Shown: piece after piece, positions 1 to 64,000 of the stretch
Layout of the letters: the number at the start of each line of letters is the position of its first letter
Position numbering within the stretch: position 1 is the stretch's first letter
Assembly (NCBI GenBank): GCA_016795505.1
Contig: JAEUHH010000107.1
Location: 1-64,000 of the forward strand
Reading direction: 5' to 3'
Origin: Verrucomicrobiales bacterium
GTDB lineage: Bacteria > Verrucomicrobiota > Verrucomicrobiia > Verrucomicrobiales > DEV007
DNA length: 64,000 nucleotides
Position numbers and translations under genes: made by a program
Notes under the pieces: generated by a model
Databases searched by the model: none
What the model was told of the DNA's origin: nothing
Seen by the model: the letters and a program-made list of their open reading frames with translations, nothing else

Positions 1-639
1 CACGCCCGGGCCGCCGACGATGTATTCGCCCTCATTGGCGACGAGGAGCTTCGACCCATCGGGGGTGAAGGTCACCATGTCGGGGTGATGCCCGACGGTC
101 ACCGTGCTGAGATGCCCTGTGCCCACCCCGGCGGTGGCGGCATTGAGGAAGACCACGCTGCCGGCGACTTCCTTGTTCGCATTGACCAGCGAGACCGCCA
201 CGGTGCCATTGAAGACATCGACGCTGGACAGGTCATTGGACACCGCGCTGAAGGGCGCGGCGGAAAGATCGATCGTCGTGATGAGCATCGGCGCCGTCGG
301 ATTGGACAGGTCGATGACTTGCAGACCCGCACCGGAGGTGACGAATAGCCGCTCGCTGGCGGGATCAAAGGCGGAGATCTCCGCACCGACCAGGCCGGCC
401 CCAAGTGTGCCGAGGTGCGAGGTACCCGACGGGAAGGCCGGCGGCGTGTTCGGCACATTCGGGTCCGTGTTGTGGATCAAACGTTCATCATTGGCCGAAA
501 TGCCATCGGAGTCGGCGTCCGTAAGATCCGGAGCCTGCGCCAACACAGCACCAGTGGTGCCGATAGCCAGGGTGAAACAGGCAAGGAGACTGAAACGGCC
601 CGATACGGCCATCAGAGAGCTGAACGTTGGTGTCTTCAT
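1..639 (-). CDS. choice-of-anchor I-type secreted beta-propeller protein (3' part outside window)
   Basis: The frame is open from an ATG at 639 to the window edge, giving 213 residues, so the C-terminus is missing. Residues 1-35 are a signal peptide ending in AVLAQA. Residues 41-52 (DADSDGISANDE) look like a thrombospondin type 3 calcium-binding loop. From about residue 86 the protein has the repeated propeller blades of choice-of-anchor I proteins: AEISAFDPASERLFVTSGAG, then a 'VIDLSNPTAP' strand and 'HHPDMVTFTPDGSKLLVANE'. Such proteins are exported and often mis-named alkaline phosphatase; their biochemical function is not established. It is the last of four minus-strand genes for exported proteins. 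A degenerate copy of the palindrome found upstream of the secretion cluster lies about 155 bp upstream. Family assignment comes from blade motifs only. Confidence 0.72.
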   Translation of the reverse strand, partial: MKTPTFSSLMAVSGRFSLLACFTLAIGTTGAVLAQAPDLTDADSDGISANDERLIHNTDPNVPNTPPAFPSGTSHLGTLGAGLVGAEISAFDPASERLFVTSGAGLQVIDLSNPTAPMLITTIDLSAAPFSAVSNDLSSVDVFNGTVAVSLVNANKEVAGSVVFLNAATAGVGTGHLSTVTVGHHPDMVTFTPDGSKLLVANEGEYIVGGPGV

Positions 640-989
640 GGGTTCATCTGCAAGTTGAATGGAATGGAAGCGGCTCAATCTCACGTATCCGGCCACGTCA
701 GCGGCACTTCGCCAATCACAACCGGGAAGTCAGATTCGATAACCTTTCCACCCGCACCTTCAGGAAAAGCCATCTACAATCAAAGCCTAAACGGTTACAT
801 TGGCGTCACATCTGGCCCCTTCGATTTCCGATGAGAGAGGGTCTGATCGGAGATGAAACAGGGTTCGATCGAAAGGGCTCGGGAACCACGCCGCCCTTCA
901 GGGTGGTTGTCCTGAAGGCGCATTTGAACATCCCGAACGGCGGGGGCAATGCCTCGCCACACCACTTCCAAACCCAGCCGGCGTCTGTT
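640..989. other. non-coding gap with operator-like site and dispersed repeat
   Basis: No convincing gene is seen in these 350 bases. They hold a degenerate palindrome at 795-808 (TTAC-ATTGGC-GTCA), whose spacer is identical to that of the perfect site at 5384-5399, and a copy of the dispersed 22-nt-period repeat at about 822-880. The rest lies between the stop of the gene at 990 and the start at 639 and should hold the promoter of the latter. Confidence 0.5.
822..880. repeat. dispersed 22-nt-period repeat, copy 1
   Basis: The segment contains two head-to-tail units built on GATCGGAGATGAAACAGGGT, with a flanking TTTCCGAT. The same core (GATCGGAGAT and ACCCTGTT or its complement) is found at 15677-15727, 33201-33250, 41650-41704, 50207-50284 and 62591-62668. 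Confidence 0.7.
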
Positions 990-1748
990 TCAGGGCAACG
1001 GCCCGCGTCCGACCGAGAGCCGGCCGGTCGAATCAATCACCAGGGAGAAAACAACCCGGCCGATCTCGGCGCCGGGCTCGACCCTTTGGATGTCGAGACA
1101 CACCGGACCGGGCGCCGTCTGACCAAAATGCTGCTGGATGCCTCCGGGAAAGCGGCGATAGGCCATTTGCTGGCCGCGGGCATCGACGGGATTCCAATGG
1201 GTCCAGCCGTTCTGCCACCGGATCACGTCGGAAAAACGGACCGTCGCCGTACCTGCTCCGGAAGCCTCCAGGGTTGCCAACATGTCGTACTGCCCCGAAA
1301 GGAAGGTGGCCGCGGAACCCAATGCCATTTCGCTGAGGCCGGTCCACGGACGGGAGGCGCCCGGTTCCCGCGCTGATCGGGACAGGTAAAAGCTGCGCGG
1401 CGGATCCCCTTCGCGAACGGGATCGGATTTGATGTTGGATCGATTGGCGATGGCTCCGATCCACAGGTCGGTTCGTGAAAACCAGCCGTCTCCATAGTGA
1501 CGTGTCAACTCCGCACCGAGATGCGCCACTGCCACCCACTTTCCATCGCCATCACGCCACCCGGTGGCGGCGCCGAGATTAAGGAACAGATTCACCTCTG
1601 AACCGACTCCCCGGGTAGCTTGAAAGCCGACAATGAGATCGCCGCGACGCGGTGGCCAGGGTGCGGGCGTCGATTCAGCGGCCCGCAGGGAGCCGTCACC
1701 ACCGAATGTCGCGATGATGATCAGGGAGAAAAGGGCGATCGATCTCAT
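990..1748 (-). CDS. exported protein, paralogue of the N-terminal domain of the next gene
   Basis: This encodes 252 residues starting at the ATG at 1748. Residues 1-23 form a signal peptide (MRSIALFSLIIIATFGG...). The mature part follows the first about 210 residues of the product encoded at 1831-3819 segment by segment: 'GDLIVGFQATRGVGSEVNLF' against 'GDLLLGVQATGGTGNATNVF', 'FSRTDLWIGAIANRS' against 'YTRTDVFFGVIANRS', and 'FYLSRSAREPGAS' against 'FYVSRAATAPGAS'. I do not recognise a named family or catalytic residues. The pattern (export, tandem paralogues, no enzyme motif) suggests a surface or extracellular role, which is inference. The start agrees with the signal peptide. Confidence 0.72.
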   Translation of the reverse strand: MRSIALFSLIIIATFGGDGSLRAAESTPAPWPPRRGDLIVGFQATRGVGSEVNLFLNLGAATGWRDGDGKWVAVAHLGAELTRHYGDGWFSRTDLWIGAIANRSNIKSDPVREGDPPRSFYLSRSAREPGASRPWTGLSEMALGSAATFLSGQYDMLATLEASGAGTATVRFSDVIRWQNGWTHWNPVDARGQQMAYRRFPGGIQQHFGQTAPGPVCLDIQRVEPGAEIGRVVFSLVIDSTGRLSVGRGPLP

Positions 1749-1766
1749 GGTATCACAGACGCAGAA

Positions 1767-1798
1767 GGCGCCGCACGAGGTCTCCCCCGTGCGACGCC
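1767..1798 (-). terminator. hairpin downstream of the 1831-3819 gene
   Basis: GGCG and CGCACG on the left pair with CGTGCG and CGCC on the right around a 10-nt loop, 33 bp after the stop codon at 1831 (minus strand). No U-run follows, so it could be a weak terminator or an mRNA-end stabiliser. Confidence 0.5.
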
Positions 1799-1830
1799 CT
1801 CAAGATGACAGGATGATGCTCGAAGATCAA

Positions 1831-3819
1831 TCAGGGCAGCACGGCCGGGACATCATCAAACGAGAACCAACCAGGGTAGGCTGTCGTGACAGAAGCGACC
1901 TTCTGCTTCACCAGGAAGATGCCGCAGCCCATGCCGGGCTCGACGCCATCGAGGGTGGCATTGATCTGGTGCTGCACCACCACGCCCGCACCGGTGACCT
2001 TCTTCAGGGTGACCGGATGGATGAAGGTGGCCTTGAAGGTGCCGTATTTCACGTTGAACGCCATGGTGGCGGAAGCCGGAAGACCGGAACCCGCAGCCAG
2101 CGCGACGGTGTAGGGCGTCGGCGGGACGCTGACGGTCGGCGCATTGCCGAGAGTACCCGTCAACGTGTCGGAGGTGAATGCCAGATTCGGCGTACCACCG
2201 GCCGGTTGGAAGAAGGTAGCCGACAGCGTGCCCGTCGCCAGGATGGGCGAGCCGGCCGCGGGCGCAACGTACTGGGAGCCTTCGGCCACCAGTTCCTCGA
2301 GCGGGGAGGCGCTGAGGATGTTGCAGATACCGGACCACAGCTTGATGCTGGTGACTTCCTCAGGCACCAGGGTGCCGGAGAGGTGGGTGGCGCCGCCCTT
2401 GACCAGGCCGTAAACCGGCAGACCGCCGGACAGCAGAACCGAGCTGGACGAGAACTTGGTGCCATTCGGGTAATTGCCCTTAAGCGTGGCGATGCCGGTG
2501 TTGGCCACCTTGATCGCCCCGATGCCGAACTGGCCGGACGTGTTCTGAAAGCACACGGTGTGCAGACCAGTGTACAAGTTGGGCGAGGACTTCGATCCCA
2601 GCGTGACCAACTCCAGCGAGAACGGCGAACCGTTCACGTCGCCTTCAATCACGTCGTTGATCGCGCTCGACACCGTCAGGGTGGCGGCCGGACCCGTCTT
2701 GGAGGTCAGGGCCACACCGCTGGAAAGGAGAGCCAAGGTCGAGCCTTTCGGCACGGAGTACTTGTGACCGCTGAAGAACACCGTGCCCGTCAGGACGCCC
2801 TTGTTGGACAGCTTGGACGTGATGAGACCACTGAGAGCCTCGTCGGTGAGACCGAAGTTGCCCGAGAAGACCCCGGCCATCAGACCGAACTCGGCCTCGA
2901 CGGTGGTTCCTTCAAAGACCGCGACATCGATGGTAGGATCGGTACCGGCGGGAGCGCCGTTGACCTTCCAACCGACGAACTTGCTGCCAGCATCCGGCTG
3001 CGCCTCGAAGGTCACCACTTCACCGGCATTGACGGTGCCGCCGCCGAGGACGGAACCCGTGCCCTTGCCACGGCCGGTCGTGATCGTGGGCGCGATGGTG
3101 GTGGCACCGGAGGTCAGCAGGATATCGCCATTGCTGCCGATCCCGACCGCTCCAACGAAGTTACCGGTTCCCACGGCAGCCTCGATGCGCTGAACATCGA
3201 CGTAGGTGAACGTGCCACCCTTGCCGAAGTTGTTCTGGATACCACCATTAAAGATGGTGTAAGAGGCTCCCGGAGTCGGATTCCACGTGGTCCAGCTATT
3301 GGCCCACTGCACCGGGTTGGCCGTCGACGTCATGGTGAAGACGTTGGTCGGACTTTCCGTCAGGGCTGCCACGGCCGTGACCGTACCGGCGAATTTGGTG
3401 CCAGCCGAGCCGAGCGCCGAAGAGGTGTAACCCGTATGAGCAGCACTTGCTCCCGGAGCCGTTGCGGCACGGGAAACGTAGAAGGTCCGCACCGGGTCGC
3501 CGTTGACAACCGCACCGCTCGAACTGGCGCTGCGGTTGGCAATGACACCGAAGAAGACGTCAGTGCGTGTGTACCACGTGGGACCAAAGGCAAGAGTAAG
3601 CTGGTCATTGATGTTGGCCACGATACCTTGGGCCGGATTGTCACGGAACGCGTGAGCGGGCCCCAGATTGACGAACACGTTGGTCGCGTTGCCCGTGCCG
3701 CCGGTCGCCTGAACGCCCAGCAGGAGATCGCCATTGACCGGCGGAGCGGCCACGGCGGCTGACATTCCGCACAGGGCCAGGCCCGCGCAGGTCAGCATCG
3801 ACTTGTGAAGAGATTTCAT
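1831..3819 (-). CDS. large exported protein with InlB-type B-repeat-like domain
   Basis: This encodes 662 residues. I start it at the ATG at 3819 because a clean signal peptide (residues 1-25, ending SAAVAA) begins there; an upstream in-frame ATG at 3957 would add 46 charged residues. Residues 26-236 form the domain shared with the product encoded at 990-1748. Residues about 245-312 ('GKGTGSVLGGGTVNAGEVVT ... GWKVNG ... VEAEFG') match the divergent InlB B-repeat/bacterial-repeat fold of surface proteins. Residues 313-662 are Gly/Thr/Ser-rich beta-type sequence that I cannot assign. The last residues (AVLP) carry no PEP-CTERM or LPXTG signal. Export and a surface role are well supported; a molecular function is not. 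Confidence 0.75.
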   Translation of the reverse strand: MKSLHKSMLTCAGLALCGMSAAVAAPPVNGDLLLGVQATGGTGNATNVFVNLGPAHAFRDNPAQGIVANINDQLTLAFGPTWYTRTDVFFGVIANRSASSSGAVVNGDPVRTFYVSRAATAPGASAAHTGYTSSALGSAGTKFAGTVTAVAALTESPTNVFTMTSTANPVQWANSWTTWNPTPGASYTIFNGGIQNNFGKGGTFTYVDVQRIEAAVGTGNFVGAVGIGSNGDILLTSGATTIAPTITTGRGKGTGSVLGGGTVNAGEVVTFEAQPDAGSKFVGWKVNGAPAGTDPTIDVAVFEGTTVEAEFGLMAGVFSGNFGLTDEALSGLITSKLSNKGVLTGTVFFSGHKYSVPKGSTLALLSSGVALTSKTGPAATLTVSSAINDVIEGDVNGSPFSLELVTLGSKSSPNLYTGLHTVCFQNTSGQFGIGAIKVANTGIATLKGNYPNGTKFSSSSVLLSGGLPVYGLVKGGATHLSGTLVPEEVTSIKLWSGICNILSASPLEELVAEGSQYVAPAAGSPILATGTLSATFFQPAGGTPNLAFTSDTLTGTLGNAPTVSVPPTPYTVALAAGSGLPASATMAFNVKYGTFKATFIHPVTLKKVTGAGVVVQHQINATLDGVEPGMGCGIFLVKQKVASVTTAYPGWFSFDDVPAVLP

Positions 3820-3928
3820 TCGCAGATTTGTTGGAATGGAAGAATGGGTTTGATGATTTGCTTTCTCTTTTCCTGAGAAGGAGGCGGAGGTCGGGATCCA
3901 ACGGCGAATTTGGGCGTGGTCAGCCTTT

Positions 3929-3953
3929 GCCGGAGGAGACACACTCCTCCGGC
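3929..3953 (-). terminator. perfect 10-bp hairpin downstream of the PstS-like gene
   Basis: GCCGGAGGAG and CTCCTCCGGC form a perfect 10-bp stem with a 5-nt loop, 58 bp past the stop codon at 4011 on the minus strand. There is no clear U-tract. It also separates this gene from the one starting at 3819. Confidence 0.6.
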
Positions 3954-4010
3954 CCATGCAAGACTATCCCAAAAACCGATCCGGGGAGAACCCAACGGCT
4001 CCCGCCTCGA

Positions 4011-5246
4011 TCAGGGCAGGATGATGCCGCCGTCGCCACCGAAACGGGTGACGTTCATTTCGGAGATCGGGATACCCGTGACGATCGGATCCAGCGTGGC
4101 CGGAATGGCCGCGGTGAAGGCGTTGAAGAACGTCTGCTCACCAGCCGTGATGTCGACGGAGCCGTAGAACTGCTGGTAACCCCAGAGGGAGTATTGCCCG
4201 TTCTTCACATTCTCTTCTGAGTAAGCGAAGCCGTTGTAGTTCAGCGCACGGCACCCCACCCCGGTGTTACCCGTGATATTCGTCACCACCGAAGCATCGG
4301 AGAGCGTCAGGTAGCTGACCAAAACAATGCTTTCGGGGGCACCACCATCCAGCGAGACAGCGTCGGTCGTGCGGGCAAGGTTCTGACGAACAAAGCTGTT
4401 CGACGAATAACCTCCGTTGCCGAGATTGCTCAGGGTATTGACCGTGCCGGTTCCCTCAGAGCCGGAGATGTTCCCAGTGCTGTTCGGACCACCCCACTGG
4501 ACCACGTTGGTGAAAGCACCATAGCGGGTCTCGGCAAGAATCGTGGCGCGGGTACCCGAGCCGTTGTTACGGCCGGTGTTAAGAACCTTCTTGGTGCTGT
4601 CAGCAGGATTGCCCGTGTACATCGAAAGCGGCAGCTCACCGAGAGACCACTGGGCCTCGTGAAGCTGGTCAGTCATGTTGTTCAGCGCGCCGGGAACGGC
4701 GGACTTGGCATCGGCACCAACATTGGAGATGAACACGAACGGCACCACTCCGACAGGAGCACCCGGCAGAGCGGGGGTCGGCGTTTCAGACAGAGCCTGG
4801 TCCACGTCGGAGAAGGCGAAGCGGGCGATGACACCAGCGACGGTCTTGCCGGCATCGGACGTCAGGTTTTGCCCGCCCACCACGCGATCCGCGGCCGTGG
4901 CAGCCACATCGAGGTAGTTGAAGTTTGGCGGCGTGGTCTGAAGCACCACGCTCTTCACCCCCTGGGTGGAGCCGTTCTGGTTCGTCCGGATGATGAAGGG
5001 AGCACCACCGATGGTACCCTCGGCAATGATGCGGTTCGAGTTGAGGAACCCGTTGGTGCCAGCGGAGCCGACCCAGCAATATTTGGTGGAACCGGGAGTG
5101 CCGTCATCCAGGATGGCGAGGATCGCGTTGTGCGCGCCGGCGCGGAAGGCCGTAGCCCCCGTGATGTTGATGATCGTCTGGGCGGATGCCAGAGAACTGA
5201 CTCCAAAGGCAGCAAGGCCCGTGAGCAGGATCGATTTCAGATTCAT
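4011..5246 (-). CDS. exported PstS-like (type 2 periplasmic binding fold) protein
   Basis: This encodes 411 residues from the ATG at 5246. Residues 1-22 are a signal peptide (ending SLASAQ). The mature protein starts 'TIINITGATAFRAGAHNAIL', and residues 230-235 are SGTRAT, the phosphate-contacting segment type seen in PstS-like proteins, so a type 2 periplasmic-binding fold is likely. Overall length is somewhat above that of a classical PstS. No transport permease or ATPase genes (pstC, pstA, pstB) are beside it, so it may bind a ligand or be an extracellular protein outside a classical ABC transporter. The start lies 138 bp from a perfect GTGAC-N6-GTCAC palindrome shared with the divergent gene at 5505. 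The fold is fairly clear; the ligand is not. Confidence 0.65.
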   Translation of the reverse strand: MNLKSILLTGLAAFGVSSLASAQTIINITGATAFRAGAHNAILAILDDGTPGSTKYCWVGSAGTNGFLNSNRIIAEGTIGGAPFIIRTNQNGSTQGVKSVVLQTTPPNFNYLDVAATAADRVVGGQNLTSDAGKTVAGVIARFAFSDVDQALSETPTPALPGAPVGVVPFVFISNVGADAKSAVPGALNNMTDQLHEAQWSLGELPLSMYTGNPADSTKKVLNTGRNNGSGTRATILAETRYGAFTNVVQWGGPNSTGNISGSEGTGTVNTLSNLGNGGYSSNSFVRQNLARTTDAVSLDGGAPESIVLVSYLTLSDASVVTNITGNTGVGCRALNYNGFAYSEENVKNGQYSLWGYQQFYGSVDITAGEQTFFNAFTAAIPATLDPIVTGIPISEMNVTRFGGDGGIILP

Positions 5247-5383
5247 GGTTTATTTCTGAGTTTGTTTTGGGATGGTATTCGAGGAAGGGGTTCTTCAAGG
5301 GAAGATCACGACACACGCCGGGCCTCACTCGCGGAACCACTTGCTCTAAACCACGGCCCTCGGAGCAAACAAAGCCCGATTGG

Positions 5384-5399
5384 GTGACATTGGCGTCAC
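5384..5399. promoter_or_regulatory. operator-like palindrome GTGAC-N6-GTCAC, copy A
   Basis: A perfect 5+5 inverted repeat with spacer ATTGGC lies in the 258-bp divergent region between the genes at 5246 (minus) and 5505 (plus). The same palindrome recurs at 6679-6694 and 14579-14594, also in intergenic DNA. Confidence 0.55.
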
Positions 5400-5504
5400 A
5401 CACGGCACTCTGGATTCGTTCTAACCTTTATTCTAGGAAAAAGCTTTCAATCTTACGAAATCTTCACATGAAGACTGCCCGGAACTTGGCACGATCTTAG
5501 AGCG

Positions 5505-6485
5505 ATGACTGTAGAGCTCCCTATTCCTGTGTTCCGACATCGATTTCGTTCGCCCACCCGGAAACCCGCGAAAGCATGGCTTCTGGCCGCCTTGCTCCTG
5601 TTGGTCGGGTGGGGAGTCATGGAAGCAGCCGAAGCCCCAGCCATCGCCCCCGACGGAAAACCTGTCGATCCCACCAGCGATCCGAAAGCAGCGGTCGATC
5701 TGGCTCGGAGGTATCTGCGGGGCGAAGGAGTGGCAACCGATCCCCGAAAGGCACGGGACCTGGTGAGCCCTCATGCCGAAGCTGGCCACCCCGAAGCTCA
5801 AGCCCTGATGGGCTACTTTTCCGCCCAAGGGCTCGGCACGCCAAAGGACGACCTGGTCGCCATCCGCTGGTTTCGGAAGGCAGCAGATCAGGGAAATTCC
5901 GCCGCGCAGTTCAACTTGGGGATGTTGTTGCTCGCCGGGAAAAACGCCGAAGCCAATCTGGCCGAAAGCCTCAAGGGAATCTCCGAAGCTTTGAACTGGC
6001 TCGAGGCTGCGGCGAATCAGGGTAATTTGGATGCTCAACTCCGACTGGCGGATCTTTTCTATTTTGGCAGCGACGGCATCGAAAAAGATCGGGCCAAAGC
6101 GCTGCCCTGGGCTCGCCGCGCCGCCGAATCGGGAAACCGTTGGGCCCAACAACTTTACGGAAACATGCTGGAATGGGGCGAAGGCGGTCTCAAAGCCGAC
6201 CGATCACTGGCGCTGGTGTGGTATCGCAAAGCCGCGGAACAGGGCGACGCCAAGGCCCAGAGCAGCCTCGGGCGCATCCTCGCCGGAAGCACAGAGCCCG
6301 CGGATGAACTGGAAGCCTACGTCTGGCTCCGATTGAGCGCCGAACAAAAGGAACAGACCGCCATCAACTATATCAAAGAGCACATCGAAGCCCTCACGGA
6401 CGAACAGATCAACGAGGGCAATCGGCTCTACTTGAAGAAAAAGGCAGAACTGGAAAGCCGGAACACTGCGTCCGACCGCTCCTGA
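5505..6485 (+). CDS. Sel1-like repeat (SLR) protein, membrane-anchored or exported
   Basis: This encodes 326 residues. A hydrophobic stretch at about 23-42 (AKAWLLAALLLLVGWGVMEA) is an anchor or uncleaved signal. From about residue 60 there are at least five Sel1-type alpha-helical repeats, recognisable as 'A..WFRKAADQGNSAAQFNLG', 'ALNWLEAAANQGNLDAQLRL', 'ALPWARRAAESGNRWAQQLY' and 'ALVWYRKAAEQGDAKAQSSL'. Sel1 repeats are protein-protein interaction scaffolds; the partner cannot be told. The gene faces away from the PstS-like gene across a shared regulatory region and stands upstream of the secretion cluster, separated by about 300 bp. Confidence 0.8.
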   Translation: MTVELPIPVFRHRFRSPTRKPAKAWLLAALLLLVGWGVMEAAEAPAIAPDGKPVDPTSDPKAAVDLARRYLRGEGVATDPRKARDLVSPHAEAGHPEAQALMGYFSAQGLGTPKDDLVAIRWFRKAADQGNSAAQFNLGMLLLAGKNAEANLAESLKGISEALNWLEAAANQGNLDAQLRLADLFYFGSDGIEKDRAKALPWARRAAESGNRWAQQLYGNMLEWGEGGLKADRSLALVWYRKAAEQGDAKAQSSLGRILAGSTEPADELEAYVWLRLSAEQKEQTAINYIKEHIEALTDEQINEGNRLYLKKKAELESRNTASDRS

Positions 6486-6678
6486 TCCACCCCTGTCAAA
6501 TATTCGGCACAGATTTGCGAAAAGCCATTAACGCCCGGATGCTGACGCTGGATTTCGTCACACTCGCATCTCCATCAGACCGCTCGGCCTGATGCCGCGG
6601 CTCAACTTCTTTAAGAAATCCTGATAATCAGGCTTTCACACCCGGCTGCATCCGCCCCCTGGGCGCAAATTGGCATGC

Positions 6679-6694
6679 GTGACAATAGCGTCAC
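6679..6694. promoter_or_regulatory. operator-like palindrome GTGAC-N6-GTCAC, copy B
   Basis: A perfect 5+5 inverted repeat with spacer AATAGC lies about 130 bp before the TpsB start. The 338-bp gap 6486-6823 holds no gene that I can see apart from a possible N-terminal extension of TpsB; a small palindrome (CCTGAT-AATCAGG) is at about 6622-6634. Confidence 0.55.
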
Positions 6695-6823
6695 AATGCC
6701 CAAGTTGAGAGATTTGGGAAGCACCAGAAACTTACCGCGCCGAAATGGGCTGACCAGTCGGGCGTGCGAATGAGATTTCTTTCTCTCAGTTTTGCGAATG
6801 TGATTATCGGCATTTCTGAAGTG

Positions 6824-8485
6824 ATGCCGCGTCGCTTTGTGCCCATTTTCTGGGCCGCCACGATGCCGTTTTTCGCGCATGGTCAGGAAGCACCGCCCGA
6901 TTTGACGATGGAGTTGGAGGCGGCAAAGGCTTCGGCCGAAGCCGCCGGAGCCAGCCTCGACGGCGAGGATGCCGCAGCAGAGCCGGTCTTTTACGTGAGA
7001 CAGTTCCGGGTGCGTGGGTCGAATCGGCTCACGGCGGAAGAGATCGAGAAGGCCGTCTATCCGTTCACCGGCCCGGCTCGCAATCTCTCCGATCTGGAGG
7101 GCGCGCGCGCCGCTCTGGAAAAAGCCCACCACGACAAGGGCTTCCAAACCATCGGCGTCGACATTCCCCAGCAGAATGGCACCCGCGGCATCATCTATCT
7201 CAATGTGGTGGAGAACCCCGTCGGCCGCCTGCGGGTCCGGGGCGCCAAGTTTTTCCTGCCCAGCGAGATCAAGCGGGCCGCCCCATCCCTCGCTGAGGGC
7301 ACGGTGCCGGATTTCAATCAGGTGCAGCAGGACATCGTGAACCTCAACACCTGGGCTGACCGCCGGGTAACGCCCTCGCTGCGCCCCGGGGTGGAGGAAG
7401 GAACCGTCGATGTCGATCTCAACGTCGAGGACAAGCTTCCGCTTCATGGCAGCATCGAGCTGAACAACCGTTACAGCCCCGACACGACGCCGCTGCGGGT
7501 CAACGGCTCCATCAGTTACGACAACCTCTGGCAAAAGGGTCACAGCATTGGCTTCTCGACCCAGCTCGCTCCGGAGCGGATCGAGGATGCGGAAATCTAT
7601 TCGGCCTACTACATCGCCCGCTTTGCGAAGCTGCCCAGCTTTTCCCTCATGCTGATGGGCACCAAGCAAAACAGCGACGTGTCCACCCTGGGCGGCGCCG
7701 CCGTGGCGGGCCGTGGCCAGACCATGGGCTTGCGCGGGATGTGGTCGCTGCCGGCGAAGGGGATCTATTTCCACACCATCAGCGCCGGCTTCGACTACAA
7801 GAGCTTCGACGAGGACATCACCATCGGTGAAGAAAGCTTCTCCACCCCGATCGACTATTACCCGTTTACCGTCGCCTATGGCGGCGGCTGGACCGGGGAG
7901 GACTACTTCACGGAGATCAATTCCTCGGTCAGCTTCAACCATCGCGGCACGGGCAGTGATCCGACCACCTTCGACGCGAAGCGCTACCTCGCCGATGGCA
8001 GTTATTTCCATTTCCGCGGCGACCTGTCCCATACCCACGACCTGCCCCTCGATTTCCAGGTGTTTGGAAAGGCCCAGGCCCAGCTCAGCAACGATCCGTT
8101 GATCAACAGCGAGCAGTTTTCCGGCGGCGGCGTCTCCACCGTGCGCGGTTATCTGGAGTCGGAAGCCCTCGGAGACAGCGGTTGGTTCCTGACTGCCGAA
8201 CTGCGCTCCCCTTCCCTCATCCCGAGTTCCGTCGAGGATGCCGCGGGCGAACCGAAGAACGAGTGGCGCTTCTACGGCTTCTGGGACGGCGGCCGCCTTT
8301 ACCAGAACGAGGTGCTACCCGAGCAGATCGATCTGTTCGAACTTTCCAGCGTGGGCGTGGGCAGCCACTTGCGCCTGTGGGACCACTTCCAGGGCTACGT
8401 CGACGTCGCCTGGCCTCTGTTCGACCAGACTGTCACCCGCTCCGGCGATCCCTTCTGGAGCTTCCGGGTCAAGGCCGACTTCTGA
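6824..8485 (+). CDS. TpsB-type outer-membrane translocator (FhaC/ShlB family)
   Basis: This encodes 553 residues from the chosen ATG at 6824, where a signal peptide begins (MPRRFVPIFWAATMPFFAHG). In-frame starts at 6764 (GTG) and 6770 (ATG) would add about 20 residues. After a short linker come POTRA-type domains: 'FYVRQFRVRGSNRLTAEEIE' at about residue 56, then a second from about 130 ('GRLRVRGAKFFLPSEIKRAA'). A ShlB-type 16-strand barrel follows, with the conserved loop motif VRGY ('STVRGYLESEALGDSG') and a C-terminal aromatic residue (KADF). TpsB proteins export a cognate TpsA across the outer membrane. The partner is very probably the 3767-residue TpsA encoded at 15730, an unusually distant arrangement with seven intervening genes. 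Confidence 0.88.
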   Translation: MPRRFVPIFWAATMPFFAHGQEAPPDLTMELEAAKASAEAAGASLDGEDAAAEPVFYVRQFRVRGSNRLTAEEIEKAVYPFTGPARNLSDLEGARAALEKAHHDKGFQTIGVDIPQQNGTRGIIYLNVVENPVGRLRVRGAKFFLPSEIKRAAPSLAEGTVPDFNQVQQDIVNLNTWADRRVTPSLRPGVEEGTVDVDLNVEDKLPLHGSIELNNRYSPDTTPLRVNGSISYDNLWQKGHSIGFSTQLAPERIEDAEIYSAYYIARFAKLPSFSLMLMGTKQNSDVSTLGGAAVAGRGQTMGLRGMWSLPAKGIYFHTISAGFDYKSFDEDITIGEESFSTPIDYYPFTVAYGGGWTGEDYFTEINSSVSFNHRGTGSDPTTFDAKRYLADGSYFHFRGDLSHTHDLPLDFQVFGKAQAQLSNDPLINSEQFSGGGVSTVRGYLESEALGDSGWFLTAELRSPSLIPSSVEDAAGEPKNEWRFYGFWDGGRLYQNEVLPEQIDLFELSSVGVGSHLRLWDHFQGYVDVAWPLFDQTVTRSGDPFWSFRVKADF

Positions 8486-8525
8486 TCCCTTTCCCAGCCT
8501 CTCAAGCATCCTCATCCGGCATCAC

Positions 8526-10553
8526 ATGATCCCGTACTCCTCCCGTCTCACCGGTCAGCGCCTCGTCGGCGCCTTCATCGCGACCGCCATCACCCTGATC
8601 GCATCCACCCTGCCCTCCCGATCCGCCGAGGCGGAAAAGGAAGACGGTGAAAAAGCCGCCTGGTGGGATGCCGCCTGGCAGGTGCGCAAACAGATCGTCA
8701 TCACCCCGGCTCCGGATTCCGCTCCGGTCACTCCGGCGGTCACCCTCCTGCGCCTTCACTCGGGCAACTTCCAGTTCGCCGCCGCCCGCGAGGACGGTTC
8801 CGACATCCGCATCGTCGCCGAGGACGGCAAGACCGTTCTACCCCACCACATCGAGCGCTACGATGCCCTGATGAACGAAGCCTTCATCTGGGTTCAGATC
8901 CCCGAGGTGAAGGAGGGCGCCCCCACCCCGGTCTGGCTTTACTACGGCAACGCTGAGGCTCCCGCCTATGATAAAAAGCCCGAGGAAACCTTCCCCGACA
9001 CCGCCCGTCTGGTTTACCACTTCACCGAGGCCACGGCCCCGGCCAGGGATTGGACGGGCAAGGGCAACAGCCCGGAAGCCGCCACCACCCCGACGGCCGG
9101 AGCCATGGTCGGACCGGGCATCGTCCTGTTCGGCACCACCGGCATTTCCATTCCCAATACCGAATCCCTCGCCTGGCTTCCCGGTGCCGAAGTCACTCTG
9201 TCCGTCTGGGTCAAGCCCTCGGCCAAGGCTCCGAATGCCGTGCTGCTCCGCCGGGAGGAGGGCTCGAACGCCGTCCGCCTCGGCGTCAATGACGGCGTTC
9301 CCTATGTCGAGATCGCCGATGCCGCAGGCACGGTCCGCACCACGCCCGGCGAGGCCATCGCGGAGTCGTCGTGGCGCCACCTCGCCGTGGTCTTCTCGGC
9401 GGGCAAGACCGACCTCTACGTGGATGGAAAACCCCATGGCACCGCCGCGAAGGGGCTGCCCGCGCTGGCCTCTCCCATCATCGTCGGCAGCACACCGGAA
9501 CTGGGCGGAGGCTTTGCCGGTGAGGTCGACGAACTCCAGATCCATGCCGCCGCCCTCCCCGCCACCGCCCTGCGCTACGCGGCCGTGAGCCAGTCCGGCA
9601 GCGCCGAGGGCCAGAAGCTGGTGGCGCTGATGGAAGACGAAACGTCCGGCGGTGGCGGTCACAATGAAACCCTGGAGCACGTCATGCTCTTTGGCGACAT
9701 CGCCCGCAACATGATGTTCGACGGCTGGATCGCCATCGGCATCTGCGTCATCATGATGTTCATGGGCGGCTTCGTCGCCATCAAGAAATTCCTCTACCTC
9801 AACAGCATTCAAAAAGGCACGGAAGCCTTCATGAAGCAGTGGTCCCGGGTGTCCAGTGACCTCACCGCCCTCGATCACCAGGACGAGGAGAGCATCAAGA
9901 ACATGGGAGGCTCCGTCAGTCCGCGCATGCTGAAACACATCCGCCGCTCCCCTCACTACCACCTCTACCACATCGGTGCCCAGGAGATCGCCAAACGCAT
10001 CAAGGAGCGCCATCTCGACGGTCTCTCCTCCCGGTCGATGCAGGCCATCCGGGCCAGTCTGGAGTCTGGCCTGGTCCGGGAAAACCACCATATGAACGGC
10101 GGGCTCATCTTCCTGACCATCAGCATCGCCGGCGGCCCTTATGTCGGTCTCCTCGGCACCGTGGTGGGCGTGATGATCACCTTCGCGCTGATCGCCAAGA
10201 CCGGCGAGGTCGAGGTGAACTCCATCGCTCCCGGTATCGCCAGCGCACTCCTGGCCACCGTGTTCGGCCTGCTCGTCGCCATCCCGGCGCTGTTCATCTA
10301 CAGCTACCTCAGCTCGCGGATCAAGGAGTTGCTCTCCTCCATGCAGATGTTCATCGACGAGTTCATCGCCAAGATGGCCGAGTGCTACCCGCCGTCCTCG
10401 GAAGCGGAGCATGTCCTCGAAGCCGATGAAGAGCCTCAAGCGGCAACCCCGGCACCCAAGGCTGCGCCGCGTGCCCAAAGCGCTCCGGCTCCCAAGGCGG
10501 CCGAACCGACTCCTCCTCTGCTCAACCCGAACCTCGAAGGCCATGCAAGCTGA
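8526..10553 (+). CDS. DUF2341-LamG-MotA/TolQ/ExbB fusion protein
   Basis: This encodes 675 residues from the ATG at 8526. A signal or signal-anchor (about 10-33) is followed by a DUF2341 domain (about 46-135; 'WWDAAWQVRKQIVIT' to 'VWLYYGNAEAP'). A LamG/concanavalin-like jelly roll comes next (about 150-345; 'SWRHLAVVFSAGKTDLYVDG'). The MotA/TolQ/ExbB channel domain (about 395-625) has three hydrophobic segments: 'WIAIGICVIMMFMGGFVAI', 'GPYVGLLGTVVGVMITFALI' and 'ALLATVFGLLVAIPALFIYS'. The tail is Pro/Ala-rich. ExbB conducts protons and powers TonB with ExbD; here it carries two extra domains predicted to be periplasmic, possibly a ligand sensor. It overlaps the exbD start by 11 nt, suggesting translational coupling. 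Confidence 0.87.
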   Translation: MIPYSSRLTGQRLVGAFIATAITLIASTLPSRSAEAEKEDGEKAAWWDAAWQVRKQIVITPAPDSAPVTPAVTLLRLHSGNFQFAAAREDGSDIRIVAEDGKTVLPHHIERYDALMNEAFIWVQIPEVKEGAPTPVWLYYGNAEAPAYDKKPEETFPDTARLVYHFTEATAPARDWTGKGNSPEAATTPTAGAMVGPGIVLFGTTGISIPNTESLAWLPGAEVTLSVWVKPSAKAPNAVLLRREEGSNAVRLGVNDGVPYVEIADAAGTVRTTPGEAIAESSWRHLAVVFSAGKTDLYVDGKPHGTAAKGLPALASPIIVGSTPELGGGFAGEVDELQIHAAALPATALRYAAVSQSGSAEGQKLVALMEDETSGGGGHNETLEHVMLFGDIARNMMFDGWIAIGICVIMMFMGGFVAIKKFLYLNSIQKGTEAFMKQWSRVSSDLTALDHQDEESIKNMGGSVSPRMLKHIRRSPHYHLYHIGAQEIAKRIKERHLDGLSSRSMQAIRASLESGLVRENHHMNGGLIFLTISIAGGPYVGLLGTVVGVMITFALIAKTGEVEVNSIAPGIASALLATVFGLLVAIPALFIYSYLSSRIKELLSSMQMFIDEFIAKMAECYPPSSEAEHVLEADEEPQAATPAPKAAPRAQSAPAPKAAEPTPPLLNPNLEGHAS

Positions 10554-10941
10554 CGGCGGCAAAAGCTACGACGACATCAACGTGACGCCCATGGTGGACC
10601 TCTACCTGGTGCTGTTGCTCATCTTCATCATCATGACCACCGCCGGTGTGCAGGGGATCAAGGTGGACCTCCCCAAAGGCAGCAAGGCTCCCGCCATCGG
10701 CGGTCCCAAGGGCAAGGCCGTGACCGTCAACGACGAGGGCAAGATCTTCCTCGATACCGTGCCGGTGACTTTGGAAGAGCTGGAGACGCGGCTGAGCGAA
10801 CACAAATCCAAGCACGAGGACTTTCCCATCGTCATCCGCGGCGATGGCGGCACCCAGTACCAACAGGTCATGTCCGTGCTCGATGTGGTCGGCCGCGTCG
10901 GCATCACCAAGATCGGCATGGCCACCCAGGCTCCCAAGTGA
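10543..10941 (+). CDS. exbD: ExbD/TolR family proton-channel subunit
   Basis: This encodes 132 residues. The ATG at 10543 lies inside the end of the ExbB-type gene. The single N-terminal membrane helix 'MVDLYLVLLLIFIIMTTAG' carries the family's essential aspartate (Asp19). The periplasmic part ends with the usual 'FPIVIRGDGGTQYQQVMSVL' fold. The length is close to that of typical ExbD proteins. With the preceding ExbB and the following TonB it forms a complete energy-transducing module dedicated to this locus. Confidence 0.92.
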   Translation: MQADGGKSYDDINVTPMVDLYLVLLLIFIIMTTAGVQGIKVDLPKGSKAPAIGGPKGKAVTVNDEGKIFLDTVPVTLEELETRLSEHKSKHEDFPIVIRGDGGTQYQQVMSVLDVVGRVGITKIGMATQAPK

Positions 10942-10977
10942 GCCGGGCCCGGCGGATTTCATCGAAACACCATCGAC

Positions 10978-11697
10978 ATGAGCGATTACCATTTCGAAGA
11001 CGACGATTCCTTCCTGGAACGCCACGGCGGCAAAGTCGGCGGCGTCCTGTTCCTCGCGCTGGCGGGAGGAGCCGCCTTCTGGTTCGTGACCAAGGAGGAG
11101 AAACCCAAGAAAGCCGCGCCCGTGGCCATGATCGACATCATGCCGCTGCCACCTCCCCCTCCACCGCCGCCACCTCCTCCCCCGCCGCCACCGCCGGAGG
11201 AAACCCCGCCTCCTGTCGAGGAGGAGAAAGTCGAGGAGTTCGTCCCCGAGGAAATGCCCGAAGAGGCTCCCCCGGAGCCGGCTGCTGAGCCAGAGCCCGC
11301 CATCGGCACCAACAACGTCGGCGACGGTCCGCCGGACGGATTCGGTCTCCGCGCCGGTGGCGGCGGAGGCGTCTTCGGCGGCAAAGGCATCGGTGGCACC
11401 GGACGCAAGGGCGGCAGCAAGTTCGGCTCCTACGCCGGCAAGGTTCAAGCCGCCATCACCGATGCCCTCCGCAGCGACAAGCGCACCCGCAGCGCCGTGA
11501 TGAGCCTGGAAGTGAAAATCTGGGCCGACCAACTCGGCCGCGTCACCCGCACCCAACTGGTCAGCACCACCGGAGACACCGGTCTCGACAATGTCCTGCG
11601 CCAGGATGTCCTCGGCCGGGTCCGTCTGCCCGAGCCGCCTCCCGCCGACATGCCGATGCCCATCAATCTCCGCATCACCGCCCGCAAGGCGAACTGA
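10978..11697 (+). CDS. tonB: TonB-type energy transducer with 16-proline run
   Basis: This encodes 239 residues. A short cytoplasmic start is followed by a transmembrane helix at about 19-37. The periplasmic linker contains sixteen consecutive prolines encoded at 11149-11196, then a Glu/Pro-rich stretch and a glycine-rich region (about 120-145). The C-terminal domain (about 150-239) resembles TonB ('VMSLEVKIWADQLGRVTRTQ', then a conserved 'LRQDVLGRVRLPEPPP'). TonB spans the periplasm and passes proton-motive energy to an outer-membrane partner. The proline run predicts strong dependence on elongation factor P, a possible control point. It lies 36 bp after exbD. Confidence 0.88.
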   Translation: MSDYHFEDDDSFLERHGGKVGGVLFLALAGGAAFWFVTKEEKPKKAAPVAMIDIMPLPPPPPPPPPPPPPPPPEETPPPVEEEKVEEFVPEEMPEEAPPEPAAEPEPAIGTNNVGDGPPDGFGLRAGGGGGVFGGKGIGGTGRKGGSKFGSYAGKVQAAITDALRSDKRTRSAVMSLEVKIWADQLGRVTRTQLVSTTGDTGLDNVLRQDVLGRVRLPEPPPADMPMPINLRITARKAN

Positions 11698-11718
11698 TCC
11701 CCCTTTCCCGATTTTCTC

Positions 11719-13782
11719 ATGGCCATTTTCCTCCAGCGCTCCCATCGGGAGTTCCGCCTCCGGATCGTCAGCGTCGCGCTGCTCCCCTGCATCATGATGA
11801 CGGCTTCGCCTGCCCAGGATACTCCGCCGCCGGCCGAGCCCCAGGGTCCCCAGTACCCGCCCGTATTGCTGCCCGGTACGAAAGCCAATGCCGAAACGGC
11901 CACCGAAGCCGCCACCACACCGGCCAGCGCTACCGAAGCACCCGAAGCCTCAGAGAAGCCCGCTCCCGCCGAAGAACAGGCCGAGACTGCGGCTCCAGCA
12001 CCCGCCGAGCCTGCCGTCGATCCCGCTTTGATGCTGGAAGAGCCCCCGCCGCTGCCGCCCGGCTTGGTGGAGCCCGATCTGGGCGCCGATCCCACCCCCA
12101 CCGAGAGCGTGGTGATCAACCTGATCAACCGCCTCGTCCAACGCGGCGTGCTCACCCAGGGCGACGCCGCCGAACTCATCTCCCAGGCCGAGCGCGACGC
12201 CGCCATCGCCAACCAAAACGCCGAAGCCGACCGCATTCTCGCCGAGGATGCCGCCATGGCCGCCGAGACCGATGTCGTCGTCACCCACATCCCCGCTCCG
12301 CTCAAGGAGCAGATGCGCGAGGAGATCAAAGCCGAGGTCCTCGCCGCCGCCCGCGATGAAGGCTGGGTGAATGTCGACAAGATACCCGAATGGGTGAACC
12401 ACTTCGAATTCTTCGGCGACTTTCGCGTCCGCTACTCGGGGAACCTCTTCCCAGATGGCAATGACACCACCGGTTCCTTCCCGAACTTCCACCGCATCAA
12501 CAGCGGTTCGCCTTTCGACGTGGCCGGCTTCGAGTTCTCGCCACAGCTCAATGTAGATGAGGAACGCCACCGTTTTCGACTGCGCACCCGGCTGGGAGCC
12601 GCGATCCGCCTCGACGAGCACTTCAGCGCCGGTATTCGCCTGGCCACCGGCAACGACAACAGCCCGGTCTCCGCCAACCAGACGCTCAGCGGCAATTTCA
12701 ATCGCTACCCGATCTGGCTTGACCGCTCCTTCCTGAAATGGGAGGCCCACGACGACCGCACCGATCTCACCCTCATCGCCGGTCGGTTCGACAATCCCTT
12801 CTTCCGGGTCAGCGAGATCCAGTGGGACAACGACCTCGGCTTCGATGGCTTCGCGCTCGGCCTCGCCCACGAGATCACCCCCGGTGTGACGCCCTTCTTC
12901 AACGGGGGCATCTTCCCCATCTTCAACACCGGCTTCAACTTCCCCGACAACATGCCGGACAAATATGAGAGCACCGACAAGTGGATCTACGGCGCCCAGT
13001 TCGGCGTCGATGTGAAAGGGAAGGAAGATGACGTAAATGCGAAGTTGGGCGTGGCTTACTATGACTACGACAACGTCCAGGGCGAGCTCTCCGAGCCCTT
13101 CATTCCCTTCACGGCGAACGACGCCGGCAGCACCGACAACCTGCGTCCCTCCTACGCACAGAAAGGGAATACCTACATGGCCCTGCGCGACATCGTTCCC
13201 GATGCCCTCAATGGCTTCGGCACCCAGAACCAGTGGCAGTACTTCGGTCTCGCATCCGACTTCAACGTGCTCAGCTACAACGCCAAAATCGACCTGAATC
13301 ACTTCGAGCCGCTACAGATCAGCCTGCTCGGCGAGTTCGGCAAGAATCTGGGCTTTGATCCCGAGCAGATCGATCCTATCGCCGTCAACAATCGCGGCCC
13401 CATCCCGCCCCCCGATCCCGTCGATCCGAACGCACCCGTCGATCCCAACGCGCCCGCCCCGCCGCCCGCGGTCGGAGCCTTCGAGGGCGGCAACGAGGCC
13501 TGGAGCCTGGCCATCCAGTTTGGTCACAGCAAATTCGAGAAGGCCGGCGACTGGAACACCGTTTTTGGCTATCGCTACGTCGAGTCGGATGCCTACGTCG
13601 ACGGCTTCACCGACTCCAACTTCGGACTCGGAGGCACCAACATGGAGGGCTACACCGCCTCTCTGGGCATCGCCCTCTCCCCGAGCGTGAACATCAACTT
13701 CCGCTGGATGGGCGCCAACGAGATCGCCGGTCCTCCGCTCAAGACGGATGTCATCCTCATCGACCTGAATGCCAAGTTCTGA
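11719..13782 (+). CDS. putative outer-membrane porin (Porin_5-like)
   Basis: This encodes 687 residues. Residues 1-33 are a signal peptide. Residues 35-110 are Ala/Glu/Pro-rich, followed by a helical segment at about 125-205 ('INLIRLVQRGVLTQGDAAEL'-like, with many Ala/Glu). From about residue 225 the sequence alternates as a beta-barrel ('HFEFFGDFRVRYSGNLF', 'RHRFRLRTRLGAAIRLDEHF') and ends in NAKF, a typical outer-membrane C-terminus. The layout (helical N-domain, then barrel) matches the 'putative porin' family. It lies 21 bp after tonB in the same operon, so it could be the outer-membrane protein that TonB contacts. No plug domain or clear TonB box is visible. Confidence 0.82.
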   Translation: MAIFLQRSHREFRLRIVSVALLPCIMMTASPAQDTPPPAEPQGPQYPPVLLPGTKANAETATEAATTPASATEAPEASEKPAPAEEQAETAAPAPAEPAVDPALMLEEPPPLPPGLVEPDLGADPTPTESVVINLINRLVQRGVLTQGDAAELISQAERDAAIANQNAEADRILAEDAAMAAETDVVVTHIPAPLKEQMREEIKAEVLAAARDEGWVNVDKIPEWVNHFEFFGDFRVRYSGNLFPDGNDTTGSFPNFHRINSGSPFDVAGFEFSPQLNVDEERHRFRLRTRLGAAIRLDEHFSAGIRLATGNDNSPVSANQTLSGNFNRYPIWLDRSFLKWEAHDDRTDLTLIAGRFDNPFFRVSEIQWDNDLGFDGFALGLAHEITPGVTPFFNGGIFPIFNTGFNFPDNMPDKYESTDKWIYGAQFGVDVKGKEDDVNAKLGVAYYDYDNVQGELSEPFIPFTANDAGSTDNLRPSYAQKGNTYMALRDIVPDALNGFGTQNQWQYFGLASDFNVLSYNAKIDLNHFEPLQISLLGEFGKNLGFDPEQIDPIAVNNRGPIPPPDPVDPNAPVDPNAPAPPPAVGAFEGGNEAWSLAIQFGHSKFEKAGDWNTVFGYRYVESDAYVDGFTDSNFGLGGTNMEGYTASLGIALSPSVNINFRWMGANEIAGPPLKTDVILIDLNAKF

Positions 13783-13793
13783 CCTCATTCGTC

Positions 13794-14561
13794 ATGAAAT
13801 CCATCGTCCCCGCCCCTTTCCTGGCCGGCTTCGTCGCTGCAATGGCGATCGCCTCCGGCGCGACTGCCCAGGAAGCTCCGAACCCCGTCGAAGCCAGACT
13901 CCGCGACACCCTGCGCAATACCATGCTGCAGCTCCGAAACGTGGAGGCCGAACGCGCCCGTCTCGACGCCGAACTCCAGGCCGTCAAGGCCCAGAGCGAG
14001 AAGAAGATCAAGGATCTGACCACCGAGCTGGACACTACCACCAAGCGCGGCGCCGATGAGAAGGCGCTGGCCGACAAGATCATCGCCGAACAGAAGACCA
14101 CCATCGCCGGCCAGGGCACCCAGATCGAGACCCTTCAGAAGTTGCTGGAAAAGTGGAAGATCTCCCACGTCCAGATCACCGACATCGCCCGCGCCAAAGA
14201 AGCCGAGCGGGCCAAGCTCGCCACCAAAGCCATCGAACTCCAGCGCACCGTCGACGCCCGCGAACGGCAGAACATCGAACTCTACCAACTCGGCAAGGAA
14301 ATCATCGAACGCTACGAGAACTTTGCCCTCGGGCGCGCCCTGCTGGCCCGCGAGCCTTTCACAGGCCTGACCAAGGTGCGTCTCGAAGAGCAGATTCAGG
14401 ACTACAAGGACAAGGTTCAGGATCAACTCGGTGATCCTGACGAGAAACCCGCTGATTCCACCGCCGAGGCTCCCACAGAGCCCACCGGCGACGCGGCTCC
14501 CGTCGGACCAGTCGATCCCGCCCCGGCCGCCTCAGCCGATCCCCTGCCTCCCGCTCCCTGA
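13794..14561 (+). CDS. periplasmic coiled-coil protein of the secretion cluster
   Basis: This encodes 255 residues. A signal peptide (1-25, ending SGATAQ) is followed by a long alpha-helical coiled coil (about 35-205), rich in Glu, Lys, Arg, Ala and Gln with heptad spacing. The tail is Pro/Ala/Asp-rich. I see no catalytic motif. The gene is 11 bp after the porin gene, so the product probably acts in the same periplasmic assembly, for example as a spacer or scaffold between membranes; that role is inferred from position and shape. Confidence 0.75.
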   Translation: MKSIVPAPFLAGFVAAMAIASGATAQEAPNPVEARLRDTLRNTMLQLRNVEAERARLDAELQAVKAQSEKKIKDLTTELDTTTKRGADEKALADKIIAEQKTTIAGQGTQIETLQKLLEKWKISHVQITDIARAKEAERAKLATKAIELQRTVDARERQNIELYQLGKEIIERYENFALGRALLAREPFTGLTKVRLEEQIQDYKDKVQDQLGDPDEKPADSTAEAPTEPTGDAAPVGPVDPAPAASADPLPPAP

Positions 14562-14578
14562 CCATTCCCCCCGACTTT

Positions 14579-14594
14579 GTGACGAAATGGTCAC
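14579..14594. promoter_or_regulatory. operator-like palindrome GTGAC-N6-GTCAC, copy C
   Basis: A perfect 5+5 inverted repeat with spacer GAAATG lies in the 124-bp gap between the coiled-coil gene and the isomerase gene. It suggests a second promoter inside the secretion cluster, driving the isomerase and TpsA. Confidence 0.5.
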
Positions 14595-14685
14595 CCGGCA
14601 ACGCGTCACGACCGTGGCCCCAGCGACCATCACCCTCGTCAGAACCCACGCGACTCTACCGAACCTGACAATCATCCGACTATCC

Positions 14686-15672
14686 ATGATCGCAACCCGT
14701 CTCCTCATCGCCACCGGTCTCGCCTGCGGCCTGACATCGCTCACCACAGTGGCCCACGCCCAGACCGAAACCGCCTCCGTCGCCCCCGTGGCCGCGCCGG
14801 TTGCCGTGCCGTCCCGCTCCACCGCCGACCGCGGCGAAGTCGACGAGGTGCTCGGACGCGTCGGCGAGTTCGAAGTGCGCCTCAGCGACGTGCGTCGCAG
14901 CCTCGACACCCTGACCCAGGCCGAGCGCGATGCCCTGAGCCGCGAGCCGGCCGCGCTCAACCAATACGTGCGCTCCCTCCTCGTTCAGCAACTCGTGCTC
15001 CGCGAAGCGGGCCAGGCCGGCTGGGACAAAAGCCCCGTCGTCGAGGAACGCATGAAGACGCTGCGCGACGGCGTGGTCGCCTCCACCTACCTCGAGTCGG
15101 TCAGTTCTCCGCCCGCCGCTTTCCCGACCGAAGCCGACCTCACCGCCGTTTACGAAGCCAACCGCAACGCCCTCCAGGTGCCCAAATCCTGGCGCCTCGC
15201 CCAGATCTTCATCTCTGATCCCCAGACCGGCGACGATCCCAAAGCCTCGCCGGCCGCCGCCGCGAAGTTGGAAAAAGTGCGCGCCGCCCTCGCCGCTCCC
15301 GATGCCAATTTTGCCAACCTCGCCAAGTCGGAGAGTGAAGAGCCCGCCAGCGCCGCCCGCGGTGGCGAGATCGGCTGGATCACCGAGACGCAGATCCACC
15401 CCAACGTCCTGTCCGCCCTGCCCGGCGTCGACATCGGCAAGGTCTCCGAGCCGGTGCGCCTCCAGGACGGCTGGCACCTCATCCTCGTGCTCGACATCCG
15501 CGAAGCCCACACCCCGACCTTCCAGCAGGTGCGCGAGCAACTCGCCGCCCAACTCCGGGCCGAAAAGACCCGCGCCGACAGCCAGGCCTACCTCGGTCGC
15601 CTGCTCCAGCAGAATCCCATCGCCATCAACGAAATGATGCTGTCCCGCCTCATTCCGGCCGAGGCGAAGTGA
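14686..15672 (+). CDS. periplasmic parvulin-type peptidyl-prolyl isomerase (SurA/PpiC-like)
   Basis: This encodes 328 residues from the ATG at 14686, where a signal peptide begins (1-26, ending VAHAQ). A helical SurA-type N-terminal segment (about 50-150; 'LTQAERDALSREPAALNQYV') precedes one parvulin domain (about 165-275; 'RLAQIFISDPQTGD', 'GGEIGWITETQIHPNVLSAL', 'LQDGWHLILVLDIREA'). Such proteins chaperone outer-membrane or secreted polypeptides in the periplasm. Placed directly before tpsA, it is likely to hold the huge exoprotein unfolded before it reaches TpsB; this is inference. Confidence 0.85.
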   Translation: MIATRLLIATGLACGLTSLTTVAHAQTETASVAPVAAPVAVPSRSTADRGEVDEVLGRVGEFEVRLSDVRRSLDTLTQAERDALSREPAALNQYVRSLLVQQLVLREAGQAGWDKSPVVEERMKTLRDGVVASTYLESVSSPPAAFPTEADLTAVYEANRNALQVPKSWRLAQIFISDPQTGDDPKASPAAAAKLEKVRAALAAPDANFANLAKSESEEPASAARGGEIGWITETQIHPNVLSALPGVDIGKVSEPVRLQDGWHLILVLDIREAHTPTFQQVREQLAAQLRAEKTRADSQAYLGRLLQQNPIAINEMMLSRLIPAEAK

Positions 15673-15676
15673 CCGG

Positions 15677-15727
15677 CTTTCCGATCAAACCCTGTTCGAT
15701 CGGAGATCAGACCCTGTCTCATCGAAA
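15677..15727. repeat. dispersed 22-nt-period repeat, copy 2
   Basis: Two units lie between the isomerase stop and the TpsA GTG start: TTTCCGATCAAACCCTGTTC, then CGGAGATCAGACCCTGTCTC, then ATCGAAAA. The repeat fills almost the whole 57-bp gap, so the 5' untranslated sequence of tpsA is made of it. Confidence 0.7.
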
Positions 15728-15729
15728 AC

Positions 15730-18700
15730 GTGAATCGCCCGCCCGCCACAACTCACCAGCCCGGCGGCCTCGCCGGCCAGGTGCTCGCGTGGACGGCCAT
15801 CGCGGGCTTGTCGATGGGAAATCTGCGGGCCGGCGACATCCTCCGGGGCGGCGCCCCCGCCGGCGACGCCGCCCGGCGCTCGGCGGCAGCGAACCAAGCC
15901 ACCGCCGCCGCTGCGGCCGCGGCTCGATCCAGCGCCCGCGACTCACTGGCCCGCACCACCGGGGCCCTTAATGCGGTGAAGGCCATGCAGGCCGCCGCCC
16001 GCGCTGCCGCGGCGGGCAACAACGCGGGGATGAATCCCAACCTGCCGGGCACGCCGCTGCCGAACGTTCCCAACGGCCTCACCCCGGGCGGGCTCCAGGT
16101 CGATCCCGGCGTCATCGGCGGCACGGCCGTCTGGAGTGGAGCCACCCTGCCGACCCAGTCGCAGGCCGCCGGTCGCACCACGGTCAACATCAAACAGACC
16201 CAGCAGACCGCCCTGCTCAGTTGGCAGACCTTCAATGTGGGCCGCCAGACCACCCTGCGATTTGACCAGTCGTCGGGTGGGGCGAATACGAACAAGTGGA
16301 TCGCCTTCAACAAGGTCAACGACCCGACCGGCGCGCCGAGCCAGATTCTCGGTTCCATCCAGGCACCCGGCCAGGTGTATGTCATCAATCGCAACGGCAT
16401 TATTTTCGGCGCTGGCAGCCAGGTCAATGCCGCCACGCTGGTCGCTTCCTCACTGCCGATCAATGACAACCTGGTGCAGCGCGGTCTGCTGAACAATCCG
16501 GACGCGCAATTCCTCTTCTCCGGCCTGCCGATCCCGGCGGGAACCAACGGCACGCCGGCCTTCACGCCCGAGCCTCCGAACCCGGCGATCGGCCGCTACG
16601 GCGATGTCATCGTGCAGCGCGGCGCGACGCTGTTCAGCCCGAGCAACGAAGCCAAGGTCGGCGGCCGGGTGATGCTGGTCGGTCCGAATGTGAAGAACGA
16701 CGGCACGATCCGTACGCCGGACGGCCAGACCATCCTCGCCGCTGGTCTCCAGGTCGGCATCAATGCCCATTCGTCTGCCGATCCCAGCCTGCGCGGCCTC
16801 GATGTCTTCGTCGGGGCAATCCAGGAAGCCGGCCAGCCTCTCTACGCCGGCTCGGTGACGAACAGCGGCCTGATCGAGTCGCTGCGGGGCAGCGTGACGA
16901 TGGCGGGCAAGGATTTGAATCAGTTCGGCGCCATCGAAAGCTCCACCTCGGTGTCGTTGAACGGGCGGATCGATTTGCTCGCCAGCTATGACGCGGTGGT
17001 GAACACAGCTTATGACGCCACAAATCCCCTGTCCCAGCCCTTTTTGAATCAAAGAACCGGCACGGTCCGCCTGGGTCGTGGAAGCGTCACCCGAGTCATG
17101 CCGGAATACGGAAGCAGCGAAACCAGCATCGGCACTCAACTGGCGCTCCGCTCGCAGGTCAACATCACGGGCAGGGCCATTCATCTTGCCCCGGAGTCGC
17201 GCATTCACGCCCCCAGCGGGCAGGTGAATATCCGGGCTGGAGAATGGGTCCTCCTCGGTCTGGGAGGAACCAATCCCAACAGCCGCTTCCTCCAATCCGT
17301 AGGACAGGTCTATCTCGATGCCGGCTCGCTGATCGACGTGGCCGGCACGGTGGACGTGTCCGTGCCGGTGACACAGAACATTCTGTCACTGGAACTCCGC
17401 GGGGCGGAGTTCGCCAACTCTCCGCTTCAACGGGCCGGCGTGCTGCGTGGCGCCACGGTGAATGTGGACATTCGCAATCGGGGCATCTACAACGGCTTCG
17501 CCTGGGTGGGCACACCCCTGGCCGATGTCGCGGGCTTTGTCGGCTTGATCCAGCGGACGGTCGAGGAATTCACCGCGCCTGGCGGCTCGGTCACGATCAG
17601 CGCGGGCAACTCGGTGGTGATGCAGCCAGGATCGAAGATCGACGTATCCGGCGGCACCATCGAATACCAGGGCGGTTTTGTGCAGACCACCCGCCTGTTG
17701 TCGGGCGGGAGGTTGGTTGACATCAAGGATGCCACGCCGGATCGCGTCTATGACGGTATCTACGAAGGCAAGATGGTGAATTCGCACGACCGCTGGGGCA
17801 TTACCGAAGTCTTCGATCAGCCGCTGGCCCTGACCGGTCGGCACTGGGAGAACACCTATACCCACGGTGCCGCTGGAGGCAGCATCGCCATCCAGGCGCC
17901 CGGGATGGCGCTGGATGGGGGTCTGATAGGAAGAACGGTGAACGGCCCCCGCCAACGCGAGGATCGGGCTGCCCTCAGTTCTCTGAAACTGACGTTCCTG
18001 CGCGAAAATCCATCGGTGAATCAGTTCCCGCTCCACGCCCCCACGCCGCCGACGGTGATCTTCAGCGACGACTTCCGCCAGCGCATGGCCGGTCCCTTCC
18101 GCTTGGACGCCACCGACAATCCGCTGGGTTTGAGGGCGGACCGGCTGGAGACGGTTTACTTGTCGCCCTCCCTCTACACAAAGAGTGGCTTTGGCACGAT
18201 CACCGTGGAAAACAATGACGGCGATTTCCGCCTGCCCGAAGGTGTTACACTGGAGACGCCACCTGGCGGCGGTCTGACCGTAAAGGCGTCGAACATCGGC
18301 ATCGCGGGAAGCATCTTCGCTCCCTCGGGGAACCTCTCTTTCACCGCCTACAACCTGCCCCTCGATCTGGTAAACTCGAGGCCCACAGTGAAACCGACCG
18401 CGTCCCCCTCACGCGGGCGATTTACCCTGGCTCCCGGCGCGATTCTCAGCACTGCCGGGCTGGTGGCCGATGACCGGGCCAGTTCGCCCGTGCTGATGCC
18501 CATCTCGACATCGGGTGGCACCGTGCAGATTTCCGCCTTCTCTGCCAGCCTGGCGGAGGGTGCCCTCATCGATGTGTCTGGAGGCGCCCAGATGAGTCCG
18601 CGAGGCAGAGTCACTTATGGAAATGCCGGCTCCATTTCGGTTGCCGCCGGACGGGATCTCAATCTCGACTCAGTCCTCGGAGGCACCCTGACACTCGGAT

Positions 18701-21700
18701 CGACGCTGCGCGGTTACTCGGGGGCGACAGGCGGGTCTTTGAGTCTGACGGCCCCCGCCTTCCACATAGGAAACAGCCCGGCCGGGGACCCGCGGATCAT
18801 ATCGCTGACGCCCGACTTCTTCAGCACAGGTGGATTCGCTGATTTTTCGCTCACCGGCATCGGCCTGGCCATACCGGGCACGGATCGGTTCATCCCCGGC
18901 GTCAATATTGCACCCGGAACCCGCATCCGCCCGGTCGCCGAGAGTTTCCTCGCCATCCCCCACGCCCCCAACGGCGGAGGCCTGCAGCTGATTCCGTTTG
19001 AGAAGCCGGAAGGTCTCCGCAGTCCGGTGAATCTGACCTTTGCCGCCACCGGAGCGAATGATTCCTTCGCGGGAGGACTGCCCATCATCCGCGGCGATGT
19101 GGTGCTGGGCGCCAATGCAGAGATTGAGACGGACGGCCTGGGCAGTGTCACGCTGCGGGGCCAGACCGTGACCGTGCTCGGCTCGGTCCGAGCTCCCGGC
19201 GGTCGCATTACGGTGTCGGGGGCGAACAGCTTCCCGGTTACCTCTGGAGGCGGCGGGAATTTCCCCCTCACGACCGTCTATATCGGCTCACAAGCTCGTC
19301 TTGATGCCTCTGGAAAGAGCATCATCCGAACCGGTCGCAATGGCTGGCGGGAGGGCCTCATCCTCGCCGGCGGATCGATCTCTGTCGCCGGCAACATCGT
19401 GGCTGAACGCGGGGCGGTGCTCGATGTCTCCGGCACTTCGGGCACTCTCGATCTGCCCGCCACCTACCTCGCCGTCGATGCCAAGCCGATCACGGGTTTG
19501 AAGGGTACCCAGTACGTGCCAGTGAGGATAGACACGAATGGGGGCAGCATATCCCTGGCGGGGGGCCAGATGCTTTACACCGACGCCACCCTGATCGGTC
19601 GGGCGGGTGGGCCCTCGGCCATCGGCGGCTCTCTCACCGTCTCGTCGGGACGCTTCCTGCTCCCGGGAGTGGAATCCAACACCGCAGAGGCCAACCTCAT
19701 CGTCACGCAAAGCGGCCTCACCCTACCCGACTCACCTTTCGCCCGTGGCATCGGCCTGCCTGTGCGCGCCCGCGACGGCAGTGTTCTGCCCGGAATCGGC
19801 AATTTCACCGCGGACCGATTCTCTGCGGGCGGATTCGACTCTCTGACTCTCGGGGGCAATGTGAGATTCCAGGGTCCCGTGAACATAGAGGCGCCTGGGA
19901 GCCTCCGTGTGGCCACCGGGGGAGTGATCTATGCCGACAACCGGGTGCAGTTGGCAGCCCCCTATGTGGCCCTCGGCCAGGCTTTTCGCACCCCAGCGTT
20001 GGCCGGAGACACCGAGGTGTTGTTCACCCGAACCACCGCAAATGGCGACACGCTCCCCTACACCTTTGCTCCCACCTGGGGAACGGGTAGCCTGATCGTT
20101 CGCGCCGACCTGTTGGATATCGGGAATCTGTCCCTCCAAGGGATCGGAAACGCTCGATTCCTGGCCCCGAAAGGAGATATCCGGGGCAACGGCACGCTCA
20201 ACATCGCTGGCAACCTGTTCTTTGAAGCCGGACAGATCTACCCGACGACGCTCAGCCCGTTCAATATCTTCGCCTACGATTACAATCCGGGTGGCGGCCT
20301 CCAGAACGGCACGGTGACCATCGCCGGCGGTTCCAGCCGCTCCCTGCCGCTCTCTGCCGGCGGCACCCTCACCATCAATGCATCGGAAATCCATCAGGGA
20401 GGCACCCTCCGGGCCCCGATTGGCGCGATCCAACTCGGTTGGGACGGATCCGGCACCGCTCCGGTCGATCCACTCGCAGGCAGCTCGATCGGCCAGCCAG
20501 TGACCAAGCAGCTCACCCTCGCCTCGGGCAGCGTGACTTCGGTGGCAGCGGTGGACCCGCGGACCGGCGCCGGCATTCTCATCCCCTACGGCATTTCCTT
20601 TGACGGAAACTCCTGGATCGATCCCGCCGGCAATGACATCACCGTCGGCGGTGTGCCAGCGAAGTCGATCCGCCTGTCCGGCCAGAGCGTGACGACTGAG
20701 TCCGGCTCGACAGTCGACATCCGCGGCGGCGGCGACCTCTACGCCTACCGATGGATCCCGGGCAACGGCGGCAGCCGAGACATCCTGGCGTCCTCGACCA
20801 GTTTTGCGGTGATTCCCGGCTTCGGGTTCAACTACGCGCCCTACGGCGCCTTCAATAACCGGGGATCGGCCGTCAATCTGGCGGGCGAGCCCGGCTATGT
20901 GAATTCTTCCCTCCGTCCCGGTGATCAGGTCACGCTGGGAGCGAGTTCCGGCCTGCCCGCGGGAACCTACACGCTGCTGCCGGCCCGCTATGCCCTGCTG
21001 CCGGGAGCCTTCCTCGTCACGCCGCTCAGCGGAGCTCCCGTGGGATCTTTTGCGCTTCCCGATGGCTCCAGCATCGTTTCCGCTTACCGGGCGAACAATC
21101 TCGACAGCGACCGCGAGGGCCGTACCCGGATGATTCGTCTCGAGGTCGCGCCCGGATCGGTGGTCCGCCAGCGGGCCGAGTATCAGGATTTCTTTGCCAA
21201 TGCCTTCCTTCGCGACGCCGCCCTCGCCCGCGATTTCACTCCGCCTCGCCTGCCGGTCGATTCAGGCTACCTCGCTTTCTCAGCCACCGCCGCCATGGCG
21301 ATCGCCGGCGAGGTGCTGTCCACGCCGCCCCGGGGAGGTCGCGGCAGCCTCATCGACATCAGCAGCCCCATTGACATTGTCATCAATGCCGATGGATCCG
21401 GCGGCCTGCCCGGCACCCTCACCCTCGCCGCATCAAAGCTCAGCGGATTCAATGCCGAGAGTCTCCTCATCGGCGGCTTGCGGACCTTCGGCACCGGAGC
21501 GAACGCAGGGACCGCCACCGTCAACGTGACCACGGGCAACATCACGGTGAACAATGCCGGATCGCCCCTGTCGGGCACGGACATGATCCTCGCTGCCAAG
21601 GGGGCCATCACCCTCGCTCCCGGCGCAGAGATTCACGGCACCGGCTCAGCCGATCTCGACCGTCTGATTATCGGTGATGCCGCGGTGGCGGGCAGCGGCG

Positions 21701-24700
21701 ACGGTTCCCTGCTGCGCGTGGCAGGATCGCAGGACGCCCCCGTGACCCGTCTTGGAGTGGGAAATTCCATCTTGCCCGCGATGAACATCGGCGCCGGCGC
21801 CAGCCTGACCGGTGGCAGCCTCACGGTGGACAGCACCTTCGCCACCAATCTCAATCCCACCGCCACCCTCACGGCGCCGACGATGGCCCTCAACAGTGGC
21901 CAGATCAGCGTGCAATTGAACAATCCCGGCGCCCTCAATCCCACCGTCGGACTGGTGCTCTCCGGCCAGGCGCTGGCTTCCCTGCAAGATTCGGCCCGCG
22001 ATCTATCGCTGCTCAGCTACTCGACGTTCGATGTTTATGGCAACGGATCGGTCGGATCGCGGAATCTCGACCGCCTCGCCATCCAGGCCGGCGCCATCCG
22101 GGGTTTCAACACGGGTGGCGGCACTGCCACCTTCACTGCCCGAGATCTGCTGCTGGAAAACACCACCGGCCGCACCGTGACGGCGCTCCCGGTCAATCCC
22201 CTCAACGGCAAACTCGCCTTCGACGCCAACCAGATCACGCTCGGAGCAAATGCCCTCCGGGTGGAACGTTTTGCGACCGTCGAGATGTCCGCCGACACCC
22301 GCTTGATCACCACCGGCACGGGCTCTTTTTCCACCACCGGCGCGCTCGACCTGATCACCCCGGTCATTACCGGGGCAGGTGCCTCGCGCCACAGCCTCAC
22401 ATCCGGCACTGCCCTGCGTTTGATCCGTCCGGCCGGAGCCTCCCCCGGCACGGCCGTCGGCGGCCTTGGCGCCGACCTGACCCTGCAAGGCTCCACCCTC
22501 GAAGCCAACAGCGACATCCTCCTGCCCAGCGGACGGCTTACTTTGCGCGCCACCACGGGAGCCCTCTCGGTGGGCAATCTCGCGCCCGCCCGCATCGACC
22601 TCGCCGGCGTCAGCCGCGGCTTCCTCGATGTCACCCGCGACACCGATGGCGGCACGGTGAATCTGGAAGCCGACAATGGCTCCATCACTCTCGGCGCCAA
22701 TGCCACGATCGATGTATCAGCTCCCGCCACCGGCGGGAATGCCGGCGCCATCAATGTGCGGGCTCCGAATGGCTCCGTCGCGCTCGGCGGCTCCATTCGC
22801 GGCACGGCGGCGGCCGGCCAGCGCGCCGGTTCCTTCACTCTTGATGCCGGCTCCCTGCCCGGAGGCAATCTCGGTGCGACCGATGCCATTCTCAACGCCG
22901 GACAGTTCAATGAGCAACGCGAATACCGTGTCCACACCGGCAACCTCACCATCGATGGACTCGCCCGCGCCCGGACCTACCGGGCCTTCGCGGACAATGG
23001 CTCGATCACCGTGAGCGGCACCGGTTTCATCGACGCTTCGGGCGTCACCGGAGGTGACATTGAATTGAGCGCCAAGGGCAGCCTGATCGTCCAGTCGGGT
23101 GCGCGCCTGGATGCGTCGGGACAGCAGTTCGACGCCGCCGGTCAGGGCGGATCCATCTTCCTTGGTGCCGGCGCCACCCGGAACGGCGTTATCGACACCA
23201 CCGCCACACTCGATGTCCGGGCCGGCTCGACGCTCTCGCTGGGAGTGGCCGCCCTCAATGCGGACAGCGCGCGGAATGGGCAGTTCACCGGTACGCTTCA
23301 TCTTCGCGCCCCGCAGAATGCCGCCTTCACCGATGTCCTCATGGCACCCATCGGAGGCACCATCAGCGGAGCCTCCAGCATTCTGGTCGAAGGTTACCGC
23401 CTCTACGACCTCACCGCCACGGGAGGTGCCCTGACCAATGCCGTGCGCGACAGCCTCCTGACCAATGGGAACAACTTCATCGGCTCGTCCGGCGTCGCGA
23501 ATGCCAACTACACCGCGATGCTGAACCGCGTGCGCTCCCTCCAGCCCGGACTCGACCTGATCCTGGCACCCGGCGCCGAGATCCTCAACCGCAATGGCAG
23601 CCTGGCCATGGGGTCCACCGCATCGGCCACCTCGGCGGACTGGAACCTCGGCACCTTCCGCTTCGGTCCCCGGTCGGCTCCCGGAGTGCTGACGATGCGC
23701 GCGTCCGAAAATTTGGTCTTCTTCAATGCCCTCAGCGACGGTTTTTCCGGCGGCACCAGTCTGTGGCTCTCGCCGCTGAATGCCCACAATCCTCTGCTAC
23801 CGGCCAACACCCAGTCGTGGAGCTACCGCCTCGCCGCCGGTGCCGACACCAGTTCAGCCAACTTCCGCGCCCTCCGTCCTCTGGGCAGCCTCGCTGCCGA
23901 CATCGGTAATCTCCAACTCGGCAAAAACGCAGGTGCCGCTACCGCTTCAGGAGGAGCGAATGCCCAGACATCTTCGGTGGTCGGGAACAACTTCCAAGTC
24001 ATCCGAACCGGCTCCGGAGATATCGACATCGCGGTGGCGCGGAACGTCCAACTGCTGAACCCCTTCGCCGCCATCTATACCGCCGGCACCGCGGTTCCTT
24101 CCGCCACCACCGTGGTCAATCCGGGTGATTTCTCCCTGCCAAACCTGAACTCCACCCTCGCTCAGGTAGCCCTCGGCGCCCGGCAGCAGATCTATCCCGC
24201 CCAATACAGTTCAGCCGGGGGTAACGTCAATATTTTCGCCGGCGAGAACATCGAGCGCAAAACCCGCAACAATTCCGGTCTGATCGACGACTCCTCCCGC
24301 CAGTTGCCGAACAACTGGCTCTACCGCCGCGGTCATGTCGGTGCCGATGGCAACTTCGGATTGGTCAACATCGGTTCCTTCACCGATCCCAATGCCACCA
24401 CCACCTGGTGGGTCGATTTCTCGAACTTCTTCCAGAGCGTCGGCGCCCTCGGCGGAGGCAATGTCACCCTCGCGGCCGGCAACGATGTGAAGAATGTCGA
24501 TGCCGTCATCCCCACCAACGCCAGGGCTGCCATCGGGGCGCCAGCAAACTCCTTCCTGCTCGAGCTCGGCGGCGGCGACCTCGTCGTCCGCTCCGGCAAC
24601 GATATCAATGCCGGCATCTACTACGTCGAAAGAGGCCGCGGCGCCCTCACCGCCGGCGGCTCCATCGTCACCAACGAAACACGCTCTCCCTCCCTCGGCA

Positions 24701-27033
24701 TCATTGGCAACCTGAACAATCCATCTGCCTTCCGCTTCGACTCCAACACCTGGCTGCCCACCACCTTGTTCGTGGGGCGCTCGTTCTTCGATGTCTCTTC
24801 CCGAGGGGATGCCCTGCTGGGCCCCATCACCAACACCTTTTTGCTTCCCCAGAGCGTCAACAACCGTTTCTACTACAAAACCTATTTCAATACCTTTGGA
24901 TCCGACAGTGGTGCCTCCATCACGTCTCTCGGAGGGGACATTACCTTCCGAAATGCCATCACTACTACCGACACCACCTCACCACGAAACATCCTCAGCA
25001 CCTGGTACAATTCCCAGCAGGTATTCCGGGCCACAGCCGGGACGGATCGTGCTTCCTTCTTCCAGCCCTGGCTCAGGCTGGCGGAGTCGTCGGTTGATCC
25101 CTTCGCGACCACCTTCCTGCTCCAAAGTCCCAACGTGTTGGCCACCGCACTGTCCGGCGATGTTAATCTCCAGGGCTCGCTCACCCTGTTCCCCTCGCCA
25201 ATCGGTCAGTTGGAACTCATCGCCGACGGCTCCATCAACGCCTTTCAGCCCACGGGGCTTTCGAATGTACGCATCCCCGGCCAGAGCGTTCAGATCTGGA
25301 CAGCCTCTTCACTCAACGTCTCCGACGCGAATCCCGCTTCCGTGCCCTCGGCGCTGTCGCCCTTCTCCTATTTCAGCGTGGCCGGTTCCAATGCCAGCGC
25401 AAATACGCTCACTCAGAGTGGCTTTTTCAATCCAGTCGCCAGCCTGTTCACTGAATCCGGCTCCACCACGGGCGCTTTCGCCGCCTCCGCCACCAAGCAG
25501 GCTCTGCACACTCCCGGCCTGCTCCACCTGGGCGATCCCGAGCCCATCCGCCTCTATGCGACCGGGGGAAATCTCTCCGGACTCCAGCTTTTCACCCCCA
25601 AGGCCACCCGCGTCCATGCCTCGCGTGACCTGACGGACATCGCCTTCTACCTCCAGAATCTCGCCGAGACGGATACCACCATCCTCACCGCGGGCCGCGA
25701 CATCGTACCCTACAATGCCGCCAGCCCCCTGCGCGCCCAGGCCCTCTCCTCCGGCAATGCCATCGCCAACAACGAGAATCCCCTCGCCGGCGACATCGTC
25801 ATCGGCGGTCCCGGCAGCATTCAGGTCCTCGCCGGCCGCGATCTCGATCTCGGCACCGGACCGAACAATGCGGACGGCACCGGCGTCGGCCTGTCGTCGG
25901 TCGGCAACAATCGCAACCCTTTCCTGCCCTTCACCGGAGCCCACATCGTCGCCGGTGCCGGCCTCGGCCCCAATACCAGTCTGCTCGGTAGCGATCTCGA
26001 TGTGCAGGGATTCATCGACGAGTTCGTCGAGGGCGGCAATGGCCAGACCTACCTTGCCGAGTTGGGAGTCACCAACTTCGACGCCCTTCCCGCCGAGGAG
26101 CAGGCCCGCGTCGCCCTGGAGGTCTTCTATCTCATCCTGCGCGACGCCGGTCGCGGCTTCAACGATCCCGCCAGCCCCGGCTTCGGCAATTACGACACCG
26201 GTTTTGCCGCCATCGAGGCCCTCTTCGGAGGAGGCGGCAGCGAGGGCGACATCCTCACCCGATCCCGCAGCATCCGCACCCGCAGCGGGGGCAACATTTC
26301 CCTCTTCGCTCCCGCCGGCGGACTCACCCTGTCGAATGCCCTCACCGCCGACAGTCTCGTCCCGCCCGGCATCGTCACCGAGTCCGGTGGCAACGTGAAC
26401 ATCTTCACCGATGGCAGCGTGGACATCGGCGTGGGCCGGATCTTCACCCTGCGCGGCGGCGACATGGTCATCTGGTCATCCACTGGCGACATCGCCGCCG
26501 GCACGGCATCAAAGACCGTCCAGTCCGCGCCGCCGACTCGCGTCATCATCGATCCCCAGAGCGCCACCGTCGAGACCGACCTCGCCGGCCTCGCCACCGG
26601 TGGCGGTATCGGCGTGCTAGCCACCGTCGCCGGCGTCGAGCCAGGCAACGTGGACCTCATCGCCCCCTCCGGCATCATTGACGCTGGCGACGCCGGCATC
26701 CGCGTCACCGGAAACATCAATCTCGCCGCCACCCAGGTGCTCAATGCCTCGAACATCGCCGTCGGCGGCTCCAGCGCCGGCGCCCCGTCCGCACCCGCCA
26801 TTTCCACCCCCAATGTCGGCGGCATCACCTCGGCCGGCAATACCGCCGCCGCCACCAGCAGCGCCGCCACCACCGCCAGCGAAGCCGCCCGCCAGCAGGC
26901 CGCCGCCCCCGCCATGGAGGAGGACACCACCCCCTCCATCATCACCGTCGAAGTCCTCGGCTACGGCGGCGGCGCTGTCGAAGAAGATGAGGAGGAGCGG
27001 AAACGGCGAGAGGAGGCATCGGGCAACCAGTGA
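15730..27033 (+). CDS. giant filamentous-haemagglutinin-like TpsA exoprotein
   Basis: This encodes 3767 residues from a GTG at 15730; the N-terminus holds a plausible signal peptide (about 1-36). A TPS secretion domain (Haemagg_act type) covers about 120-350 with the hallmark 'VYVINRNGIIFGAGSQVNAA', a variant of the NPNGI motif. The remainder is a very long beta-helix of repeated short strands, rich in Gly, Ser, Thr, Asn and Ala, with many 'GGSVTISAGN'- and 'SGSTVDIRGGG'-like rungs. Near residues 3455-3540 a conserved segment ('LRDAGRGFNDPASPGFGNYD', then a GDI...SRSI.TRSGGNI pattern) matches the DUF3739-type C-terminal region of large FHA-family proteins. The last about 25 residues are strongly charged. 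It is probably an exported surface fibre or adhesin moved by the TpsB at 6824. Confidence 0.88.
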   Translation: MNRPPATTHQPGGLAGQVLAWTAIAGLSMGNLRAGDILRGGAPAGDAARRSAAANQATAAAAAAARSSARDSLARTTGALNAVKAMQAAARAAAAGNNAGMNPNLPGTPLPNVPNGLTPGGLQVDPGVIGGTAVWSGATLPTQSQAAGRTTVNIKQTQQTALLSWQTFNVGRQTTLRFDQSSGGANTNKWIAFNKVNDPTGAPSQILGSIQAPGQVYVINRNGIIFGAGSQVNAATLVASSLPINDNLVQRGLLNNPDAQFLFSGLPIPAGTNGTPAFTPEPPNPAIGRYGDVIVQRGATLFSPSNEAKVGGRVMLVGPNVKNDGTIRTPDGQTILAAGLQVGINAHSSADPSLRGLDVFVGAIQEAGQPLYAGSVTNSGLIESLRGSVTMAGKDLNQFGAIESSTSVSLNGRIDLLASYDAVVNTAYDATNPLSQPFLNQRTGTVRLGRGSVTRVMPEYGSSETSIGTQLALRSQVNITGRAIHLAPESRIHAPSGQVNIRAGEWVLLGLGGTNPNSRFLQSVGQVYLDAGSLIDVAGTVDVSVPVTQNILSLELRGAEFANSPLQRAGVLRGATVNVDIRNRGIYNGFAWVGTPLADVAGFVGLIQRTVEEFTAPGGSVTISAGNSVVMQPGSKIDVSGGTIEYQGGFVQTTRLLSGGRLVDIKDATPDRVYDGIYEGKMVNSHDRWGITEVFDQPLALTGRHWENTYTHGAAGGSIAIQAPGMALDGGLIGRTVNGPRQREDRAALSSLKLTFLRENPSVNQFPLHAPTPPTVIFSDDFRQRMAGPFRLDATDNPLGLRADRLETVYLSPSLYTKSGFGTITVENNDGDFRLPEGVTLETPPGGGLTVKASNIGIAGSIFAPSGNLSFTAYNLPLDLVNSRPTVKPTASPSRGRFTLAPGAILSTAGLVADDRASSPVLMPISTSGGTVQISAFSASLAEGALIDVSGGAQMSPRGRVTYGNAGSISVAAGRDLNLDSVLGGTLTLGSTLRGYSGATGGSLSLTAPAFHIGNSPAGDPRIISLTPDFFSTGGFADFSLTGIGLAIPGTDRFIPGVNIAPGTRIRPVAESFLAIPHAPNGGGLQLIPFEKPEGLRSPVNLTFAATGANDSFAGGLPIIRGDVVLGANAEIETDGLGSVTLRGQTVTVLGSVRAPGGRITVSGANSFPVTSGGGGNFPLTTVYIGSQARLDASGKSIIRTGRNGWREGLILAGGSISVAGNIVAERGAVLDVSGTSGTLDLPATYLAVDAKPITGLKGTQYVPVRIDTNGGSISLAGGQMLYTDATLIGRAGGPSAIGGSLTVSSGRFLLPGVESNTAEANLIVTQSGLTLPDSPFARGIGLPVRARDGSVLPGIGNFTADRFSAGGFDSLTLGGNVRFQGPVNIEAPGSLRVATGGVIYADNRVQLAAPYVALGQAFRTPALAGDTEVLFTRTTANGDTLPYTFAPTWGTGSLIVRADLLDIGNLSLQGIGNARFLAPKGDIRGNGTLNIAGNLFFEAGQIYPTTLSPFNIFAYDYNPGGGLQNGTVTIAGGSSRSLPLSAGGTLTINASEIHQGGTLRAPIGAIQLGWDGSGTAPVDPLAGSSIGQPVTKQLTLASGSVTSVAAVDPRTGAGILIPYGISFDGNSWIDPAGNDITVGGVPAKSIRLSGQSVTTESGSTVDIRGGGDLYAYRWIPGNGGSRDILASSTSFAVIPGFGFNYAPYGAFNNRGSAVNLAGEPGYVNSSLRPGDQVTLGASSGLPAGTYTLLPARYALLPGAFLVTPLSGAPVGSFALPDGSSIVSAYRANNLDSDREGRTRMIRLEVAPGSVVRQRAEYQDFFANAFLRDAALARDFTPPRLPVDSGYLAFSATAAMAIAGEVLSTPPRGGRGSLIDISSPIDIVINADGSGGLPGTLTLAASKLSGFNAESLLIGGLRTFGTGANAGTATVNVTTGNITVNNAGSPLSGTDMILAAKGAITLAPGAEIHGTGSADLDRLIIGDAAVAGSGDGSLLRVAGSQDAPVTRLGVGNSILPAMNIGAGASLTGGSLTVDSTFATNLNPTATLTAPTMALNSGQISVQLNNPGALNPTVGLVLSGQALASLQDSARDLSLLSYSTFDVYGNGSVGSRNLDRLAIQAGAIRGFNTGGGTATFTARDLLLENTTGRTVTALPVNPLNGKLAFDANQITLGANALRVERFATVEMSADTRLITTGTGSFSTTGALDLITPVITGAGASRHSLTSGTALRLIRPAGASPGTAVGGLGADLTLQGSTLEANSDILLPSGRLTLRATTGALSVGNLAPARIDLAGVSRGFLDVTRDTDGGTVNLEADNGSITLGANATIDVSAPATGGNAGAINVRAPNGSVALGGSIRGTAAAGQRAGSFTLDAGSLPGGNLGATDAILNAGQFNEQREYRVHTGNLTIDGLARARTYRAFADNGSITVSGTGFIDASGVTGGDIELSAKGSLIVQSGARLDASGQQFDAAGQGGSIFLGAGATRNGVIDTTATLDVRAGSTLSLGVAALNADSARNGQFTGTLHLRAPQNAAFTDVLMAPIGGTISGASSILVEGYRLYDLTATGGALTNAVRDSLLTNGNNFIGSSGVANANYTAMLNRVRSLQPGLDLILAPGAEILNRNGSLAMGSTASATSADWNLGTFRFGPRSAPGVLTMRASENLVFFNALSDGFSGGTSLWLSPLNAHNPLLPANTQSWSYRLAAGADTSSANFRALRPLGSLAADIGNLQLGKNAGAATASGGANAQTSSVVGNNFQVIRTGSGDIDIAVARNVQLLNPFAAIYTAGTAVPSATTVVNPGDFSLPNLNSTLAQVALGARQQIYPAQYSSAGGNVNIFAGENIERKTRNNSGLIDDSSRQLPNNWLYRRGHVGADGNFGLVNIGSFTDPNATTTWWVDFSNFFQSVGALGGGNVTLAAGNDVKNVDAVIPTNARAAIGAPANSFLLELGGGDLVVRSGNDINAGIYYVERGRGALTAGGSIVTNETRSPSLGIIGNLNNPSAFRFDSNTWLPTTLFVGRSFFDVSSRGDALLGPITNTFLLPQSVNNRFYYKTYFNTFGSDSGASITSLGGDITFRNAITTTDTTSPRNILSTWYNSQQVFRATAGTDRASFFQPWLRLAESSVDPFATTFLLQSPNVLATALSGDVNLQGSLTLFPSPIGQLELIADGSINAFQPTGLSNVRIPGQSVQIWTASSLNVSDANPASVPSALSPFSYFSVAGSNASANTLTQSGFFNPVASLFTESGSTTGAFAASATKQALHTPGLLHLGDPEPIRLYATGGNLSGLQLFTPKATRVHASRDLTDIAFYLQNLAETDTTILTAGRDIVPYNAASPLRAQALSSGNAIANNENPLAGDIVIGGPGSIQVLAGRDLDLGTGPNNADGTGVGLSSVGNNRNPFLPFTGAHIVAGAGLGPNTSLLGSDLDVQGFIDEFVEGGNGQTYLAELGVTNFDALPAEEQARVALEVFYLILRDAGRGFNDPASPGFGNYDTGFAAIEALFGGGGSEGDILTRSRSIRTRSGGNISLFAPAGGLTLSNALTADSLVPPGIVTESGGNVNIFTDGSVDIGVGRIFTLRGGDMVIWSSTGDIAAGTASKTVQSAPPTRVIIDPQSATVETDLAGLATGGGIGVLATVAGVEPGNVDLIAPSGIIDAGDAGIRVTGNINLAATQVLNASNIAVGGSSAGAPSAPAISTPNVGGITSAGNTAAATSSAATTASEAARQQAAAPAMEEDTTPSIITVEVLGYGGGAVEEDEEERKRREEASGNQ

Positions 27034-27156
27034 TCGAAGGGGCTGGGGCCAAAGGTGGCGTAAAAACTCGGCCCTGCCTCGAGACCGTTCCCCTGCCGGC
27101 CCCACAAATCGGAACTGAGCGGTTGACGACCCCAACGGCTGTCGCATCGTCCCCGC

Positions 27157-27813
27157 ATGTCAGCCCCCCCCTACACCGCCCACCCCACCGCCGTCATCGA
27201 CGATGGGGCTGTCATCGGCGCGGGCACGACGATCTGGCACTTTTCCCACATCTGCACGGGCGCGCGCATCGGCCAGGGCTGCAGTTTCGGTCAAAACACC
27301 ATGGTCGCCGGTGGCGTGACGATCGGCGACCGCGTCAAAGTGCAGAACAACGTCTCCATCTACACCGGCGCCGAAATCGAGGACGATGTCTTTCTCGGGC
27401 CGTCGTGCGTCATGACGAATGTGACCAATCCCCGCTCGCAAGTCTCGCGCCGGGGACTCTACGAGGTGACCCGCATCCGCCGCGGAGCCACGGTGGGGGC
27501 GAATGCCACGCTGGTTTGCGGGATCACGCTGGGCCGTTACGCCTTCATCGCGGCGGGCTCGGTGGTGGCTCGGGATGTGCCGGACTACGGCTTTTTCCTC
27601 GGCGTGCCGGGCCGGCTGGCAGGCTACATGAGCCGCCACGGCCATCGACTCTACTTTGACGCGGCGGGACAGGCATCCTGCCCGGAGTCGGGCCTGCGCT
27701 ACGCCCATGCCGACGGCGTCGTCCGCTGTCTGGACCTCGACGAGGAAGCCCCCCTCCCCGAAGCCCTCGCCCAGGGCCGCCGCACCTACGACGACTTCAA
27801 GGCGGACCTCTGA
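27157..27813 (+). CDS. left-handed beta-helix N-acetyltransferase (WbpD/WlbB-like)
   Basis: This encodes 218 residues. Hexapeptide repeats run from about residue 8 to 150 ('AVIGAGTTIWHFSHICTGAR', 'VTIGDRVKVQNNVSIYTGAE', 'TVGANATLVCGITLGRYAFI'), giving a left-handed beta-helix that uses acetyl-CoA. The 'TIWHFSHI' and 'VMTNVTNPRS' segments resemble enzymes that acetylate the 3-amino group of UDP-2-acetamido-3-amino-2,3-dideoxy-uronic acid. The C-terminal about 45 residues contain C-P-E-S-G, unlike the shortest family members. The aminotransferase that would supply its substrate is encoded next (27979). Confidence 0.82.
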   Translation: MSAPPYTAHPTAVIDDGAVIGAGTTIWHFSHICTGARIGQGCSFGQNTMVAGGVTIGDRVKVQNNVSIYTGAEIEDDVFLGPSCVMTNVTNPRSQVSRRGLYEVTRIRRGATVGANATLVCGITLGRYAFIAAGSVVARDVPDYGFFLGVPGRLAGYMSRHGHRLYFDAAGQASCPESGLRYAHADGVVRCLDLDEEAPLPEALAQGRRTYDDFKADL

Positions 27814-27907
27814 CGCCGCGCCCCCAAGCCAGCCCCGATGGAGTCTTACTGAAAGCACCGATTTATCCCCATATTTTCTCAAGTCCCCCACCAATCACTG
27901 CTTCCAC

Positions 27908-27942
27908 TTCACTCTTCACTCTTCACTCTTCACTGTTCACCG
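27908..27942. repeat. heptamer tandem repeat TTCACTC, about five copies
   Basis: Three exact TTCACTC units are followed by TTCACTG and TTCACCG. They lie 37 bp before the aminotransferase start, within the 165-bp gap 27814-27978. Confidence 0.75.
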
Positions 27943-27978
27943 ATCCCTCCACCGCGAAAACCGTTTTCCTTAAAGCCA

Positions 27979-29175
27979 ATGCCAGTCCCCCTGCTCGACG
28001 TAAATGCCCAGAATCTCCCGCTCGCCGGGGAGTTGACCGCTGCCTTTGAACGAGTGCTGCACGATGGCCGGTTCATCATGGGGCCGGATGTCGCGGCGCT
28101 GGAGGCGGAGGTGGCGGCGCTGCTCGAGGTGCCCTATGCGATCGGGGTGTCGTCGGGCACGGATGCCCTGCTGCTGGCTTTCATGGCACTGGGTCTGGGG
28201 CCGGGCGACGAGGTGCTGTGTCCGGCTTTCACCTTTTTCGCCACCGCAGGCACTTTGGCCCGGACGGGGGCAACACCGGTATTCGTGGATGCGTGCCCGG
28301 TGTGTTTCAATATCGACGTGGAGGACGCCCGGCGGAAGATCACGCCCCGGACCCGGGCGATCGTGCCGGTCCATCTGTTCGGCCAGATGGCGGACCTCGA
28401 CGCCATCGAGGCGTTGGCAGCAGAGCACGGGCTGAGGATCGTGGAAGATGGCGCCCAGTCGATTGGAGCAACCTACAAGGATCGCTTTTTCGGGGAGCAG
28501 AGCGATTTCGGCACCTACAGCTTTTTCCCAAGCAAAAATCTGGGCGGCTTCGGTGACGGCGGCATGGTGGTGACGCGCGACGAGGGTCTGGCAGAGCGGG
28601 CGCGCATCCTCCGGGTCCACGGAGGCAAACCGAAGTATTATCACCATCTGGTGGGCGGCAATTTCCGGCTCGACGCCCTGCAGGCCGCCCTGTTGCGGGT
28701 CAAACTGGCTCACTACGCCGACTACACGGCGGGACGCCGCGGGAATGCGGCTTACTACACCGAGCATTTGAAAAACCTGCCGGACGTGGCAGTGGCCGAT
28801 CCGGTCCATTGCCGCTGCGCGGCGTCGCAGGATGCCTGGCTGGCCGAGACGGGCACCAAGTTGGTGCTGCCGGCGGCCTATCCGCACAACGGCCACATCT
28901 GGAATCAATACACCCTGCGGGTGATCGGCGAAGGCCGGCGCGACCAGTTGCGCCAGCATCTGACCGACCGCCAGATCGGCTGCGAGATCTATTACCCGCT
29001 GACGATGGACCAGCAGCCCTGTTTCCAGCACCTGCCTGAGAGCTCGCGGCAGGGCTGCGAAATCGCGCATCGGCTCGCAGGCGAGGTGATCAGCATTCCC
29101 ATCTATCCGGAACTGCGCCGGGAGCAGCAGGACGAGGTGATCGCCGCGCTGACCGACTTCCTCAGCCCGTCCTGA
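27979..29175 (+). CDS. DegT/DnrJ/EryC1 family sugar aminotransferase (WbpE-like)
   Basis: This encodes 398 residues. PLP-dependent fold-type I motifs are present: 'GVSSGTDALLLAFMALGLGP', 'FVDACPVCFNIDVEDA', 'IVEDGAQSIGATYKDRFFGE', and the PLP lysine Lys186 in 'FFPSKNLGGFGDGG'. The family transfers an amino group to a keto-sugar nucleotide. Together with the acetyltransferase before it, it fits formation of a diacetamido sugar for a surface polysaccharide. The dehydrogenases that would make the keto substrate are not in the window. A segment around residues 273-296 looks expanded relative to typical members. Confidence 0.85.
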   Translation: MPVPLLDVNAQNLPLAGELTAAFERVLHDGRFIMGPDVAALEAEVAALLEVPYAIGVSSGTDALLLAFMALGLGPGDEVLCPAFTFFATAGTLARTGATPVFVDACPVCFNIDVEDARRKITPRTRAIVPVHLFGQMADLDAIEALAAEHGLRIVEDGAQSIGATYKDRFFGEQSDFGTYSFFPSKNLGGFGDGGMVVTRDEGLAERARILRVHGGKPKYYHHLVGGNFRLDALQAALLRVKLAHYADYTAGRRGNAAYYTEHLKNLPDVAVADPVHCRCAASQDAWLAETGTKLVLPAAYPHNGHIWNQYTLRVIGEGRRDQLRQHLTDRQIGCEIYYPLTMDQQPCFQHLPESSRQGCEIAHRLAGEVISIPIYPELRREQQDEVIAALTDFLSPS

Positions 29176-29185
29176 GCCGCCGCCC

Positions 29186-30220
29186 ATGCCATCGGTCTCG
29201 ATCGTCATGCCGGTGCGCGATGCCGAGCGCACCCTGCCGATGGCGATCGAAAGCTGTCTGTCGCAGACGCTGCCGGACTTTGAGCTGATCCTGGTGGATC
29301 ACGGCTCCGTGGACGGCTCGTTCTCGGTGATGAAAAAATACGCGCGCCGCGACTCCCGCATCGAGGTGCTGAAGCGTCCGCGCACCGTGCCCTTCGTCTC
29401 GGTGGCCAATCTGGCCTGGCAGGAGTCCCACGGGGCGCTGATCGCCCGGATGGACGCCGACGACTTCTCCTATCCCGCCCGGCTGCAACATCAGGTGAAG
29501 TTTCTGGCCGCCCAACCCGACATCGTCGCCTGCGGCACCCTGGTCCGCATCCGCAAGCGGCGCACCGCCGACACCGCCTCGCACACGGGACCGGACGACG
29601 GCTACGCGGCCTACGAATCGTGGATCAATTCCGTGGTCACGCCGGATGCGATCGCGGCCCAGCGCTTCATCGACAGCCCGCTGGCGAATCCCACCACGCT
29701 GATCCGCCGCGAGATCCTGGAGCGATACGGCGGCTATGCTGATCCGGACTGGGCGGAGGACTACGATCTCTGGCTGCGCCTGCTGGAGGACGGGCTGGCA
29801 CTGGGCAAAGTGGACAAGTGTCTCTTTGACTGGTTCGACTCCGACACGCGCTCGACCCGCACGCTCGACCGTTACTCGCAGCTCCGCTTCCAACGCGCCA
29901 AGGCCCACTACCTCGCCCGCCTGCCCCAGGTGCGGCAGCGCGGCGTGGCCATCGCCGGAGCCGGCCCCATCGGCAAGAAACTGGCCCGAATGCTCCGCGA
30001 CGAGCACCGGGTGACGATCGGCTGCTTTTTTGAAGTGAGCGAAAAGAAGATCGGGAACAGCATCGACGGCATCCCGGTGCTGCCCAGCGAGGCGCTGCCC
30101 GATTCACCCCGCCGCGTGCTGCTCGGCGCAGTGGGCCTGCCCGGTGCGCGGGACCAGATCCGGGAGCTGGCGACCGGCAGCGCCTACTGCGAGGGCGCGG
30201 ATTTTTTCTGCGTCGCCTGA
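29186..30220 (+). CDS. GT2 glycosyltransferase fused to a C-terminal nucleotide-binding-like domain
   Basis: This encodes 344 residues, 10 bp after the aminotransferase gene. Residues 1-235 are a GT-A fold family 2 glycosyltransferase: 'VSIVMPVRDAERTLPMAIES', the DxD-type motif in 'RMDADDFS' (Asp90, Asp92), and 'WAEDYDLWLRLLEDG', which supplies the catalytic acid. From about 250 a second domain begins with a Rossmann-like 'GVAIAGAGPIGKKLARML' and continues 'GIPVLPSEALPDSPRRVLLG', resembling the N-terminal domain of PglD-type sugar acetyltransferases. The fusion is unusual; the domain may bind a nucleotide sugar or regulate transfer. Confidence 0.82.
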   Translation: MPSVSIVMPVRDAERTLPMAIESCLSQTLPDFELILVDHGSVDGSFSVMKKYARRDSRIEVLKRPRTVPFVSVANLAWQESHGALIARMDADDFSYPARLQHQVKFLAAQPDIVACGTLVRIRKRRTADTASHTGPDDGYAAYESWINSVVTPDAIAAQRFIDSPLANPTTLIRREILERYGGYADPDWAEDYDLWLRLLEDGLALGKVDKCLFDWFDSDTRSTRTLDRYSQLRFQRAKAHYLARLPQVRQRGVAIAGAGPIGKKLARMLRDEHRVTIGCFFEVSEKKIGNSIDGIPVLPSEALPDSPRRVLLGAVGLPGARDQIRELATGSAYCEGADFFCVA

Positions 30221-30241
30221 CCGGGGAGCTGAACCCCACTT

Positions 30242-31150
30242 TCAGCCAAAGACACGCACCTCGGGCATCGGCTCGTGCTGGCGCCGGGCATCGGGCGCGG
30301 CCCGCAGCCGGAACTCGCGCGGGGAGAGGCCTTTCAGCTCGCGGAAGCGGCGGTTGAAATTCGACAGGTTGTTGAAGCCGACCGCAAAGGCGATCTCAGT
30401 GACGGGCCGGCCCGTCTCCACGAGCAGACGGCAGGCCTCCCCGACCCGCATGGCATTGACATACTCGACCAGGGTCTTGCCGGTATTTGCCCGGAAAAAT
30501 CGGCAAAAAGACTTCGGCGTCAGACCGGCCACCCGCGCCACGGTCTCCAGCCGGATGAGGCGCGCCATCTCGGCATGCAGATGCCGCACCACCCGGTCGA
30601 GCCGCGTAATGTCCCGCTCCCGCAGCGACGGCGCATAGGCCGGGCTGGCCAGCACCCGCCGCTCGGATGACTCGGCGAACAGTCGCAGCAGGCGGAACAG
30701 CTCGAACAGCCGCTCCAATTCCCCCAGATCGCGCATGCCCAGAATGATCTCCGCCGCCCGCTCACGGGTGTCTCCGACGAATTCGAAGCCCCACCGCGCC
30801 GCGTGGAGGAACTCCCGGATCGGCCGCATTTCCTGCCGTTCAAGGAATTCCCGCCCCAGCGAATCCTCGGAAAACTGGATCACCGCCAGCGAGGGCCGGC
30901 TCCAGTCTTCCTCGTCCGGCAGCCCCGTATGCAGGGCGTGCGGGATGTTCGGCCCGTTCATGATCAGCGTGCCTCGCTCCAGCGGACCAGTGTGGTCGCC
31001 CGAGATGAAACGCCCGCGATGGTCTTTCAGCGACAACAGGATGTCGTACTCCGGGTGGTAATGATAGACCGGCCAGATGTCGCGGTCGATCTTGTAAACC
31101 ATCGCCCGGGAACCGGTCGAGGAGATGACTTCGAGTTGGGGTCGGGCCAT
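30242..31150 (-). CDS. AraC-family transcriptional regulator with cupin-like sensor
   Basis: This encodes 302 residues from the ATG at 31150; an upstream start at 31174 would add eight residues. An N-terminal cupin-like domain ('WPVYHYHPEYDILLSL', 'GTLIMNGPNIPHAL') is followed by a linker and two C-terminal helix-turn-helix motifs ('FCRFFRANTGKTLVEYVNAM' and 'VTEIAFAVGFNNLSNFNRRF'). The start is 165 bp from that of the divergent PSCyt/PSD1 gene, the usual position of a regulator with its target. A sugar or sugar-derived inducer is likely for this class; the ligand is unknown. Confidence 0.88.
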   Translation of the reverse strand: MARPQLEVISSTGSRAMVYKIDRDIWPVYHYHPEYDILLSLKDHRGRFISGDHTGPLERGTLIMNGPNIPHALHTGLPDEEDWSRPSLAVIQFSEDSLGREFLERQEMRPIREFLHAARWGFEFVGDTRERAAEIILGMRDLGELERLFELFRLLRLFAESSERRVLASPAYAPSLRERDITRLDRVVRHLHAEMARLIRLETVARVAGLTPKSFCRFFRANTGKTLVEYVNAMRVGEACRLLVETGRPVTEIAFAVGFNNLSNFNRRFRELKGLSPREFRLRAAPDARRQHEPMPEVRVFG

Positions 31151-31314
31151 GATCGGAGGGCAGAGTGATACCATTCTAGCGCAATTGCGCCCAGAACTTT
31201 CGAAATTTTTGCGAAAATCGTATCAGTCTTTGTCCAAATCGGCGTGGTGTCGAGCCGTTTCTCCCCTAGGTTTAAAGCATCGACGGTCCGCCGTCCGCCA
31301 AGCCGCCCCTGCCC

Positions 31315-34300
31315 ATGATTCCGAGGCCCCTGCCCACTTTCCCGGCTCTCGCGCTCATCCTCCTCGCCGCCCCGGTGGCGCGCGGAGCCGAAGCCGAGCA
31401 TCTCGCCTTTTTCGAGACCAAAATCCGGCCGGTGCTGGCCGAGAAATGCTACTCCTGCCATAGCGCCGAGGCCGAAAAGCTGAAAGCCGGCCTCCAGGTC
31501 GACCACGTGGCGCACCTCCTCTCCGGCGGCGACAGCGGCCCGGCCATCGTCGTGGGCAAACCCGGCGACAGCCTGCTCATGGAGACGCTGCGCTATGGCA
31601 ATCCCGATCTCCAGATGCCGCCGAAAAGCAAACTGGACGATGCCGTGATCGCCGATTTCGACAAATGGATCGCCCTCGGCGCCCCCTGGCCCGACGAGCC
31701 GAAGCCCGTCCGCACCGCCACCGGCGAGAAAGTCGACGGCAGCGACGCGGTCATGGAGGCCTTTGATCTGGAAAAACGCCGCGCCGCCCACTGGTGCTGG
31801 CAACCGGTGAAGCCAACCGCGCTCCCCGCGGTGAAGCAGAGCGACTGGCCGCGCCGGGGTCTGGACCACTTCATCCTGGCCCGGCTCGAGGCCGCCGGCC
31901 TGCGCCCGGCCGAGGATGCCGCTCCCGAGACCTGGCTGCGCCGCGTGACCTTTGATCTCACCGGCCTGCCGCCCTCACCGGCCGAGATCGCGGCTTATTT
32001 AAAAGAAAAAGCCGCCGAACCCGCGTCGGACCGCGCCGAGCAGGCCGTCGTCGAGCGCCTGCTGGCTTCGCCCCATTACGGCGAGCGCTGGGCGCGACAC
32101 TGGATGGATCTGGCGCGCTATGGCGAGACCTGCGGCCATGAATTCGACTACCCCATCCCCCACGCCCACCGCTACCGCGATTACCTGATCGATGCGTTCA
32201 ATCGCGACCTGCCGCACGACACCTTTCTCGTCGAGCACCTCGCCGGCGACCTGCTGGAGCAGCCGCGCCGCGATCCCGCGACCGGGGTCAACCAATCCAT
32301 CCAGGCCACCGGCTTCTGGTACCTGCACGAGGCCGTCCACGCCCCCACCGACATCCGCGGCGACGAGGCCGGCCGCATCGACAACCAGATTGACGTTTTC
32401 ACCAAGTCATTCCTCGGCCTCACGGTCGCCTGCGCCCGCTGCCACGATCACAAGTTCGACGCCATCGGCACCGCCGACTATTACGCCATCGCCGGCTACC
32501 TCCAGAGCTCGCGCCGGCAGGAGGCCTTTCTCGACCCCGGCGACCGGCTCGCCCAAGCCGCCACCGAGGCCCGCGCCATCCACGCCCGCGGCCAGGCGCT
32601 GCTGCGGGATGCCTTCCCGGGTCTGACGGCGGACCAGGTGTCACGTTACCTGATCGCCGCCCGTCGCCTGCTCGACGAGACCGCCCGGCAGCCCGGCGCG
32701 GACCGGATCGAGGGGGCTTTTGCCGATTTCGAGGCCGGTTACGACGGCTGGCAGATCGAGGGCGACGCCTTCGGCGACCGTCCCGCGACCGGCACCTTCA
32801 AAGGCCAGCAGGCTGTGAGCGGCTTCCTCGGCGGGGGGCTCGTCAATTCCTGGAATGGCTCCGACGGCAAGACCGGTCGCGCGCTTTCGCCGGAGTTCAC
32901 CATCGCCACGGCGCACCTGCATTTCCTCATCGGCGGCGGCGCCCATGCCGGCGAGACCTGCGTGAATCTGCTCATCGACGGCAAGCCGGTCCTCACCGCC
33001 ACCGGCAAGAACAACGAGCAGCTCGAGCCCCACACCTGGGATCTGAAATCATATCAGGGAAAAAAGGCGCGCCTCGAGATCGTCGACCGGGCCACCGGAG
33101 GCTGGGGCCACATCAATGTCGACCACTTCGTGTTTTCCGACTCCCCCACCTTCGATCCCGCCAAAGCCCAGCGCCCGCTTGACCCGGCCCTGGCGAAACG
33201 GATTGCGATCAAACAGGGTCCCATCGACGATGCAACCCTGTTGCATTGGGCACGCCTCCTCCGTGACCAGGCCACCGACGACCCCGGCCACCCGCTCCAC
33301 GCGTGGAAAATCGGCTCGACCGATCCGGCCGCGGTGAAAGGGCTGATCACGCGCCAGCAGTCCCAGCGAACCGCCTTTGAGACAGCGAGGAAAGCCGCCA
33401 CCGTTCTCGCCGACTTCGACGGAGGCGACGCCGACGGATGGACGGCGACCGGCTTTGCCTTCGATGCCAAGCCGCTGACCGCGACGACCTGGGCGCCCGG
33501 CCTGCCGAACGGGCTGGCCTTGCCGGCCGGCGTGATATCTTCGGCGACGATCGCCCCGCGCTTTCACGGCGTCCTGCGCTCGCCCACCTTCACCCTCTCT
33601 CATCCGCGCATCCATCTGCGGATCAATGCCCGCGCCGCCCGGGTCCGCCTCGTCATCGACGAGCATTACATGAACCATTTTCACCAACTCCTGCTCGGTG
33701 GCACCCTCCTCAAGCCGGCCGCCACGGATACCGGCGGCGAGTTCCGCTGGTTCACCATGCAGGGCAATCTGGACAAGTATATCGGGCATCGAGTCTATCT
33801 CGAAGTGAGCGATCTCGAGGGCGGACACATCGCCATCGATGAGGTGCTGCTGTCAAACGATCCCCTGCCCGCCGCCCCCCCAAGTCCGGCGTTCGCTGGC
33901 GAACCGGGCGAGTCGCCGGAGTCACTCGCCCGGGAAATCGGGACCACGGTGGTCGCGTCGATTGCCGCCGGTGAAACCGACTGGGCCAATCTCCTCTGGC
34001 GCGAGCAGCTCTGGCCGCGCCACGAAGCTCTCACCGCCGCCGCCGCCGACATGGCGGCTCTGTCCCGATCCCTGCCCGAGCCGCTCTACGCCGTAGCGAT
34101 GCTCGAAGGCACGCCGGAGGACGAGCACATCCACATCCGCGGCAGCCACCTGAAGCTTGGCGATCCTGTCCCGCGACGGAATCTCGCCGCCCTCGGCGGA
34201 CAACCCGCCCCGCGCGAAGCCAGCGGCCGCCTCGAACTGGCGCGGCTCCTCGCGACCGGGGACAACCCACTCGTCAGCCGTGTCGCGGTGAACCGCGCCT

Positions 34301-35091
34301 GGCATCATCTGTTCGAGCGCGGACTGGTTCCGACGGTCGACGACTTCGGCGTGATGGGCCAGCCTCCCAGCCATCCCGATCTGCTTGACTGGCTGGCTTC
34401 GACCTACGCCACCGACATGGGCTGGTCGCTCAAATCCCTCCTGCGCGAGATCGTGCTGAGCCGCACCTACCGCATGAGCAGTGCTCCGCACCCGGCCCTG
34501 GACCGCTCCCGGCTGGCCGAAATCGATCCCGAGAATGTACTCCTGCACCGCGCCCCGGTGCGGCGGCTCCAGGCGGAAGCCATCCGCGACGCCATTCTCG
34601 CCGTATCCGGCCGGCTCGATCCGGTGGTGGGCGGCCCCAGCATTCCCATTCACCTCACCGCTTTCATGGAAGGCCGCGGACGGCCCGGCGGCAATGGTCC
34701 GCTCGACGGCGCCGGTCGCCGCAGCCTCTATACGGAGATCCGGCGCAATTTCCTGCCGCCCTTCCTCCTGACCTTTGACATGCCGATCCCCTTCAACGCG
34801 ATGGGACGCCGCACCGTGTCGAATGTGCCCGCCCAGGCACTCTCGATGATGAACGATCCCTTTGTCGTCGAGCAGGCCTCCCTCCTCGCGCAGCGACTCG
34901 CGACCGATCCCGCCCGCAGCGAGCCGGAACGCATCACGGAGCTGTTCCTCAGCGCCTTCGCCCGCCAGCCCACCGACGACGAGCGGCAACAGATCACCTC
35001 CTTCCTCGCCTCCGAACCCAACCGCGAGCAGGCCTGGACCGACCTCTGCCACGCGCTTTTCAACAAGAAGGAGTTCATTTATCTTAACTGA
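31315..35091 (+). CDS. PSCyt1-PSCyt2-PSD1 protein with two beta-sandwich insertions
   Basis: This encodes 1258 residues. A signal peptide (1-24) precedes a PSCyt1 cytochrome domain with haem motif CYSCH at 45-49. PSCyt2 (DUF1549; about 180-415) follows, including 'LLASPHYGERWARHWMDLAR' and 'CARCHDHKFDAI'. PSD1 (DUF1553) occupies about 960-1250. Between them are two jelly-roll insertions: about 465-605, resembling the beta-sandwich segment of levanase-type proteins ('VSGFLGGGLVNSWNG', 'GGWGHINVDHFVFSD'), and about 700-850. Such proteins are secreted, pair with DUF1501 proteins, and are thought to act in polysaccharide breakdown; the mechanism is not established. The DUF1501 partner is 409 bp downstream, beyond a hicBA locus. 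Confidence 0.88.
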   Translation: MIPRPLPTFPALALILLAAPVARGAEAEHLAFFETKIRPVLAEKCYSCHSAEAEKLKAGLQVDHVAHLLSGGDSGPAIVVGKPGDSLLMETLRYGNPDLQMPPKSKLDDAVIADFDKWIALGAPWPDEPKPVRTATGEKVDGSDAVMEAFDLEKRRAAHWCWQPVKPTALPAVKQSDWPRRGLDHFILARLEAAGLRPAEDAAPETWLRRVTFDLTGLPPSPAEIAAYLKEKAAEPASDRAEQAVVERLLASPHYGERWARHWMDLARYGETCGHEFDYPIPHAHRYRDYLIDAFNRDLPHDTFLVEHLAGDLLEQPRRDPATGVNQSIQATGFWYLHEAVHAPTDIRGDEAGRIDNQIDVFTKSFLGLTVACARCHDHKFDAIGTADYYAIAGYLQSSRRQEAFLDPGDRLAQAATEARAIHARGQALLRDAFPGLTADQVSRYLIAARRLLDETARQPGADRIEGAFADFEAGYDGWQIEGDAFGDRPATGTFKGQQAVSGFLGGGLVNSWNGSDGKTGRALSPEFTIATAHLHFLIGGGAHAGETCVNLLIDGKPVLTATGKNNEQLEPHTWDLKSYQGKKARLEIVDRATGGWGHINVDHFVFSDSPTFDPAKAQRPLDPALAKRIAIKQGPIDDATLLHWARLLRDQATDDPGHPLHAWKIGSTDPAAVKGLITRQQSQRTAFETARKAATVLADFDGGDADGWTATGFAFDAKPLTATTWAPGLPNGLALPAGVISSATIAPRFHGVLRSPTFTLSHPRIHLRINARAARVRLVIDEHYMNHFHQLLLGGTLLKPAATDTGGEFRWFTMQGNLDKYIGHRVYLEVSDLEGGHIAIDEVLLSNDPLPAAPPSPAFAGEPGESPESLAREIGTTVVASIAAGETDWANLLWREQLWPRHEALTAAAADMAALSRSLPEPLYAVAMLEGTPEDEHIHIRGSHLKLGDPVPRRNLAALGGQPAPREASGRLELARLLATGDNPLVSRVAVNRAWHHLFERGLVPTVDDFGVMGQPPSHPDLLDWLASTYATDMGWSLKSLLREIVLSRTYRMSSAPHPALDRSRLAEIDPENVLLHRAPVRRLQAEAIRDAILAVSGRLDPVVGGPSIPIHLTAFMEGRGRPGGNGPLDGAGRRSLYTEIRRNFLPPFLLTFDMPIPFNAMGRRTVSNVPAQALSMMNDPFVVEQASLLAQRLATDPARSEPERITELFLSAFARQPTDDERQQITSFLASEPNREQAWTDLCHALFNKKEFIYLN
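33201..33250. repeat. dispersed 22-nt-period repeat, copy 3, inside a coding sequence
   Basis: The sequence contains GCGATCAAACAGGGTCCCAT and then GATGCAACCCTGTTGCAT, so AACAGGGT and ACCCTGTT are in inverted orientation. It is in frame within the PSCyt/PSD1 gene between the two beta-sandwich insertions and encodes about 17 residues (around IAIKQGPIDDATLL). Confidence 0.65.
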
Positions 35092-35093
35092 CC

Positions 35094-35306
35094 ATGAATC
35101 AACAATACACCGCGGTGATGAAGCAAACGGACGGCTGGTGGATCGGCTGGATCGAGGAAATTGCCGGCGTCAACGGTCAGGGGCGAACCAAGGATGAACT
35201 GTTTGAAAGCCTCAGATCGGCTCTCAAAGAGGCGATTGAAATGAATCGGGAGGAAGCCTTGAAAGCCGCAGATCAAGACTACCTTGAAGAAGCAATCACC
35301 GTATGA
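35094..35306 (+). CDS. hicB: HicB-family antitoxin
   Basis: This encodes 70 residues. The partial RNase H-like fold of HicB is recognisable: 'YTAVMKQTDGWWIGWIEEIA' followed by 'GRTKDELFESLRSALKEAI'. The ATG is 2 bp after the stop of the PSCyt/PSD1 gene. Its stop overlaps the start of the hicA sequence (ATGA), showing an operon with antitoxin first. HicB neutralises the HicA mRNA interferase and usually represses the operon. No separate DNA-binding domain is visible in this short form. The partner toxin is broken (see 35303). Confidence 0.85.
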   Translation: MNQQYTAVMKQTDGWWIGWIEEIAGVNGQGRTKDELFESLRSALKEAIEMNREEALKAADQDYLEEAITV

Positions 35307-35488
35307 AGCGGTCGAAGCTCATCAAGCACATGAAAGAACAGGGATGCGATCTGGTGCGAGAGGGCTCCAAACATTCTTGGTGGGGCAATCTCCAGAATGG
35401 AAAATGAACAGCAGTACCAAGGCACACCGAGATTCCCGATCTGCTCTGTAAGAAAATCTGCCGGGATCTGGACATAGAAGCGATTTAA
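35303..35488 (+). pseudogene. hicA: hicA toxin gene inactivated by one nonsense codon
   Basis: The frame starts MKRSKLIKHMKEQGCDLVRE and reaches the HicA catalytic histidine (His24 in GSKHSWW). It stops at a TGA at 35405-35407 after NGK. In the same frame it continues TAVPRHTEIPDLLCKKICRD and ends with TAA at 35486-35488. The uninterrupted product would be 61 residues, normal for HicA. The family usually has Arg where the TGA lies (NG-K/R-R-TAVPRH), so a single CGA-to-TGA change explains the lesion. No other frame change is visible. Confidence 0.85.
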
Positions 35489-35500
35489 AAATTACCCACC

Positions 35501-36937
35501 ATGCACTGCCACAACTTCAGCCCCGCCCCCCTGACCCGTCGGCAGATGCTGGCCCAGGCCGCCAATGGCTTCGGTGCCGTGGCGCTGGCCGCCCTGATGC
35601 AGGACCGGGCCTTCGCCGGCTCTGCCGCCGGAGTCAATCCCCTCGCCCCGAAGACGCCGCATTTCCCGGCCCGCGCCAAGAGCGTGATCTTTCTCTACAT
35701 GGACGGCGGCCCGTCGCAGGTGGACACCTTCGACTACAAGCCATTGCTGGAGAAGCACCACGGCAAGAACCCGCGCGAGGCAATCGGCAAGCTGGAGCCG
35801 ACGCAGTTCGACAACATCGGCACGGTGCTGAAGTCGCCGTGGGCATTCAAACAGCATGGCGAGGGCGGGCTGTGGATCAGCGACCTGTTTCCCTGGATCG
35901 CCAAGACGGCGGACGACCTGTGCGTCATCAAGTCGATGGTGTCGAAGTTCCCCGAGCATACCTCGGCCAACTACTTCCTCCACACCGGTTCGGGGCTCCA
36001 GGGACGGCCCAGCATGGGCGCCTGGACGGGCTACGGCCTGGGATCGGTGAACGAGAACCTGCCCGGCTTCATCGTACTGAACGGAGGGCTCATCCCTCCC
36101 GGCGGACTCGACTGCTTCAACTCCGGCTTTCTCCCGGCGGCTTACCAGGGATCGGTTTTCAAGCCGGCCGATCTTCCCGTCGCCAACATTCGTCCCCTCG
36201 AAAGCGACCCCGCCCGCCAGCGGCGCAAACTCGACCTGATCCGCTCGCTCGACGACGCCTCACTCGACCGATACGCCGGCGAGGAGCAGATCGACTCGGC
36301 CATCGTCAACTACGAGACCGCCTACCGTATGCAGTCAGCCGTCCCGGAACTGATGAGCATCGACGGCGAGTCGGAAGCCACCCGGTCCCTCTACGGACTC
36401 GATGCCGACTTTGAAAACACCCGCATCTTCGGCCGGCAATGCCTCATTGCCCGCCGACTCGTCGAGCGGGGCGTCCGTTTCGTCGAACTGACCTGCCCGA
36501 ACGGCAACGGCGACCGCTGGGACCAGCACGGACGGCTTGTCGACGGCCACACGAAAAACTGCCTCACCGTGGATCAGCCGATCTACGCGCTGATCACCGA
36601 CCTGAAGAAGCGCGGCCTGCTCGATTCGACCCTGCTCATCTGGGGAGGCGAATTCGGCCGCACGCCCTTCGCCCAGGGCTCGGATGGCCGCGACCACAAT
36701 CCCTTCGGCTTCACCATGTGGATGGCCGGCGGCGGCGTGCAGGGCGGCATGAGCTACGGGGAGACCGATGACTGGGGCTACAAAGTGGTGGACCGAAAAG
36801 TCGAAATCCACGATCTCCATGCCACCATGCTCCACCTGCTCGGCATCGACCACACCCGCAGCACGGTTCGCTGGTCGGGCCGCGACATGCGCCTGACCGA
36901 TGTGCATGGCCACGTGCTGCACGACATCTTTGCCTGA
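35501..36937 (+). CDS. DUF1501 secreted sulfatase-like protein
   Basis: This encodes 478 residues. A Tat-type signal (RRQML at about 13-17, then a hydrophobic stretch) precedes a DUF1501 domain with 'VIFLYMDGGPSQVDTFDYKP', 'SKFPEHTSANYFLHTGSG', 'WGGEFGRTPFAQGSDGRDHN' and 'DLHATMLHLLGIDHTR'. The fold is alkaline-phosphatase/sulfatase-like and several metal-ligand Asp/His residues are visible. DUF1501 genes nearly always follow a PSCyt/PSD1 gene; here the pair is split by hicBA. The substrate is unknown. Confidence 0.88.
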   Translation: MHCHNFSPAPLTRRQMLAQAANGFGAVALAALMQDRAFAGSAAGVNPLAPKTPHFPARAKSVIFLYMDGGPSQVDTFDYKPLLEKHHGKNPREAIGKLEPTQFDNIGTVLKSPWAFKQHGEGGLWISDLFPWIAKTADDLCVIKSMVSKFPEHTSANYFLHTGSGLQGRPSMGAWTGYGLGSVNENLPGFIVLNGGLIPPGGLDCFNSGFLPAAYQGSVFKPADLPVANIRPLESDPARQRRKLDLIRSLDDASLDRYAGEEQIDSAIVNYETAYRMQSAVPELMSIDGESEATRSLYGLDADFENTRIFGRQCLIARRLVERGVRFVELTCPNGNGDRWDQHGRLVDGHTKNCLTVDQPIYALITDLKKRGLLDSTLLIWGGEFGRTPFAQGSDGRDHNPFGFTMWMAGGGVQGGMSYGETDDWGYKVVDRKVEIHDLHATMLHLLGIDHTRSTVRWSGRDMRLTDVHGHVLHDIFA

Positions 36938-36946
36938 CCAGACGAG

Positions 36947-38272
36947 TCAGCCCGTCGCACAACGCTCCTGAAACAGCCTCCGCCACCGGTGGCGTGACAG
37001 TTTGCCCCGGGCGTCGGGCGCGAGATCGGCGCTGCGCCACCAGTGCCGTGGCCGCTCGTGGGTGGGCAGAGCCTGGCCCGCCAGCCATCGGGCGCGTTCG
37101 ATCACTTCGCCGTCGGTTTCACTGCCGGGCACATTCAACACCGCCACAATCTCCTCGCCCCGGACCGGGTCGGCGCTGGCAATGCCAAAGACGAGCACCT
37201 GCGTCAGGCCGGGCAGGTTGGTCAGCGCCCGCTCCACCCCGGCGGGCGATACCTTGCGGCCCGCCACATTGATCACATCGTCGCTCCGGCCCGTCAGCCA
37301 GACTGCACCGGCCTCAAGCCGGGCCAGATCGCTGGTCCGGAACATGCCCCGCGCCAGCCGGTCCGTGCCATCGTCCGGCACATAGCCGAGCGCGACGGAG
37401 GGGCCACACACGGTGAGGCAGCCGTCCTCATCCACCGCCAAATCGGTCTCAGCCATCGCCGTACCGGCAAAATCGGCAGCCACGCGCGGCTCATCGCTCC
37501 GATCGTAGGCGATGCCGCCGCATTCACTGCTGCCGTAAAAGTTGTGCACTTTGAGTCCGCTCGTCGCGTGGATGGCCCTCTCCAGTTCCACCGGCAGCGG
37601 TGCCCCGGCCGAAATCGCCCGCCGGATGGGAGCCCCGCCCAAGATCCCGGACTCGTGCCAGACGCGCCACATCGCCGGCACCGCGGGCAGGGTCCAGCCC
37701 TCGCCCCCCTCCGGCAGCTTTCCCAGCCGTTTCGCCACCGCACCGGGCAGTGGATCGCCGAGCCAGACAAGCGGGATGCCGTGCAGCAGCAGCGGCAGCA
37801 CGAGATTGGAAAAGCCGTAGCTGTGAGCCATCGAAATCACCCCCAGATTCGGCCATTCCGGTCGCAGGCCCATCGTCGCCACGATCTTGCGGGCATCGGC
37901 CGCCAGGGCATCGGCGGAAAAGGCCACCAGCCGGGGGCCGCCGGTGCTGCCGGAGGTTAGTTTGACATGGCAGGTGCCGGCGGGCAGCTCCGCGCCGTGG
38001 GGCAGCAGCGTCCGGTCGCGGTCCGGACGCTCCAGCGGGCACAACACGGCTCCATCCCGCCAGGCACGGAGCGTCTCCCAAATGATTGCGACTGAAAAGC
38101 CGCCCGGAAGGCGCCATTCCTCCCCTTCCCCGGCCGTCAACGCCCCGGCTGCCGCATCCAGCTCTGCAAAACGCCATCGGCGGCCGGTCTGAACCTCCTC
38201 GACCGCCACACGGTCCGCCGAGGCGTCCCGAACCAGCTCCCAGGCGGCCAGCAGCGGGTTCGCGTCCTTCAT
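36947..38272 (-). CDS. short AMP-forming acyl/aryl-CoA ligase-like protein
   Basis: This encodes 441 residues from the ATG at 38272, which overlaps the stop of the psd gene (ATGA). Adenylating-enzyme core motifs are present: LTSGSTGGPR (variant of YTSGTTG), 'HNFYGSSECGG', RTSDLA, 'GRSDDVINVAGRKVSP', and the C-terminal lysine in RGKLSRHRW. It is shorter than typical acyl-CoA synthetases (500-600), mainly at the N-terminus. The family activates a carboxylate as an acyl-adenylate, then usually transfers it to CoA or a carrier protein. Overlap with psd implies translation as a unit, perhaps in lipid modification. The substrate cannot be read from the sequence. Confidence 0.82.
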   Translation of the reverse strand: MKDANPLLAAWELVRDASADRVAVEEVQTGRRWRFAELDAAAGALTAGEGEEWRLPGGFSVAIIWETLRAWRDGAVLCPLERPDRDRTLLPHGAELPAGTCHVKLTSGSTGGPRLVAFSADALAADARKIVATMGLRPEWPNLGVISMAHSYGFSNLVLPLLLHGIPLVWLGDPLPGAVAKRLGKLPEGGEGWTLPAVPAMWRVWHESGILGGAPIRRAISAGAPLPVELERAIHATSGLKVHNFYGSSECGGIAYDRSDEPRVAADFAGTAMAETDLAVDEDGCLTVCGPSVALGYVPDDGTDRLARGMFRTSDLARLEAGAVWLTGRSDDVINVAGRKVSPAGVERALTNLPGLTQVLVFGIASADPVRGEEIVAVLNVPGSETDGEVIERARWLAGQALPTHERPRHWWRSADLAPDARGKLSRHRWRRLFQERCATG

Positions 38273-39165
38273 GCCACCGTCCCCAGCCGTTCTCCCATCC
38301 GGGCATAACATTCCAGGCCACCGCGGCTGGTCGCGACGAGATCCTCGTCGAGCCGTACCCGGCCGGGCTCGAAAAACACCATCGTCATCGACCCTCCGAA
38401 GGCGAAATACCCTTTCTCAGCCCCCTTGGCCACCGCGCGGCCCGCTTCCGCGGTCTGCACGATGCTGCCCACATTGGTGGCTCCCACCTCCAGGATCAGC
38501 ACCTCGCCCACCGATTCGCTGCTTAGCCGTGTCAGCACGCGCTTGTTCTCCGCGAGAATGCCAATGCACCGGCGCAGGGCGATGGGATTCACGGAATAGA
38601 GCGGCCCGTTGATGAGCCGTGGCGCTGAGGGGATGCCGCCGACAGGAAAGTGGAAACGATGGTAATCCACCGGACAGAGGCGGGAGATCACCAGCGCCCC
38701 ACGCTCGTAGCGCGCCGCCAGCGCCGCATCGCCGAACAACTCCGGCAACGAAAGCCTCTGCCCCTTGGCATAGATGCCGTCGAGCGCCGACACATCGGGA
38801 AACACGAGGTGGCGGCCATCGGCCGGAAAGACCACTACCGCTGGATCGGGATCGACGGGCCGGGCCTCCGGCTTGAGGCGGCGCACAAAAAAGTCGTTAA
38901 AACTGCGGAAAGTCCCCACCGGATCGGCAAACTCGGCGGGATCGACTCCATACTGGGCCAAAAAGGGAGCGATGCGCCGCGTCGAACCGGGCCGCGACAT
39001 GAGCCAGCCATAGAGCCGCGAAAACAGCGCCCGTTTCACCACGCCCTCCAGCGCCAGGCGACCGAGCGCCGACTCATACACCCAGCGGAGGCTGGCTTCC
39101 CCGTAGATCTGCTCCGTGCAGACCTCGCCGGTGCGCCGATCCACATAGCGAACCGCCGAATCCAT
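38269..39165 (-). CDS. psd: phosphatidylserine decarboxylase proenzyme
   Basis: This encodes 298 residues from the ATG at 39165; an upstream ATG at 39258 would overlap the preceding cyclophilin gene. The His/Asp segment 'CPVDYHRFHFPVGG' and the self-cleavage site 'FAFGGSMTMVFF' are present. The family cleaves between Gly and Ser of L/GGST to form a pyruvoyl group; here Met follows Ser where Thr is usual. 'SFNDFFVRRLKPEARPVD' is also typical. The enzyme converts phosphatidylserine to phosphatidylethanolamine at the inner membrane. The partner pssA is not in the window. Confidence 0.87.
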   Translation of the reverse strand: MDSAVRYVDRRTGEVCTEQIYGEASLRWVYESALGRLALEGVVKRALFSRLYGWLMSRPGSTRRIAPFLAQYGVDPAEFADPVGTFRSFNDFFVRRLKPEARPVDPDPAVVVFPADGRHLVFPDVSALDGIYAKGQRLSLPELFGDAALAARYERGALVISRLCPVDYHRFHFPVGGIPSAPRLINGPLYSVNPIALRRCIGILAENKRVLTRLSSESVGEVLILEVGATNVGSIVQTAEAGRAVAKGAEKGYFAFGGSMTMVFFEPGRVRLDEDLVATSRGGLECYARMGERLGTVA

Positions 39166-39197
39166 GCCCGACGGCACCGCTGCTGATCCGGCATCGC

Positions 39198-39842
39198 TCA
39201 CGGCTGTTCCGTGGCGGCTTTCATCGCCTTGGCGCGCTCGTCGAGGATGCGGTTCCACTCCTCCAGTCGCTTCTCCAGTTTGGTGAACAGGGCGTCGGTC
39301 GAGTCATGCACCTCGATCGACTCGATCTTGTCGCCCACCTCGATCTTTTCAGCCACCTCGATGCCTTCCAGCACGCGGCCGAAAATCGAATAGCCTCCAT
39401 CGAGATGCGGCGTGGCATCAAGGGTGATGAAAAACTGGCTGCCGTTCGTATCCGGCTCGCGCTTCCGGGCCATCGACAGCACACCCTTCTCCTCATGCTT
39501 CAAGTCGGGCGCGACCTCATTCTCAATGAAGTAACCGGGACCACCCTTGCCTGTCCCGCTGGGATCGCCCCCCTGAATCACAAAATCTTCGACCACCCGG
39601 TGGAAGGTCACTCCATTGTAGTAACCCCGCTTCGCCAGATTGAGGAAATTCGCCGCCGTCACCGGAGCCTTCGACGCATAGATGAGGACTTTGATCGCCC
39701 CCTTCGACGTCTTGATCGTCGCCTGGATGTCCGTGAGAGCCGGGGCGGGCGCGGGCGCGTCTTGGGCCGTGGACATCATCGTCAGGCCGCCGAAAGCCGC
39801 CAGAACCAGTGCCGGTCGAATCAGAGAGGAGAACGGTTGCAT
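39198..39842 (-). CDS. exported cyclophilin-type peptidyl-prolyl isomerase
   Basis: This encodes 214 residues from the ATG at 39842, where a signal peptide begins (1-26, 'LVLAAFGGLTMMSTAQ'). The cyclophilin core is complete: 'GVTFHRVVEDFVIQGGDPSG', 'MARKREPDTNGSQFFITLDA' and 'PHLDGGYSIFGRVLEGI'. The active-site arginine (FHR) and QFFIT are intact. A helical, charged C-terminal tail of about 40 residues follows. It assists proline isomerisation of periplasmic proteins. It ends 33 bp before the psd start and diverges from surE. Confidence 0.9.
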   Translation of the reverse strand: MQPFSSLIRPALVLAAFGGLTMMSTAQDAPAPAPALTDIQATIKTSKGAIKVLIYASKAPVTAANFLNLAKRGYYNGVTFHRVVEDFVIQGGDPSGTGKGGPGYFIENEVAPDLKHEEKGVLSMARKREPDTNGSQFFITLDATPHLDGGYSIFGRVLEGIEVAEKIEVGDKIESIEVHDSTDALFTKLEKRLEEWNRILDERAKAMKAATEQP

Positions 39843-39952
39843 CTTCACAATCAGGCATCCTGCCTGCTCCGAAGAAACTCGAAATGTCCCGCCGATGCAA
39901 GCACGACGACACTGGCCGAACCGCTCATCGCGCGTATCTTCCGGCTCCCACC

Positions 39953-40669
39953 ATGCCCCTATTCCGACGCCTCCTTCTGACCAATGACGACGGCATCGAC
40001 GCCCCCGGTCTCGCCGCCCTGGAGCGCGTCTGCGCCCCACTGGCCGAGGAAATCGTGATCGTCGCGCCCGCCGATCCGGCCTCCCAGGTCGGCCACCGCG
40101 TGACCACCCACGAGCCGCTGCACCTCACGGAGCACCTGCCCGGCCGCCGCTACGCTGTCCACGGATCGCCGGCCGATTGCGTCCGCGTCGCCCTGAAATG
40201 CCTGCTCGTCGATTCCCCGCCCGATTTCGTCGTCTCCGGCATCAATCACGGCGGCAACCTCGGACGCCACGACCTCTACATCTCCGGCACTGTCGCCGCC
40301 GCGCGAGAGGCCGCCTTTCACGGCCTGCCCGCCGCGGCTGTGTCGCACTATCTCCGGATGGATCTGCCGCTCGACTGGTCCGCGGCCGAAAATCGCGCCC
40401 GTCTGGCCCTGGAAACACTCGCCGACGAAGCGCTCGGCGACGGCGAATTGTGGAACATCAACCTCCCCCACCTGCCGCCCGGCGCGCCCGATCCCCGGCT
40501 CCAACATTGCGAGGCGGAGCGTCATCCGCTCGAAGTGAGCTTCGAACGCGAAAGCGACCGCGGTCCCTTCCGCTACTCCGGCCGCTATCATCACCGCGGA
40601 CACAATGGCGAGTCCGACGTCTCGGTCTGCTTTGGCGGCGACATCGCGATCACCCGGGTGCGTCTGTGA
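39953..40669 (+). CDS. surE: 5'/3'-nucleotidase SurE
   Basis: This encodes 238 residues from the ATG at 39953. The metal-binding 'LLLTNDDGIDAPG' motif (Asp12-Asp13), 'VVAPADPASQVGH'-like and 'VVSGINHGGNLGRHDLYISG' segments are all present. SurE dephosphorylates nucleoside monophosphates in the cytoplasm. The length is close to typical (about 250). It is divergent from the cyclophilin gene across about 110 bp and is followed by the lipase gene after 31 bp. Confidence 0.93.
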   Translation: MPLFRRLLLTNDDGIDAPGLAALERVCAPLAEEIVIVAPADPASQVGHRVTTHEPLHLTEHLPGRRYAVHGSPADCVRVALKCLLVDSPPDFVVSGINHGGNLGRHDLYISGTVAAAREAAFHGLPAAAVSHYLRMDLPLDWSAAENRARLALETLADEALGDGELWNINLPHLPPGAPDPRLQHCEAERHPLEVSFERESDRGPFRYSGRYHHRGHNGESDVSVCFGGDIAITRVRL

Positions 40670-40700
40670 ACGCCAGCCCGTCTCCGCCCTCTCCCTGCCG

Positions 40701-41651
40701 ATGACCGAGCACCGCTCCCGTCTCGATGACTGGTCGCCGGTCGCCCATCCGGAAGGTCCAGCCGACTGGTTTGCCGATGGGAATGGCCGCCCGCCTTTTG
40801 ACGCCACTGAGACGGCCTTCTCTCCCGCCAATGCCTGGTGGCTGGCCGGGCTGTGCCGCATCGCCTACACCCCGGACGGAAAGGAATCGCCCCGGCCGTG
40901 GCACCGTCACAAGCCGTCCCGGCAGGCCTTCCTCGAGCAACGGACCCCGTTTCGGGAAGTTCTCAACGTCCACAAGACCGGCAACCACGCGTCGTTGTAT
41001 CGCATCGAGGGCCAGGCCGGCGCGGTGCTGTGTTTTCGCGGCACCAACAAGATCCGGCAGTGGATCATGAATGTCACCGCCCTGCCCTTGCCCTGGAGTC
41101 ATGGCACCGGCGGCGACATCTGGGTGCATCACGGCTTTCAGACCCTGTTCGACCGGCTTTGGCCGCGTCTGGAGCCAGCTCTTGCCGACGTTGATGGCCC
41201 GCTCCACCTCACCGGGCACAGCCTCGGCGGTGCCTTTGCCACGCTCGCCGCCGCCCTCGTCGGCACGCCGGCGGATTGCCTCGTGACGTTCGGCTCACCC
41301 CGCGTGGGTAATCTCGCCTTCGCCCAGGCGCTGGCCGCCCGCGGCATCCCCCACCACCGCGTGGTCAACAGCCGCGACATCGTCACCCAGTTGCCCCGGC
41401 GCGAACCACGGCTGCGGCAATTCGACTACCGGCACACCGTCCCACCGATCCTGCTGGGCGAAGCGCCCGGCTCCGTTCACTTCGGCAACCTGCCCGAAGG
41501 CGAATCCGGCCCGGATTGGGACCCGGAAAAGCCGCTGACCTGGTTGGGAAGGAAATTCCACGGCTCCAAGCCGCCCGAGGGCGTCCTCGCCCACCTGCCC
41601 GTGGCTTACGAGGCAAAACTGGCCCGCCTGGGCGACCAGTCAGGTGGCTGA
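40701..41651 (+). CDS. class 3 lipase-like alpha/beta hydrolase
   Basis: This encodes 316 residues from the ATG at 40701. 'VLCFRGTNKIRQWIMNV' precedes 'GDIWVHHGFQTLFDRLWPRL' and the nucleophile elbow 'HLTGHSLGGAFATLAAAL' (Ser174). 'CLVTFGSPRVGNLAFAQAL' and 'HRVVNSRDIVTQLPRR' supply the acid. The pattern is that of Lipase_3 (triacylglycerol lipase-like). No signal peptide is seen, so the enzyme may be cytoplasmic. It is convergent with pyrC, with a palindromic repeat between them. Confidence 0.88.
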   Translation: MTEHRSRLDDWSPVAHPEGPADWFADGNGRPPFDATETAFSPANAWWLAGLCRIAYTPDGKESPRPWHRHKPSRQAFLEQRTPFREVLNVHKTGNHASLYRIEGQAGAVLCFRGTNKIRQWIMNVTALPLPWSHGTGGDIWVHHGFQTLFDRLWPRLEPALADVDGPLHLTGHSLGGAFATLAAALVGTPADCLVTFGSPRVGNLAFAQALAARGIPHHRVVNSRDIVTQLPRREPRLRQFDYRHTVPPILLGEAPGSVHFGNLPEGESGPDWDPEKPLTWLGRKFHGSKPPEGVLAHLPVAYEAKLARLGDQSGG

Positions 41652-41704
41652 TTTCCGATGCAACCCTGTTTGATCGCCGATGCAACAGGGTCTGATCGGA
41701 AATC
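41650..41704. repeat. dispersed repeat, copy 4; long palindrome, likely bidirectional terminator
   Basis: GATTTCCGAT at 41650 pairs with ATCGGAAATC ending at 41704, and inner AACCCTGTT pairs with AACAGGGT, giving a long imperfect stem. It fills the gap between the convergent lipase and pyrC stops. The position favours transcription termination on both strands. Confidence 0.65.
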
Positions 41705-43000
41705 CTAACGCCTCAACAACACCTCGCCGTCGCGGACGACACAGGTGATCTGCCCGTCGAGGGTGCGGTCGATGAAGGGCGTGTTCTGGCTTTTCGACCG
41801 CATGAACTCGCGGGTGAAGGTCGTGGTGCGGCCGGTGGCAAAGACGATGAACTCGGCCGCGCCGCCTTCCACCACCGGCACGGGGGCCTGTCCGATGAGG
41901 CGGCGGGGCTCGGCGGAGTAGCGGCGGACCAGCAGGTCCCAGCCAAAGCGGCCCGACTGAATGAAATGGTGGTAAAGCGACACCACGGCGGTCTCCAGCC
42001 CGGTGATGCCAAAGGGCGCACTACCGAAATCATTGTGCCGCTTCTCGGCTTCGCTGTGCGGCGCGTGATCGGTGGCGATCACGTCGAAGACGCCATCGAT
42101 GAGCCCCTGGAGCAGTCGCGCATTGTCCTCGGCGGTCCGCAGGGGCGGGTTCATCTTGTAGTTGGTGTCGTAGTCGACGATGTCGTCCTCGTTGAAGATG
42201 AGGTGGTGCGGGGCGACCTCGCAGGTGACCCGGACACCATCCTCCTTCGCCCGGCGGATCGTCTCCATGCCGCGGGCGGTGGTGACGTGCTGGATGTGGA
42301 CATGCGCGCCGGTGTACTGGGCGATGCGAATGTCGCGGTCGAGGCAGATCTCCTCGCTGATGGCGGGAATGCCCGGCAGCCCAAGGCGATAGCTGGCGGG
42401 GCCTTCGTTGATGGCTCCCTTGCCACTGAGCGAGGCCACTTCGCAATGGGAGGCGCAGGGCAGGCCGAAGTCCTTGGCATACTCCATGGCGCGGCGCAGC
42501 AGGCGCGGATCGGGCACGGGCGCGCCGTCGTCGGTGAGCATCGGCACGCCCTTGGCGGCCATCCCGGCGATGGCGGCGAGTTCCTCCCCGGCCCGGCCCT
42601 TGGTGATGCAGCCGGTCTGGAGCACCTGGATGCGGGATTTCGCCGCGGCGATGTCGAGCACGGTCTGGACCAGGCCGCCGCTGTCGATGGCAGGGACGGT
42701 GTTCGGCATTAGGATCATGCCGGTCACGCCGCCGTTGACCGCCGCCTCGGAGCAGGTTTTGATGGTTTCCTTGTGCTCCTGTCCGGGCTCGCGGGCGTGG
42801 ACATGCACGTCGAACATGGCGGGCAGGATCACGCAGCCGGAGCAGTCGATGACATCGGCTCCGGCCGGCACCGGGATCCCGACGCCGACGCGGGAGATGC
42901 GGCCCTTTTCGACCAGCACATCGGCGGTCTGGAGGAAGGGCGATTCCTCGCTGGCAATCTCGCCGCCGCGGAAGAGGAGTGTGGGTGTGGAGTCGGACAT
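41705..43000 (-). CDS. pyrC: dihydroorotase (class I)
   Basis: This encodes 431 residues. Metal ligands are in 'FDVHVHAREPGQEHKETI' (His66, His68), and 'IATDHAPHSEAEK' gives the later His and catalytic Asp. 'GVTGMILMPNTVPAID' is also family-typical. The enzyme closes carbamoyl-aspartate to dihydroorotate. It is 27 bp after pyrB in a minus-strand pyrimidine operon. Length is normal. Confidence 0.94.
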   Translation of the reverse strand: MSDSTPTLLFRGGEIASEESPFLQTADVLVEKGRISRVGVGIPVPAGADVIDCSGCVILPAMFDVHVHAREPGQEHKETIKTCSEAAVNGGVTGMILMPNTVPAIDSGGLVQTVLDIAAAKSRIQVLQTGCITKGRAGEELAAIAGMAAKGVPMLTDDGAPVPDPRLLRRAMEYAKDFGLPCASHCEVASLSGKGAINEGPASYRLGLPGIPAISEEICLDRDIRIAQYTGAHVHIQHVTTARGMETIRRAKEDGVRVTCEVAPHHLIFNEDDIVDYDTNYKMNPPLRTAEDNARLLQGLIDGVFDVIATDHAPHSEAEKRHNDFGSAPFGITGLETAVVSLYHHFIQSGRFGWDLLVRRYSAEPRRLIGQAPVPVVEGGAAEFIVFATGRTTTFTREFMRSKSQNTPFIDRTLDGQITCVVRDGEVLLRR

Positions 43001-43027
43001 GAGGGGGAAAAGTGCCGGGGTTCGGGT

Positions 43028-43987
43028 TCAGCCCTTCGGGTTTCTCAGCTCCGTGTCCGGCAGGAGCCAGTAAAGGACGGCCATGCGCACGGCGATGCCG
43101 TTCTCCACCTGCTGGTTGATGAGGCTGCGCTCGTAGGTCATGGCATCGTCCACGATCTCGACGCCGCGGTTCACGGGTCCGGGATGCATCAGCCAGGTGC
43201 CCTCGTCGGCGAGCCGGCGGTAGCGGTCGGTCGTCAGCCCGTAAACGCGGTGGTATTCGCCGAGGCTGGGGAAGAACGGCTCGCCCTGGCGCTCCAATTG
43301 GACGCGGAGCAGATAGACCACGTCGGGCTGCCAGGCAAAGGCCTCGTCCCAGGTGCGAAAGCCGCGCATGAAGTCGTGCCGGGCGGGAGGCACCAGCGTC
43401 GACGGCCCCAGCACGCCGACCTGGAGACCGAGCTTGTGCAGGATGGTGCTGGTGGATCGGGCGACGCGGGAGTGCAGGATGTCACCGACGATGAGCACCT
43501 TCTTGCCGCTGGTCTCGGGAAAGACCTCGCGGAGGGTGAACATGTCGAGCAGGGCCTGGGTGGGATGGGCGTGGAATCCGTCGCCGGCGTTCACCACCGA
43601 CGCGCGGGTGTGTTTGGCGATCAGGTTGGGTATGCCGGCGGCGCCGTGGCGGATGACGATGTAGTCGGTCCGCATGGCCTGGAGGGTGTCGATGGTGTCG
43701 ATGATCGACTCGCCCTTCACCACAGAGGACTGGGAGACGGTGAAGTTCGTCACGTCGGCGGAGAGCCGGCTGGCGGCCACTTCGAAGGAGGAACTGGTGC
43801 GGGTGCTGGGCTCGTAGAAGAGGTTGAGCACCGTCTTGCCCCGCAGCGCCGGCACCTTCTTCACCGAGCGTTTGAAAAGCTCCTTGAAAGGAATGGCCGT
43901 TTTCAACAGATGCTCGATCTCCTCGACCGACAGGCTGGCGATGTCGAGCAGGTCCTTGCGGGACGGTATGCGTTTGTCGTCGCTCAT
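43028..43987 (-). CDS. pyrB: aspartate carbamoyltransferase catalytic subunit
   Basis: This encodes 319 residues. The carbamoyl-phosphate motif STRTSSSFE (61-69) and 'TDYIVIRHGAAGIP', 'SVVNAGDGFHAHPTQALLD' (His and Gln ligands) and 'LMHPGPVNRGVEI' are intact. It makes N-carbamoyl-aspartate. The start codon at 43987 directly follows the pyrR stop, indicating co-translation. No pyrI regulatory chain is nearby, as in PyrR-controlled operons. Confidence 0.95.
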   Translation of the reverse strand: MSDDKRIPSRKDLLDIASLSVEEIEHLLKTAIPFKELFKRSVKKVPALRGKTVLNLFYEPSTRTSSSFEVAASRLSADVTNFTVSQSSVVKGESIIDTIDTLQAMRTDYIVIRHGAAGIPNLIAKHTRASVVNAGDGFHAHPTQALLDMFTLREVFPETSGKKVLIVGDILHSRVARSTSTILHKLGLQVGVLGPSTLVPPARHDFMRGFRTWDEAFAWQPDVVYLLRVQLERQGEPFFPSLGEYHRVYGLTTDRYRRLADEGTWLMHPGPVNRGVEIVDDAMTYERSLINQQVENGIAVRMAVLYWLLPDTELRNPKG

Positions 43988-44533
43988 TTATTTGGATACA
44001 AAGACGCCCTCCTGGTCATCGTTTTCGCGGAAGCGGACTTTCACATACTGCCCGCGGTGGGTGGCCAGGGTGAGTCCGACGTAATCGGGCTGGATGGGCA
44101 GTTCGCGGCAGCCGCGGTCGACGAGGACGGCGAGTTCGACCTTGGCGGGCCGGCCGTAGTCCATCAGCCCGTCGAGCGCCGCGCGGGTGGTGCGGCCGGT
44201 GAAGATGACCTCGTCGAAGAGAATGACGCGCGTGTCGTCGAGGGCGAACGGAATATCCGAGGTCTGCAAGGTAGGCAGCAGGTCGCCGAGATTGTCGAGG
44301 TCGTCGCGGTAGAGGGAGATGTCGAGGGTGCCGACGGGGACCTCCTGGCCAACTTCCTTCAGCACGGCGGCCACGCGGTTCGCCAGGGTGACGCCGCGGG
44401 TGTAGATACCGATCAGGGCCGGCACATCCTGACGGCAGGTCTCGAGGATCTCATAGGCCAGACGCCGCACCGTGTTGGCGATGTCGGTCTCGCCAAGGAT
44501 CTGTTCGGTCGCGGGTGAGGGCGTCTCGCTCAA
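43988..44533 (-). CDS. pyrR: bifunctional PyrR: pyr regulator / uracil phosphoribosyltransferase
   Basis: This encodes 181 residues if it starts at the TTG at 44533, which gives the usual PyrR length and an N-terminus near the family's (...ATEQILGETDIANTVRRLA). No in-frame ATG lies between here and the purD stop; the next ATG, at 44719, lies inside purD. The PRPP-binding loop 'VILFDEVIFTGRTTRAAL' (about 103-120) and 'IGIYTRGVTLANR' are intact. PyrR binds pyr mRNA in response to UMP in some bacteria, and in others acts mainly as phosphoribosyltransferase. It heads pyrR-pyrB-pyrC. An AGGAGG at 44620-44625 (minus strand) has no ATG or GTG at useful distance. Confidence 0.85.
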   Translation of the reverse strand: MSETPSPATEQILGETDIANTVRRLAYEILETCRQDVPALIGIYTRGVTLANRVAAVLKEVGQEVPVGTLDISLYRDDLDNLGDLLPTLQTSDIPFALDDTRVILFDEVIFTGRTTRAALDGLMDYGRPAKVELAVLVDRGCRELPIQPDYVGLTLATHRGQYVKVRFRENDDQEGVFVSK

Positions 44534-44655
44534 GGCGTGGTGTGGCTGGGAAGTTGGTTCCGACCGATGCGGGGCGGGCGGTGTGTCACGATCGGTTCTC
44601 TTGGGGAATATGGGCCGTTCCTCCTGAAAAGGCTGACAAAAATCGTTTTCGTCAT

Positions 44656-45915
44656 TCAAAAATTCCTCGTTCCAATGTCGCGGCGGCGCTGCATGCCGTC
44701 GAACGCGATCTTGTCGCACTCGCGATAGACATTCGCAACCGCTTCGGCGCGGGTGGCGCCACTGGCTGCGACCACCAGCACGCGTCCGCCGGCGGTCTCG
44801 AAGTCGCCGGCCGCATTCAGCCGCGTCCCGGCATGGAAAACGCGGGCATTTTCCACCGCATCGAGCCCGCGGATGGTATCGCCGCTACGGGCCGAAGCCG
44901 GGTAGCCGGCGGAGGCCGACACGACGCAGATGCTCCAGCCGGGCCGGAAGCCGATCAGGTCGGACTGGAGATTTCCCCGCGCGCCCTCGAAGACATACTG
45001 CGCGAAGTCGCCAGTGATCATCGGCAGCACCGCCTCGGCCTCGGGATCGCCGAAGCGGCAGTTGTATTCGAGCATCTTCGGGCCATCGGCGGTCAGCATG
45101 AGGCCGAAATAGAGAAATCCGCGGTAGGGCAGCCCGTCGCGCTGCAGCCCCTCCACGGTGGGCCGCACCACCGCCCGGTCAATCCACTCGCGCAGGCCGG
45201 CGCCCTCGGTCTCGAACATTTCCAACGAACTCACCGCGCCCATCCCACCGGTGTTCGGGCCTTCATCGCCCTCGAAGATGCGCTTGTAGTCGCGGGCCGG
45301 GGCGAGAATCTGGTAATCGGCATCGACCACGGAGACAAAGATGGAAATCTCGGGGCCCTGGAGGAATTCCTCCACTAGCAGGCGACCGGGACCGAACTTC
45401 CGCTGCACCAGCACTTCGTCGAGAAAGGCTTCGGCCGACGCTTCGTCGGGACACACCGCCACGCCCTTGCCGGCGGCCAGACCGTCGAATTTCAGCACGG
45501 TGGGATATTTTCCCGCGATCGCCACACGGGCGGCCTCGATCGATTCCACGGCCGCGTAGCCACCGGTGGGAATGCCGTGGCGGACCATGAACTCCTTGGC
45601 AAATTCCTTGCTCGCCTCGAGCTGGGCAGCCTCGCGCGGCGGTCCCCAGCAGGGAATGCCGACCCGCGCGCAGGCATTGGCGAGGCCCTCGCCGGTGACG
45701 AGATAGCTTTCCTCACCCGCCACGCAGAGGTCGATGCCCTCGGCGACGAGAAAGTCGATCAGCGAGGGCAGATCCGTCGCGGGAGTGGGCCGGGCGAGGC
45801 GGAAAATGGCATCGCTGCCGGGAAAGGCATACAGCTCGGGTGCTGACGGCGACTCCTGGAGTGCCGTGATGATGGCGTGTTCGCGACCGCCCTTGCCGAC
45901 TACGAGGATCTTCAT
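44656..45915 (-). CDS. purD: phosphoribosylamine-glycine ligase
   Basis: This encodes 419 residues. 'MKILVVGKGGREHAI' is the N-domain signature, the ATP-grasp domain has 'PTVLKFDGLAAGKGVAVC' and 'GPEISIFV', and 'LEYNCRFGDPEAEAVLP' is the metal site. It catalyses the second step of purine synthesis. Length is normal. It lies 69 bp after glpK on the same strand and 122 bp before pyrR. Confidence 0.95.
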   Translation of the reverse strand: MKILVVGKGGREHAIITALQESPSAPELYAFPGSDAIFRLARPTPATDLPSLIDFLVAEGIDLCVAGEESYLVTGEGLANACARVGIPCWGPPREAAQLEASKEFAKEFMVRHGIPTGGYAAVESIEAARVAIAGKYPTVLKFDGLAAGKGVAVCPDEASAEAFLDEVLVQRKFGPGRLLVEEFLQGPEISIFVSVVDADYQILAPARDYKRIFEGDEGPNTGGMGAVSSLEMFETEGAGLREWIDRAVVRPTVEGLQRDGLPYRGFLYFGLMLTADGPKMLEYNCRFGDPEAEAVLPMITGDFAQYVFEGARGNLQSDLIGFRPGWSICVVSASAGYPASARSGDTIRGLDAVENARVFHAGTRLNAAGDFETAGGRVLVVAASGATRAEAVANVYRECDKIAFDGMQRRRDIGTRNF

Positions 45916-45984
45916 GCGTGCTTCCGCACTTAGCGCGGGGCGGCACGGGGCGCAAGCGGGGATTGGCCGCCCGGCGGCATCGGC

Positions 45985-47472
45985 TCACTCCGCCCAGCCT
46001 TTGCTCCGCTCGACCGCGCGGGACCAGCCGCGGCGCATCGCTTCCGCATCCGCGGCAGGCCGCTGGGGGGCAAACCGGGTGTCCACCTGCCAGTGGCTGG
46101 CGATCTCCTCCCGACCCGACCACACCCCGACCGCCAGACCCGCCAGATAGGCGGCGCCGAGGGCGGTCGTCTCGACGCAGGTGGGCCGCACCACACCGCG
46201 CTGGAGCAGGTCGGCCTGGATCTGCATCAGCAGGTCGCTGCGGGCGGCGCCGCCATCGACGCGCAACTCCGCCAGGTCGATGCCCGAGTCGCGCTCCATG
46301 CAGCCGATCAGGTCGGCGCTCTGGAGGGCGATGCTTTCCAGGGCCGCGCGGCAGAAATGGGCGCGATTCGTGCCCCGCGTCATCCCAAAAGCCGCCCCAC
46401 GTGCATAGGGATCCCAATGCGGCGCCCCCAGACCGGCAAAAGCCGGCACCAGATAGAGCCCGTTCGCATCCGGCACCGTCGCGGCGACCTCGTCGCACTC
46501 GCGCGCACTGCCGATCATCCGCAATTCGTCGCGCAGCCACTGGATCACCGCGCCGCCGATGAAAACGGAACCCTCCAACGCATACTCGACTCGTCCGCCG
46601 ATGCTCGACGCGATGGTGGTGAGCAGATTGTTCCGCGAGGGCACGGGCGTCTCCCCCGTGTTCATCAGCAGGAAACAACCGGTGCCATAGGTGTTCTTGG
46701 CCATCCCCGGCGCGAAACACGCCTGCCCGAACAGCGCCGCCTGCTGGTCGCCGGCATTGCCCGCGATGGGAATGCCGTTCAGTTCGGCGATGCCTGCCAC
46801 TTCACCCACCACTTCGCTGGAGCCCGTGACTGTCGGCAGCAGGGCGCGGGGAATGTCCAGCGCCGCGAGACAATCCTCGTCCCAGGCCGCCGAAGCCAGC
46901 CCGAGCAGCAGGGTGCGGCTGGCATTGGTCGCATCCGTCGCATGAACCCGCCCGGCGGTGAGATTCCAGATCAGCCACGAATCGATGGTGCCGAACGCCA
47001 GTTCCCCCGCCTCGGCCCGCGCCCGGGCGCCCGGCACCTGGTCGAGGATCCAGCGCACCTTTGTGCCGCTGAAATAGGGATCGATCCGCAGACCGGTCCG
47101 CTCGATGAAAAGCGCCTCGCTGCCCGCGGCTTTCATCGACCCACAAAAATCCGACGTGCGCCGGTCCTGCCACACGATCGCCGGATGGATCGGTACTCCG
47201 GTGCGGCGGTCCCACACCACGGTGGTCTCCCGTTGATTGGTGATGCCGATGCCGGCGATGTCACCCCGCTGGAGCCCTGACCGGGCCAGCGCCTCGATGG
47301 CCACGGCCCGCTGATTTTCCCAAATTTCCTGCGCATCATGCTCCACCCAGCCGGCTTGGGGATAAAACTGCCGGTGTTCCCGCTGGGCCACCGCCACGGG
47401 AGAGCCGTGCTCGTCAAACACGATGGCGCGGGAGCTGGTGGTGCCTTGATCGAGGGAGAGCAGGTGTTTCAT
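45985..47472 (-). CDS. glpK: glycerol kinase
   Basis: This encodes 495 residues. The phosphate-binding '[16 protein letters not shown]' (Asp8), '[17 protein letters not shown]', '[13 protein letters not shown]' and '[20 protein letters not shown]' motifs are complete. FGGY-family enzyme phosphorylating glycerol to glycerol-3-phosphate. It has standard length. No glpF or glpD is adjacent. Its promoter must lie in the 159-bp divergent region before the amidohydrolase gene. Confidence 0.95.
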
Positions 47473-47631
47473 GGGGTTGGGCGGGGATGGGTGAATCGCA
47501 ACGGTCCGGCATCTTGACGGAAATCCACCCGCCTGTCCATCCCGCGGCGCGATCGGGTATGGCTTTTCCCCTTTTCAAGAGTCGGGAAGTCCCGTTTCCT
47601 GAGGCATCGAACGCCCATCCCCCACCCGACC

Positions 47632-48573
47632 ATGACCAACCGCCGCGACTTCCTCAAAACCTCCGGTGCCGCCAGTGCCGCCCTGCTCGGTGCCACCGCG
47701 CCCCTCGCCGCCGCCGAGAAACCCGGCCGCATCATCGACTGCCACACCCATTTCTACGATCCCACCCGCCCCGAGGGCGTGCCCTGGCCCGGCAAAGGCA
47801 CCCCTCTCTACCGCCGCGTCCTGCCCGATGACTGGATGGCCATCGCCGGACCGCACGGCGTCACCGAGACGGTCGTGGTCGAAGCCAGCCCGTGGGTCGA
47901 GGACAACCAGTTCCTCCTCGATCTCGCGGCCAAGGACAAACGCCTGCTCGGCATCATCGGCAATCTCGACCCGGCCTCGCCCGACTTCGCAGCGAATGTG
48001 AAACGCTTCGCCGCCAACCCGCTCTACCGGGGCATCCGCATCGCCTCGGCCAAGGCCGCGCTGCCCGAGAACGCCGCCGCCTACTCCGCCGGCCTGAAAG
48101 AACTCGCCGCCCACGACCTGGTCCTCGACATCAACGGCGGTCCCGCCACCCCCGGCATCGCCGCCACCCTGGCCCGGCAGCACCCCGACCTCACCGTCAT
48201 CGTCAACCACTGCGGAAATCCCGGCGACGCCGCCAAGCCCCTGCCCGACGAGTGGAAAGCCGGCATCGCCGCCGCCGCCGCGCTGCCCAATGTGTTCTGC
48301 AAAGTCTCCGCCCTCGTCGAAGGCGTCCGCGGCGAGCCCGGCAAGGCGCCGACCGACCCCGGCTACTACCTGCCCATCCTCGACACCCTCTGGCAGGCCT
48401 TCGGCCAGGATCGGCTCATCTACGGCAGCAACTGGCCCGTCTCCGACCGCGGCGCGCCCTACGCGACCGTCATCGACATCGTGAAGGCCTACTTCGGGGG
48501 CAAAGGCGACGCCGCCTCCGAGGCTTACTTTTGGAAGAATTCCCGCACCGCCTACCGCTGGCAGGAACGCTGA
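47632..48573 (+). CDS. Tat-exported TIM-barrel amidohydrolase (amidohydrolase_2 type)
   Basis: This encodes 313 residues. A twin-arginine signal (NRRDFLKTSGAASAALLG) is followed by a metal-dependent hydrolase barrel beginning 'IIDCHTHFYDPT' (His38, His40), with 'LTVIVNHCGNPG' and 'RLIYGSNWPVSD' holding the later His and catalytic Asp-like residues. The family includes lactonases and decarboxylases; the substrate is not identifiable. The next gene (18 bp downstream) is also Tat-exported, so they probably work on the same carbohydrate-derived compounds. Confidence 0.85.
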   Translation: MTNRRDFLKTSGAASAALLGATAPLAAAEKPGRIIDCHTHFYDPTRPEGVPWPGKGTPLYRRVLPDDWMAIAGPHGVTETVVVEASPWVEDNQFLLDLAAKDKRLLGIIGNLDPASPDFAANVKRFAANPLYRGIRIASAKAALPENAAAYSAGLKELAAHDLVLDINGGPATPGIAATLARQHPDLTVIVNHCGNPGDAAKPLPDEWKAGIAAAAALPNVFCKVSALVEGVRGEPGKAPTDPGYYLPILDTLWQAFGQDRLIYGSNWPVSDRGAPYATVIDIVKAYFGGKGDAASEAYFWKNSRTAYRWQER

Positions 48574-48591
48574 TTCCCCACCCGCTCCGAC

Positions 48592-49854
48592 ATGCTCCCC
48601 ACCCGCCGCCATTTTCTCCGGCAGACCACCGTGGCCGGCGCCTCGGCCGTCGGCTTGGCCGCTTTCCCCCGCCCGGCCCGCGCCGCGAAGCCGTCACCCG
48701 CGCCGGTGCGCGCCATCACTCGCGGACCGGGGCATCATTGGTTTGGCTACTACGACAAGCTTCAGTTCGACCCCACCGACCGCTTTGTCCTCGGCATGCG
48801 GGTCGGCTTCGAGCACCGCACCCCGGCGCCCGATGATGTCATCGAGATCGGCATGGTCGACCTGGAGGAAAAGGACCGCTGGATCCCCCTCGGCGAGAGC
48901 CGCGCCTGGAACTGGCAGCAGGGCTGCATGCTCCAGTGGCTGCCCGGCAGCCCATCGACCGTGCTGTGGAACGACCGCGAGAAAGACCGCTTCGTCTGTC
49001 ACCTCCTCGACGTGAACACCGGCGAGCGCCGCACCGTGCCGCACGCGATCTACTCCGTCAGCCCCGATGGCCGGTCGGCCGTCACCGCCGACTTCGCCCG
49101 CATCGCCGACGTGCGCCCCGGCTACGGCTATGCCGGCCTGAAAGACACCCGCGCCGACCAACTCGCGCCCGACGACACCGGGCTCTTCCACGTCGATCTC
49201 ATCACCGGCGAGTCGCGGCTCATCATTTCCATCGCCCACGTCGCCGCGCTCGGCGAGATCCCGAAGGCCGCGCCGGACATCAAGCATTACTTCAATCACC
49301 TCCTCTACAATCCCGACGGCACCCGTTTCATCGCCCTGCATCGCTGGCGCTACCCCGATGGCAGCCGCCTGACCCGCCTGCTCACCGCCGCGCCCGACGG
49401 ATCGGACATCCGGCTCGTCATCCCGAACGGCTATGCCTCGCATTTCATCTGGCGCGACCCCGCGCACCTTCTGTCCCAGGCCCGCGGATGGCTCGGCAAC
49501 GACGCGTGGGGCAATTTCCTCTTCGCCGATCGGGAAGGCGGCGTCATCGAGGAGATCGGTCGCGGTGTGCTCGATCCCGGCGGCCATTTCACCTACCTGC
49601 GCCGCGGCGAATGGCTCCTCAGCGACACCTATCCGCTGGGACCGGAGCGCTTCCAGACGCCCCACCTGTATCATCTCGCCAGTGGCCGGCGCCTCGACCT
49701 CGGCGACTTCCCCTCGCCGCCCGCCTACACCGGCGAATGGCGCGTCGACACCCATCCCCGCCTCAACCGCGCCGAGACCCGTGTCTGCATCGATTCCGCC
49801 CACGGCGGCAGCGGACGCCAACTCCATCTGATCGACATCGAAGGCCTCGCTTGA
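48592..49854 (+). CDS. Tat-exported beta-propeller protein, oligogalacturonide lyase-like
   Basis: This encodes 420 residues. A Tat signal (TRRHFLRQT) precedes a beta-propeller with repeated blades ('IYSVSPDGRSAVTADFARIA', 'HLLYNPDGTRFIALHRWRYP', 'ETRVCIDSAHGGSGRQLHLI'). 'GHHWFGYYDKLQFDPTDRFV' and the His/Gln-rich blades resemble oligogalacturonide lyase and TolB-like folds. A polysaccharide-related role is plausible but unproven. It is the last gene before the tRNA. Confidence 0.72.
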   Translation: MLPTRRHFLRQTTVAGASAVGLAAFPRPARAAKPSPAPVRAITRGPGHHWFGYYDKLQFDPTDRFVLGMRVGFEHRTPAPDDVIEIGMVDLEEKDRWIPLGESRAWNWQQGCMLQWLPGSPSTVLWNDREKDRFVCHLLDVNTGERRTVPHAIYSVSPDGRSAVTADFARIADVRPGYGYAGLKDTRADQLAPDDTGLFHVDLITGESRLIISIAHVAALGEIPKAAPDIKHYFNHLLYNPDGTRFIALHRWRYPDGSRLTRLLTAAPDGSDIRLVIPNGYASHFIWRDPAHLLSQARGWLGNDAWGNFLFADREGGVIEEIGRGVLDPGGHFTYLRRGEWLLSDTYPLGPERFQTPHLYHLASGRRLDLGDFPSPPAYTGEWRVDTHPRLNRAETRVCIDSAHGGSGRQLHLIDIEGLA

Positions 49855-49922
49855 TCTCCAGCAGCCCGGAGCCCGCCCTGCCAGCCGCCCGGGACCCGAT
49901 GCGAAAAGGCCGAGAAAAGCCC

Positions 49923-49951
49923 TTGCAAAACCCTTTCGCCCCGACACATTA
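49923..49951 (+). promoter_or_regulatory. possible sigma70-type promoter for tRNA-Tyr
   Basis: TTGCAA and ACATTA are separated by 17 bp, 46 bp before the mature tRNA. The -35 match is good and the -10 match weak. Confidence 0.35.
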
Positions 49952-49997
49952 CCGGCTCGCGACAGACGGCGGTCAGACCACCCGCCGGAGCGATTCT

Positions 49998-50082
49998 GGG
50001 TAGGTTCCGGAGCGGTCAAACGGGGCAGACTGTAAATCTGTTGGCTATGCCTTCGAAGGTTCGAATCCTTCCCTGCCCACCA
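49998..50082 (+). tRNA. tRNA-Tyr (GTA anticodon)
   Basis: The 85-nt sequence folds into a class II tRNA. The acceptor stem GGGTAGG/CCTGCCC has one U-G pair. The anticodon loop CTGTAAA gives GTA. A long variable arm is present, as expected for tyrosine. The T arm is GAAGG-TTCGAAT-CCTTC, and A-CCA is encoded at the 3' end (50079-50082). It marks the left edge of the restriction-modification region. Confidence 0.95.
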
Positions 50083-50206
50083 CTTTCTTTCCGCCTCAAT
50101 CCGTTCGGTTGAGGCCTCCCGGAAAAAGCCATCCCCGGATTTTCCACCGTCCTTTCGATGCCTCCAACTCGAAAGCCGCAGCGGCGCCCGGTTCAGGCTC
50201 GGGCGG

Positions 50207-50284
50207 GTTTCCGATCAGACCGGGTTCCGTCGGAGAGGAGACAGGGTTCGATCGGAGAGGCAAGAGGGTTGGATCGGAGAGTCG
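50207..50284. repeat. dispersed 22-nt-period repeat, copy 5
   Basis: Three imperfect units run TTCCGATCAGACCGGGTTCC, GTCGGAGAGGAGACAGGGTT, CGATCGGAGAGGCAAGAGGG, then TTGGATCGGAGAG. The copy abuts the hsdM stop (50290) and fills the last part of the 207-bp gap after the tRNA. It may act as the hsdM terminator. Confidence 0.65.
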
Positions 50285-50289
50285 CGAAA

Positions 50290-51903
50290 TCAGGGCAGCG
50301 GCTTCAGCCCGAGTTCTTGGAGAAAGGCGTTGTGCTTGCGGGTGGCCTCCTGGATGGCGGCGTCGATCTCGACCAGTTGTTGGTGGGTGGCCGCCAGATC
50401 GATTTCGTCTTCGGCCACCGCCGTGCTGATGTAGCGCGAGATATTCAGGTTGTAGTCGTTCTTTTCGATCTCTGCCATGCCGACCCGACGGGAGTAGCGG
50501 TCTTCCTCGGAGCGGTTCTGGTAGGTGCTGATGATCTTGGCGATGTGCTCCGCGCTCAGTTGGTTCTGGCGCTTGCCTTTCACAAAGTGCTCGGCGGCGT
50601 TGATGAAGAGCACGTCGTCGGGCTTCTTGCACTTCTTGAGCACCAGGATGCAGACCGGGATGCCGGTGGAGTAGAAGAGATTGGCAGGCAGGCCGATGAT
50701 GGTGTCGATGTGGCCGTCCTTCAGCAGCTTGGTGCGGATGCGTTCCTCGGCTCCGCCGCGGAAGAGCACGCCGTGGGGCAGGATGATCGCCATCACGCCT
50801 TCATCCTTGAGGTAGTGGAAGCCGTGCAGCAGGAAGGCGAAGTCGGCGGCGGACTTGGGGGCGAGGCCGTGGCTTTTGAAGCGCACGTCGTCGGCCAGTG
50901 CGTCAGTGGGTTCCCAGCGCAGGCTGAAGGGTGGATTGGCGACGATGGCGTCGAAGCTCGGTTTCCGGGCCGGGTTCTGCTCCCGCATCACGTCCCACTC
51001 GTTGAGCAGGGTGTCGCCGTGGAAGATCTCGAACTCCGTGTCCTTCACCCCGTGCAGCAGCATGTTCATGCGGGCGAGGTTGTAGGTGGTGATGTTCTTC
51101 TCCTGGCCGAAGATCTTGCCGATGGTGCCGCCCGTCTGGGCCACCTTCTTGCGGACGTTGAGCAGCAGGGAGCCGGAGCCGCAGGTCATGTCCATCACGC
51201 TCTCCAACCGCTTCTTGATGCCGGTCTTCGGCTCCTGGCTGTCCAGCGTGACGATGGCCGAGAGCACGTCGGAAATTTGCTGCGGGGTGTAGAACTCGCC
51301 CGCCTTCTTGCCCGCCCCGGCGGCGAACTGGCCGATCAGGTATTCGTAGGCATCGCCCAGTGCATCCACATCCGTGGAGAATTCCGCCAGCCCTTCGGCG
51401 ATCTTCTGGATGATGGTGCAGAGCTTGGCGTTCCGGTCGGCGTAGGTCTTGCCCAGCTTGGGAGAACTCAGGTCAATCTCGGAGAACAGGCCCTGAAAGG
51501 TGCTCTCGAAGGATTCCGTCTCGATGTATTTGAAGCCCGCTTGAAGCGTGTTCAGCAGCTCCGCGTTCTGGGTGCGGGCCAGGTTGGCGATGCTATTCCA
51601 GAGGTGGGCGGGCTGGATGACGTAGTGCACCTTGCGCCGCATCTGCTTCTCGAACGCCGGGATGTCATCGACATTGTTCGCATACCACAGCGCCAGCGGC
51701 ACCTTGCGGGCGTCTCCGCCCACATCAGGGTAATCCCGCCCCAGCTCCTTCTTCGCCGCCGTCTCGTAGTTGTCCGAGAGGTAGCGCAGGAAGAGGAAGG
51801 ACAGCATGTAGTCGCGGAAATCGTCCGCATCCATCGCCCCGCGCAGTTGGTCGGCGATGGCCCAGAGGGTGCTGCCCAGTGGTTTTTGGTTGGTGTCGGT
51901 CAT
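50290..51903 (-). CDS. hsdM: type I restriction-modification DNA methyltransferase subunit
   Basis: This encodes 537 residues from the ATG at 51903, which overlaps the stop of the 66-aa gene (ATGA). An HsdM_N helical domain (about 8-150) is followed by the N6-adenine methyltransferase domain with SAM motif 'MDMTCGSGSLLL' (about 237-248) and the catalytic 'VANPPFSL' (NPPF 323-326). It methylates adenine at the site chosen by HsdS. Length and motifs look intact. It is the last gene of a locus transcribed right to left and separated from hsdS by the RAYT and zeta genes. Confidence 0.94.
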   Translation of the reverse strand: MTDTNQKPLGSTLWAIADQLRGAMDADDFRDYMLSFLFLRYLSDNYETAAKKELGRDYPDVGGDARKVPLALWYANNVDDIPAFEKQMRRKVHYVIQPAHLWNSIANLARTQNAELLNTLQAGFKYIETESFESTFQGLFSEIDLSSPKLGKTYADRNAKLCTIIQKIAEGLAEFSTDVDALGDAYEYLIGQFAAGAGKKAGEFYTPQQISDVLSAIVTLDSQEPKTGIKKRLESVMDMTCGSGSLLLNVRKKVAQTGGTIGKIFGQEKNITTYNLARMNMLLHGVKDTEFEIFHGDTLLNEWDVMREQNPARKPSFDAIVANPPFSLRWEPTDALADDVRFKSHGLAPKSAADFAFLLHGFHYLKDEGVMAIILPHGVLFRGGAEERIRTKLLKDGHIDTIIGLPANLFYSTGIPVCILVLKKCKKPDDVLFINAAEHFVKGKRQNQLSAEHIAKIISTYQNRSEEDRYSRRVGMAEIEKNDYNLNISRYISTAVAEDEIDLAATHQQLVEIDAAIQEATRKHNAFLQELGLKPLP

Positions 51904-52100
51904 GGTTTGGGGGCGTTTCCTTCGGCGCTTCGACGGAGTTCTTCCGCGGAGAGCCGCAGCAGCTTCCCGTCCTTCACGATGATCAGATCGGTGTCCGTCT
52001 GAATGGCGACCTTTCGCGCGGCGGCTGCCGATCGCCGCAGGGCGTTGAGCGAGCCGCGCAGGGCTGGATTCTTGGCTTTCGTGATGTCGTTGGTCTTCAT
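51900..52100 (-). CDS. small protein between zeta-like kinase and hsdM
   Basis: This encodes 66 residues. Its start (52100) overlaps the stop of the zeta-like gene and its stop overlaps the hsdM start, both as ATGA, which strongly supports it as a real translated gene. It is basic at the N-terminus (MKTNDITKAKNPALRG) and has a short beta-like middle (AIQTDTDLIIVKDGKLLRLS). I do not recognise a family. By position it could be the antitoxin or partner of the kinase; that is inference. Confidence 0.7.
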   Translation of the reverse strand: MKTNDITKAKNPALRGSLNALRRSAAAARKVAIQTDTDLIIVKDGKLLRLSAEELRRSAEGNAPKP

Positions 52101-52615
52101 TGGTTTTCCTCCAATTCGAGCAGGACGGGAGTTTCTCCCACATTATCAAACAGCGCCCACGCATCCACCGCGGACTTGTAGGCCTCGTGAAAGTTCCGCA
52201 GCCCGGCGGCAAAGCGCCGCCGGATCACCGCTTCCGGAATGTCATGCCCGCCTTGCTTCACGCGTTCGGCCACCCGGGCGATCGCCGTTTCCGCGTTTGG
52301 AAGGCAGAGGAAGAACAGGCTCACGTGGTAGCCTTGCTCCCGCCATTGCCGGATGCGGGGCAGATAACTGTGGCCGGAAAGCGTGGTCTCAAAGGCGAAG
52401 CTCTCTCCCCGGCGCGCGCAGTCTGCTATCTCCTCCAGCATCAGTCGCCCGGCCTTGAGGGCGGCGGCTTCGGGCGCGAAGGGGGAAAGCCCTGCCGCGA
52501 TCAGGTCCGCATTGATGAAGCGGCTGCACTGCGCCTCCTCCGGCAGGAAGGAACGGGCAAAGGTCGTTTTCCCCGCCCCGTTCGGCCCGGCAATGATGAT
52601 GATCTTCTTGCTCAT
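52097..52615 (-). CDS. zeta-toxin-like P-loop kinase
   Basis: This encodes 172 residues. The Walker A 'IIIIAGPNGAGKTTFARSFL' (Gly10-Thr17) and the 'FINADLIAAGLSPFAPEAAA' segment are those of zeta-toxin and AAA_33-type kinases, followed by 'FAFETTLSGHSYLPRIRQWR' and 'HDIPEAVIRRRFAAGLRNF'. Zeta toxins phosphorylate UDP-N-acetylglucosamine; short homologues are common beside a small protein and may not be toxic. Overlap with the next gene marks an operon. Confidence 0.82.
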   Translation of the reverse strand: MSKKIIIIAGPNGAGKTTFARSFLPEEAQCSRFINADLIAAGLSPFAPEAAALKAGRLMLEEIADCARRGESFAFETTLSGHSYLPRIRQWREQGYHVSLFFLCLPNAETAIARVAERVKQGGHDIPEAVIRRRFAAGLRNFHEAYKSAVDAWALFDNVGETPVLLELEENQ

Positions 52616-52621
52616 GGCGTT

Positions 52622-53074
52622 TCAGTCCCAGACATAGCGTTCGTCATATTCGATTCCGTATTTCTTGAGAAAGGCGCGGTATTCGTCCTGGAAAGTTCGC
52701 GTCTTGTGATGCTCCACCTGGTTGTCGATGTAGAGGAGCAGTGCATTCAGGTCAGATGGCCCCACGGAAAAAGCACCGTAGCCGCGTTGCCAGGCAAATG
52801 CGGCCAATGCAGGCGATTGGGTTTTCAGCCATTTGGAGGACGACGTCTTCAATTCCTCGATGAGCTGGGCCATGGTGATCGTTCGGGAGAGCCGGACGGC
52901 AAGATGCACATGATCCGCCACACCTCCGACGCGGAAACATTCGCAATCCACATTGCGGGCGACCGTCGCGAGATAGGCGTGCAGCGGGGGGCGCACCGTG
53001 CCGTCGAGCACGGGAGCCCGGTCTTTGGTGCTAAAGACGATGTGCGTCAGGAGATACGAGAGCGATTGTGGCAT
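52622..53074 (-). mobile_element. REP-associated tyrosine transposase (RAYT, IS200/Y1 family)
   Basis: This encodes 150 residues. The HUH motif is in 'GGVADHVHLAVRL' (His55, His57) and the catalytic tyrosine in 'LLLYIDNQVEHHKTRTFQDE' (Tyr115). 'KWLKTQSPALAAFAWQRGYG' and the C-terminus 'YGIEYDERYVWD' are typical. Such proteins nick and move REP sequences. It is next to an inverted pair of REP-like hairpins (53089-53345). No second open frame or terminal repeats of a full IS are seen. It separates hsdS from the rest of the hsd operon. Confidence 0.88.
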
Positions 53075-53088
53075 GGCGCGGCGGGATG

Positions 53089-53345
53089 GGTCGGGCTTTC
53101 AGCCCTCATGCGGTATCCGTGGGCATGTCCTGGGGCGTTGCCCCAGGCTGGTATAAAGATGCGCCGTTGGCGCGGAAGACGGGAGCACGGCGCGGAAGAA
53201 GGGACCTTATCGAGGAAGAAGAGCCACGTCCGTGATTTGTGGCCCTTGTCGGATTCTGAGGGCCAAAGGCCCAAAGCCATACCAGCCTGGGGCATCGCCC
53301 CAGGAACCGCGAACGCGACACATTCCGAGGGCTGAAAGCCCGACC
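53089..53345. repeat. inverted REP/BIME element beside the RAYT
   Basis: The left outer arm GGTCGGGCTTTCAGCCCTC (53089-53107) is a perfect 19-bp inverted match to 53327-53345. The inner arm 53129-53154, which contains CCTGGGGCGTTGCCCCAGG and a trailing CTGGTAT, matches 53279-53304 inverted with one mismatch. Each arm is itself a hairpin. Small hairpins GCGCCGTTGGCGC and GGGCCAAAGGCCC lie between them. The 333-bp gap 53075-53407 holds this element and no gene. Confidence 0.8.
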
Positions 53346-53407
53346 TATCCGCACGAGGGCATGACCCACCGCCGCATTCACACCAACGATCATCTCATTC
53401 ACCGCGC

Positions 53408-54736
53408 TCATCCCGCCACCTCCTCCGGGGATGGGAAAAGCTGCTGCATCAGGCCGCGCTTGTGGGTCTTGAGGGCTTCGAGCTTTTCGGCTTCGGCGGC
53501 GATCCGGGCGTCGAGGCTGCTCAGGCACGTGGCGATGCGTTGTTGTTCTTCGAGCGGTAATATTGGAATCTCCATTTGTTTGAGGTGACTGGGGCCAAAG
53601 TGCTTTATGCCGCCACCTACCGCCGCTGTCTCCACCTGCCGCTCGAAGTGCGGACTTCCCAAATAGGTTTTCAAGTAACCCCGATCCAATCGGTCGCTAC
53701 TCGGCCTGAACCGAATAAGCCCGGTGTAGAAGACGGCACCTGCTGCCGCTTCAGTAACCAGAGATGAGAGGCCAAATGTAGCGCTGGTCGATATGAGCAG
53801 ATCGTTGCTCTCCAAACGGAAGTGCGCCCATTTCTGAGCGACTTTTGCGGGGTCCAGGAAATTGCATCCATCGAGTGTTACGACCGGACCGCTGACGCCT
53901 GCGAGTCTAACAAGCGGCACGCCTTCGGAATGAAAATCGACAGCCATAATTCCCGGGCCTTCCTGAAAGAAAGCGACCTCAGGCAAGGCGACGATTGCCC
54001 AATCCTCCCGATTCGAAAAGCGGAGGCGGGGTTGGGTTTCGCCTTCGCGGGGGAAAAGCTGCTGCATCAGCCCTTTTTTATGGGTCTTGAGCGCGTCCAC
54101 TTTCCGCGCTTGCGCGGCCATCAGCTCGTCCACCGAACTCAGGCACTCGGCGATTTTTTGTTGTTCGGCGGGAGATGGGAGAGCGACCTTCAGCGATTTG
54201 ATGATCTGAAGATTGAGCCCGCCTCGGCCCTCTCCACCTGCCGAGAGACGCCTCAGCTCATTGTATCTCTTATCCAGATCGTGATAGAGAAAGTCACTAT
54301 TGAAGGCGGAGTCGTTCGGAAAAATCGCGGCGATTGATTGGTTGGTGCACAGCTCGACCAGATTCAATGCCACTGTGCCGCGTGTCTTCCCTTGCCCAGC
54401 CAGGCCTATCAAGACACAGCGGGGAGGAATCAGTTTGGTGCTGGAATTATTCAGACCTTCAAGAGTGATCCTGCCCTGCACCTCAGACACCTTTTTGTCA
54501 TTCAGTTCACCAGAGTTCATCCACCTGATGTCCCCACCCCAGAACTTCTTCTCGGAAGTGCTCGGCGTTCCCCCAGCAATGACGGTATCGGAAATCCTTC
54601 CCACAGTGGTTTCGCTCCAGCTTGGCAAGTCCCGAAACTCCGGAAACCGCAGCTTCGGCACCCGCGCGGGCTTGGCCTCTTCCTTTTGGGGCTCACGCGA
54701 AGACGCGAAGGCGCGAAGGGTTTTTGCTTTTTCCAT
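53408..54736 (-). CDS. hsdS: type I restriction-modification specificity subunit
   Basis: This encodes 442 residues from the ATG at 54736, overlapping the stop of the GxxExxY gene by one base (TGATG). It has two target-recognition domains (about 30-210 and 235-410), each followed by a conserved helix. The helices are near-repeats of each other ('EQQKIAECLSSVDELM...DALKTHKKGLMQQLFP' and 'EQQRIATCLSSLDARI...EALKTHKRGLMQQLFP'). HsdS reads the two halves of the bipartite DNA site. The first about 25 residues carry a nonamer-type DNA repeat (54692-54720). The specificity cannot be predicted. Confidence 0.92.
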   Translation of the reverse strand: MEKAKTLRAFASSREPQKEEAKPARVPKLRFPEFRDLPSWSETTVGRISDTVIAGGTPSTSEKKFWGGDIRWMNSGELNDKKVSEVQGRITLEGLNNSSTKLIPPRCVLIGLAGQGKTRGTVALNLVELCTNQSIAAIFPNDSAFNSDFLYHDLDKRYNELRRLSAGGEGRGGLNLQIIKSLKVALPSPAEQQKIAECLSSVDELMAAQARKVDALKTHKKGLMQQLFPREGETQPRLRFSNREDWAIVALPEVAFFQEGPGIMAVDFHSEGVPLVRLAGVSGPVVTLDGCNFLDPAKVAQKWAHFRLESNDLLISTSATFGLSSLVTEAAAGAVFYTGLIRFRPSSDRLDRGYLKTYLGSPHFERQVETAAVGGGIKHFGPSHLKQMEIPILPLEEQQRIATCLSSLDARIAAEAEKLEALKTHKRGLMQQLFPSPEEVAG

Positions 54737-55222
54737 CAGTAGATCCCTCCTTCTTCTTCGCGACTTCGCGACTTCGCGTGAGATTCCTGATTCAATCTGA
54801 GACGAGAAAATTGGGTATCGGTATGGTGATTGACGATACGCTTGCATCCTTCCTTGAACGTCGGAGCTCCGAAATTGATCAGCAGCCCCAGCGGCAGATT
54901 CAGCAAACGCAAATAGGTAAGGACTTGCTTGGAATGAACGGGGAGAAGGTACTCAACTGACTTCAGCTCGATCAAAAGCCGATCTTCCACGATCAAGTCT
55001 GCACGAAAGCCCTCCTCAAAAGTCATTCCCAACAGCCGTATGGGCACGGGAACCTGCCGCTTCACCACCAATCCCTGATCCGTGAGCATCCTGGCCAAAA
55101 CCACCTCATAAACCGTCTCCAACAAACCAGGCCCCGCCTCGACATGCAGCTTGTAGCCACAGTCCACTACGATAGCGGACAACTCCTCCACATCCCTTCG
55201 CGCCTTCGCGTCTTCGCGTGAG
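54692..55222. repeat. nonamer-type repeats flanking the GxxExxY gene
   Basis: Three short arrays of a CTTCGCGAC-like nonamer ending in CGTGAG lie at 54692-54720 (one orientation) and at 54756-54782 and 55194-55222 (the other). They encode the first residues of HsdS and both ends of the GxxExxY protein. A related array built on CTCTGCGCC and ending GTGAAAT is at 60829-60857. Confidence 0.7.
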
Positions 55223-55230
55223 TCATTCAT
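54736..55230 (-). CDS. GxxExxY family protein (PD-(D/E)XK-like)
   Basis: This encodes 164 residues. The family motif appears as 'GPGLLETVYEVVLARML' (G-x-L-L-E-x-x-Y), and 'GFRADLIVEDRLLIELKSVE' is a PD-(D/E)XK-like D-x(n)-ELK site. Function is unknown; a nuclease-like or regulatory role is discussed for the fold. The gene is embedded in the hsd operon: its start overlaps the hsdR stop (ATGA), and its stop overlaps the hsdS start (TGATG). The N-terminus (MNDSREDAKARRD) is encoded by a nonamer repeat. Confidence 0.82.
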   Translation of the reverse strand: MNDSREDAKARRDVEELSAIVVDCGYKLHVEAGPGLLETVYEVVLARMLTDQGLVVKRQVPVPIRLLGMTFEEGFRADLIVEDRLLIELKSVEYLLPVHSKQVLTYLRLLNLPLGLLINFGAPTFKEGCKRIVNHHTDTQFSRLRLNQESHAKSRSREEEGGIY

Positions 55231-58200
55231 GATTCGTAAGCAGAAAGTCCTGAGATGTCTCGCCCTCCGGCGCGTTTGGTGAGAAGCGGATGCAACTCCG
55301 CCATGAGGGCCAGTTCCGCCTGGGTCCGCGCCCGCCAGCCGAGCTCCAACGGGGCCAGGAGATCGCTGAGCTGCTCGCCGTCAAAAATCATCCGGTCGAG
55401 GATGCCGTCCACAAAGCCCTGCAACGCCTCGGTCGCGAGGCCATGCCGCGCGGCGATGGCGGCCAGCTCCGCGGCGTTTTTCGCCGTCTTGAACCGGGTG
55501 TAGCCCTCGCGGATGGCAGATTCGCTGAGGCCCTCGCCGGCTTTGAGCGTGCCAATGTAGGCGGCGATGTCATCGCGCTCGTCCATGAGCTTCGCCTCGG
55601 CGCTGATCAGGCCAATCAACTCCTCGCGGGTCATCTTGGACCGGGCCGGGCCCTGGGCGGTGAAGCGGGCGATGAGGCCCATGATGTAGTCGTAATCGAT
55701 GACGGCGGAGGCAAAGAGGACAAACTCGAAGTCGAGCTGATCGACCGGATCGGCGGTGTCGTCTTTGCCGCCGGTTTTGCCCTGCTGCTCCCTGAGTTGG
55801 CGGGCGGTCTCCAGATACTCGCCGCGGAAGCCGCGATGGGCCTCCTCGGGCAGGACGTGCTGGATGGCGGCTTTGTTCTCCTCGGTGAGGTCGGTGTACT
55901 GGTCGAGCTGGGTCTTGAGCCGCTGGACTTCCTTGAAATGGGTGATGAAGGCGGCCTTGGCGGCATCGCCCTTCAGATTGGCCACCGCAGAGGGCGTGCA
56001 GTCGAGTCCCTGGGACTGCATGAAGGCGTCGAGCTTTTGCACCGCCGTCTCCAGCTTCTCGATCACCACGGGGGCGGGATCGACCAGCCAGATCTCGCGG
56101 GCCTGCTCCCCGGTCTTCTCCCCGGAGAAGAGGGCGATGGCGGCATCGACGGCATCCTGCTGCTGGCGGAAGTCGAGGATGTTCCCATAGGGTTTCGTCG
56201 CATTGAGGACCCGGTTGGTGCGGGAAAAGGCCTGGATCAAGCCGTGGTGCTTGAGGTTCTTGTCCACGTAGAGGGTGTTCAGGTACTTGGAATCGAACCC
56301 GGTGAGCAGCATGTCCACGACGATGGTGATGTCGATCTTTTGCGCGGCGGGGTAGTCGGCGTTGGGCCACTGCTGGTCCTTGATCCGCTTTTGCACATCC
56401 TGGTAGTAGAGATCGAACTCGCTGAGGCGGTGATTGGTGCCGTAGCGGGCGTTGTAATCGGCGAGAATGGCTTTCAGCGCGGCTTTCTTGCCCTCGGGGT
56501 CCACCTCGTTGTCGGCCTGCTCCTGCGGCAGGTCTTCCTGGATCTGCCGCACATCGGGATCGCCCTCGGCGGGCGGGGAAAAGACGCAGGCGATGTTCAG
56601 CGGGCGGAACTCGGGATCCGCAGCCGCCTTCTCCGCCTGGATGGCCCGGAACAGCGCGTGGTATTCGATGGCGTCGTTGATGGACGCGGTGGCGAGGATG
56701 GCATTGAAGCGGCGGTGATCGGTGGATTGATCGTGTTTCGCCAGGATGGATTCGATGACCGCTTTCTTGGCGATGGCCTCGCCGGGCTTGGGCGGGTTTT
56801 TGCCCTCGGGCTTGTAGTAGTCGATGTGAAAGCGCAGCACATTCCCATCCTCGATGGCGTGGGTGATGGTGTAGGCGTGGAGTTGCTTCTGGAACAGGTC
56901 CGCCGTGGTCCGCAGGGAGGCCTGAGTGTCCTCGATCTGCCGCAGGGAGGCATTGGCCTCGAAAATCGGGGTGCCGGTAAAGCCAAAGAGCTGGGCGCGG
57001 GGGAAGAACTCCTTGATGGCCCGGTGGTTCTCCCCGAACTGGGAGCGGTGGCACTCGTCGAAGATGAAGACCAACCGCTGGTCCCTCAGGGAGGCGAGCT
57101 GCTCCTTGTAGGTGGCCTGGCCGTTTTTGGACCGCTGTTTGTTGCGCTTGCTGTTCTCATCCAGCGCGAGGCCGAGCTTCTGGATGGTGGTGACGATGAC
57201 CTTGTCGGCGTAGTCCTCGGAGAGCAGGCGCCGGACCAGCGCGCCGGTGTTGGTGTTTTCCTCGACGCAGCCCTCCTGGAAGCGATTGAACTCCTCGCGG
57301 GTCTGGCGGTCGAGATCCTTGCGGTCCACCACGAAGACGCATTTGTGGAGGTGGTCGTTTTCCTTGAGCAGGGTGGACGCCTTGAAGGAGGTGAGCGTCT
57401 TGCCGCTGCCGGTGGTGTGCCAGATGTAGCCGTTGCCGTCGTCGTCGTCGATGCACTTCACCAGATGCTGCACGGCATACACCTGGTAGGGCCGCATGAT
57501 CATGAGCTTCTGCTCGCTGGCGATGAGCACCATGTAGCGGCTGATGGTCCGGCCGAGATCGCACTTTTTCAGGAACCGGTCGGAGAACGGCGAGAGGTGG
57601 GTGATCTTCCGGTTTTCCTCGTCGGCGAACTCGTAGATGGGCAGGAACCGCTCATCGGTATTGAAGGAAAAATGCCGGGCGTGGTTGTTGGCGAAGTAGT
57701 AGGTGCGGGTGCGGTTGCTGACGATGAACAACTGCACGAAGCACAGCAGCGTGCGGGTGTAGCCATTCCCCGGATCGTGCTTGTACTCGACGATCTGCTC
57801 CATGGCCCGACGGGGGCTGATGCCGAGGGTCTTCAGCTCGATCTGCACACAGGGCACGCCATTGATGAGGATGAGGACATCGTAGCGGTGGTGGCTGTGG
57901 TCGGTATTGATGCGGAGCTGGTTGATGACCTCGAAGTGGTTTTTGCACCAGTCCTTGATGTTGACGAGGGTGTAATTCAGCGGCGTGCCGTCGTCGCGGG
58001 TGAAGCTGTTGATGCCGCGCAGGGTCTTCGCCGCCGTGAAGACATCGCCACTCACGATCTCATCCAGCAGGCGGGCGAACTCGGCATCGGTGAGCCGCAC
58101 CCGGTTCAGCGCCTCGAATTTCTCCCGGAAATTGGCCTCCAGCTCGGCCCGGTTGGTGATGTCGGGCCGGTAGTCGTATTTGAGTTGCTGGAGCTTTTCG

Positions 58201-58286
58201 ATGAATGCCGTCTCAATCTCGTTCTCGCGCAGCACCGGGCTGGAATAGCCTGAATCGGGATCGGCGACTGACGGGGAGAGGCTCAT
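55227..58286 (-). CDS. hsdR: type I restriction endonuclease subunit R
   Basis: This encodes 1019 residues from the ATG at 58286; an upstream open extension to 58532 contains repeat-derived sequence and is unlikely to be translated. The nuclease site (HSDR_N) is Asp136 in YDVLIL and Glu150-x-Lys152 in QIELK. The helicase motor follows: Walker A TTGSGKT at 291-297, DECH at 410-413, TGTP at 437-440, and a second RecA-like domain and C-terminal helical region. HsdR translocates DNA and cuts it far from unmethylated sites. All key motifs look intact. It is the first gene of the hsd locus. Confidence 0.94.
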   Translation of the reverse strand: MSLSPSVADPDSGYSSPVLRENEIETAFIEKLQQLKYDYRPDITNRAELEANFREKFEALNRVRLTDAEFARLLDEIVSGDVFTAAKTLRGINSFTRDDGTPLNYTLVNIKDWCKNHFEVINQLRINTDHSHHRYDVLILINGVPCVQIELKTLGISPRRAMEQIVEYKHDPGNGYTRTLLCFVQLFIVSNRTRTYYFANNHARHFSFNTDERFLPIYEFADEENRKITHLSPFSDRFLKKCDLGRTISRYMVLIASEQKLMIMRPYQVYAVQHLVKCIDDDDGNGYIWHTTGSGKTLTSFKASTLLKENDHLHKCVFVVDRKDLDRQTREEFNRFQEGCVEENTNTGALVRRLLSEDYADKVIVTTIQKLGLALDENSKRNKQRSKNGQATYKEQLASLRDQRLVFIFDECHRSQFGENHRAIKEFFPRAQLFGFTGTPIFEANASLRQIEDTQASLRTTADLFQKQLHAYTITHAIEDGNVLRFHIDYYKPEGKNPPKPGEAIAKKAVIESILAKHDQSTDHRRFNAILATASINDAIEYHALFRAIQAEKAAADPEFRPLNIACVFSPPAEGDPDVRQIQEDLPQEQADNEVDPEGKKAALKAILADYNARYGTNHRLSEFDLYYQDVQKRIKDQQWPNADYPAAQKIDITIVVDMLLTGFDSKYLNTLYVDKNLKHHGLIQAFSRTNRVLNATKPYGNILDFRQQQDAVDAAIALFSGEKTGEQAREIWLVDPAPVVIEKLETAVQKLDAFMQSQGLDCTPSAVANLKGDAAKAAFITHFKEVQRLKTQLDQYTDLTEENKAAIQHVLPEEAHRGFRGEYLETARQLREQQGKTGGKDDTADPVDQLDFEFVLFASAVIDYDYIMGLIARFTAQGPARSKMTREELIGLISAEAKLMDERDDIAAYIGTLKAGEGLSESAIREGYTRFKTAKNAAELAAIAARHGLATEALQGFVDGILDRMIFDGEQLSDLLAPLELGWRARTQAELALMAELHPLLTKRAGGRDISGLSAYES

Positions 58287-59039
58287 GGATCGAACGGTGA
58301 GAGGATCACGGGTGGCGGTGAGGCGGCGCCCCGATATTACCCACCCATTCCGCCTCGGCAACGCGGGAATGGGCTTTTTTGCGGGGTGAAACCGCCGGGG
58401 AGCCGCAAAGCCGGTCTGAAGTGCCCCTCCCTCGCTCTTGAGGGCGGTTCCTGACTCCCGCTTGGGCCGCGGACGGCGGGAGGACGACCCAAAAATCTTT
58501 TTCCAGCCCTCCGACGGCGGGAGGACGACCAAAAAATCTTTTTCCAGCCTTCCGACGGCGGGAGGACGACCCGAAAATCTTTTTCCAGCCTTCCGACGGC
58601 GGGAGGACGACCCGAAAATCTTTTTCCAGCCCTCCGACGACGGGAGGAAGGCTAAAAAAGGGCATTTTCACGGAAAATGGGGCCGAACGGGCCGTGGGAC
58701 GCCCAACAGCCCCTTTTCCTCGCCGAGCGGGGACGGTCCGGATGGGCCGAATTCGACGGGCCCGCCTCGCCCGCCACACCGCCTCGGGAGCGGCCCCGAA
58801 AAAAAAAGTGAGGATCGACGAAAAAAAAGCTCGCCTCGACTGGGGCGACTGTCCTAGCATCGCAACCAATCCGCTACCCGATCCGAATCGTTCCCCGACT
58901 GGGCGACAGCCCGGTATCGCCCGTCTGGTGATGGGGGAAGGGTCCGAACCGGGGCCGGCGGGGATCTGTGTTCACCGCTCAAAAAACAAAACAACGGCGG
59001 TCGTTCCTCTCTCCTCTCCCGCAAGCCCTCTCCACCTCC
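58287..59039. other. 753-bp non-coding region upstream of hsdR and the Fn3 gene
   Basis: No gene is supported. It contains the 41-bp tandem array (58475-58638), two A-runs (about 58799-58807 and 58821-58828) and GC-rich spacer. The promoters of hsdR (leftward) and of the gene at 59040 (rightward) must lie here, but I see no strong promoter match. Confidence 0.6.
58475..58638. repeat. four tandem copies of a 41-bp repeat
   Basis: Units begin at 58475, 58516, 58557 and 58598. Each starts GGCGGGAGGACGACC, continues with an A/T-rich AAAATCTTTTTCCAGCC and ends with TCCGAC. They differ at a few positions only. A partial fifth start (GACGGGAGGAAGGC) follows. Confidence 0.9.
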
Positions 59040-60050
59040 ATGACCCGGTTTGGCATGGCCTATTTCGGCGACGGTTCGCGCTTTGGCGAGTCGGGGGACC
59101 CGCCACCACCACCTAGAAAAACTGGTATGGCCTCAAATCGTCTCCCCCAAAGAAATGACCGCCTCTTCTCACTGGGCGATCACATGCTGACCGGCCTGCT
59201 CGAGTTCGAAGGTCCGATCGAAATCGCCCAAAACACCCACGCCAAGCTGTCCGCCACCCTGGCCGCCGCCCGCGCGGCGGAGCAGGACTTCGGCGACGCC
59301 CAGACCGCCCGCAAGGCCGCCAACGCCGCCCTGTCAACGTCCGACAACGCCGCCAAAGTGTTCATCACCAACGCGCGGAAGCGCCTCTCGAAATTCTTTG
59401 GCGAGCGCTACTCGACCGAATGGAGCGCCGCCGGCTGGCCCAATGGCTCGACCTCGACGCCCCCGGCGCAGGATGATCGTCTGGCGCTGGTGGAGAACAT
59501 CCGCCTGCATCTCGTCGATCATCCGGCCCACGAGAGTGTCGACATGGACGTGACGGCCGCGATCGCCGCCACGGTCAAAGCCACCATGACGACGGCCCGC
59601 GGCGTGCGTGACGTAAAGCTGACTTTGCAAAATCAGGCCCGCCAGGCCCGCGACGCAGCGGTGGCCACCCTGCGCCGCCGGATGACCGGCCTGATCGCCG
59701 AACTCGACACCCTGCTCGACGGCGAGGACGCGCGCTGGTACGCGTTTGGCCTGAGCCGTCCGGCGGATGAGGATCGTCCGGAACCGCCGACGGTGATGAC
59801 GGCCCTGCCGGGATCGGCGCCGGGAGCGATCCTGTTGGATTGGGATGATCCGCTGCGCGCAGATCGTCTCCGCGTCTGGGTGTTCATCGTGGGCATCGAC
59901 ACGGACTGGCGGGCGGTGGCGACCGTCAGCGACAGCGATGCGATGCTGGAAGACTTGCCCTCCGGGGCCACGGTGAAGGTGCGGGTGACCTCGGCGAACG
60001 CAGCGGGCGAAAGTGCCCCCGGTCCTGAGGCCGAGGTGGTGGTGCCCTGA
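59040..60050 (+). CDS. helical protein with C-terminal fibronectin type III domain
   Basis: This encodes 336 residues from the ATG at 59040. It starts [20 protein letters not shown] and has no signal peptide. Residues about 60-235 are largely alpha-helical (Ala/Arg/Asp-rich). Residues about 245-336 form an Fn3-type beta-sandwich ('[20 protein letters not shown]', '[20 protein letters not shown]'). The short [12 protein letters not shown]-type start is one I associate with Verrucomicrobia (recollection). Function unknown. The collagen-like gene follows after 97 bp, so the two may form a fibrous or phage-tail-like structure; this is speculative. Confidence 0.78.
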
Positions 60051-60147
60051 ACCCAAGAAGGAGGAACCCACGGGGGAGCCGGGGGCGACGGTCGCTCCCG
60101 GCTCCGCCCAGGAAAGGCCTCCGGTGACCCCAACCCATGTCCCACCC

Positions 60148-60684
60148 ATGAGCTACGACCCCCAATGGCCCCAGACGGGGCAACTGGTGGATGCGGACAA
60201 GTTCCGCGCCCAATTCGCCGCCCTCTTCGACCTGATCCAGACGGGGGGCGGCATCGCCGACGCGCAGATCGACGTGGTGAACACGCTGAATCCCTCCGAA
60301 CCGGCCGCGGTGACGGTGAGCGTGTCGGCGAACCGGCTGCATTTCACCTTTTCGATCCCGCGGGGTCAGGACGGCGCCACGGGCCCGGCCGGAGCGACCG
60401 GCGAGATGGGTCCGACGGGCATCCAGGGCCCGATGGGTCCATCGGGCGAGACCGGCCCAGCCGGCGCGACGGGTCCGCAGGGCCCCGACGGTTCCCAAGG
60501 CCCGCCCGGCGAGGTGTCCCAACTCGCCCTGGACGCCGCCATCGCCACAGCGCTATCGGGGACGAGCGGGAACAGCAACGGGGTGGCGCAACTGAACCAG
60601 TCGATCAGCGATCCGCCCACGGCATTCGAGGTGCTGACGCTGTCGCAGAAGGTGGATGAGTTGATACAAGCTTTGCGGAGATAA
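60148..60684 (+). CDS. collagen-like triple-helix protein
   Basis: This encodes 178 residues from the ATG at 60148. Residues 1-70 form an N-terminal globular segment ('[20 protein letters not shown]'). Residues 73-121 are 16 uninterrupted Gly-X-Y triplets ('[19 protein letters not shown]...'), predicted to form a collagen-like trimeric stalk. The C-terminal 57 residues are helical and could act as a trimerisation module. No signal peptide is present. Bacterial collagen-like proteins are found on cell surfaces and in phage tails; which applies here is not clear. Confidence 0.85.
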
Positions 60685-60710
60685 GGAGAGAGTGAGAGGG
60701 CGGTTTGAGG

Positions 60711-60972
60711 GCGGAAATCCGAAATCCGAAGCTCTAAATCCGAAACAATTTCCAATATCCAATCGGGGAAGGCTCAAAACCGACACGGCGAATCTTTTGC
60801 CTCGCATTCTCTTGTCCAAAACTCCCTGCCTCTGCGCCTCTGCGCCTCTGCGTGAAATCCCCCACTTGTGCCGCCTGTGGCGGAAATCCGAAGCCGCCTG
60901 CGGCGGAAATCCGAAATCCTAAGCTCTAAATCCTAAACAATTTCCAATATCCAATCGGGGAAGGCTCAAAAC
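60711..60972. repeat. direct duplication of about 70 bp in a 384-bp gap
   Basis: Positions 60711-60780 and 60903-60972 are nearly identical (both contain AACAATTTCCAATATCCAAT and end GGCTCAAAAC). The 122 bp between them contain the CTCTGCGCC nonamer array (60829-60857). The gap 60685-61068 holds no other feature that I recognise. Confidence 0.85.
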
Positions 60973-61068
60973 GGTGACGGCTCCCCTTTTGCCTGAGCCG
61001 GTTCGCCATCGATTCTGGGACGGTGATGCGGAGTTGCCCGGCTCCCGAAATCCGGCTCTGCTTTTTCC

Positions 61069-62145
61069 ATGACACCCGCCCCCGACCGCCGCACGGTATT
61101 GAAACAGGCCGCTCTCTCCGCCGGTCTGGGCGGATGGCCGCTGGCTTCGGCCGGAACGGCAAACGCCGCCGCCGCCGCCGCTGCTTCCACTCCCCTACCC
61201 GACACTCCCATGACTCCCGATGAAGGGCGCGAGCGCCTGCTGGAATGCCTCGGCGGCCCCTGGCCCGAGGCCGGTCCGCTCTCTGTGGCTCTCCGCGAAA
61301 CCCGGCAGATGCCGGGCTACCGGATCGAATCACTGACCTACGAGGCCGAGCCGGGCGATGCCGTGCCCGCGCTGCTGCTGATCCCCGACGGGGTCGATGC
61401 GTCGCACCCGGCTCCGGCGGTGGCGGTGTGGCATCAACACAATGGGGAATACCACCTCGGCAAATCGGAGCCCGCCGGTCTCGCGGGCAATCCCGAGCAC
61501 CACACCGGCGCCGCGCTGGCCCGGCTCGGCTATGTGGTGCTGTGCCCGGATGCCCTCTGCTTCGAGGAGCGGCAGGATGCCACCGGCAAACTGAAGGGCG
61601 GCAACTATGAGCGGTTCGAATTCCTCCGCCAGGTCGTCGACGGACGCTCGATGGCGTGGAAGAACATCCTCGACATGCGCCGCGCGATCGACTGCCTCGT
61701 GTCGCGTCCCGAGGTGAAGGCGGACCGCATCGGCTGCTACGGACACTCCATGGGCAGCACCCATGCGTGGTTGGTGGGACCGTTCGAGCCGCGGCTGCGG
61801 GCGGTGGTCGGCAATTGTTGCCTGCCCACGTATTCGGCGATCCACGAGCACCGGCTGCTGCACTGCTTCCCGAATTTCGTGCCCGGCTGGCTGCGCTACG
61901 GCGACACGCCGGAAATCGCCGCCCTGATCGCCCCGCGGGCTCTCCACCTCAATCTCGGCGAGACCGACGGCGGCAGTCCCATCGAGCACGCCCGCGCCGG
62001 CATCGAGCGCATCGCGGCCGCCTACGCGCGCGCCGGCGTGCCGGACCAGTTCACCCATTTCATCGAGCCCGCCACGGGCCATGTGTTGTCCGAGGCGATG
62101 TGGGAACGCGTCCAGGCGACCTTCGACCGGCATTTGCGGGGGTGA
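61069..62145 (+). CDS. exported alpha/beta-hydrolase (dienelactone hydrolase/acetyl-xylan-esterase-like)
   Basis: This encodes 358 residues. The N-terminus is Tat-like (DRRTVLKQAALSAGLGGW). The nucleophile elbow is 'CYGHSMGSTHAWLVG' (Ser227); 'GETDGGSPIEHARAGIER' and 'THFIEPATGHVLSEAMW' supply Asp and His. The large mature part resembles alpha/beta hydrolases of the acetyl-xylan-esterase/dienelactone hydrolase group used on polysaccharide esters. The substrate is unknown. Confidence 0.83.
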   Translation: MTPAPDRRTVLKQAALSAGLGGWPLASAGTANAAAAAAASTPLPDTPMTPDEGRERLLECLGGPWPEAGPLSVALRETRQMPGYRIESLTYEAEPGDAVPALLLIPDGVDASHPAPAVAVWHQHNGEYHLGKSEPAGLAGNPEHHTGAALARLGYVVLCPDALCFEERQDATGKLKGGNYERFEFLRQVVDGRSMAWKNILDMRRAIDCLVSRPEVKADRIGCYGHSMGSTHAWLVGPFEPRLRAVVGNCCLPTYSAIHEHRLLHCFPNFVPGWLRYGDTPEIAALIAPRALHLNLGETDGGSPIEHARAGIERIAAAYARAGVPDQFTHFIEPATGHVLSEAMWERVQATFDRHLRG

Positions 62146-62291
62146 AGGGTCCGATCAGGGCGAAAGGCGATGGCATGCCGGGCCCAGAGTCGCCGGTTCG
62201 ACCGCTCGGATGCCGGAGGCATCCCGGTTGACCGGCCGGCAGAATTGGGGCGATGAAACGCCAGAGTCCCGCGGCAGGCGGGTGTGAATTT

Positions 62292-62347
62292 GGCTTTCAG
62301 CCAAACCGGGAACGGTCGGACATTTCCTGGGGCGGTTGCCCCAGGCT
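62292..62347. repeat. REP-like element, first two hairpins
   Basis: GGCTTTCAGCC (62292-62302) is followed after 23 bp by CCTGGGGCGGTTGCCCCAGG and CT (62326-62347). This is the same order as in the RAYT-linked element at 53089-53154. The third hairpin of this element is multiplied in the adjoining array. Confidence 0.72.
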
Positions 62348-62349
62348 AC

Positions 62350-62557
62350 GGTGAAGTTGGCCTTTGGCCAACGGGAGCGCCGGTGAGGTTGGCGTTTGGC
62401 CAGACGGGTGCGCCGGTGAGGTTGGCGTTTGGCCAACGGAAGCGCCGGTGAGGTTGGCGTTTGGCCAGACGGGAGCGCTGGTGAGGTTGGCGTTTGGCCA
62501 GACGAGAGCGCTGGTGAAGTTGGCCTTTGGCCAACGGGAGCGCTGGTGAGGTTGGCC
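62350..62557. repeat. tandem array of a 32-33-bp hairpin unit, about six copies
   Basis: Units read GGTGAGGTTGGCGTTTGGCC, then A(G)ACGGGAGCGCC. Each contains the palindrome TTGGCxTTTGGCCA. The first and last units have AAGTTGGCCTTTGGCC and the middle ones GCGTTTGGCC. Together with the REP (62292-62347) and the 22-nt repeat (62591-62668) it fills most of the 588-bp gap 62146-62733, where no gene is seen. Confidence 0.85.
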
Positions 62558-62590
62558 CGGAGGTCGGGGGAAGGGCCTGAATCCCGCGGC

Positions 62591-62668
62591 GTTCCGATCA
62601 GACCCTCTTTGATCGGAGATGAGACCCTCTTTGATCGGAGATGAGACCCTGTTGGTCCGGGAATCGGG
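62591..62668. repeat. dispersed 22-nt-period repeat, copy 6
   Basis: Three units follow each other: TTCCGATCAGACCCTCTT, then GATCGGAGATGAGACCCTCT, then GATCGGAGATGAGACCCTGT, with a terminal GTCCGGGAATCGG. This is the clearest tandem example of the 22-nt period. It lies 66 bp before the next gene. Confidence 0.75.
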
Positions 62669-62733
62669 CGGAGCCGGGGGCATTTTGGGGGTGGACTCGG
62701 GGCGGGAGTTGTCTAGAGTCGCGGACCTTTCCT

Positions 62734-64000
62734 ATGCGCGGCTTTGTCGACCAGATCTTTTTCCACTGTGGGCTCGTCGTGGTGGCGGGCGGGTTGTATT
62801 CGGTCGCGCCGGCGGCTGAGGTCGAGGGCCGGATCGTCGATGCGGCTTCGGGTGCGGCGCTGCCAGCCCGGTTGGTGATCGTGTCGCTGGACGATCCGGC
62901 AAACCGGCATCTGGCCAAGTCAGCGGACGCGGCGGGCGAGGCGGTGGTCTATGACAAACGGCGCGGCGACGGCATCGCGGAGGTCCACACGGCGCTGTCG
63001 GCGCATCCTTTCCGGGCGGACCTGCCTCCGGGCCGCTACCGGCTGACGGCGACCCGGGGGCACGAATACCGGCCGGCTTCGCTGGACATCACGGTGCCGT
63101 CGGACATGCCGGCTCCGGTCACGCTGGCGCTGTCCCGCTGGATCGACATGGGGGAACGGGGCTGGTTCAGTGGCGATGTGCATTGCCATCTGCCGCGGGC
63201 GGGCTTGGAGACGGTGCTGCTGGCGGCGGATCTGAATGTGACGTTCCCACTGGCGGGCTGGGTGACGGACTCGGCCCACAAGCCGACTGAGCACAACAAG
63301 ATCGCCGAGCCCTGGCCCGTGAACCGACTGCAACTGGCGGACCGGACCCATGTCTTTTGGGCGGCCAACTCGGAGTATGAGCTGTTCACCCGCGCGGGGG
63401 AAAAGGAGCCGCTCGGCGCGCTGCTGGTGCTGCGCCACCGGGAGCCGCTGGGGCTTTCCATCCCGCCGCTGGAGCCGCTGAAAAAGGCGGCGCGCGAGCA
63501 GGGGGCGCTGTTCGATCTGGAAAAGCACAACTGGCCCTGGTCGATGGTGCTGCCGGCCATCGGGGCGGCGGATTTGTTCGAGTTGACGAATAATCACGTG
63601 TGGGAGGCGGGCTTCGGGGTGACGAAGTGGTACACGGAGTATATCCCCGACTACATGGGCATTGCCAAGGGAGCGGACGGGACGATCGACGAGTCCGGCT
63701 GGCTGCGGTTCGGTTTTCAAAACTGGTATGCGCTGCTGAATTGCGGCCTGCGGCTCGCGCCGAGTGCGGGCACGGGCTCCGGGGTGCATCCGGTGGCGCT
63801 GGGATTTGGCCGGGTCTATGTGCGGATGCCGGAGCGGGAGTTCGACTTCGACGACTGGGTTTCCGGGCTGAAAGCGGGCCGCTCGATGGTGACGACGGGT
63901 CCGATGCTGTTTTTCACCGCCGGGGAAAAGCACCCGGGGGCGACGCTATCGTGGGATCCGGAGTCGAAGGCCGCGCAGGGCGGCGAGGAGGAAGGCGACG
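62734..64000 (+). CDS. CehA/McbA-type metallohydrolase, exported (3' end outside window)
   Basis: The open frame runs from the ATG at 62734 to the window end, 422 residues. A signal peptide (about 1-28, ending SVAPAA) precedes a carboxypeptidase-regulatory-like beta-sandwich (about 29-133; 'EVEGRIVDAASGAALPARLV'). The PHP-like metallohydrolase domain follows from about 134 with 'WFSGDVHCHLPR' (His150, His152). 'FDLEKHNWPWSMVLPAIGAA' and 'SGLKAGRSMVTTGPMLFF' match CehA/McbA family proteins. The substrate class (for example carbaryl-type esters in characterised members) cannot be inferred. Confidence 0.75.
   Translation, partial: MRGFVDQIFFHCGLVVVAGGLYSVAPAAEVEGRIVDAASGAALPARLVIVSLDDPANRHLAKSADAAGEAVVYDKRRGDGIAEVHTALSAHPFRADLPPGRYRLTATRGHEYRPASLDITVPSDMPAPVTLALSRWIDMGERGWFSGDVHCHLPRAGLETVLLAADLNVTFPLAGWVTDSAHKPTEHNKIAEPWPVNRLQLADRTHVFWAANSEYELFTRAGEKEPLGALLVLRHREPLGLSIPPLEPLKKAAREQGALFDLEKHNWPWSMVLPAIGAADLFELTNNHVWEAGFGVTKWYTEYIPDYMGIAKGADGTIDESGWLRFGFQNWYALLNCGLRLAPSAGTGSGVHPVALGFGRVYVRMPEREFDFDDWVSGLKAGRSMVTTGPMLFFTAGEKHPGATLSWDPESKAAQGGEEEGD

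What the first reader, a model, noticed from the sequence alone, without database searches (positions are those of the whole stretch)
6824..27033. Two-partner secretion locus with its own TonB-ExbB-ExbD motor, porin and chaperone
Seen: eight consecutive plus-strand genes encode TpsB, a DUF2341-LamG-ExbB fusion, ExbD, TonB, a Porin_5-like barrel, a periplasmic coiled-coil protein, a parvulin isomerase and a 3767-residue TpsA, with small gaps or overlaps. Known: classical TPS systems need only TpsA and TpsB and use no dedicated energy source. Inference: this locus is an energised export or surface-assembly machine in which TonB acts on TpsB or on the porin. TpsA and TpsB are separated by seven genes instead of being adjacent, which argues that the intervening genes are part of one system.
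Basis: partly seen in the sequence, partly recalled or inferred. Interest (0 to 1): 0.85.

Follow-up and report, generated by a model that had tools for sequence, protein, structure and literature searches.

The report
Energised giant-adhesin locus, Pdt type
These genes form one conserved unit, found in two bacterial phyla, that displays a giant surface protein and carries its own proton-powered motor, an outer-membrane pore and a phosphate-binding-like partner; it matches a P. aeruginosa cluster whose motor has never been tested.

Summary
In detail: eight plus-strand genes at 6824-27033 encode TpsB, a DUF2341-LamG-ExbB fusion, ExbD, TonB, Porin_5, a periplasmic coiled coil, a parvulin and a 3767-aa DUF3739 TpsA. 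Six genes, not seven, lie between TpsB and TpsA.

They form one system. In Verrucomicrobiota the order TpsB-ExbB-ExbD-TonB-Porin_5-coiled coil was kept in 41 of 41 uncut loci. The fusion occurs only in genomes with a DUF3739 TpsA (11 of 11, in 338 genomes). The same cassette lies on plasmids of alpha-, beta- and gammaproteobacteria. It has the gene order of the P. aeruginosa pdtB-exbB2-exbD2-tonB4-PA0696-PA0697-PA0699 operon, whose TonB system is published as uncharacterised. So the locus is not new in kind, but the motor's role is unknown.

New here: a secreted PstS-fold protein (window 4011-5246, minus strand) occurs in all 12 DUF3739 genomes and one other of 338. In 11 of the 12 it lies beside TpsA or TpsB. 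Phosphate-scavenging genes also flank the proteobacterial relatives. This moves the likeliest role from energised export to energised scavenging at the surface, with export or retention of TpsA close behind. TonB's target is unproven.

The parts
6824..8485 (+). TpsB outer-membrane transporter (POTRA_2 + ShlB/FhaC barrel)
   Evidence: Pfam PF08479 44.8 bits, PF03865 62.4 bits; cassette TpsBs form one branch apart from 13 of 14 other TpsBs
8526..10553 (+). ExbB with a periplasmic N-terminal DUF2341 + LamG (concanavalin-like) domain
   Evidence: PF10102, PF13385, PF01618 in one frame; full fusion only in DUF3739 genomes of the phylum sample
10543..10941 (+). ExbD, motor subunit; motif NVTPMVDLYLVLL with the proton-carrying Asp
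   Evidence: PF02472 94.3 bits; motif conserved in the 63-sequence alignment
10978..11697 (+). TonB-like energy transducer: one TM, about 50-residue Pro-rich stretch, TonB_2 C-terminal domain
   Evidence: PF13103 34.8 bits; TonB in 47/47 testable loci
11719..13782 (+). Porin_5 outer-membrane protein: Pro-rich N-terminus, helical periplasmic segment, about 16 predicted strands, no TonB-receptor plug
   Evidence: PF16930 609 bits over 2-535; low-confidence model with 16 strands, nearest solved folds are 16-strand porins
13794..14561 (+). secreted or periplasmic coiled-coil protein, counterpart in position of P. aeruginosa PA0697
   Evidence: no Pfam family; homologues in 43/43 testable loci and in Klebsiella
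14686..15672 (+). parvulin-type (PpiC/SurA-like) peptidyl-prolyl isomerase; optional member
   Evidence: PF00639 61.7 bits; present in 26/40 testable loci
15730..27033 (+). TpsA, 3767 aa, giant filamentous-haemagglutinin-type exoprotein (TPS domain about 16216-16455; DUF3739 26455-26787)
   Evidence: TIGR01901 63.7 bits; PF12545 105.5 bits; only DUF3739 in the genome
4011..5246 (-). secreted PstS-fold protein (411 aa, signal peptide), divergently oriented 1.6 kb upstream of TpsB; new associated part
   Evidence: profile A7 matches solved PstS1, E 5e-12; present in 13 of 338 genomes = all 12 with DUF3739 plus one
1831..3957 (-). secreted protein of a 'GDLLLGFQATGG' family, often PEP-CTERM in relatives; associated, less constant
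   Evidence: homologues at 21 of 80 TpsA-centred loci, 0 of 16 control TpsB loci
990..1748 (-). second, shorter member of the same secreted family
   Evidence: HMM match 293 bits
5505..6485 (+). secreted Sel1-repeat protein between the PstS-fold gene and TpsB; occasional associate
   Evidence: PF08238 128 bits; homologues beside TpsA in a minority of loci

Best explanation
This is a Verrucomicrobiota member of the Pdt-type two-partner secretion systems. TpsB exports a giant DUF3739 TpsA that stays at the surface (inferred from the family). The co-encoded inner-membrane motor (ExbB with a periplasmic lectin-like domain, ExbD, TonB) is predicted to use the proton gradient to work on an outer-membrane step of the same system. 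My leading reading is energised scavenging at the surface: TpsA and the linked secreted PstS-fold protein capture a phosphate-containing or similar ligand, and TonB drives its passage or release through Porin_5, or through Porin_5 together with TpsB. The coiled coil and parvulin would be periplasmic bridge and folding helpers. Shown here: the gene set, its order, its obligate co-occurrence including the PstS-fold gene, and conserved motor residues. Inferred: the ligand, the direction of transport and TonB's target.
For: Order kept in 41/41 uncut loci; TpsB 49/49, ExbD 49/49, TonB 47/47, Porin_5 43/43, coiled coil 43/43. The fusion occurs only in DUF3739 genomes (48/49). Full-length Porin_5 (580-657 bits) occurs only there, all other hits being at most 127 bits and partial. 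On 72,556 plasmids the fusion and Porin_5 occur on the same 11 records, all with DUF3739. The PstS-fold family occurs in 13/338 genomes, 12 of them the DUF3739 genomes, and its profile matches PstS structures. Phosphate context elsewhere: P. aeruginosa pdt genes are PhoB/Pi-starvation controlled (PMC4971064) and lie beside lapA/lapB and the hxc T2SS (PMC7035377, PMC9769906). In P. fluorescens SBW25 a 4083-aa haemagglutinin gene follows psp, a Pi-binding PstS-like exoprotein secreted by Hxc (PMC2225411). Methylomagnum has a PBP_like_2 gene just upstream of TpsB and phosphatases downstream of TpsA. Cupriavidus has T2SS and nuclease genes beside the cassette. The closest paralogous ExbBs in the phylum sit in TonB-dependent-receptor uptake clusters.
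Against: Porin_5 has no TonB-receptor plug and looks like an ordinary porin, so a TonB-driven step through it has no direct precedent. The PstS-fold proteins fall far below the NCBIfam PstS cut-off and phosphate binding is untested. The parvulin and the tight link of the motor to TpsB suit an export or assembly role equally well. No pho box was found near the cassette. Published single mutants of tpsA, tpsB, tonB4 and PA0696 had no zebrafish-virulence effect (PMC2729926), which says nothing on transport.
Confidence: 0.45

Rival explanations
1. Energised export or retention: TonB acts on TpsB (or on a TpsB-Porin_5 pair) to drive, gate or complete export of the giant TpsA, or to hold it at the surface, as the SiiAB proton channel does for the giant Salmonella adhesin SiiE.
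For: Motor, porin and coiled coil travel with TpsB even when TpsA lies elsewhere: TpsB 49/49, TpsA directly downstream only 32/40. A parvulin is in 26/40. No TonB receptor is in the cassette. SiiAB: collapse of the proton gradient lowers SiiE surface retention (PMC6272769). G296 has TpsB-TpsA-ExbB-ExbD-TonB-ExbD with no full-length Porin_5, and its TpsB is sister to the cassette TpsBs.
Against: Type V export is held to work without external energy (PMC5422565), and three other TpsB loci in the same genome have no motor nearby. This reading does not explain the obligate PstS-fold partner or the dedicated porin. The G296 motor may be the ordinary Tol/Exb set lying there by chance.
Confidence: 0.4
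2. The motor serves signalling or envelope maintenance: TonB transmits the state of TpsA/TpsB or Porin_5 inward (cell-surface signalling), or the set ties the envelope around a very large exoprotein.
For: Proteobacterial TpsA and cassette loci are preceded by STN-domain, ECF sigma and FecR genes; P. aeruginosa VreA has a TonB/TolA-like C-terminal domain (PMC2729926).
Against: No STN/ECF/FecR genes were found among the scanned window genes, yet the motor and porin are invariant in the phylum.
Confidence: 0.1
3. Chance neighbourhood of independent genes.
For: ExbB/ExbD genes are common in these genomes.
Against: 41/41 identical order; two phyla; 15 of 16 control TpsB loci have no motor gene within about 10 kb; tails of 9e-20 and 6e-43, not corrected for relatedness.
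Confidence: 0.01

Closest known systems
P. aeruginosa PUMA3-regulated pdt locus (pdtA; phdA-pdtB-exbB2-exbD2-tonB4-PA0696-PA0697-PA0698-PA0699)
   Same: Same order TpsB-ExbB-ExbD-TonB-porin-coiled coil-PpiC, co-transcribed there, TpsA at another position (PMC7035377; PMC4971064). The Klebsiella plasmid homologue was tested here: DUF2341-LamG-ExbB, Porin_5 685 bits, YbjN, Rotamase, DUF3739.
   Different: No YbjN gene between coiled coil and parvulin; no STN/ECF/FecR genes among the scanned window genes and no pho box near the cassette; TpsA directly follows the parvulin; a PstS-fold gene flanks the locus. P. aeruginosa protein sequences themselves could not be fetched.
P. fluorescens SBW25 hxc-psp-haemagglutinin locus (psp = DING/PstS-like exoprotein)
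   Same: A PstS-like secreted protein encoded next to a giant haemagglutinin gene (PMC2225411).
   Different: The passages read report no motor or porin there; the window's PstS-fold protein is a distant family.
Classical two-partner secretion (FhaB/FhaC type)
   Same: TPS-domain TpsA and POTRA/barrel TpsB.
   Different: Dedicated ExbBD-TonB motor, porin and coiled coil; classical TPS is described as needing none (PMC5422565).
Salmonella SPI4 SiiAB with the SiiE adhesin
   Same: A proton-channel pair dedicated to a giant surface adhesin (PMC6272769).
   Different: Type I secretion, MotAB-like pair, no TonB or porin; homology not tested.
H. influenzae HxuCBA
   Same: TPS pair encoded with a TonB-linked uptake component (PMC5422565).
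   Different: HxuC is a true TonB-dependent receptor; here there is none, but there is a complete motor.

Membership tests
Two-partner secretion (type Vb) | TpsA with N-terminal TPS domain | tested here: met
   TIGR01901 63.7 bits, cut-off 29.1
Two-partner secretion (type Vb) | TpsB with POTRA domains and ShlB/FhaC barrel | tested here: met
   PF08479 and PF03865 over cut-off; profile matches CdiB 6wim
Two-partner secretion (type Vb) | no dedicated energy source needed for export | not testable with these tools
   a motor is present; whether export needs it is unknown
Pdt-type locus | order TpsB-ExbB-ExbD-TonB-porin-coiled coil-PpiC | tested here: met
   window; published order; Klebsiella homologue
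Pdt-type locus | YbjN gene between coiled coil and PpiC | tested here: not met
   only 124 nt lie between coiled coil and parvulin; YbjN follows PpiC in Methylosinus and is not annotated after the coiled coil in Aquabacterium, so it is not constant
Pdt-type locus | control by VreAIR/PhoB (STN, ECF sigma, FecR, pho box) | tested here: inconclusive
   no such genes among scanned window genes; no pho box above chance; regulators may lie elsewhere
Pdt-type locus | sequence homology to P. aeruginosa PA0690-PA0699 | not testable with these tools
   no P. aeruginosa chromosome in the searchable annotated collections; homology shown here to Klebsiella, Burkholderia and Methylomagnum
TonB-dependent receptor system | receptor with plug domain in the locus | tested here: not met
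   no Plug domain in any of the eight proteins; the method finds one in the side cluster L144
PstS phosphate-binding protein (window 4011-5246) | PstS fold | tested here: met
   by sequence profile: A7 versus 4exl E 5e-12, 4ecf E 3e-8
PstS phosphate-binding protein (window 4011-5246) | NCBIfam PstS model over cut-off | tested here: not met
   TIGR02136 12.9 bits against cut-off 206.6; call it PstS-fold, not PstS
SiiAB-type adhesin control | homology to SiiA/SiiB | not tested
   used only as a functional analogy

The most novel reading that the evidence does not exclude
A distinct, cross-phylum class of proton-powered two-partner systems: a TonB motor works on a TpsB/plugless-porin outer-membrane complex together with a giant surface filament and a secreted PstS-fold protein, either to pull scavenged phosphate-type ligands in or to move and hold the filament. 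That would be the first type V system shown to be energised, or the first TonB-driven uptake without a TonB-dependent receptor.
Probability: 0.5. Interest if true: 0.85.

Novelty: new variant of a known kind. Interest (0 to 1): 0.62.

Why it matters
Type V secretion is taught as needing no energy source at the outer membrane, and TonB is taught as acting on 22-strand plugged receptors. This cassette challenges one of the two: an active-looking TonB motor is tied to a TpsB, a plugless porin and a giant exoprotein across two phyla, with no receptor. The P. aeruginosa relative has been on record since 2009 with its TonB system uncharacterised, so deletion of exbD or tonB in a cultured carrier makes the question testable. 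The PstS-fold partner gives a specific ligand hypothesis.

Tried and rejected
Energised export as an established conclusion: rejected, because nothing here shows that TpsA export needs the motor. TonB box on TpsB: the region before the POTRA domain is short and unconserved. On Porin_5 a conserved VRVTYIP-like stretch lies in the periplasmic linker, a lead only. Structure models: AlphaFold2 with 2-3 sequences gave mean pLDDT 44 (TpsB) and 40 (Porin_5); only strand count and fold class were used. A sequence-profile search found no solved relative of Porin_5. E. coli pho box: none beyond chance. Downstream hexapeptide/DegT/GT2 genes as TpsA glycosylation genes: no homologues in the other loci. 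G134 (L271) and G296 as further energised TPS loci: ExbB/ExbD lie near other TpsBs there, but such genes are common, so chance is not excluded.

Full report
WHAT IS THERE. The eight genes are present as described. From start codons and gaps: TpsB 6824-8485; DUF2341-LamG-ExbB 8526-10553; ExbD 10543-10941; TonB 10978-11697; Porin_5 11719-13782; coiled coil 13794-14561; parvulin 14686-15672; TpsA 15730-27033. Six genes, not seven, separate TpsB from TpsA. The window lies in a 6.5-Mb genome with a single DUF3739 protein, a single Porin_5 and a single DUF2341-LamG-ExbB fusion. Its relatives are Verrucomicrobiota.

IT IS ONE SYSTEM. In 338 genomes of the phylum, 12 have DUF3739. The full fusion is found in 10 of them and its ExbB half at a contig end in an eleventh, and in no other genome. 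The twelfth, G296, has a marginal DUF3739 and no fusion. Full-length Porin_5 (580-657 bits) is found only in the same 11 genomes; every other Porin_5 hit listed in the phylum is partial and at most 127 bits. In a second set, 48 of 49 DUF3739 genomes have the fusion; these include the isolates Chthoniobacter flavus, Brevifollis gellanilyticus and Haloferula sp. BvORR071. Profile searches over the fetched loci gave, counting only loci whose contig reaches far enough: TpsB 49/49, ExbD 49/49, TonB 47/47, Porin_5 43/43, coiled coil 43/43, parvulin 26/40, TpsA directly downstream 32/40. The order TpsB-ExbB-ExbD-TonB-Porin_5-coiled coil was identical in 41 of 41. So the motor, porin and coiled coil are tied to TpsB; TpsA may lie elsewhere, be on the other strand, or be duplicated (G334).

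CONTROLS. 60 of 338 genomes have a ShlB-type TpsB over the cut-off, most without this cassette. Of 16 control TpsB loci, three of them in the window's own genome, 15 have no ExbB/ExbD/TonB within about 10 kb. In a maximum-likelihood tree the cassette TpsBs of both phyla group together (100/97), apart from 13 of 14 controls; the exception, the G296 TpsB, is their sister. Hypergeometric tails are 9e-20 (phylum) and 6e-43 (plasmids). These ignore relatedness, but the DUF3739 genomes span eight families.

IT EXTENDS TO PSEUDOMONADOTA AND IS PARTLY KNOWN. Among 72,556 plasmid records, the fusion and near-full-length Porin_5 occur on the same 11 records, all among the 16 that carry DUF3739. Klebsiella quasipneumoniae carries TpsA-TpsB-ExbB-ExbD-TonB-Porin_5-coiled coil-YbjN-parvulin. 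Methylosinus, Cupriavidus, Aquabacterium, Burkholderia and Methylomagnum carry the same set with small changes. This is the order of the P. aeruginosa operon phdA-pdtB-exbB2-exbD2-tonB4-PA0696-PA0697-PA0698-PA0699 beside pdtA (PMC7035377; PMC4971064). The association of TPS, ExbBD and PA0696 was noted in 2009 (PMC2729926), and the TonB system is called still uncharacterised in 2020. I could not compare P. aeruginosa sequences directly.

A NEW PARTNER. The minus-strand gene 4011-5246, 1.6 kb upstream of TpsB, belongs to a secreted family whose profile matches solved PstS proteins (4exl E 5e-12, 4ecf E 3e-8). The alignment keeps short stretches resembling PstS ligand loops (STAF, SGSTxGI, FSD, GRNxxSGTR); equating them with phosphate contacts is from my own knowledge of PstS. 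In the 338-genome sample this family is found in 13 genomes: all 12 with DUF3739 and one other, G308. By coordinates it lies beside TpsA or TpsB in 11 of the 12; in G296 it is on another contig. It is absent from the 16 control loci. Methylomagnum has a PBP_like_2 gene just upstream of its TpsB (profile comparison E 3e-7). In P. fluorescens SBW25 a 4083-aa haemagglutinin gene lies downstream of psp, a Pi-binding PstS-like exoprotein secreted by the Hxc type II system (PMC2225411). P. aeruginosa pdt genes are Pi-starvation controlled and lie beside hxc and phosphatase genes. Methylomagnum has PhoX and alkaline phosphatase genes downstream of TpsA, and Cupriavidus has T2SS and nuclease genes beside the cassette. 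The common theme is phosphate scavenging; the evidence is neighbourhood, not biochemistry.

THE MOTOR. The ExbD motif with the proton-carrying Asp and the ExbB motifs GLLGTV and ATxGL are conserved, so the motor is predicted to be active. The glutamate that follows APGIA in E. coli ExbB (own knowledge) is not kept. The closest ExbB paralogues in the phylum (430-498 bits) sit in TonB-receptor clusters with ExbD, TonB, TPR and barrel genes. No plug-bearing receptor is in the cassette. Porin_5 is predicted, at low confidence, to be a 16-strand porin with a helical periplasmic N-terminus.

MECHANISM. Shown: gene set, order, obligate co-occurrence, conserved motor residues, PstS-fold partner. Inferred: TpsA is exported by TpsB; TonB acts on Porin_5, TpsB or both. 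I put energised scavenging slightly ahead of energised export/retention because of the PstS-fold partner, the invariant porin and the phosphate context in other lineages. Retention has a functional precedent in SiiAB-SiiE (PMC6272769). Against simple export stands the accepted energy-independence of type V secretion (PMC5422565) and the motor-free TPS loci in the same genome.

VERDICT. The locus is a real, conserved system and a Verrucomicrobiota version of the pdt gene cluster, with a newly recognised PstS-fold partner. Its claim of energised export is open and is no longer the leading reading.

Noticed in passing
G296 contig C55 (L153-L154), about 16675-26385 of the joined stretch, minus strand: A smaller TpsA (1515 aa, marginal DUF3739) follows its TpsB and is followed by ExbB, ExbD, TonB, ExbD, without full-length Porin_5; its TpsB is sister to the cassette TpsBs. 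Possibly a porin-free energised TPS, or a chance neighbour of an ordinary Tol/Exb set.
   Followed up: partly
G334 contig C7; L072, L100, L241, L247: Genes similar to type II secretion or pilus assembly components lie next to DUF3739 TpsA genes or the cassette in several Verrucomicrobiota and Proteobacteria, as hxc does beside pdtA in P. aeruginosa; none near the 16 control TpsB loci.
   Followed up: partly
L144-L152 (G252, G308, G179, G269, G317): A parallel cluster in the same phylum: a large outer-membrane barrel with TonB-receptor plug, a second large secreted protein, coiled coil, ExbB with a coiled-coil N-terminus, ExbD, TonB, TPR and a barrel. Its ExbB is the closest relative of the cassette ExbB.
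   Followed up: partly
window 27157-30220, + strand: A hexapeptide acyltransferase, DegT aminotransferase and GT2 glycosyltransferase follow TpsA directly; not found in the other loci. Could modify TpsA or the surface in this strain.
   Followed up: partly
window 990-3957, - strand: Two members of a secreted 'GDLLLGFQATGG' family; relatives beside other DUF3739 TpsA genes often end in PEP-CTERM-like sorting tails, which the window copies lack.
   Followed up: partly
Klebsiella plasmids NZ_CP084804 and NZ_CP065459: The cassette occurs on large Klebsiella plasmids, one typed as conjugative; in the second record TpsB was not checked.
   Followed up: no
Haloferula sp. BvORR071 (G369) and G372, G358, G362: Two separate copies of the cassette in one genome.
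   Followed up: no

Follow-up and report, generated by a model that had tools for sequence, protein, structure and literature searches.

At positions 62284-62557 of the window (the whole stretch of 64,000 nucleotides of Verrucomicrobiales bacterium DNA that was analysed), a three-hairpin REP continues into an array of six complete H3-bearing units of 32/33 bp plus a partial seventh, H3 being the third of its hairpins. We consider it likely that a dispersed, RAYT-linked REP has had its inner end duplicated locally and in tandem, yielding the architecture H1-H2-(H3)6.2, through slippage or unequal exchange and with no selected function. The feature is genuine, though it departs only modestly from bacterial repeats of a known class; it does not constitute a CRISPR array, nor is it a gene.

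The original prediction, namely two ordered hairpins followed by about six units of 32-33 bp containing TTGGCxTTTGGCCA, agrees with what is found at the locus, which consists of the following parts:

62290-62304, plus strand: H1, the first REP hairpin, TTGGCTTTCAGCCAA (R1 covariance-model hit at 62284-62354, 67.7 bits)
62326-62345, plus strand: H2, the second hairpin, CCTGGGGC-GGTT-GCCCCAGG
62346-62356, plus strand: linker CTACGGTGAAG, the 3′ part of which (CGGTGArG) recurs in the array units
62357-62551, plus strand: six full tandem units of 32/33 bp, each consisting of H3 (TTGGCsTTTGGCCA), (G)ACGGGAGCGC, and CGGTGArG
62552-62557, plus strand: partial seventh unit, the 5′ half of H3 (TTGGCC), and end of the array

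The core of H1 (GGCTTTCAGCC) occupies 62292-62302, and a gap of 21 nt separates H1 from H2. Directly 3′ of H2 follows CTAC (62346-62349), which reads GTAG on the minus strand and thus represents the GTAG tag. The motif TTGGCsTTTGGCCA starts at 62357, 62389, 62422, 62454, 62487, and 62520 (spacings of 32, 33, 32, 33, and 33), and TRF reports periods of 33, 65, and 98 on the array, with scores of 319-339. The unit core has six matches in the 64-kb window versus 0.07 expected, a number reached in none of 100 shuffles. The whole stretch also folds much better than shuffled versions of it (z = -4.65), and an Rfam search returned no match. Within the window, no inverted REP is present to the right of the array, so this locus lacks the two inverted REPs and long hairpin of a REPIN. 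The array is intergenic, with a hydrolase gene upstream (61069-62145, plus strand) and another gene downstream (from about 62734, plus strand). The draft genome comprises 120 contigs; the one that holds the array is 105 kb long, and the flanks of the array are unique. The direct repeats on either side of the element (62255-62275 and 62570-62590, 17 of 21 positions matching) are probably a product of chance.

An amplified third hairpin had been proposed, and the array is there; its unit is not the hairpin alone, as the repeated segment comprises the 3′ end of the linker (CGGTGArG), H3, and about 10 nt. The units differ from each other by one to five bases. Only units 1 and 6 retain the full 6-bp stem of H3, since a C-to-G change destroys the loop-closing pair in units 2-5 (four of the six), and units 2, 4, and 5, which carry an additional G after the hairpin, no longer fold as an H3 hairpin in isolation. 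All four combinations of the stem C/G and spacer CGCC/CGCT characters are present among the units, so simple in-phase copying of a single unit does not account for the growth of the array. Variable columns make up 1 of 13 in the hairpin versus 11 of 30 in the spacer, a difference that is not significant (p = 0.07). There is no terminator-like site within the array.

The third hairpin is a normal part of this REP, as follows from its fixed distance to H2 and the paired changes in its stem. With R1, a covariance model built on H1-H2, 56 copies are detected in the window genome (G000), which fits a dispersed short palindrome, along with 66 in G070, 55 in G018, 36 in G060, and 22 in G001, and at least one match in 26 of the 74 genomes of the taxonomic family. 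BLAST likewise retrieves more than 10 further H1-H2-H3-ordered copies from the same genome and more from a congener. The proposed amplification presupposed that other REPs have a related third hairpin, and such a hairpin lies 15-17 nt after H2, usually once, in 41 of 45 H1-H2 anchors (G000, G001, and G070); the search step of this automatic census is too short for the 42-bp arrays of G070, which were counted separately. Stems of the H1/H3 type show covariation, with 17 cells changed on both sides versus 7.5 in shuffled alignments (0 of 500), although the rows were hand-picked, making this retention by paired changes supportive rather than independent. The element has the order A-H2-A′, in which A and A′ stand for H1 and H3, two related hairpins of type A. 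The tetranucleotide after H2 varies: most copies in the window genus have CTAC, CTAT, or CTAA, and those at the RAYT locus and in G070 have CTGG. The GTAG REP superfamily is known from Verrucomicrobia, including families in Opitutus terrae (Di Nocera et al. 2013, PMC3733652).

The window also encodes a RAYT that is accompanied by REPs:

52622-53074, minus strand: RAYT, a Y1/HUH transposase of 150 aa (PF01797) with an intact HVH motif and YIDNQ catalytic region
53086-53173, plus strand: REP beside RAYT, its third hairpin (GCGCCGTTGGCGC) occurring once, at 53161-53173
53263-53348, minus strand: inverted partner REP beside RAYT

The third hairpin thus occurs once at this locus, just as had been noted from the sequence. 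The REP found here represents a related but distinct subtype, in which H2 is followed by CTGGTAT and not by CTACGGTGA; the REP family as such is associated with RAYT, but the REP next to the window RAYT is not of the array subtype. REPs flank 1 of the 17 Y1 transposases in G000, namely the window RAYT, and 1 of the 9 in G070, the latter being 93-94% identical to the window RAYT and broken by a frameshift. Strong REP matches are also located near the RAYTs of G004 (82%), G060 (71%), G022 (53%), and G029 (54%). Having REPs beside RAYTs in several genera implies that the REP family and one RAYT lineage go together, and by analogy with described systems we infer that the lineage of the window RAYT mobilises this family (PMC2817692, PMC6006769).

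The RAYT and REP pair lies between type I hsdM-like and hsdS-like genes (50290-53348), and a small ORF with a P-loop (zeta-toxin-like, AGPNGAGKTT; 52097-52615, minus strand) separates the hsdM-like gene from RAYT; except for RAYT, these gene names come from reading the ORFs. Both RAYT (88% at the DNA level) and hsdM (91%) closely match a block on contig C66 of G070, which belongs to another genus, whereas hydrolase orthologs between genera are nearer to 70-77% identical in protein. Judging from these identities, the restriction-modification locus looks to have been shared horizontally together with its RAYT.

Comparable arrays recur in G070 (Verrucomicrobiales bacterium Gw_SlAct_bin_220), which is a member of the same taxonomic family as the window genome but of a different genus. 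Although most of its REP copies have one H3, four loci carry H1-H2-anchored, H3-only arrays with a 42/43-bp unit, in which H3 is followed by TTGCTATTT and GCCCCGGTCTGGTATGG, so that the unit combines H3 with the 3′ half of H2 and the linker:

C59: eight hairpins
C281: six hairpins
C306: at least three hairpins (contig end)
C348: shorter array

With H3 fixed in 41 of 45 anchors and similar H3-only arrays in a second genus, the proposal of a local hairpin amplification holds up well. Arrays in which H2 and H3 are repeated together (units of 67-74 bp) were found on C17 (six units) and C78 (irregular) of G000 and on C312, C273, and C275 of G070, the units of C275 mixing H1 and H3 loops. On C267 of G070, the array unit has another spacer. 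A further kind of array, with about four repeats of a unit composed of H2-H3 plus an inverted H3, is situated on C296 of G070 (5300-6372, L146). Many G070 copies form inverted pairs, as is typical of REPINs, and in the expanded elements that were read, it is the left arm of each inverted pair that carries the array, not the right.

Of 387 genomes in the order, only G000 and G070 matched an H3-trio pattern, and a stricter pattern anchored on H2, applied to 75 genomes of the family, singled out the same two and no others; patterns requiring particular loops can miss diverged arrays. Extending the H3-trio scan to 84,980 genomes (window genome excluded) gave 84 stretches. Among the 80 that were inspected (L149-L228), only Verrucomicrobiales bin_220 has an H1 near the array, the others being unrelated repeats or coding sequence.

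Other tandem repeats are present in the surroundings. Short tandem arrays of a 22-bp unit (consensus GATCnnACCCtgTTnsATCgsc) occur at 830-871, 15683-15723, 41648-41698, 50217-50281, and 62596-62661, with one such array 39 bp from the REP array and others near REPs (L004, L005, L007, and L018). Genome-wide, this unit forms 109 exact tandem pairs and 272 with one mismatch, as opposed to none for a reversed-pattern control, and no tandem pairs were found in 56 relatives, three congeners included. A short tandem repeat has here proliferated explosively in a single lineage. In addition, a 41-bp unit is repeated 4.3 times with 95% identity upstream of an hsdR-like ORF (58472-58648), and a tandem repeat of about 21 bp, resembling AACGCAATCGCATCTTCCGGG, adjoins a REP on C31 of G000 (L013, 1940-2100).

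How, then, may the REP array have grown? Under the explanation that we find likely, one REP copy would have undergone several tandem duplications of its inner segment (the linker's 3′ end, H3, and some 10 nt). We infer that short G-rich direct repeats served as sites of replication slippage or unequal exchange, which the hairpins might have assisted by stalling or folding single-stranded DNA; the array would then be a by-product, serving no function under selection. RAYT action would account for how the element dispersed, but not for how the array grew. Unit breakpoints differ among arrays, falling in the linker, in the H2 loop, or before H2. Within the H3-only arrays of G070, units show a mean of 2.3 differences versus 5.1 between arrays (permutation p = 1e-4), pointing to homogenisation within arrays. 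In the units of C273 and C275, the post-H3 sequence ending in GGTGGGGTG is fused to the pre-H2 sequence starting with GGGTGGAC at a GGGTG direct repeat (identified by eye), as expected if copying had jumped between direct repeats. Taken together, the varying breakpoints, within-array homogenisation, G-rich junctions, and likeness of H1 and H3 favour local tandem duplication. Against it speak the REP adjoining RAYT, which is of another subtype than the array REP, and the left-arm bias of the G070 arrays, since simple slippage predicts no such bias. The hydrolase gene has orthologs in three congeners (about 73-77% identity across most of the length), and there an SDR-like gene comes immediately after it, with no REP present. 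As the downstream gene differs, neither a single-copy progenitor nor the duplication junction can be reconstructed from them, and the junction is particular to the window lineage.

The one-arm distribution would be easier to understand if RAYT itself built the array by cleaving and rejoining at REP hairpins, for example through circular single-stranded intermediates, from which published models indeed derive complex REP arrays (PMC3733652, PMC2817692). The tie between the REP family and one RAYT lineage is in line with this, but we deem it unlikely because the breakpoints vary and lie off the tetranucleotide next to H2, the H3-only units contain neither an intact H2 nor its tag, and the REP-flanked RAYT is frameshifted in G070, where more arrays were seen than in any other genome. 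Selection for the array we likewise deem unlikely. It could provide sites for gyrase, IHF, or nucleoid proteins, like the BIME-2 arrays of E. coli that bind gyrase (PMC2817692), or act as an attenuator or mRNA stabiliser between co-directional genes, which would suit its intergenic position (from the hydrolase gene end at 62145 to the gene start at about 62734) and its strong folding potential (z = -4.65). Yet the loop-closing pair is lost in four of the six units, three of which no longer fold alone into H3, and this decay argues against strong selection on the hairpin. Moreover, there is no terminator-like site inside, the unit length varies among arrays (32/33, 42/43, or 67-74 bp), and the orthologous locus of the congeners is devoid of a REP.

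An artefact of the draft assembly is very improbable. Assemblies often get the number of tandem copies wrong and the draft consists of 120 contigs, but the units differ by one to five bases, the unique flanks lie inside a 105-kb contig, and the same architecture appears in an independent genome. To a CRISPR-like array or a coding repeat we assign practically no chance, despite the regular spacing and a 128-aa minus-strand frame that spans the array. The array extends an H1-H2 anchor found at dozens of loci, which speaks against both readings. Alignment of the units revealed no unique spacers, all parts of the unit being alike, so a CRISPR array was rejected and the resemblance to one is superficial, as the original prediction had stated. 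A coding repeat was discarded because the 32/33-bp period shifts the frame, leaving no peptide that repeats throughout.

Compared with known systems, the window element resembles the GTAG-tagged REP superfamily (PMC3733652) in its small H2 palindrome, the GTAG at one foot, the many intergenic copies, often as inverted pairs, and the link to RAYT. Clusters reiterated in tandem with flanking DNA have been reported for that superfamily (PMC3733652). Unlike its members, the window element has three hairpins in a fixed order, of which only the untagged third plus a linker remnant is repeated. In Pseudomonas fluorescens SBW25, ordered tandem arrays of near-identical units are known, for which a second mechanism beyond REPIN mobility has been assumed (Bertels and Rainey 2011, PMC3116915). 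The inverted pairs of G070 are reminiscent of the SBW25 REPINs, but in SBW25 the repeated units are complete REPs or REPINs together with their flanks, whereas the window unit drops H2 and keeps the inner hairpin only. E. coli BIME-2 similarly comprises tandem REP-derived units between genes, although these alternate in REP orientation while the window units all share one. Tandem REP clusters are established, but we did not find an anchored, third-hairpin-only array described in the literature and regard it as a new form of them.

Finally, the inner end of the REP might be a built-in amplification site, where the last hairpin, alone or together with H2, is expanded into arrays time and again and in one arm only, owing to the structure of the element or to nicking by RAYT. 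We hold this to be rather unlikely; if true, each expanded element would be an unstable, variable-number locus. With regard to how tandem REP arrays start, the two genera offer graded units (whole H2 plus H3, half H2 plus H3, and H3 plus linker only) beside single-copy relatives, so that breakpoints and homology can be read directly. As the pairing of REP and RAYT is repeated across several genera, the need for the transposase in array growth is testable as well.
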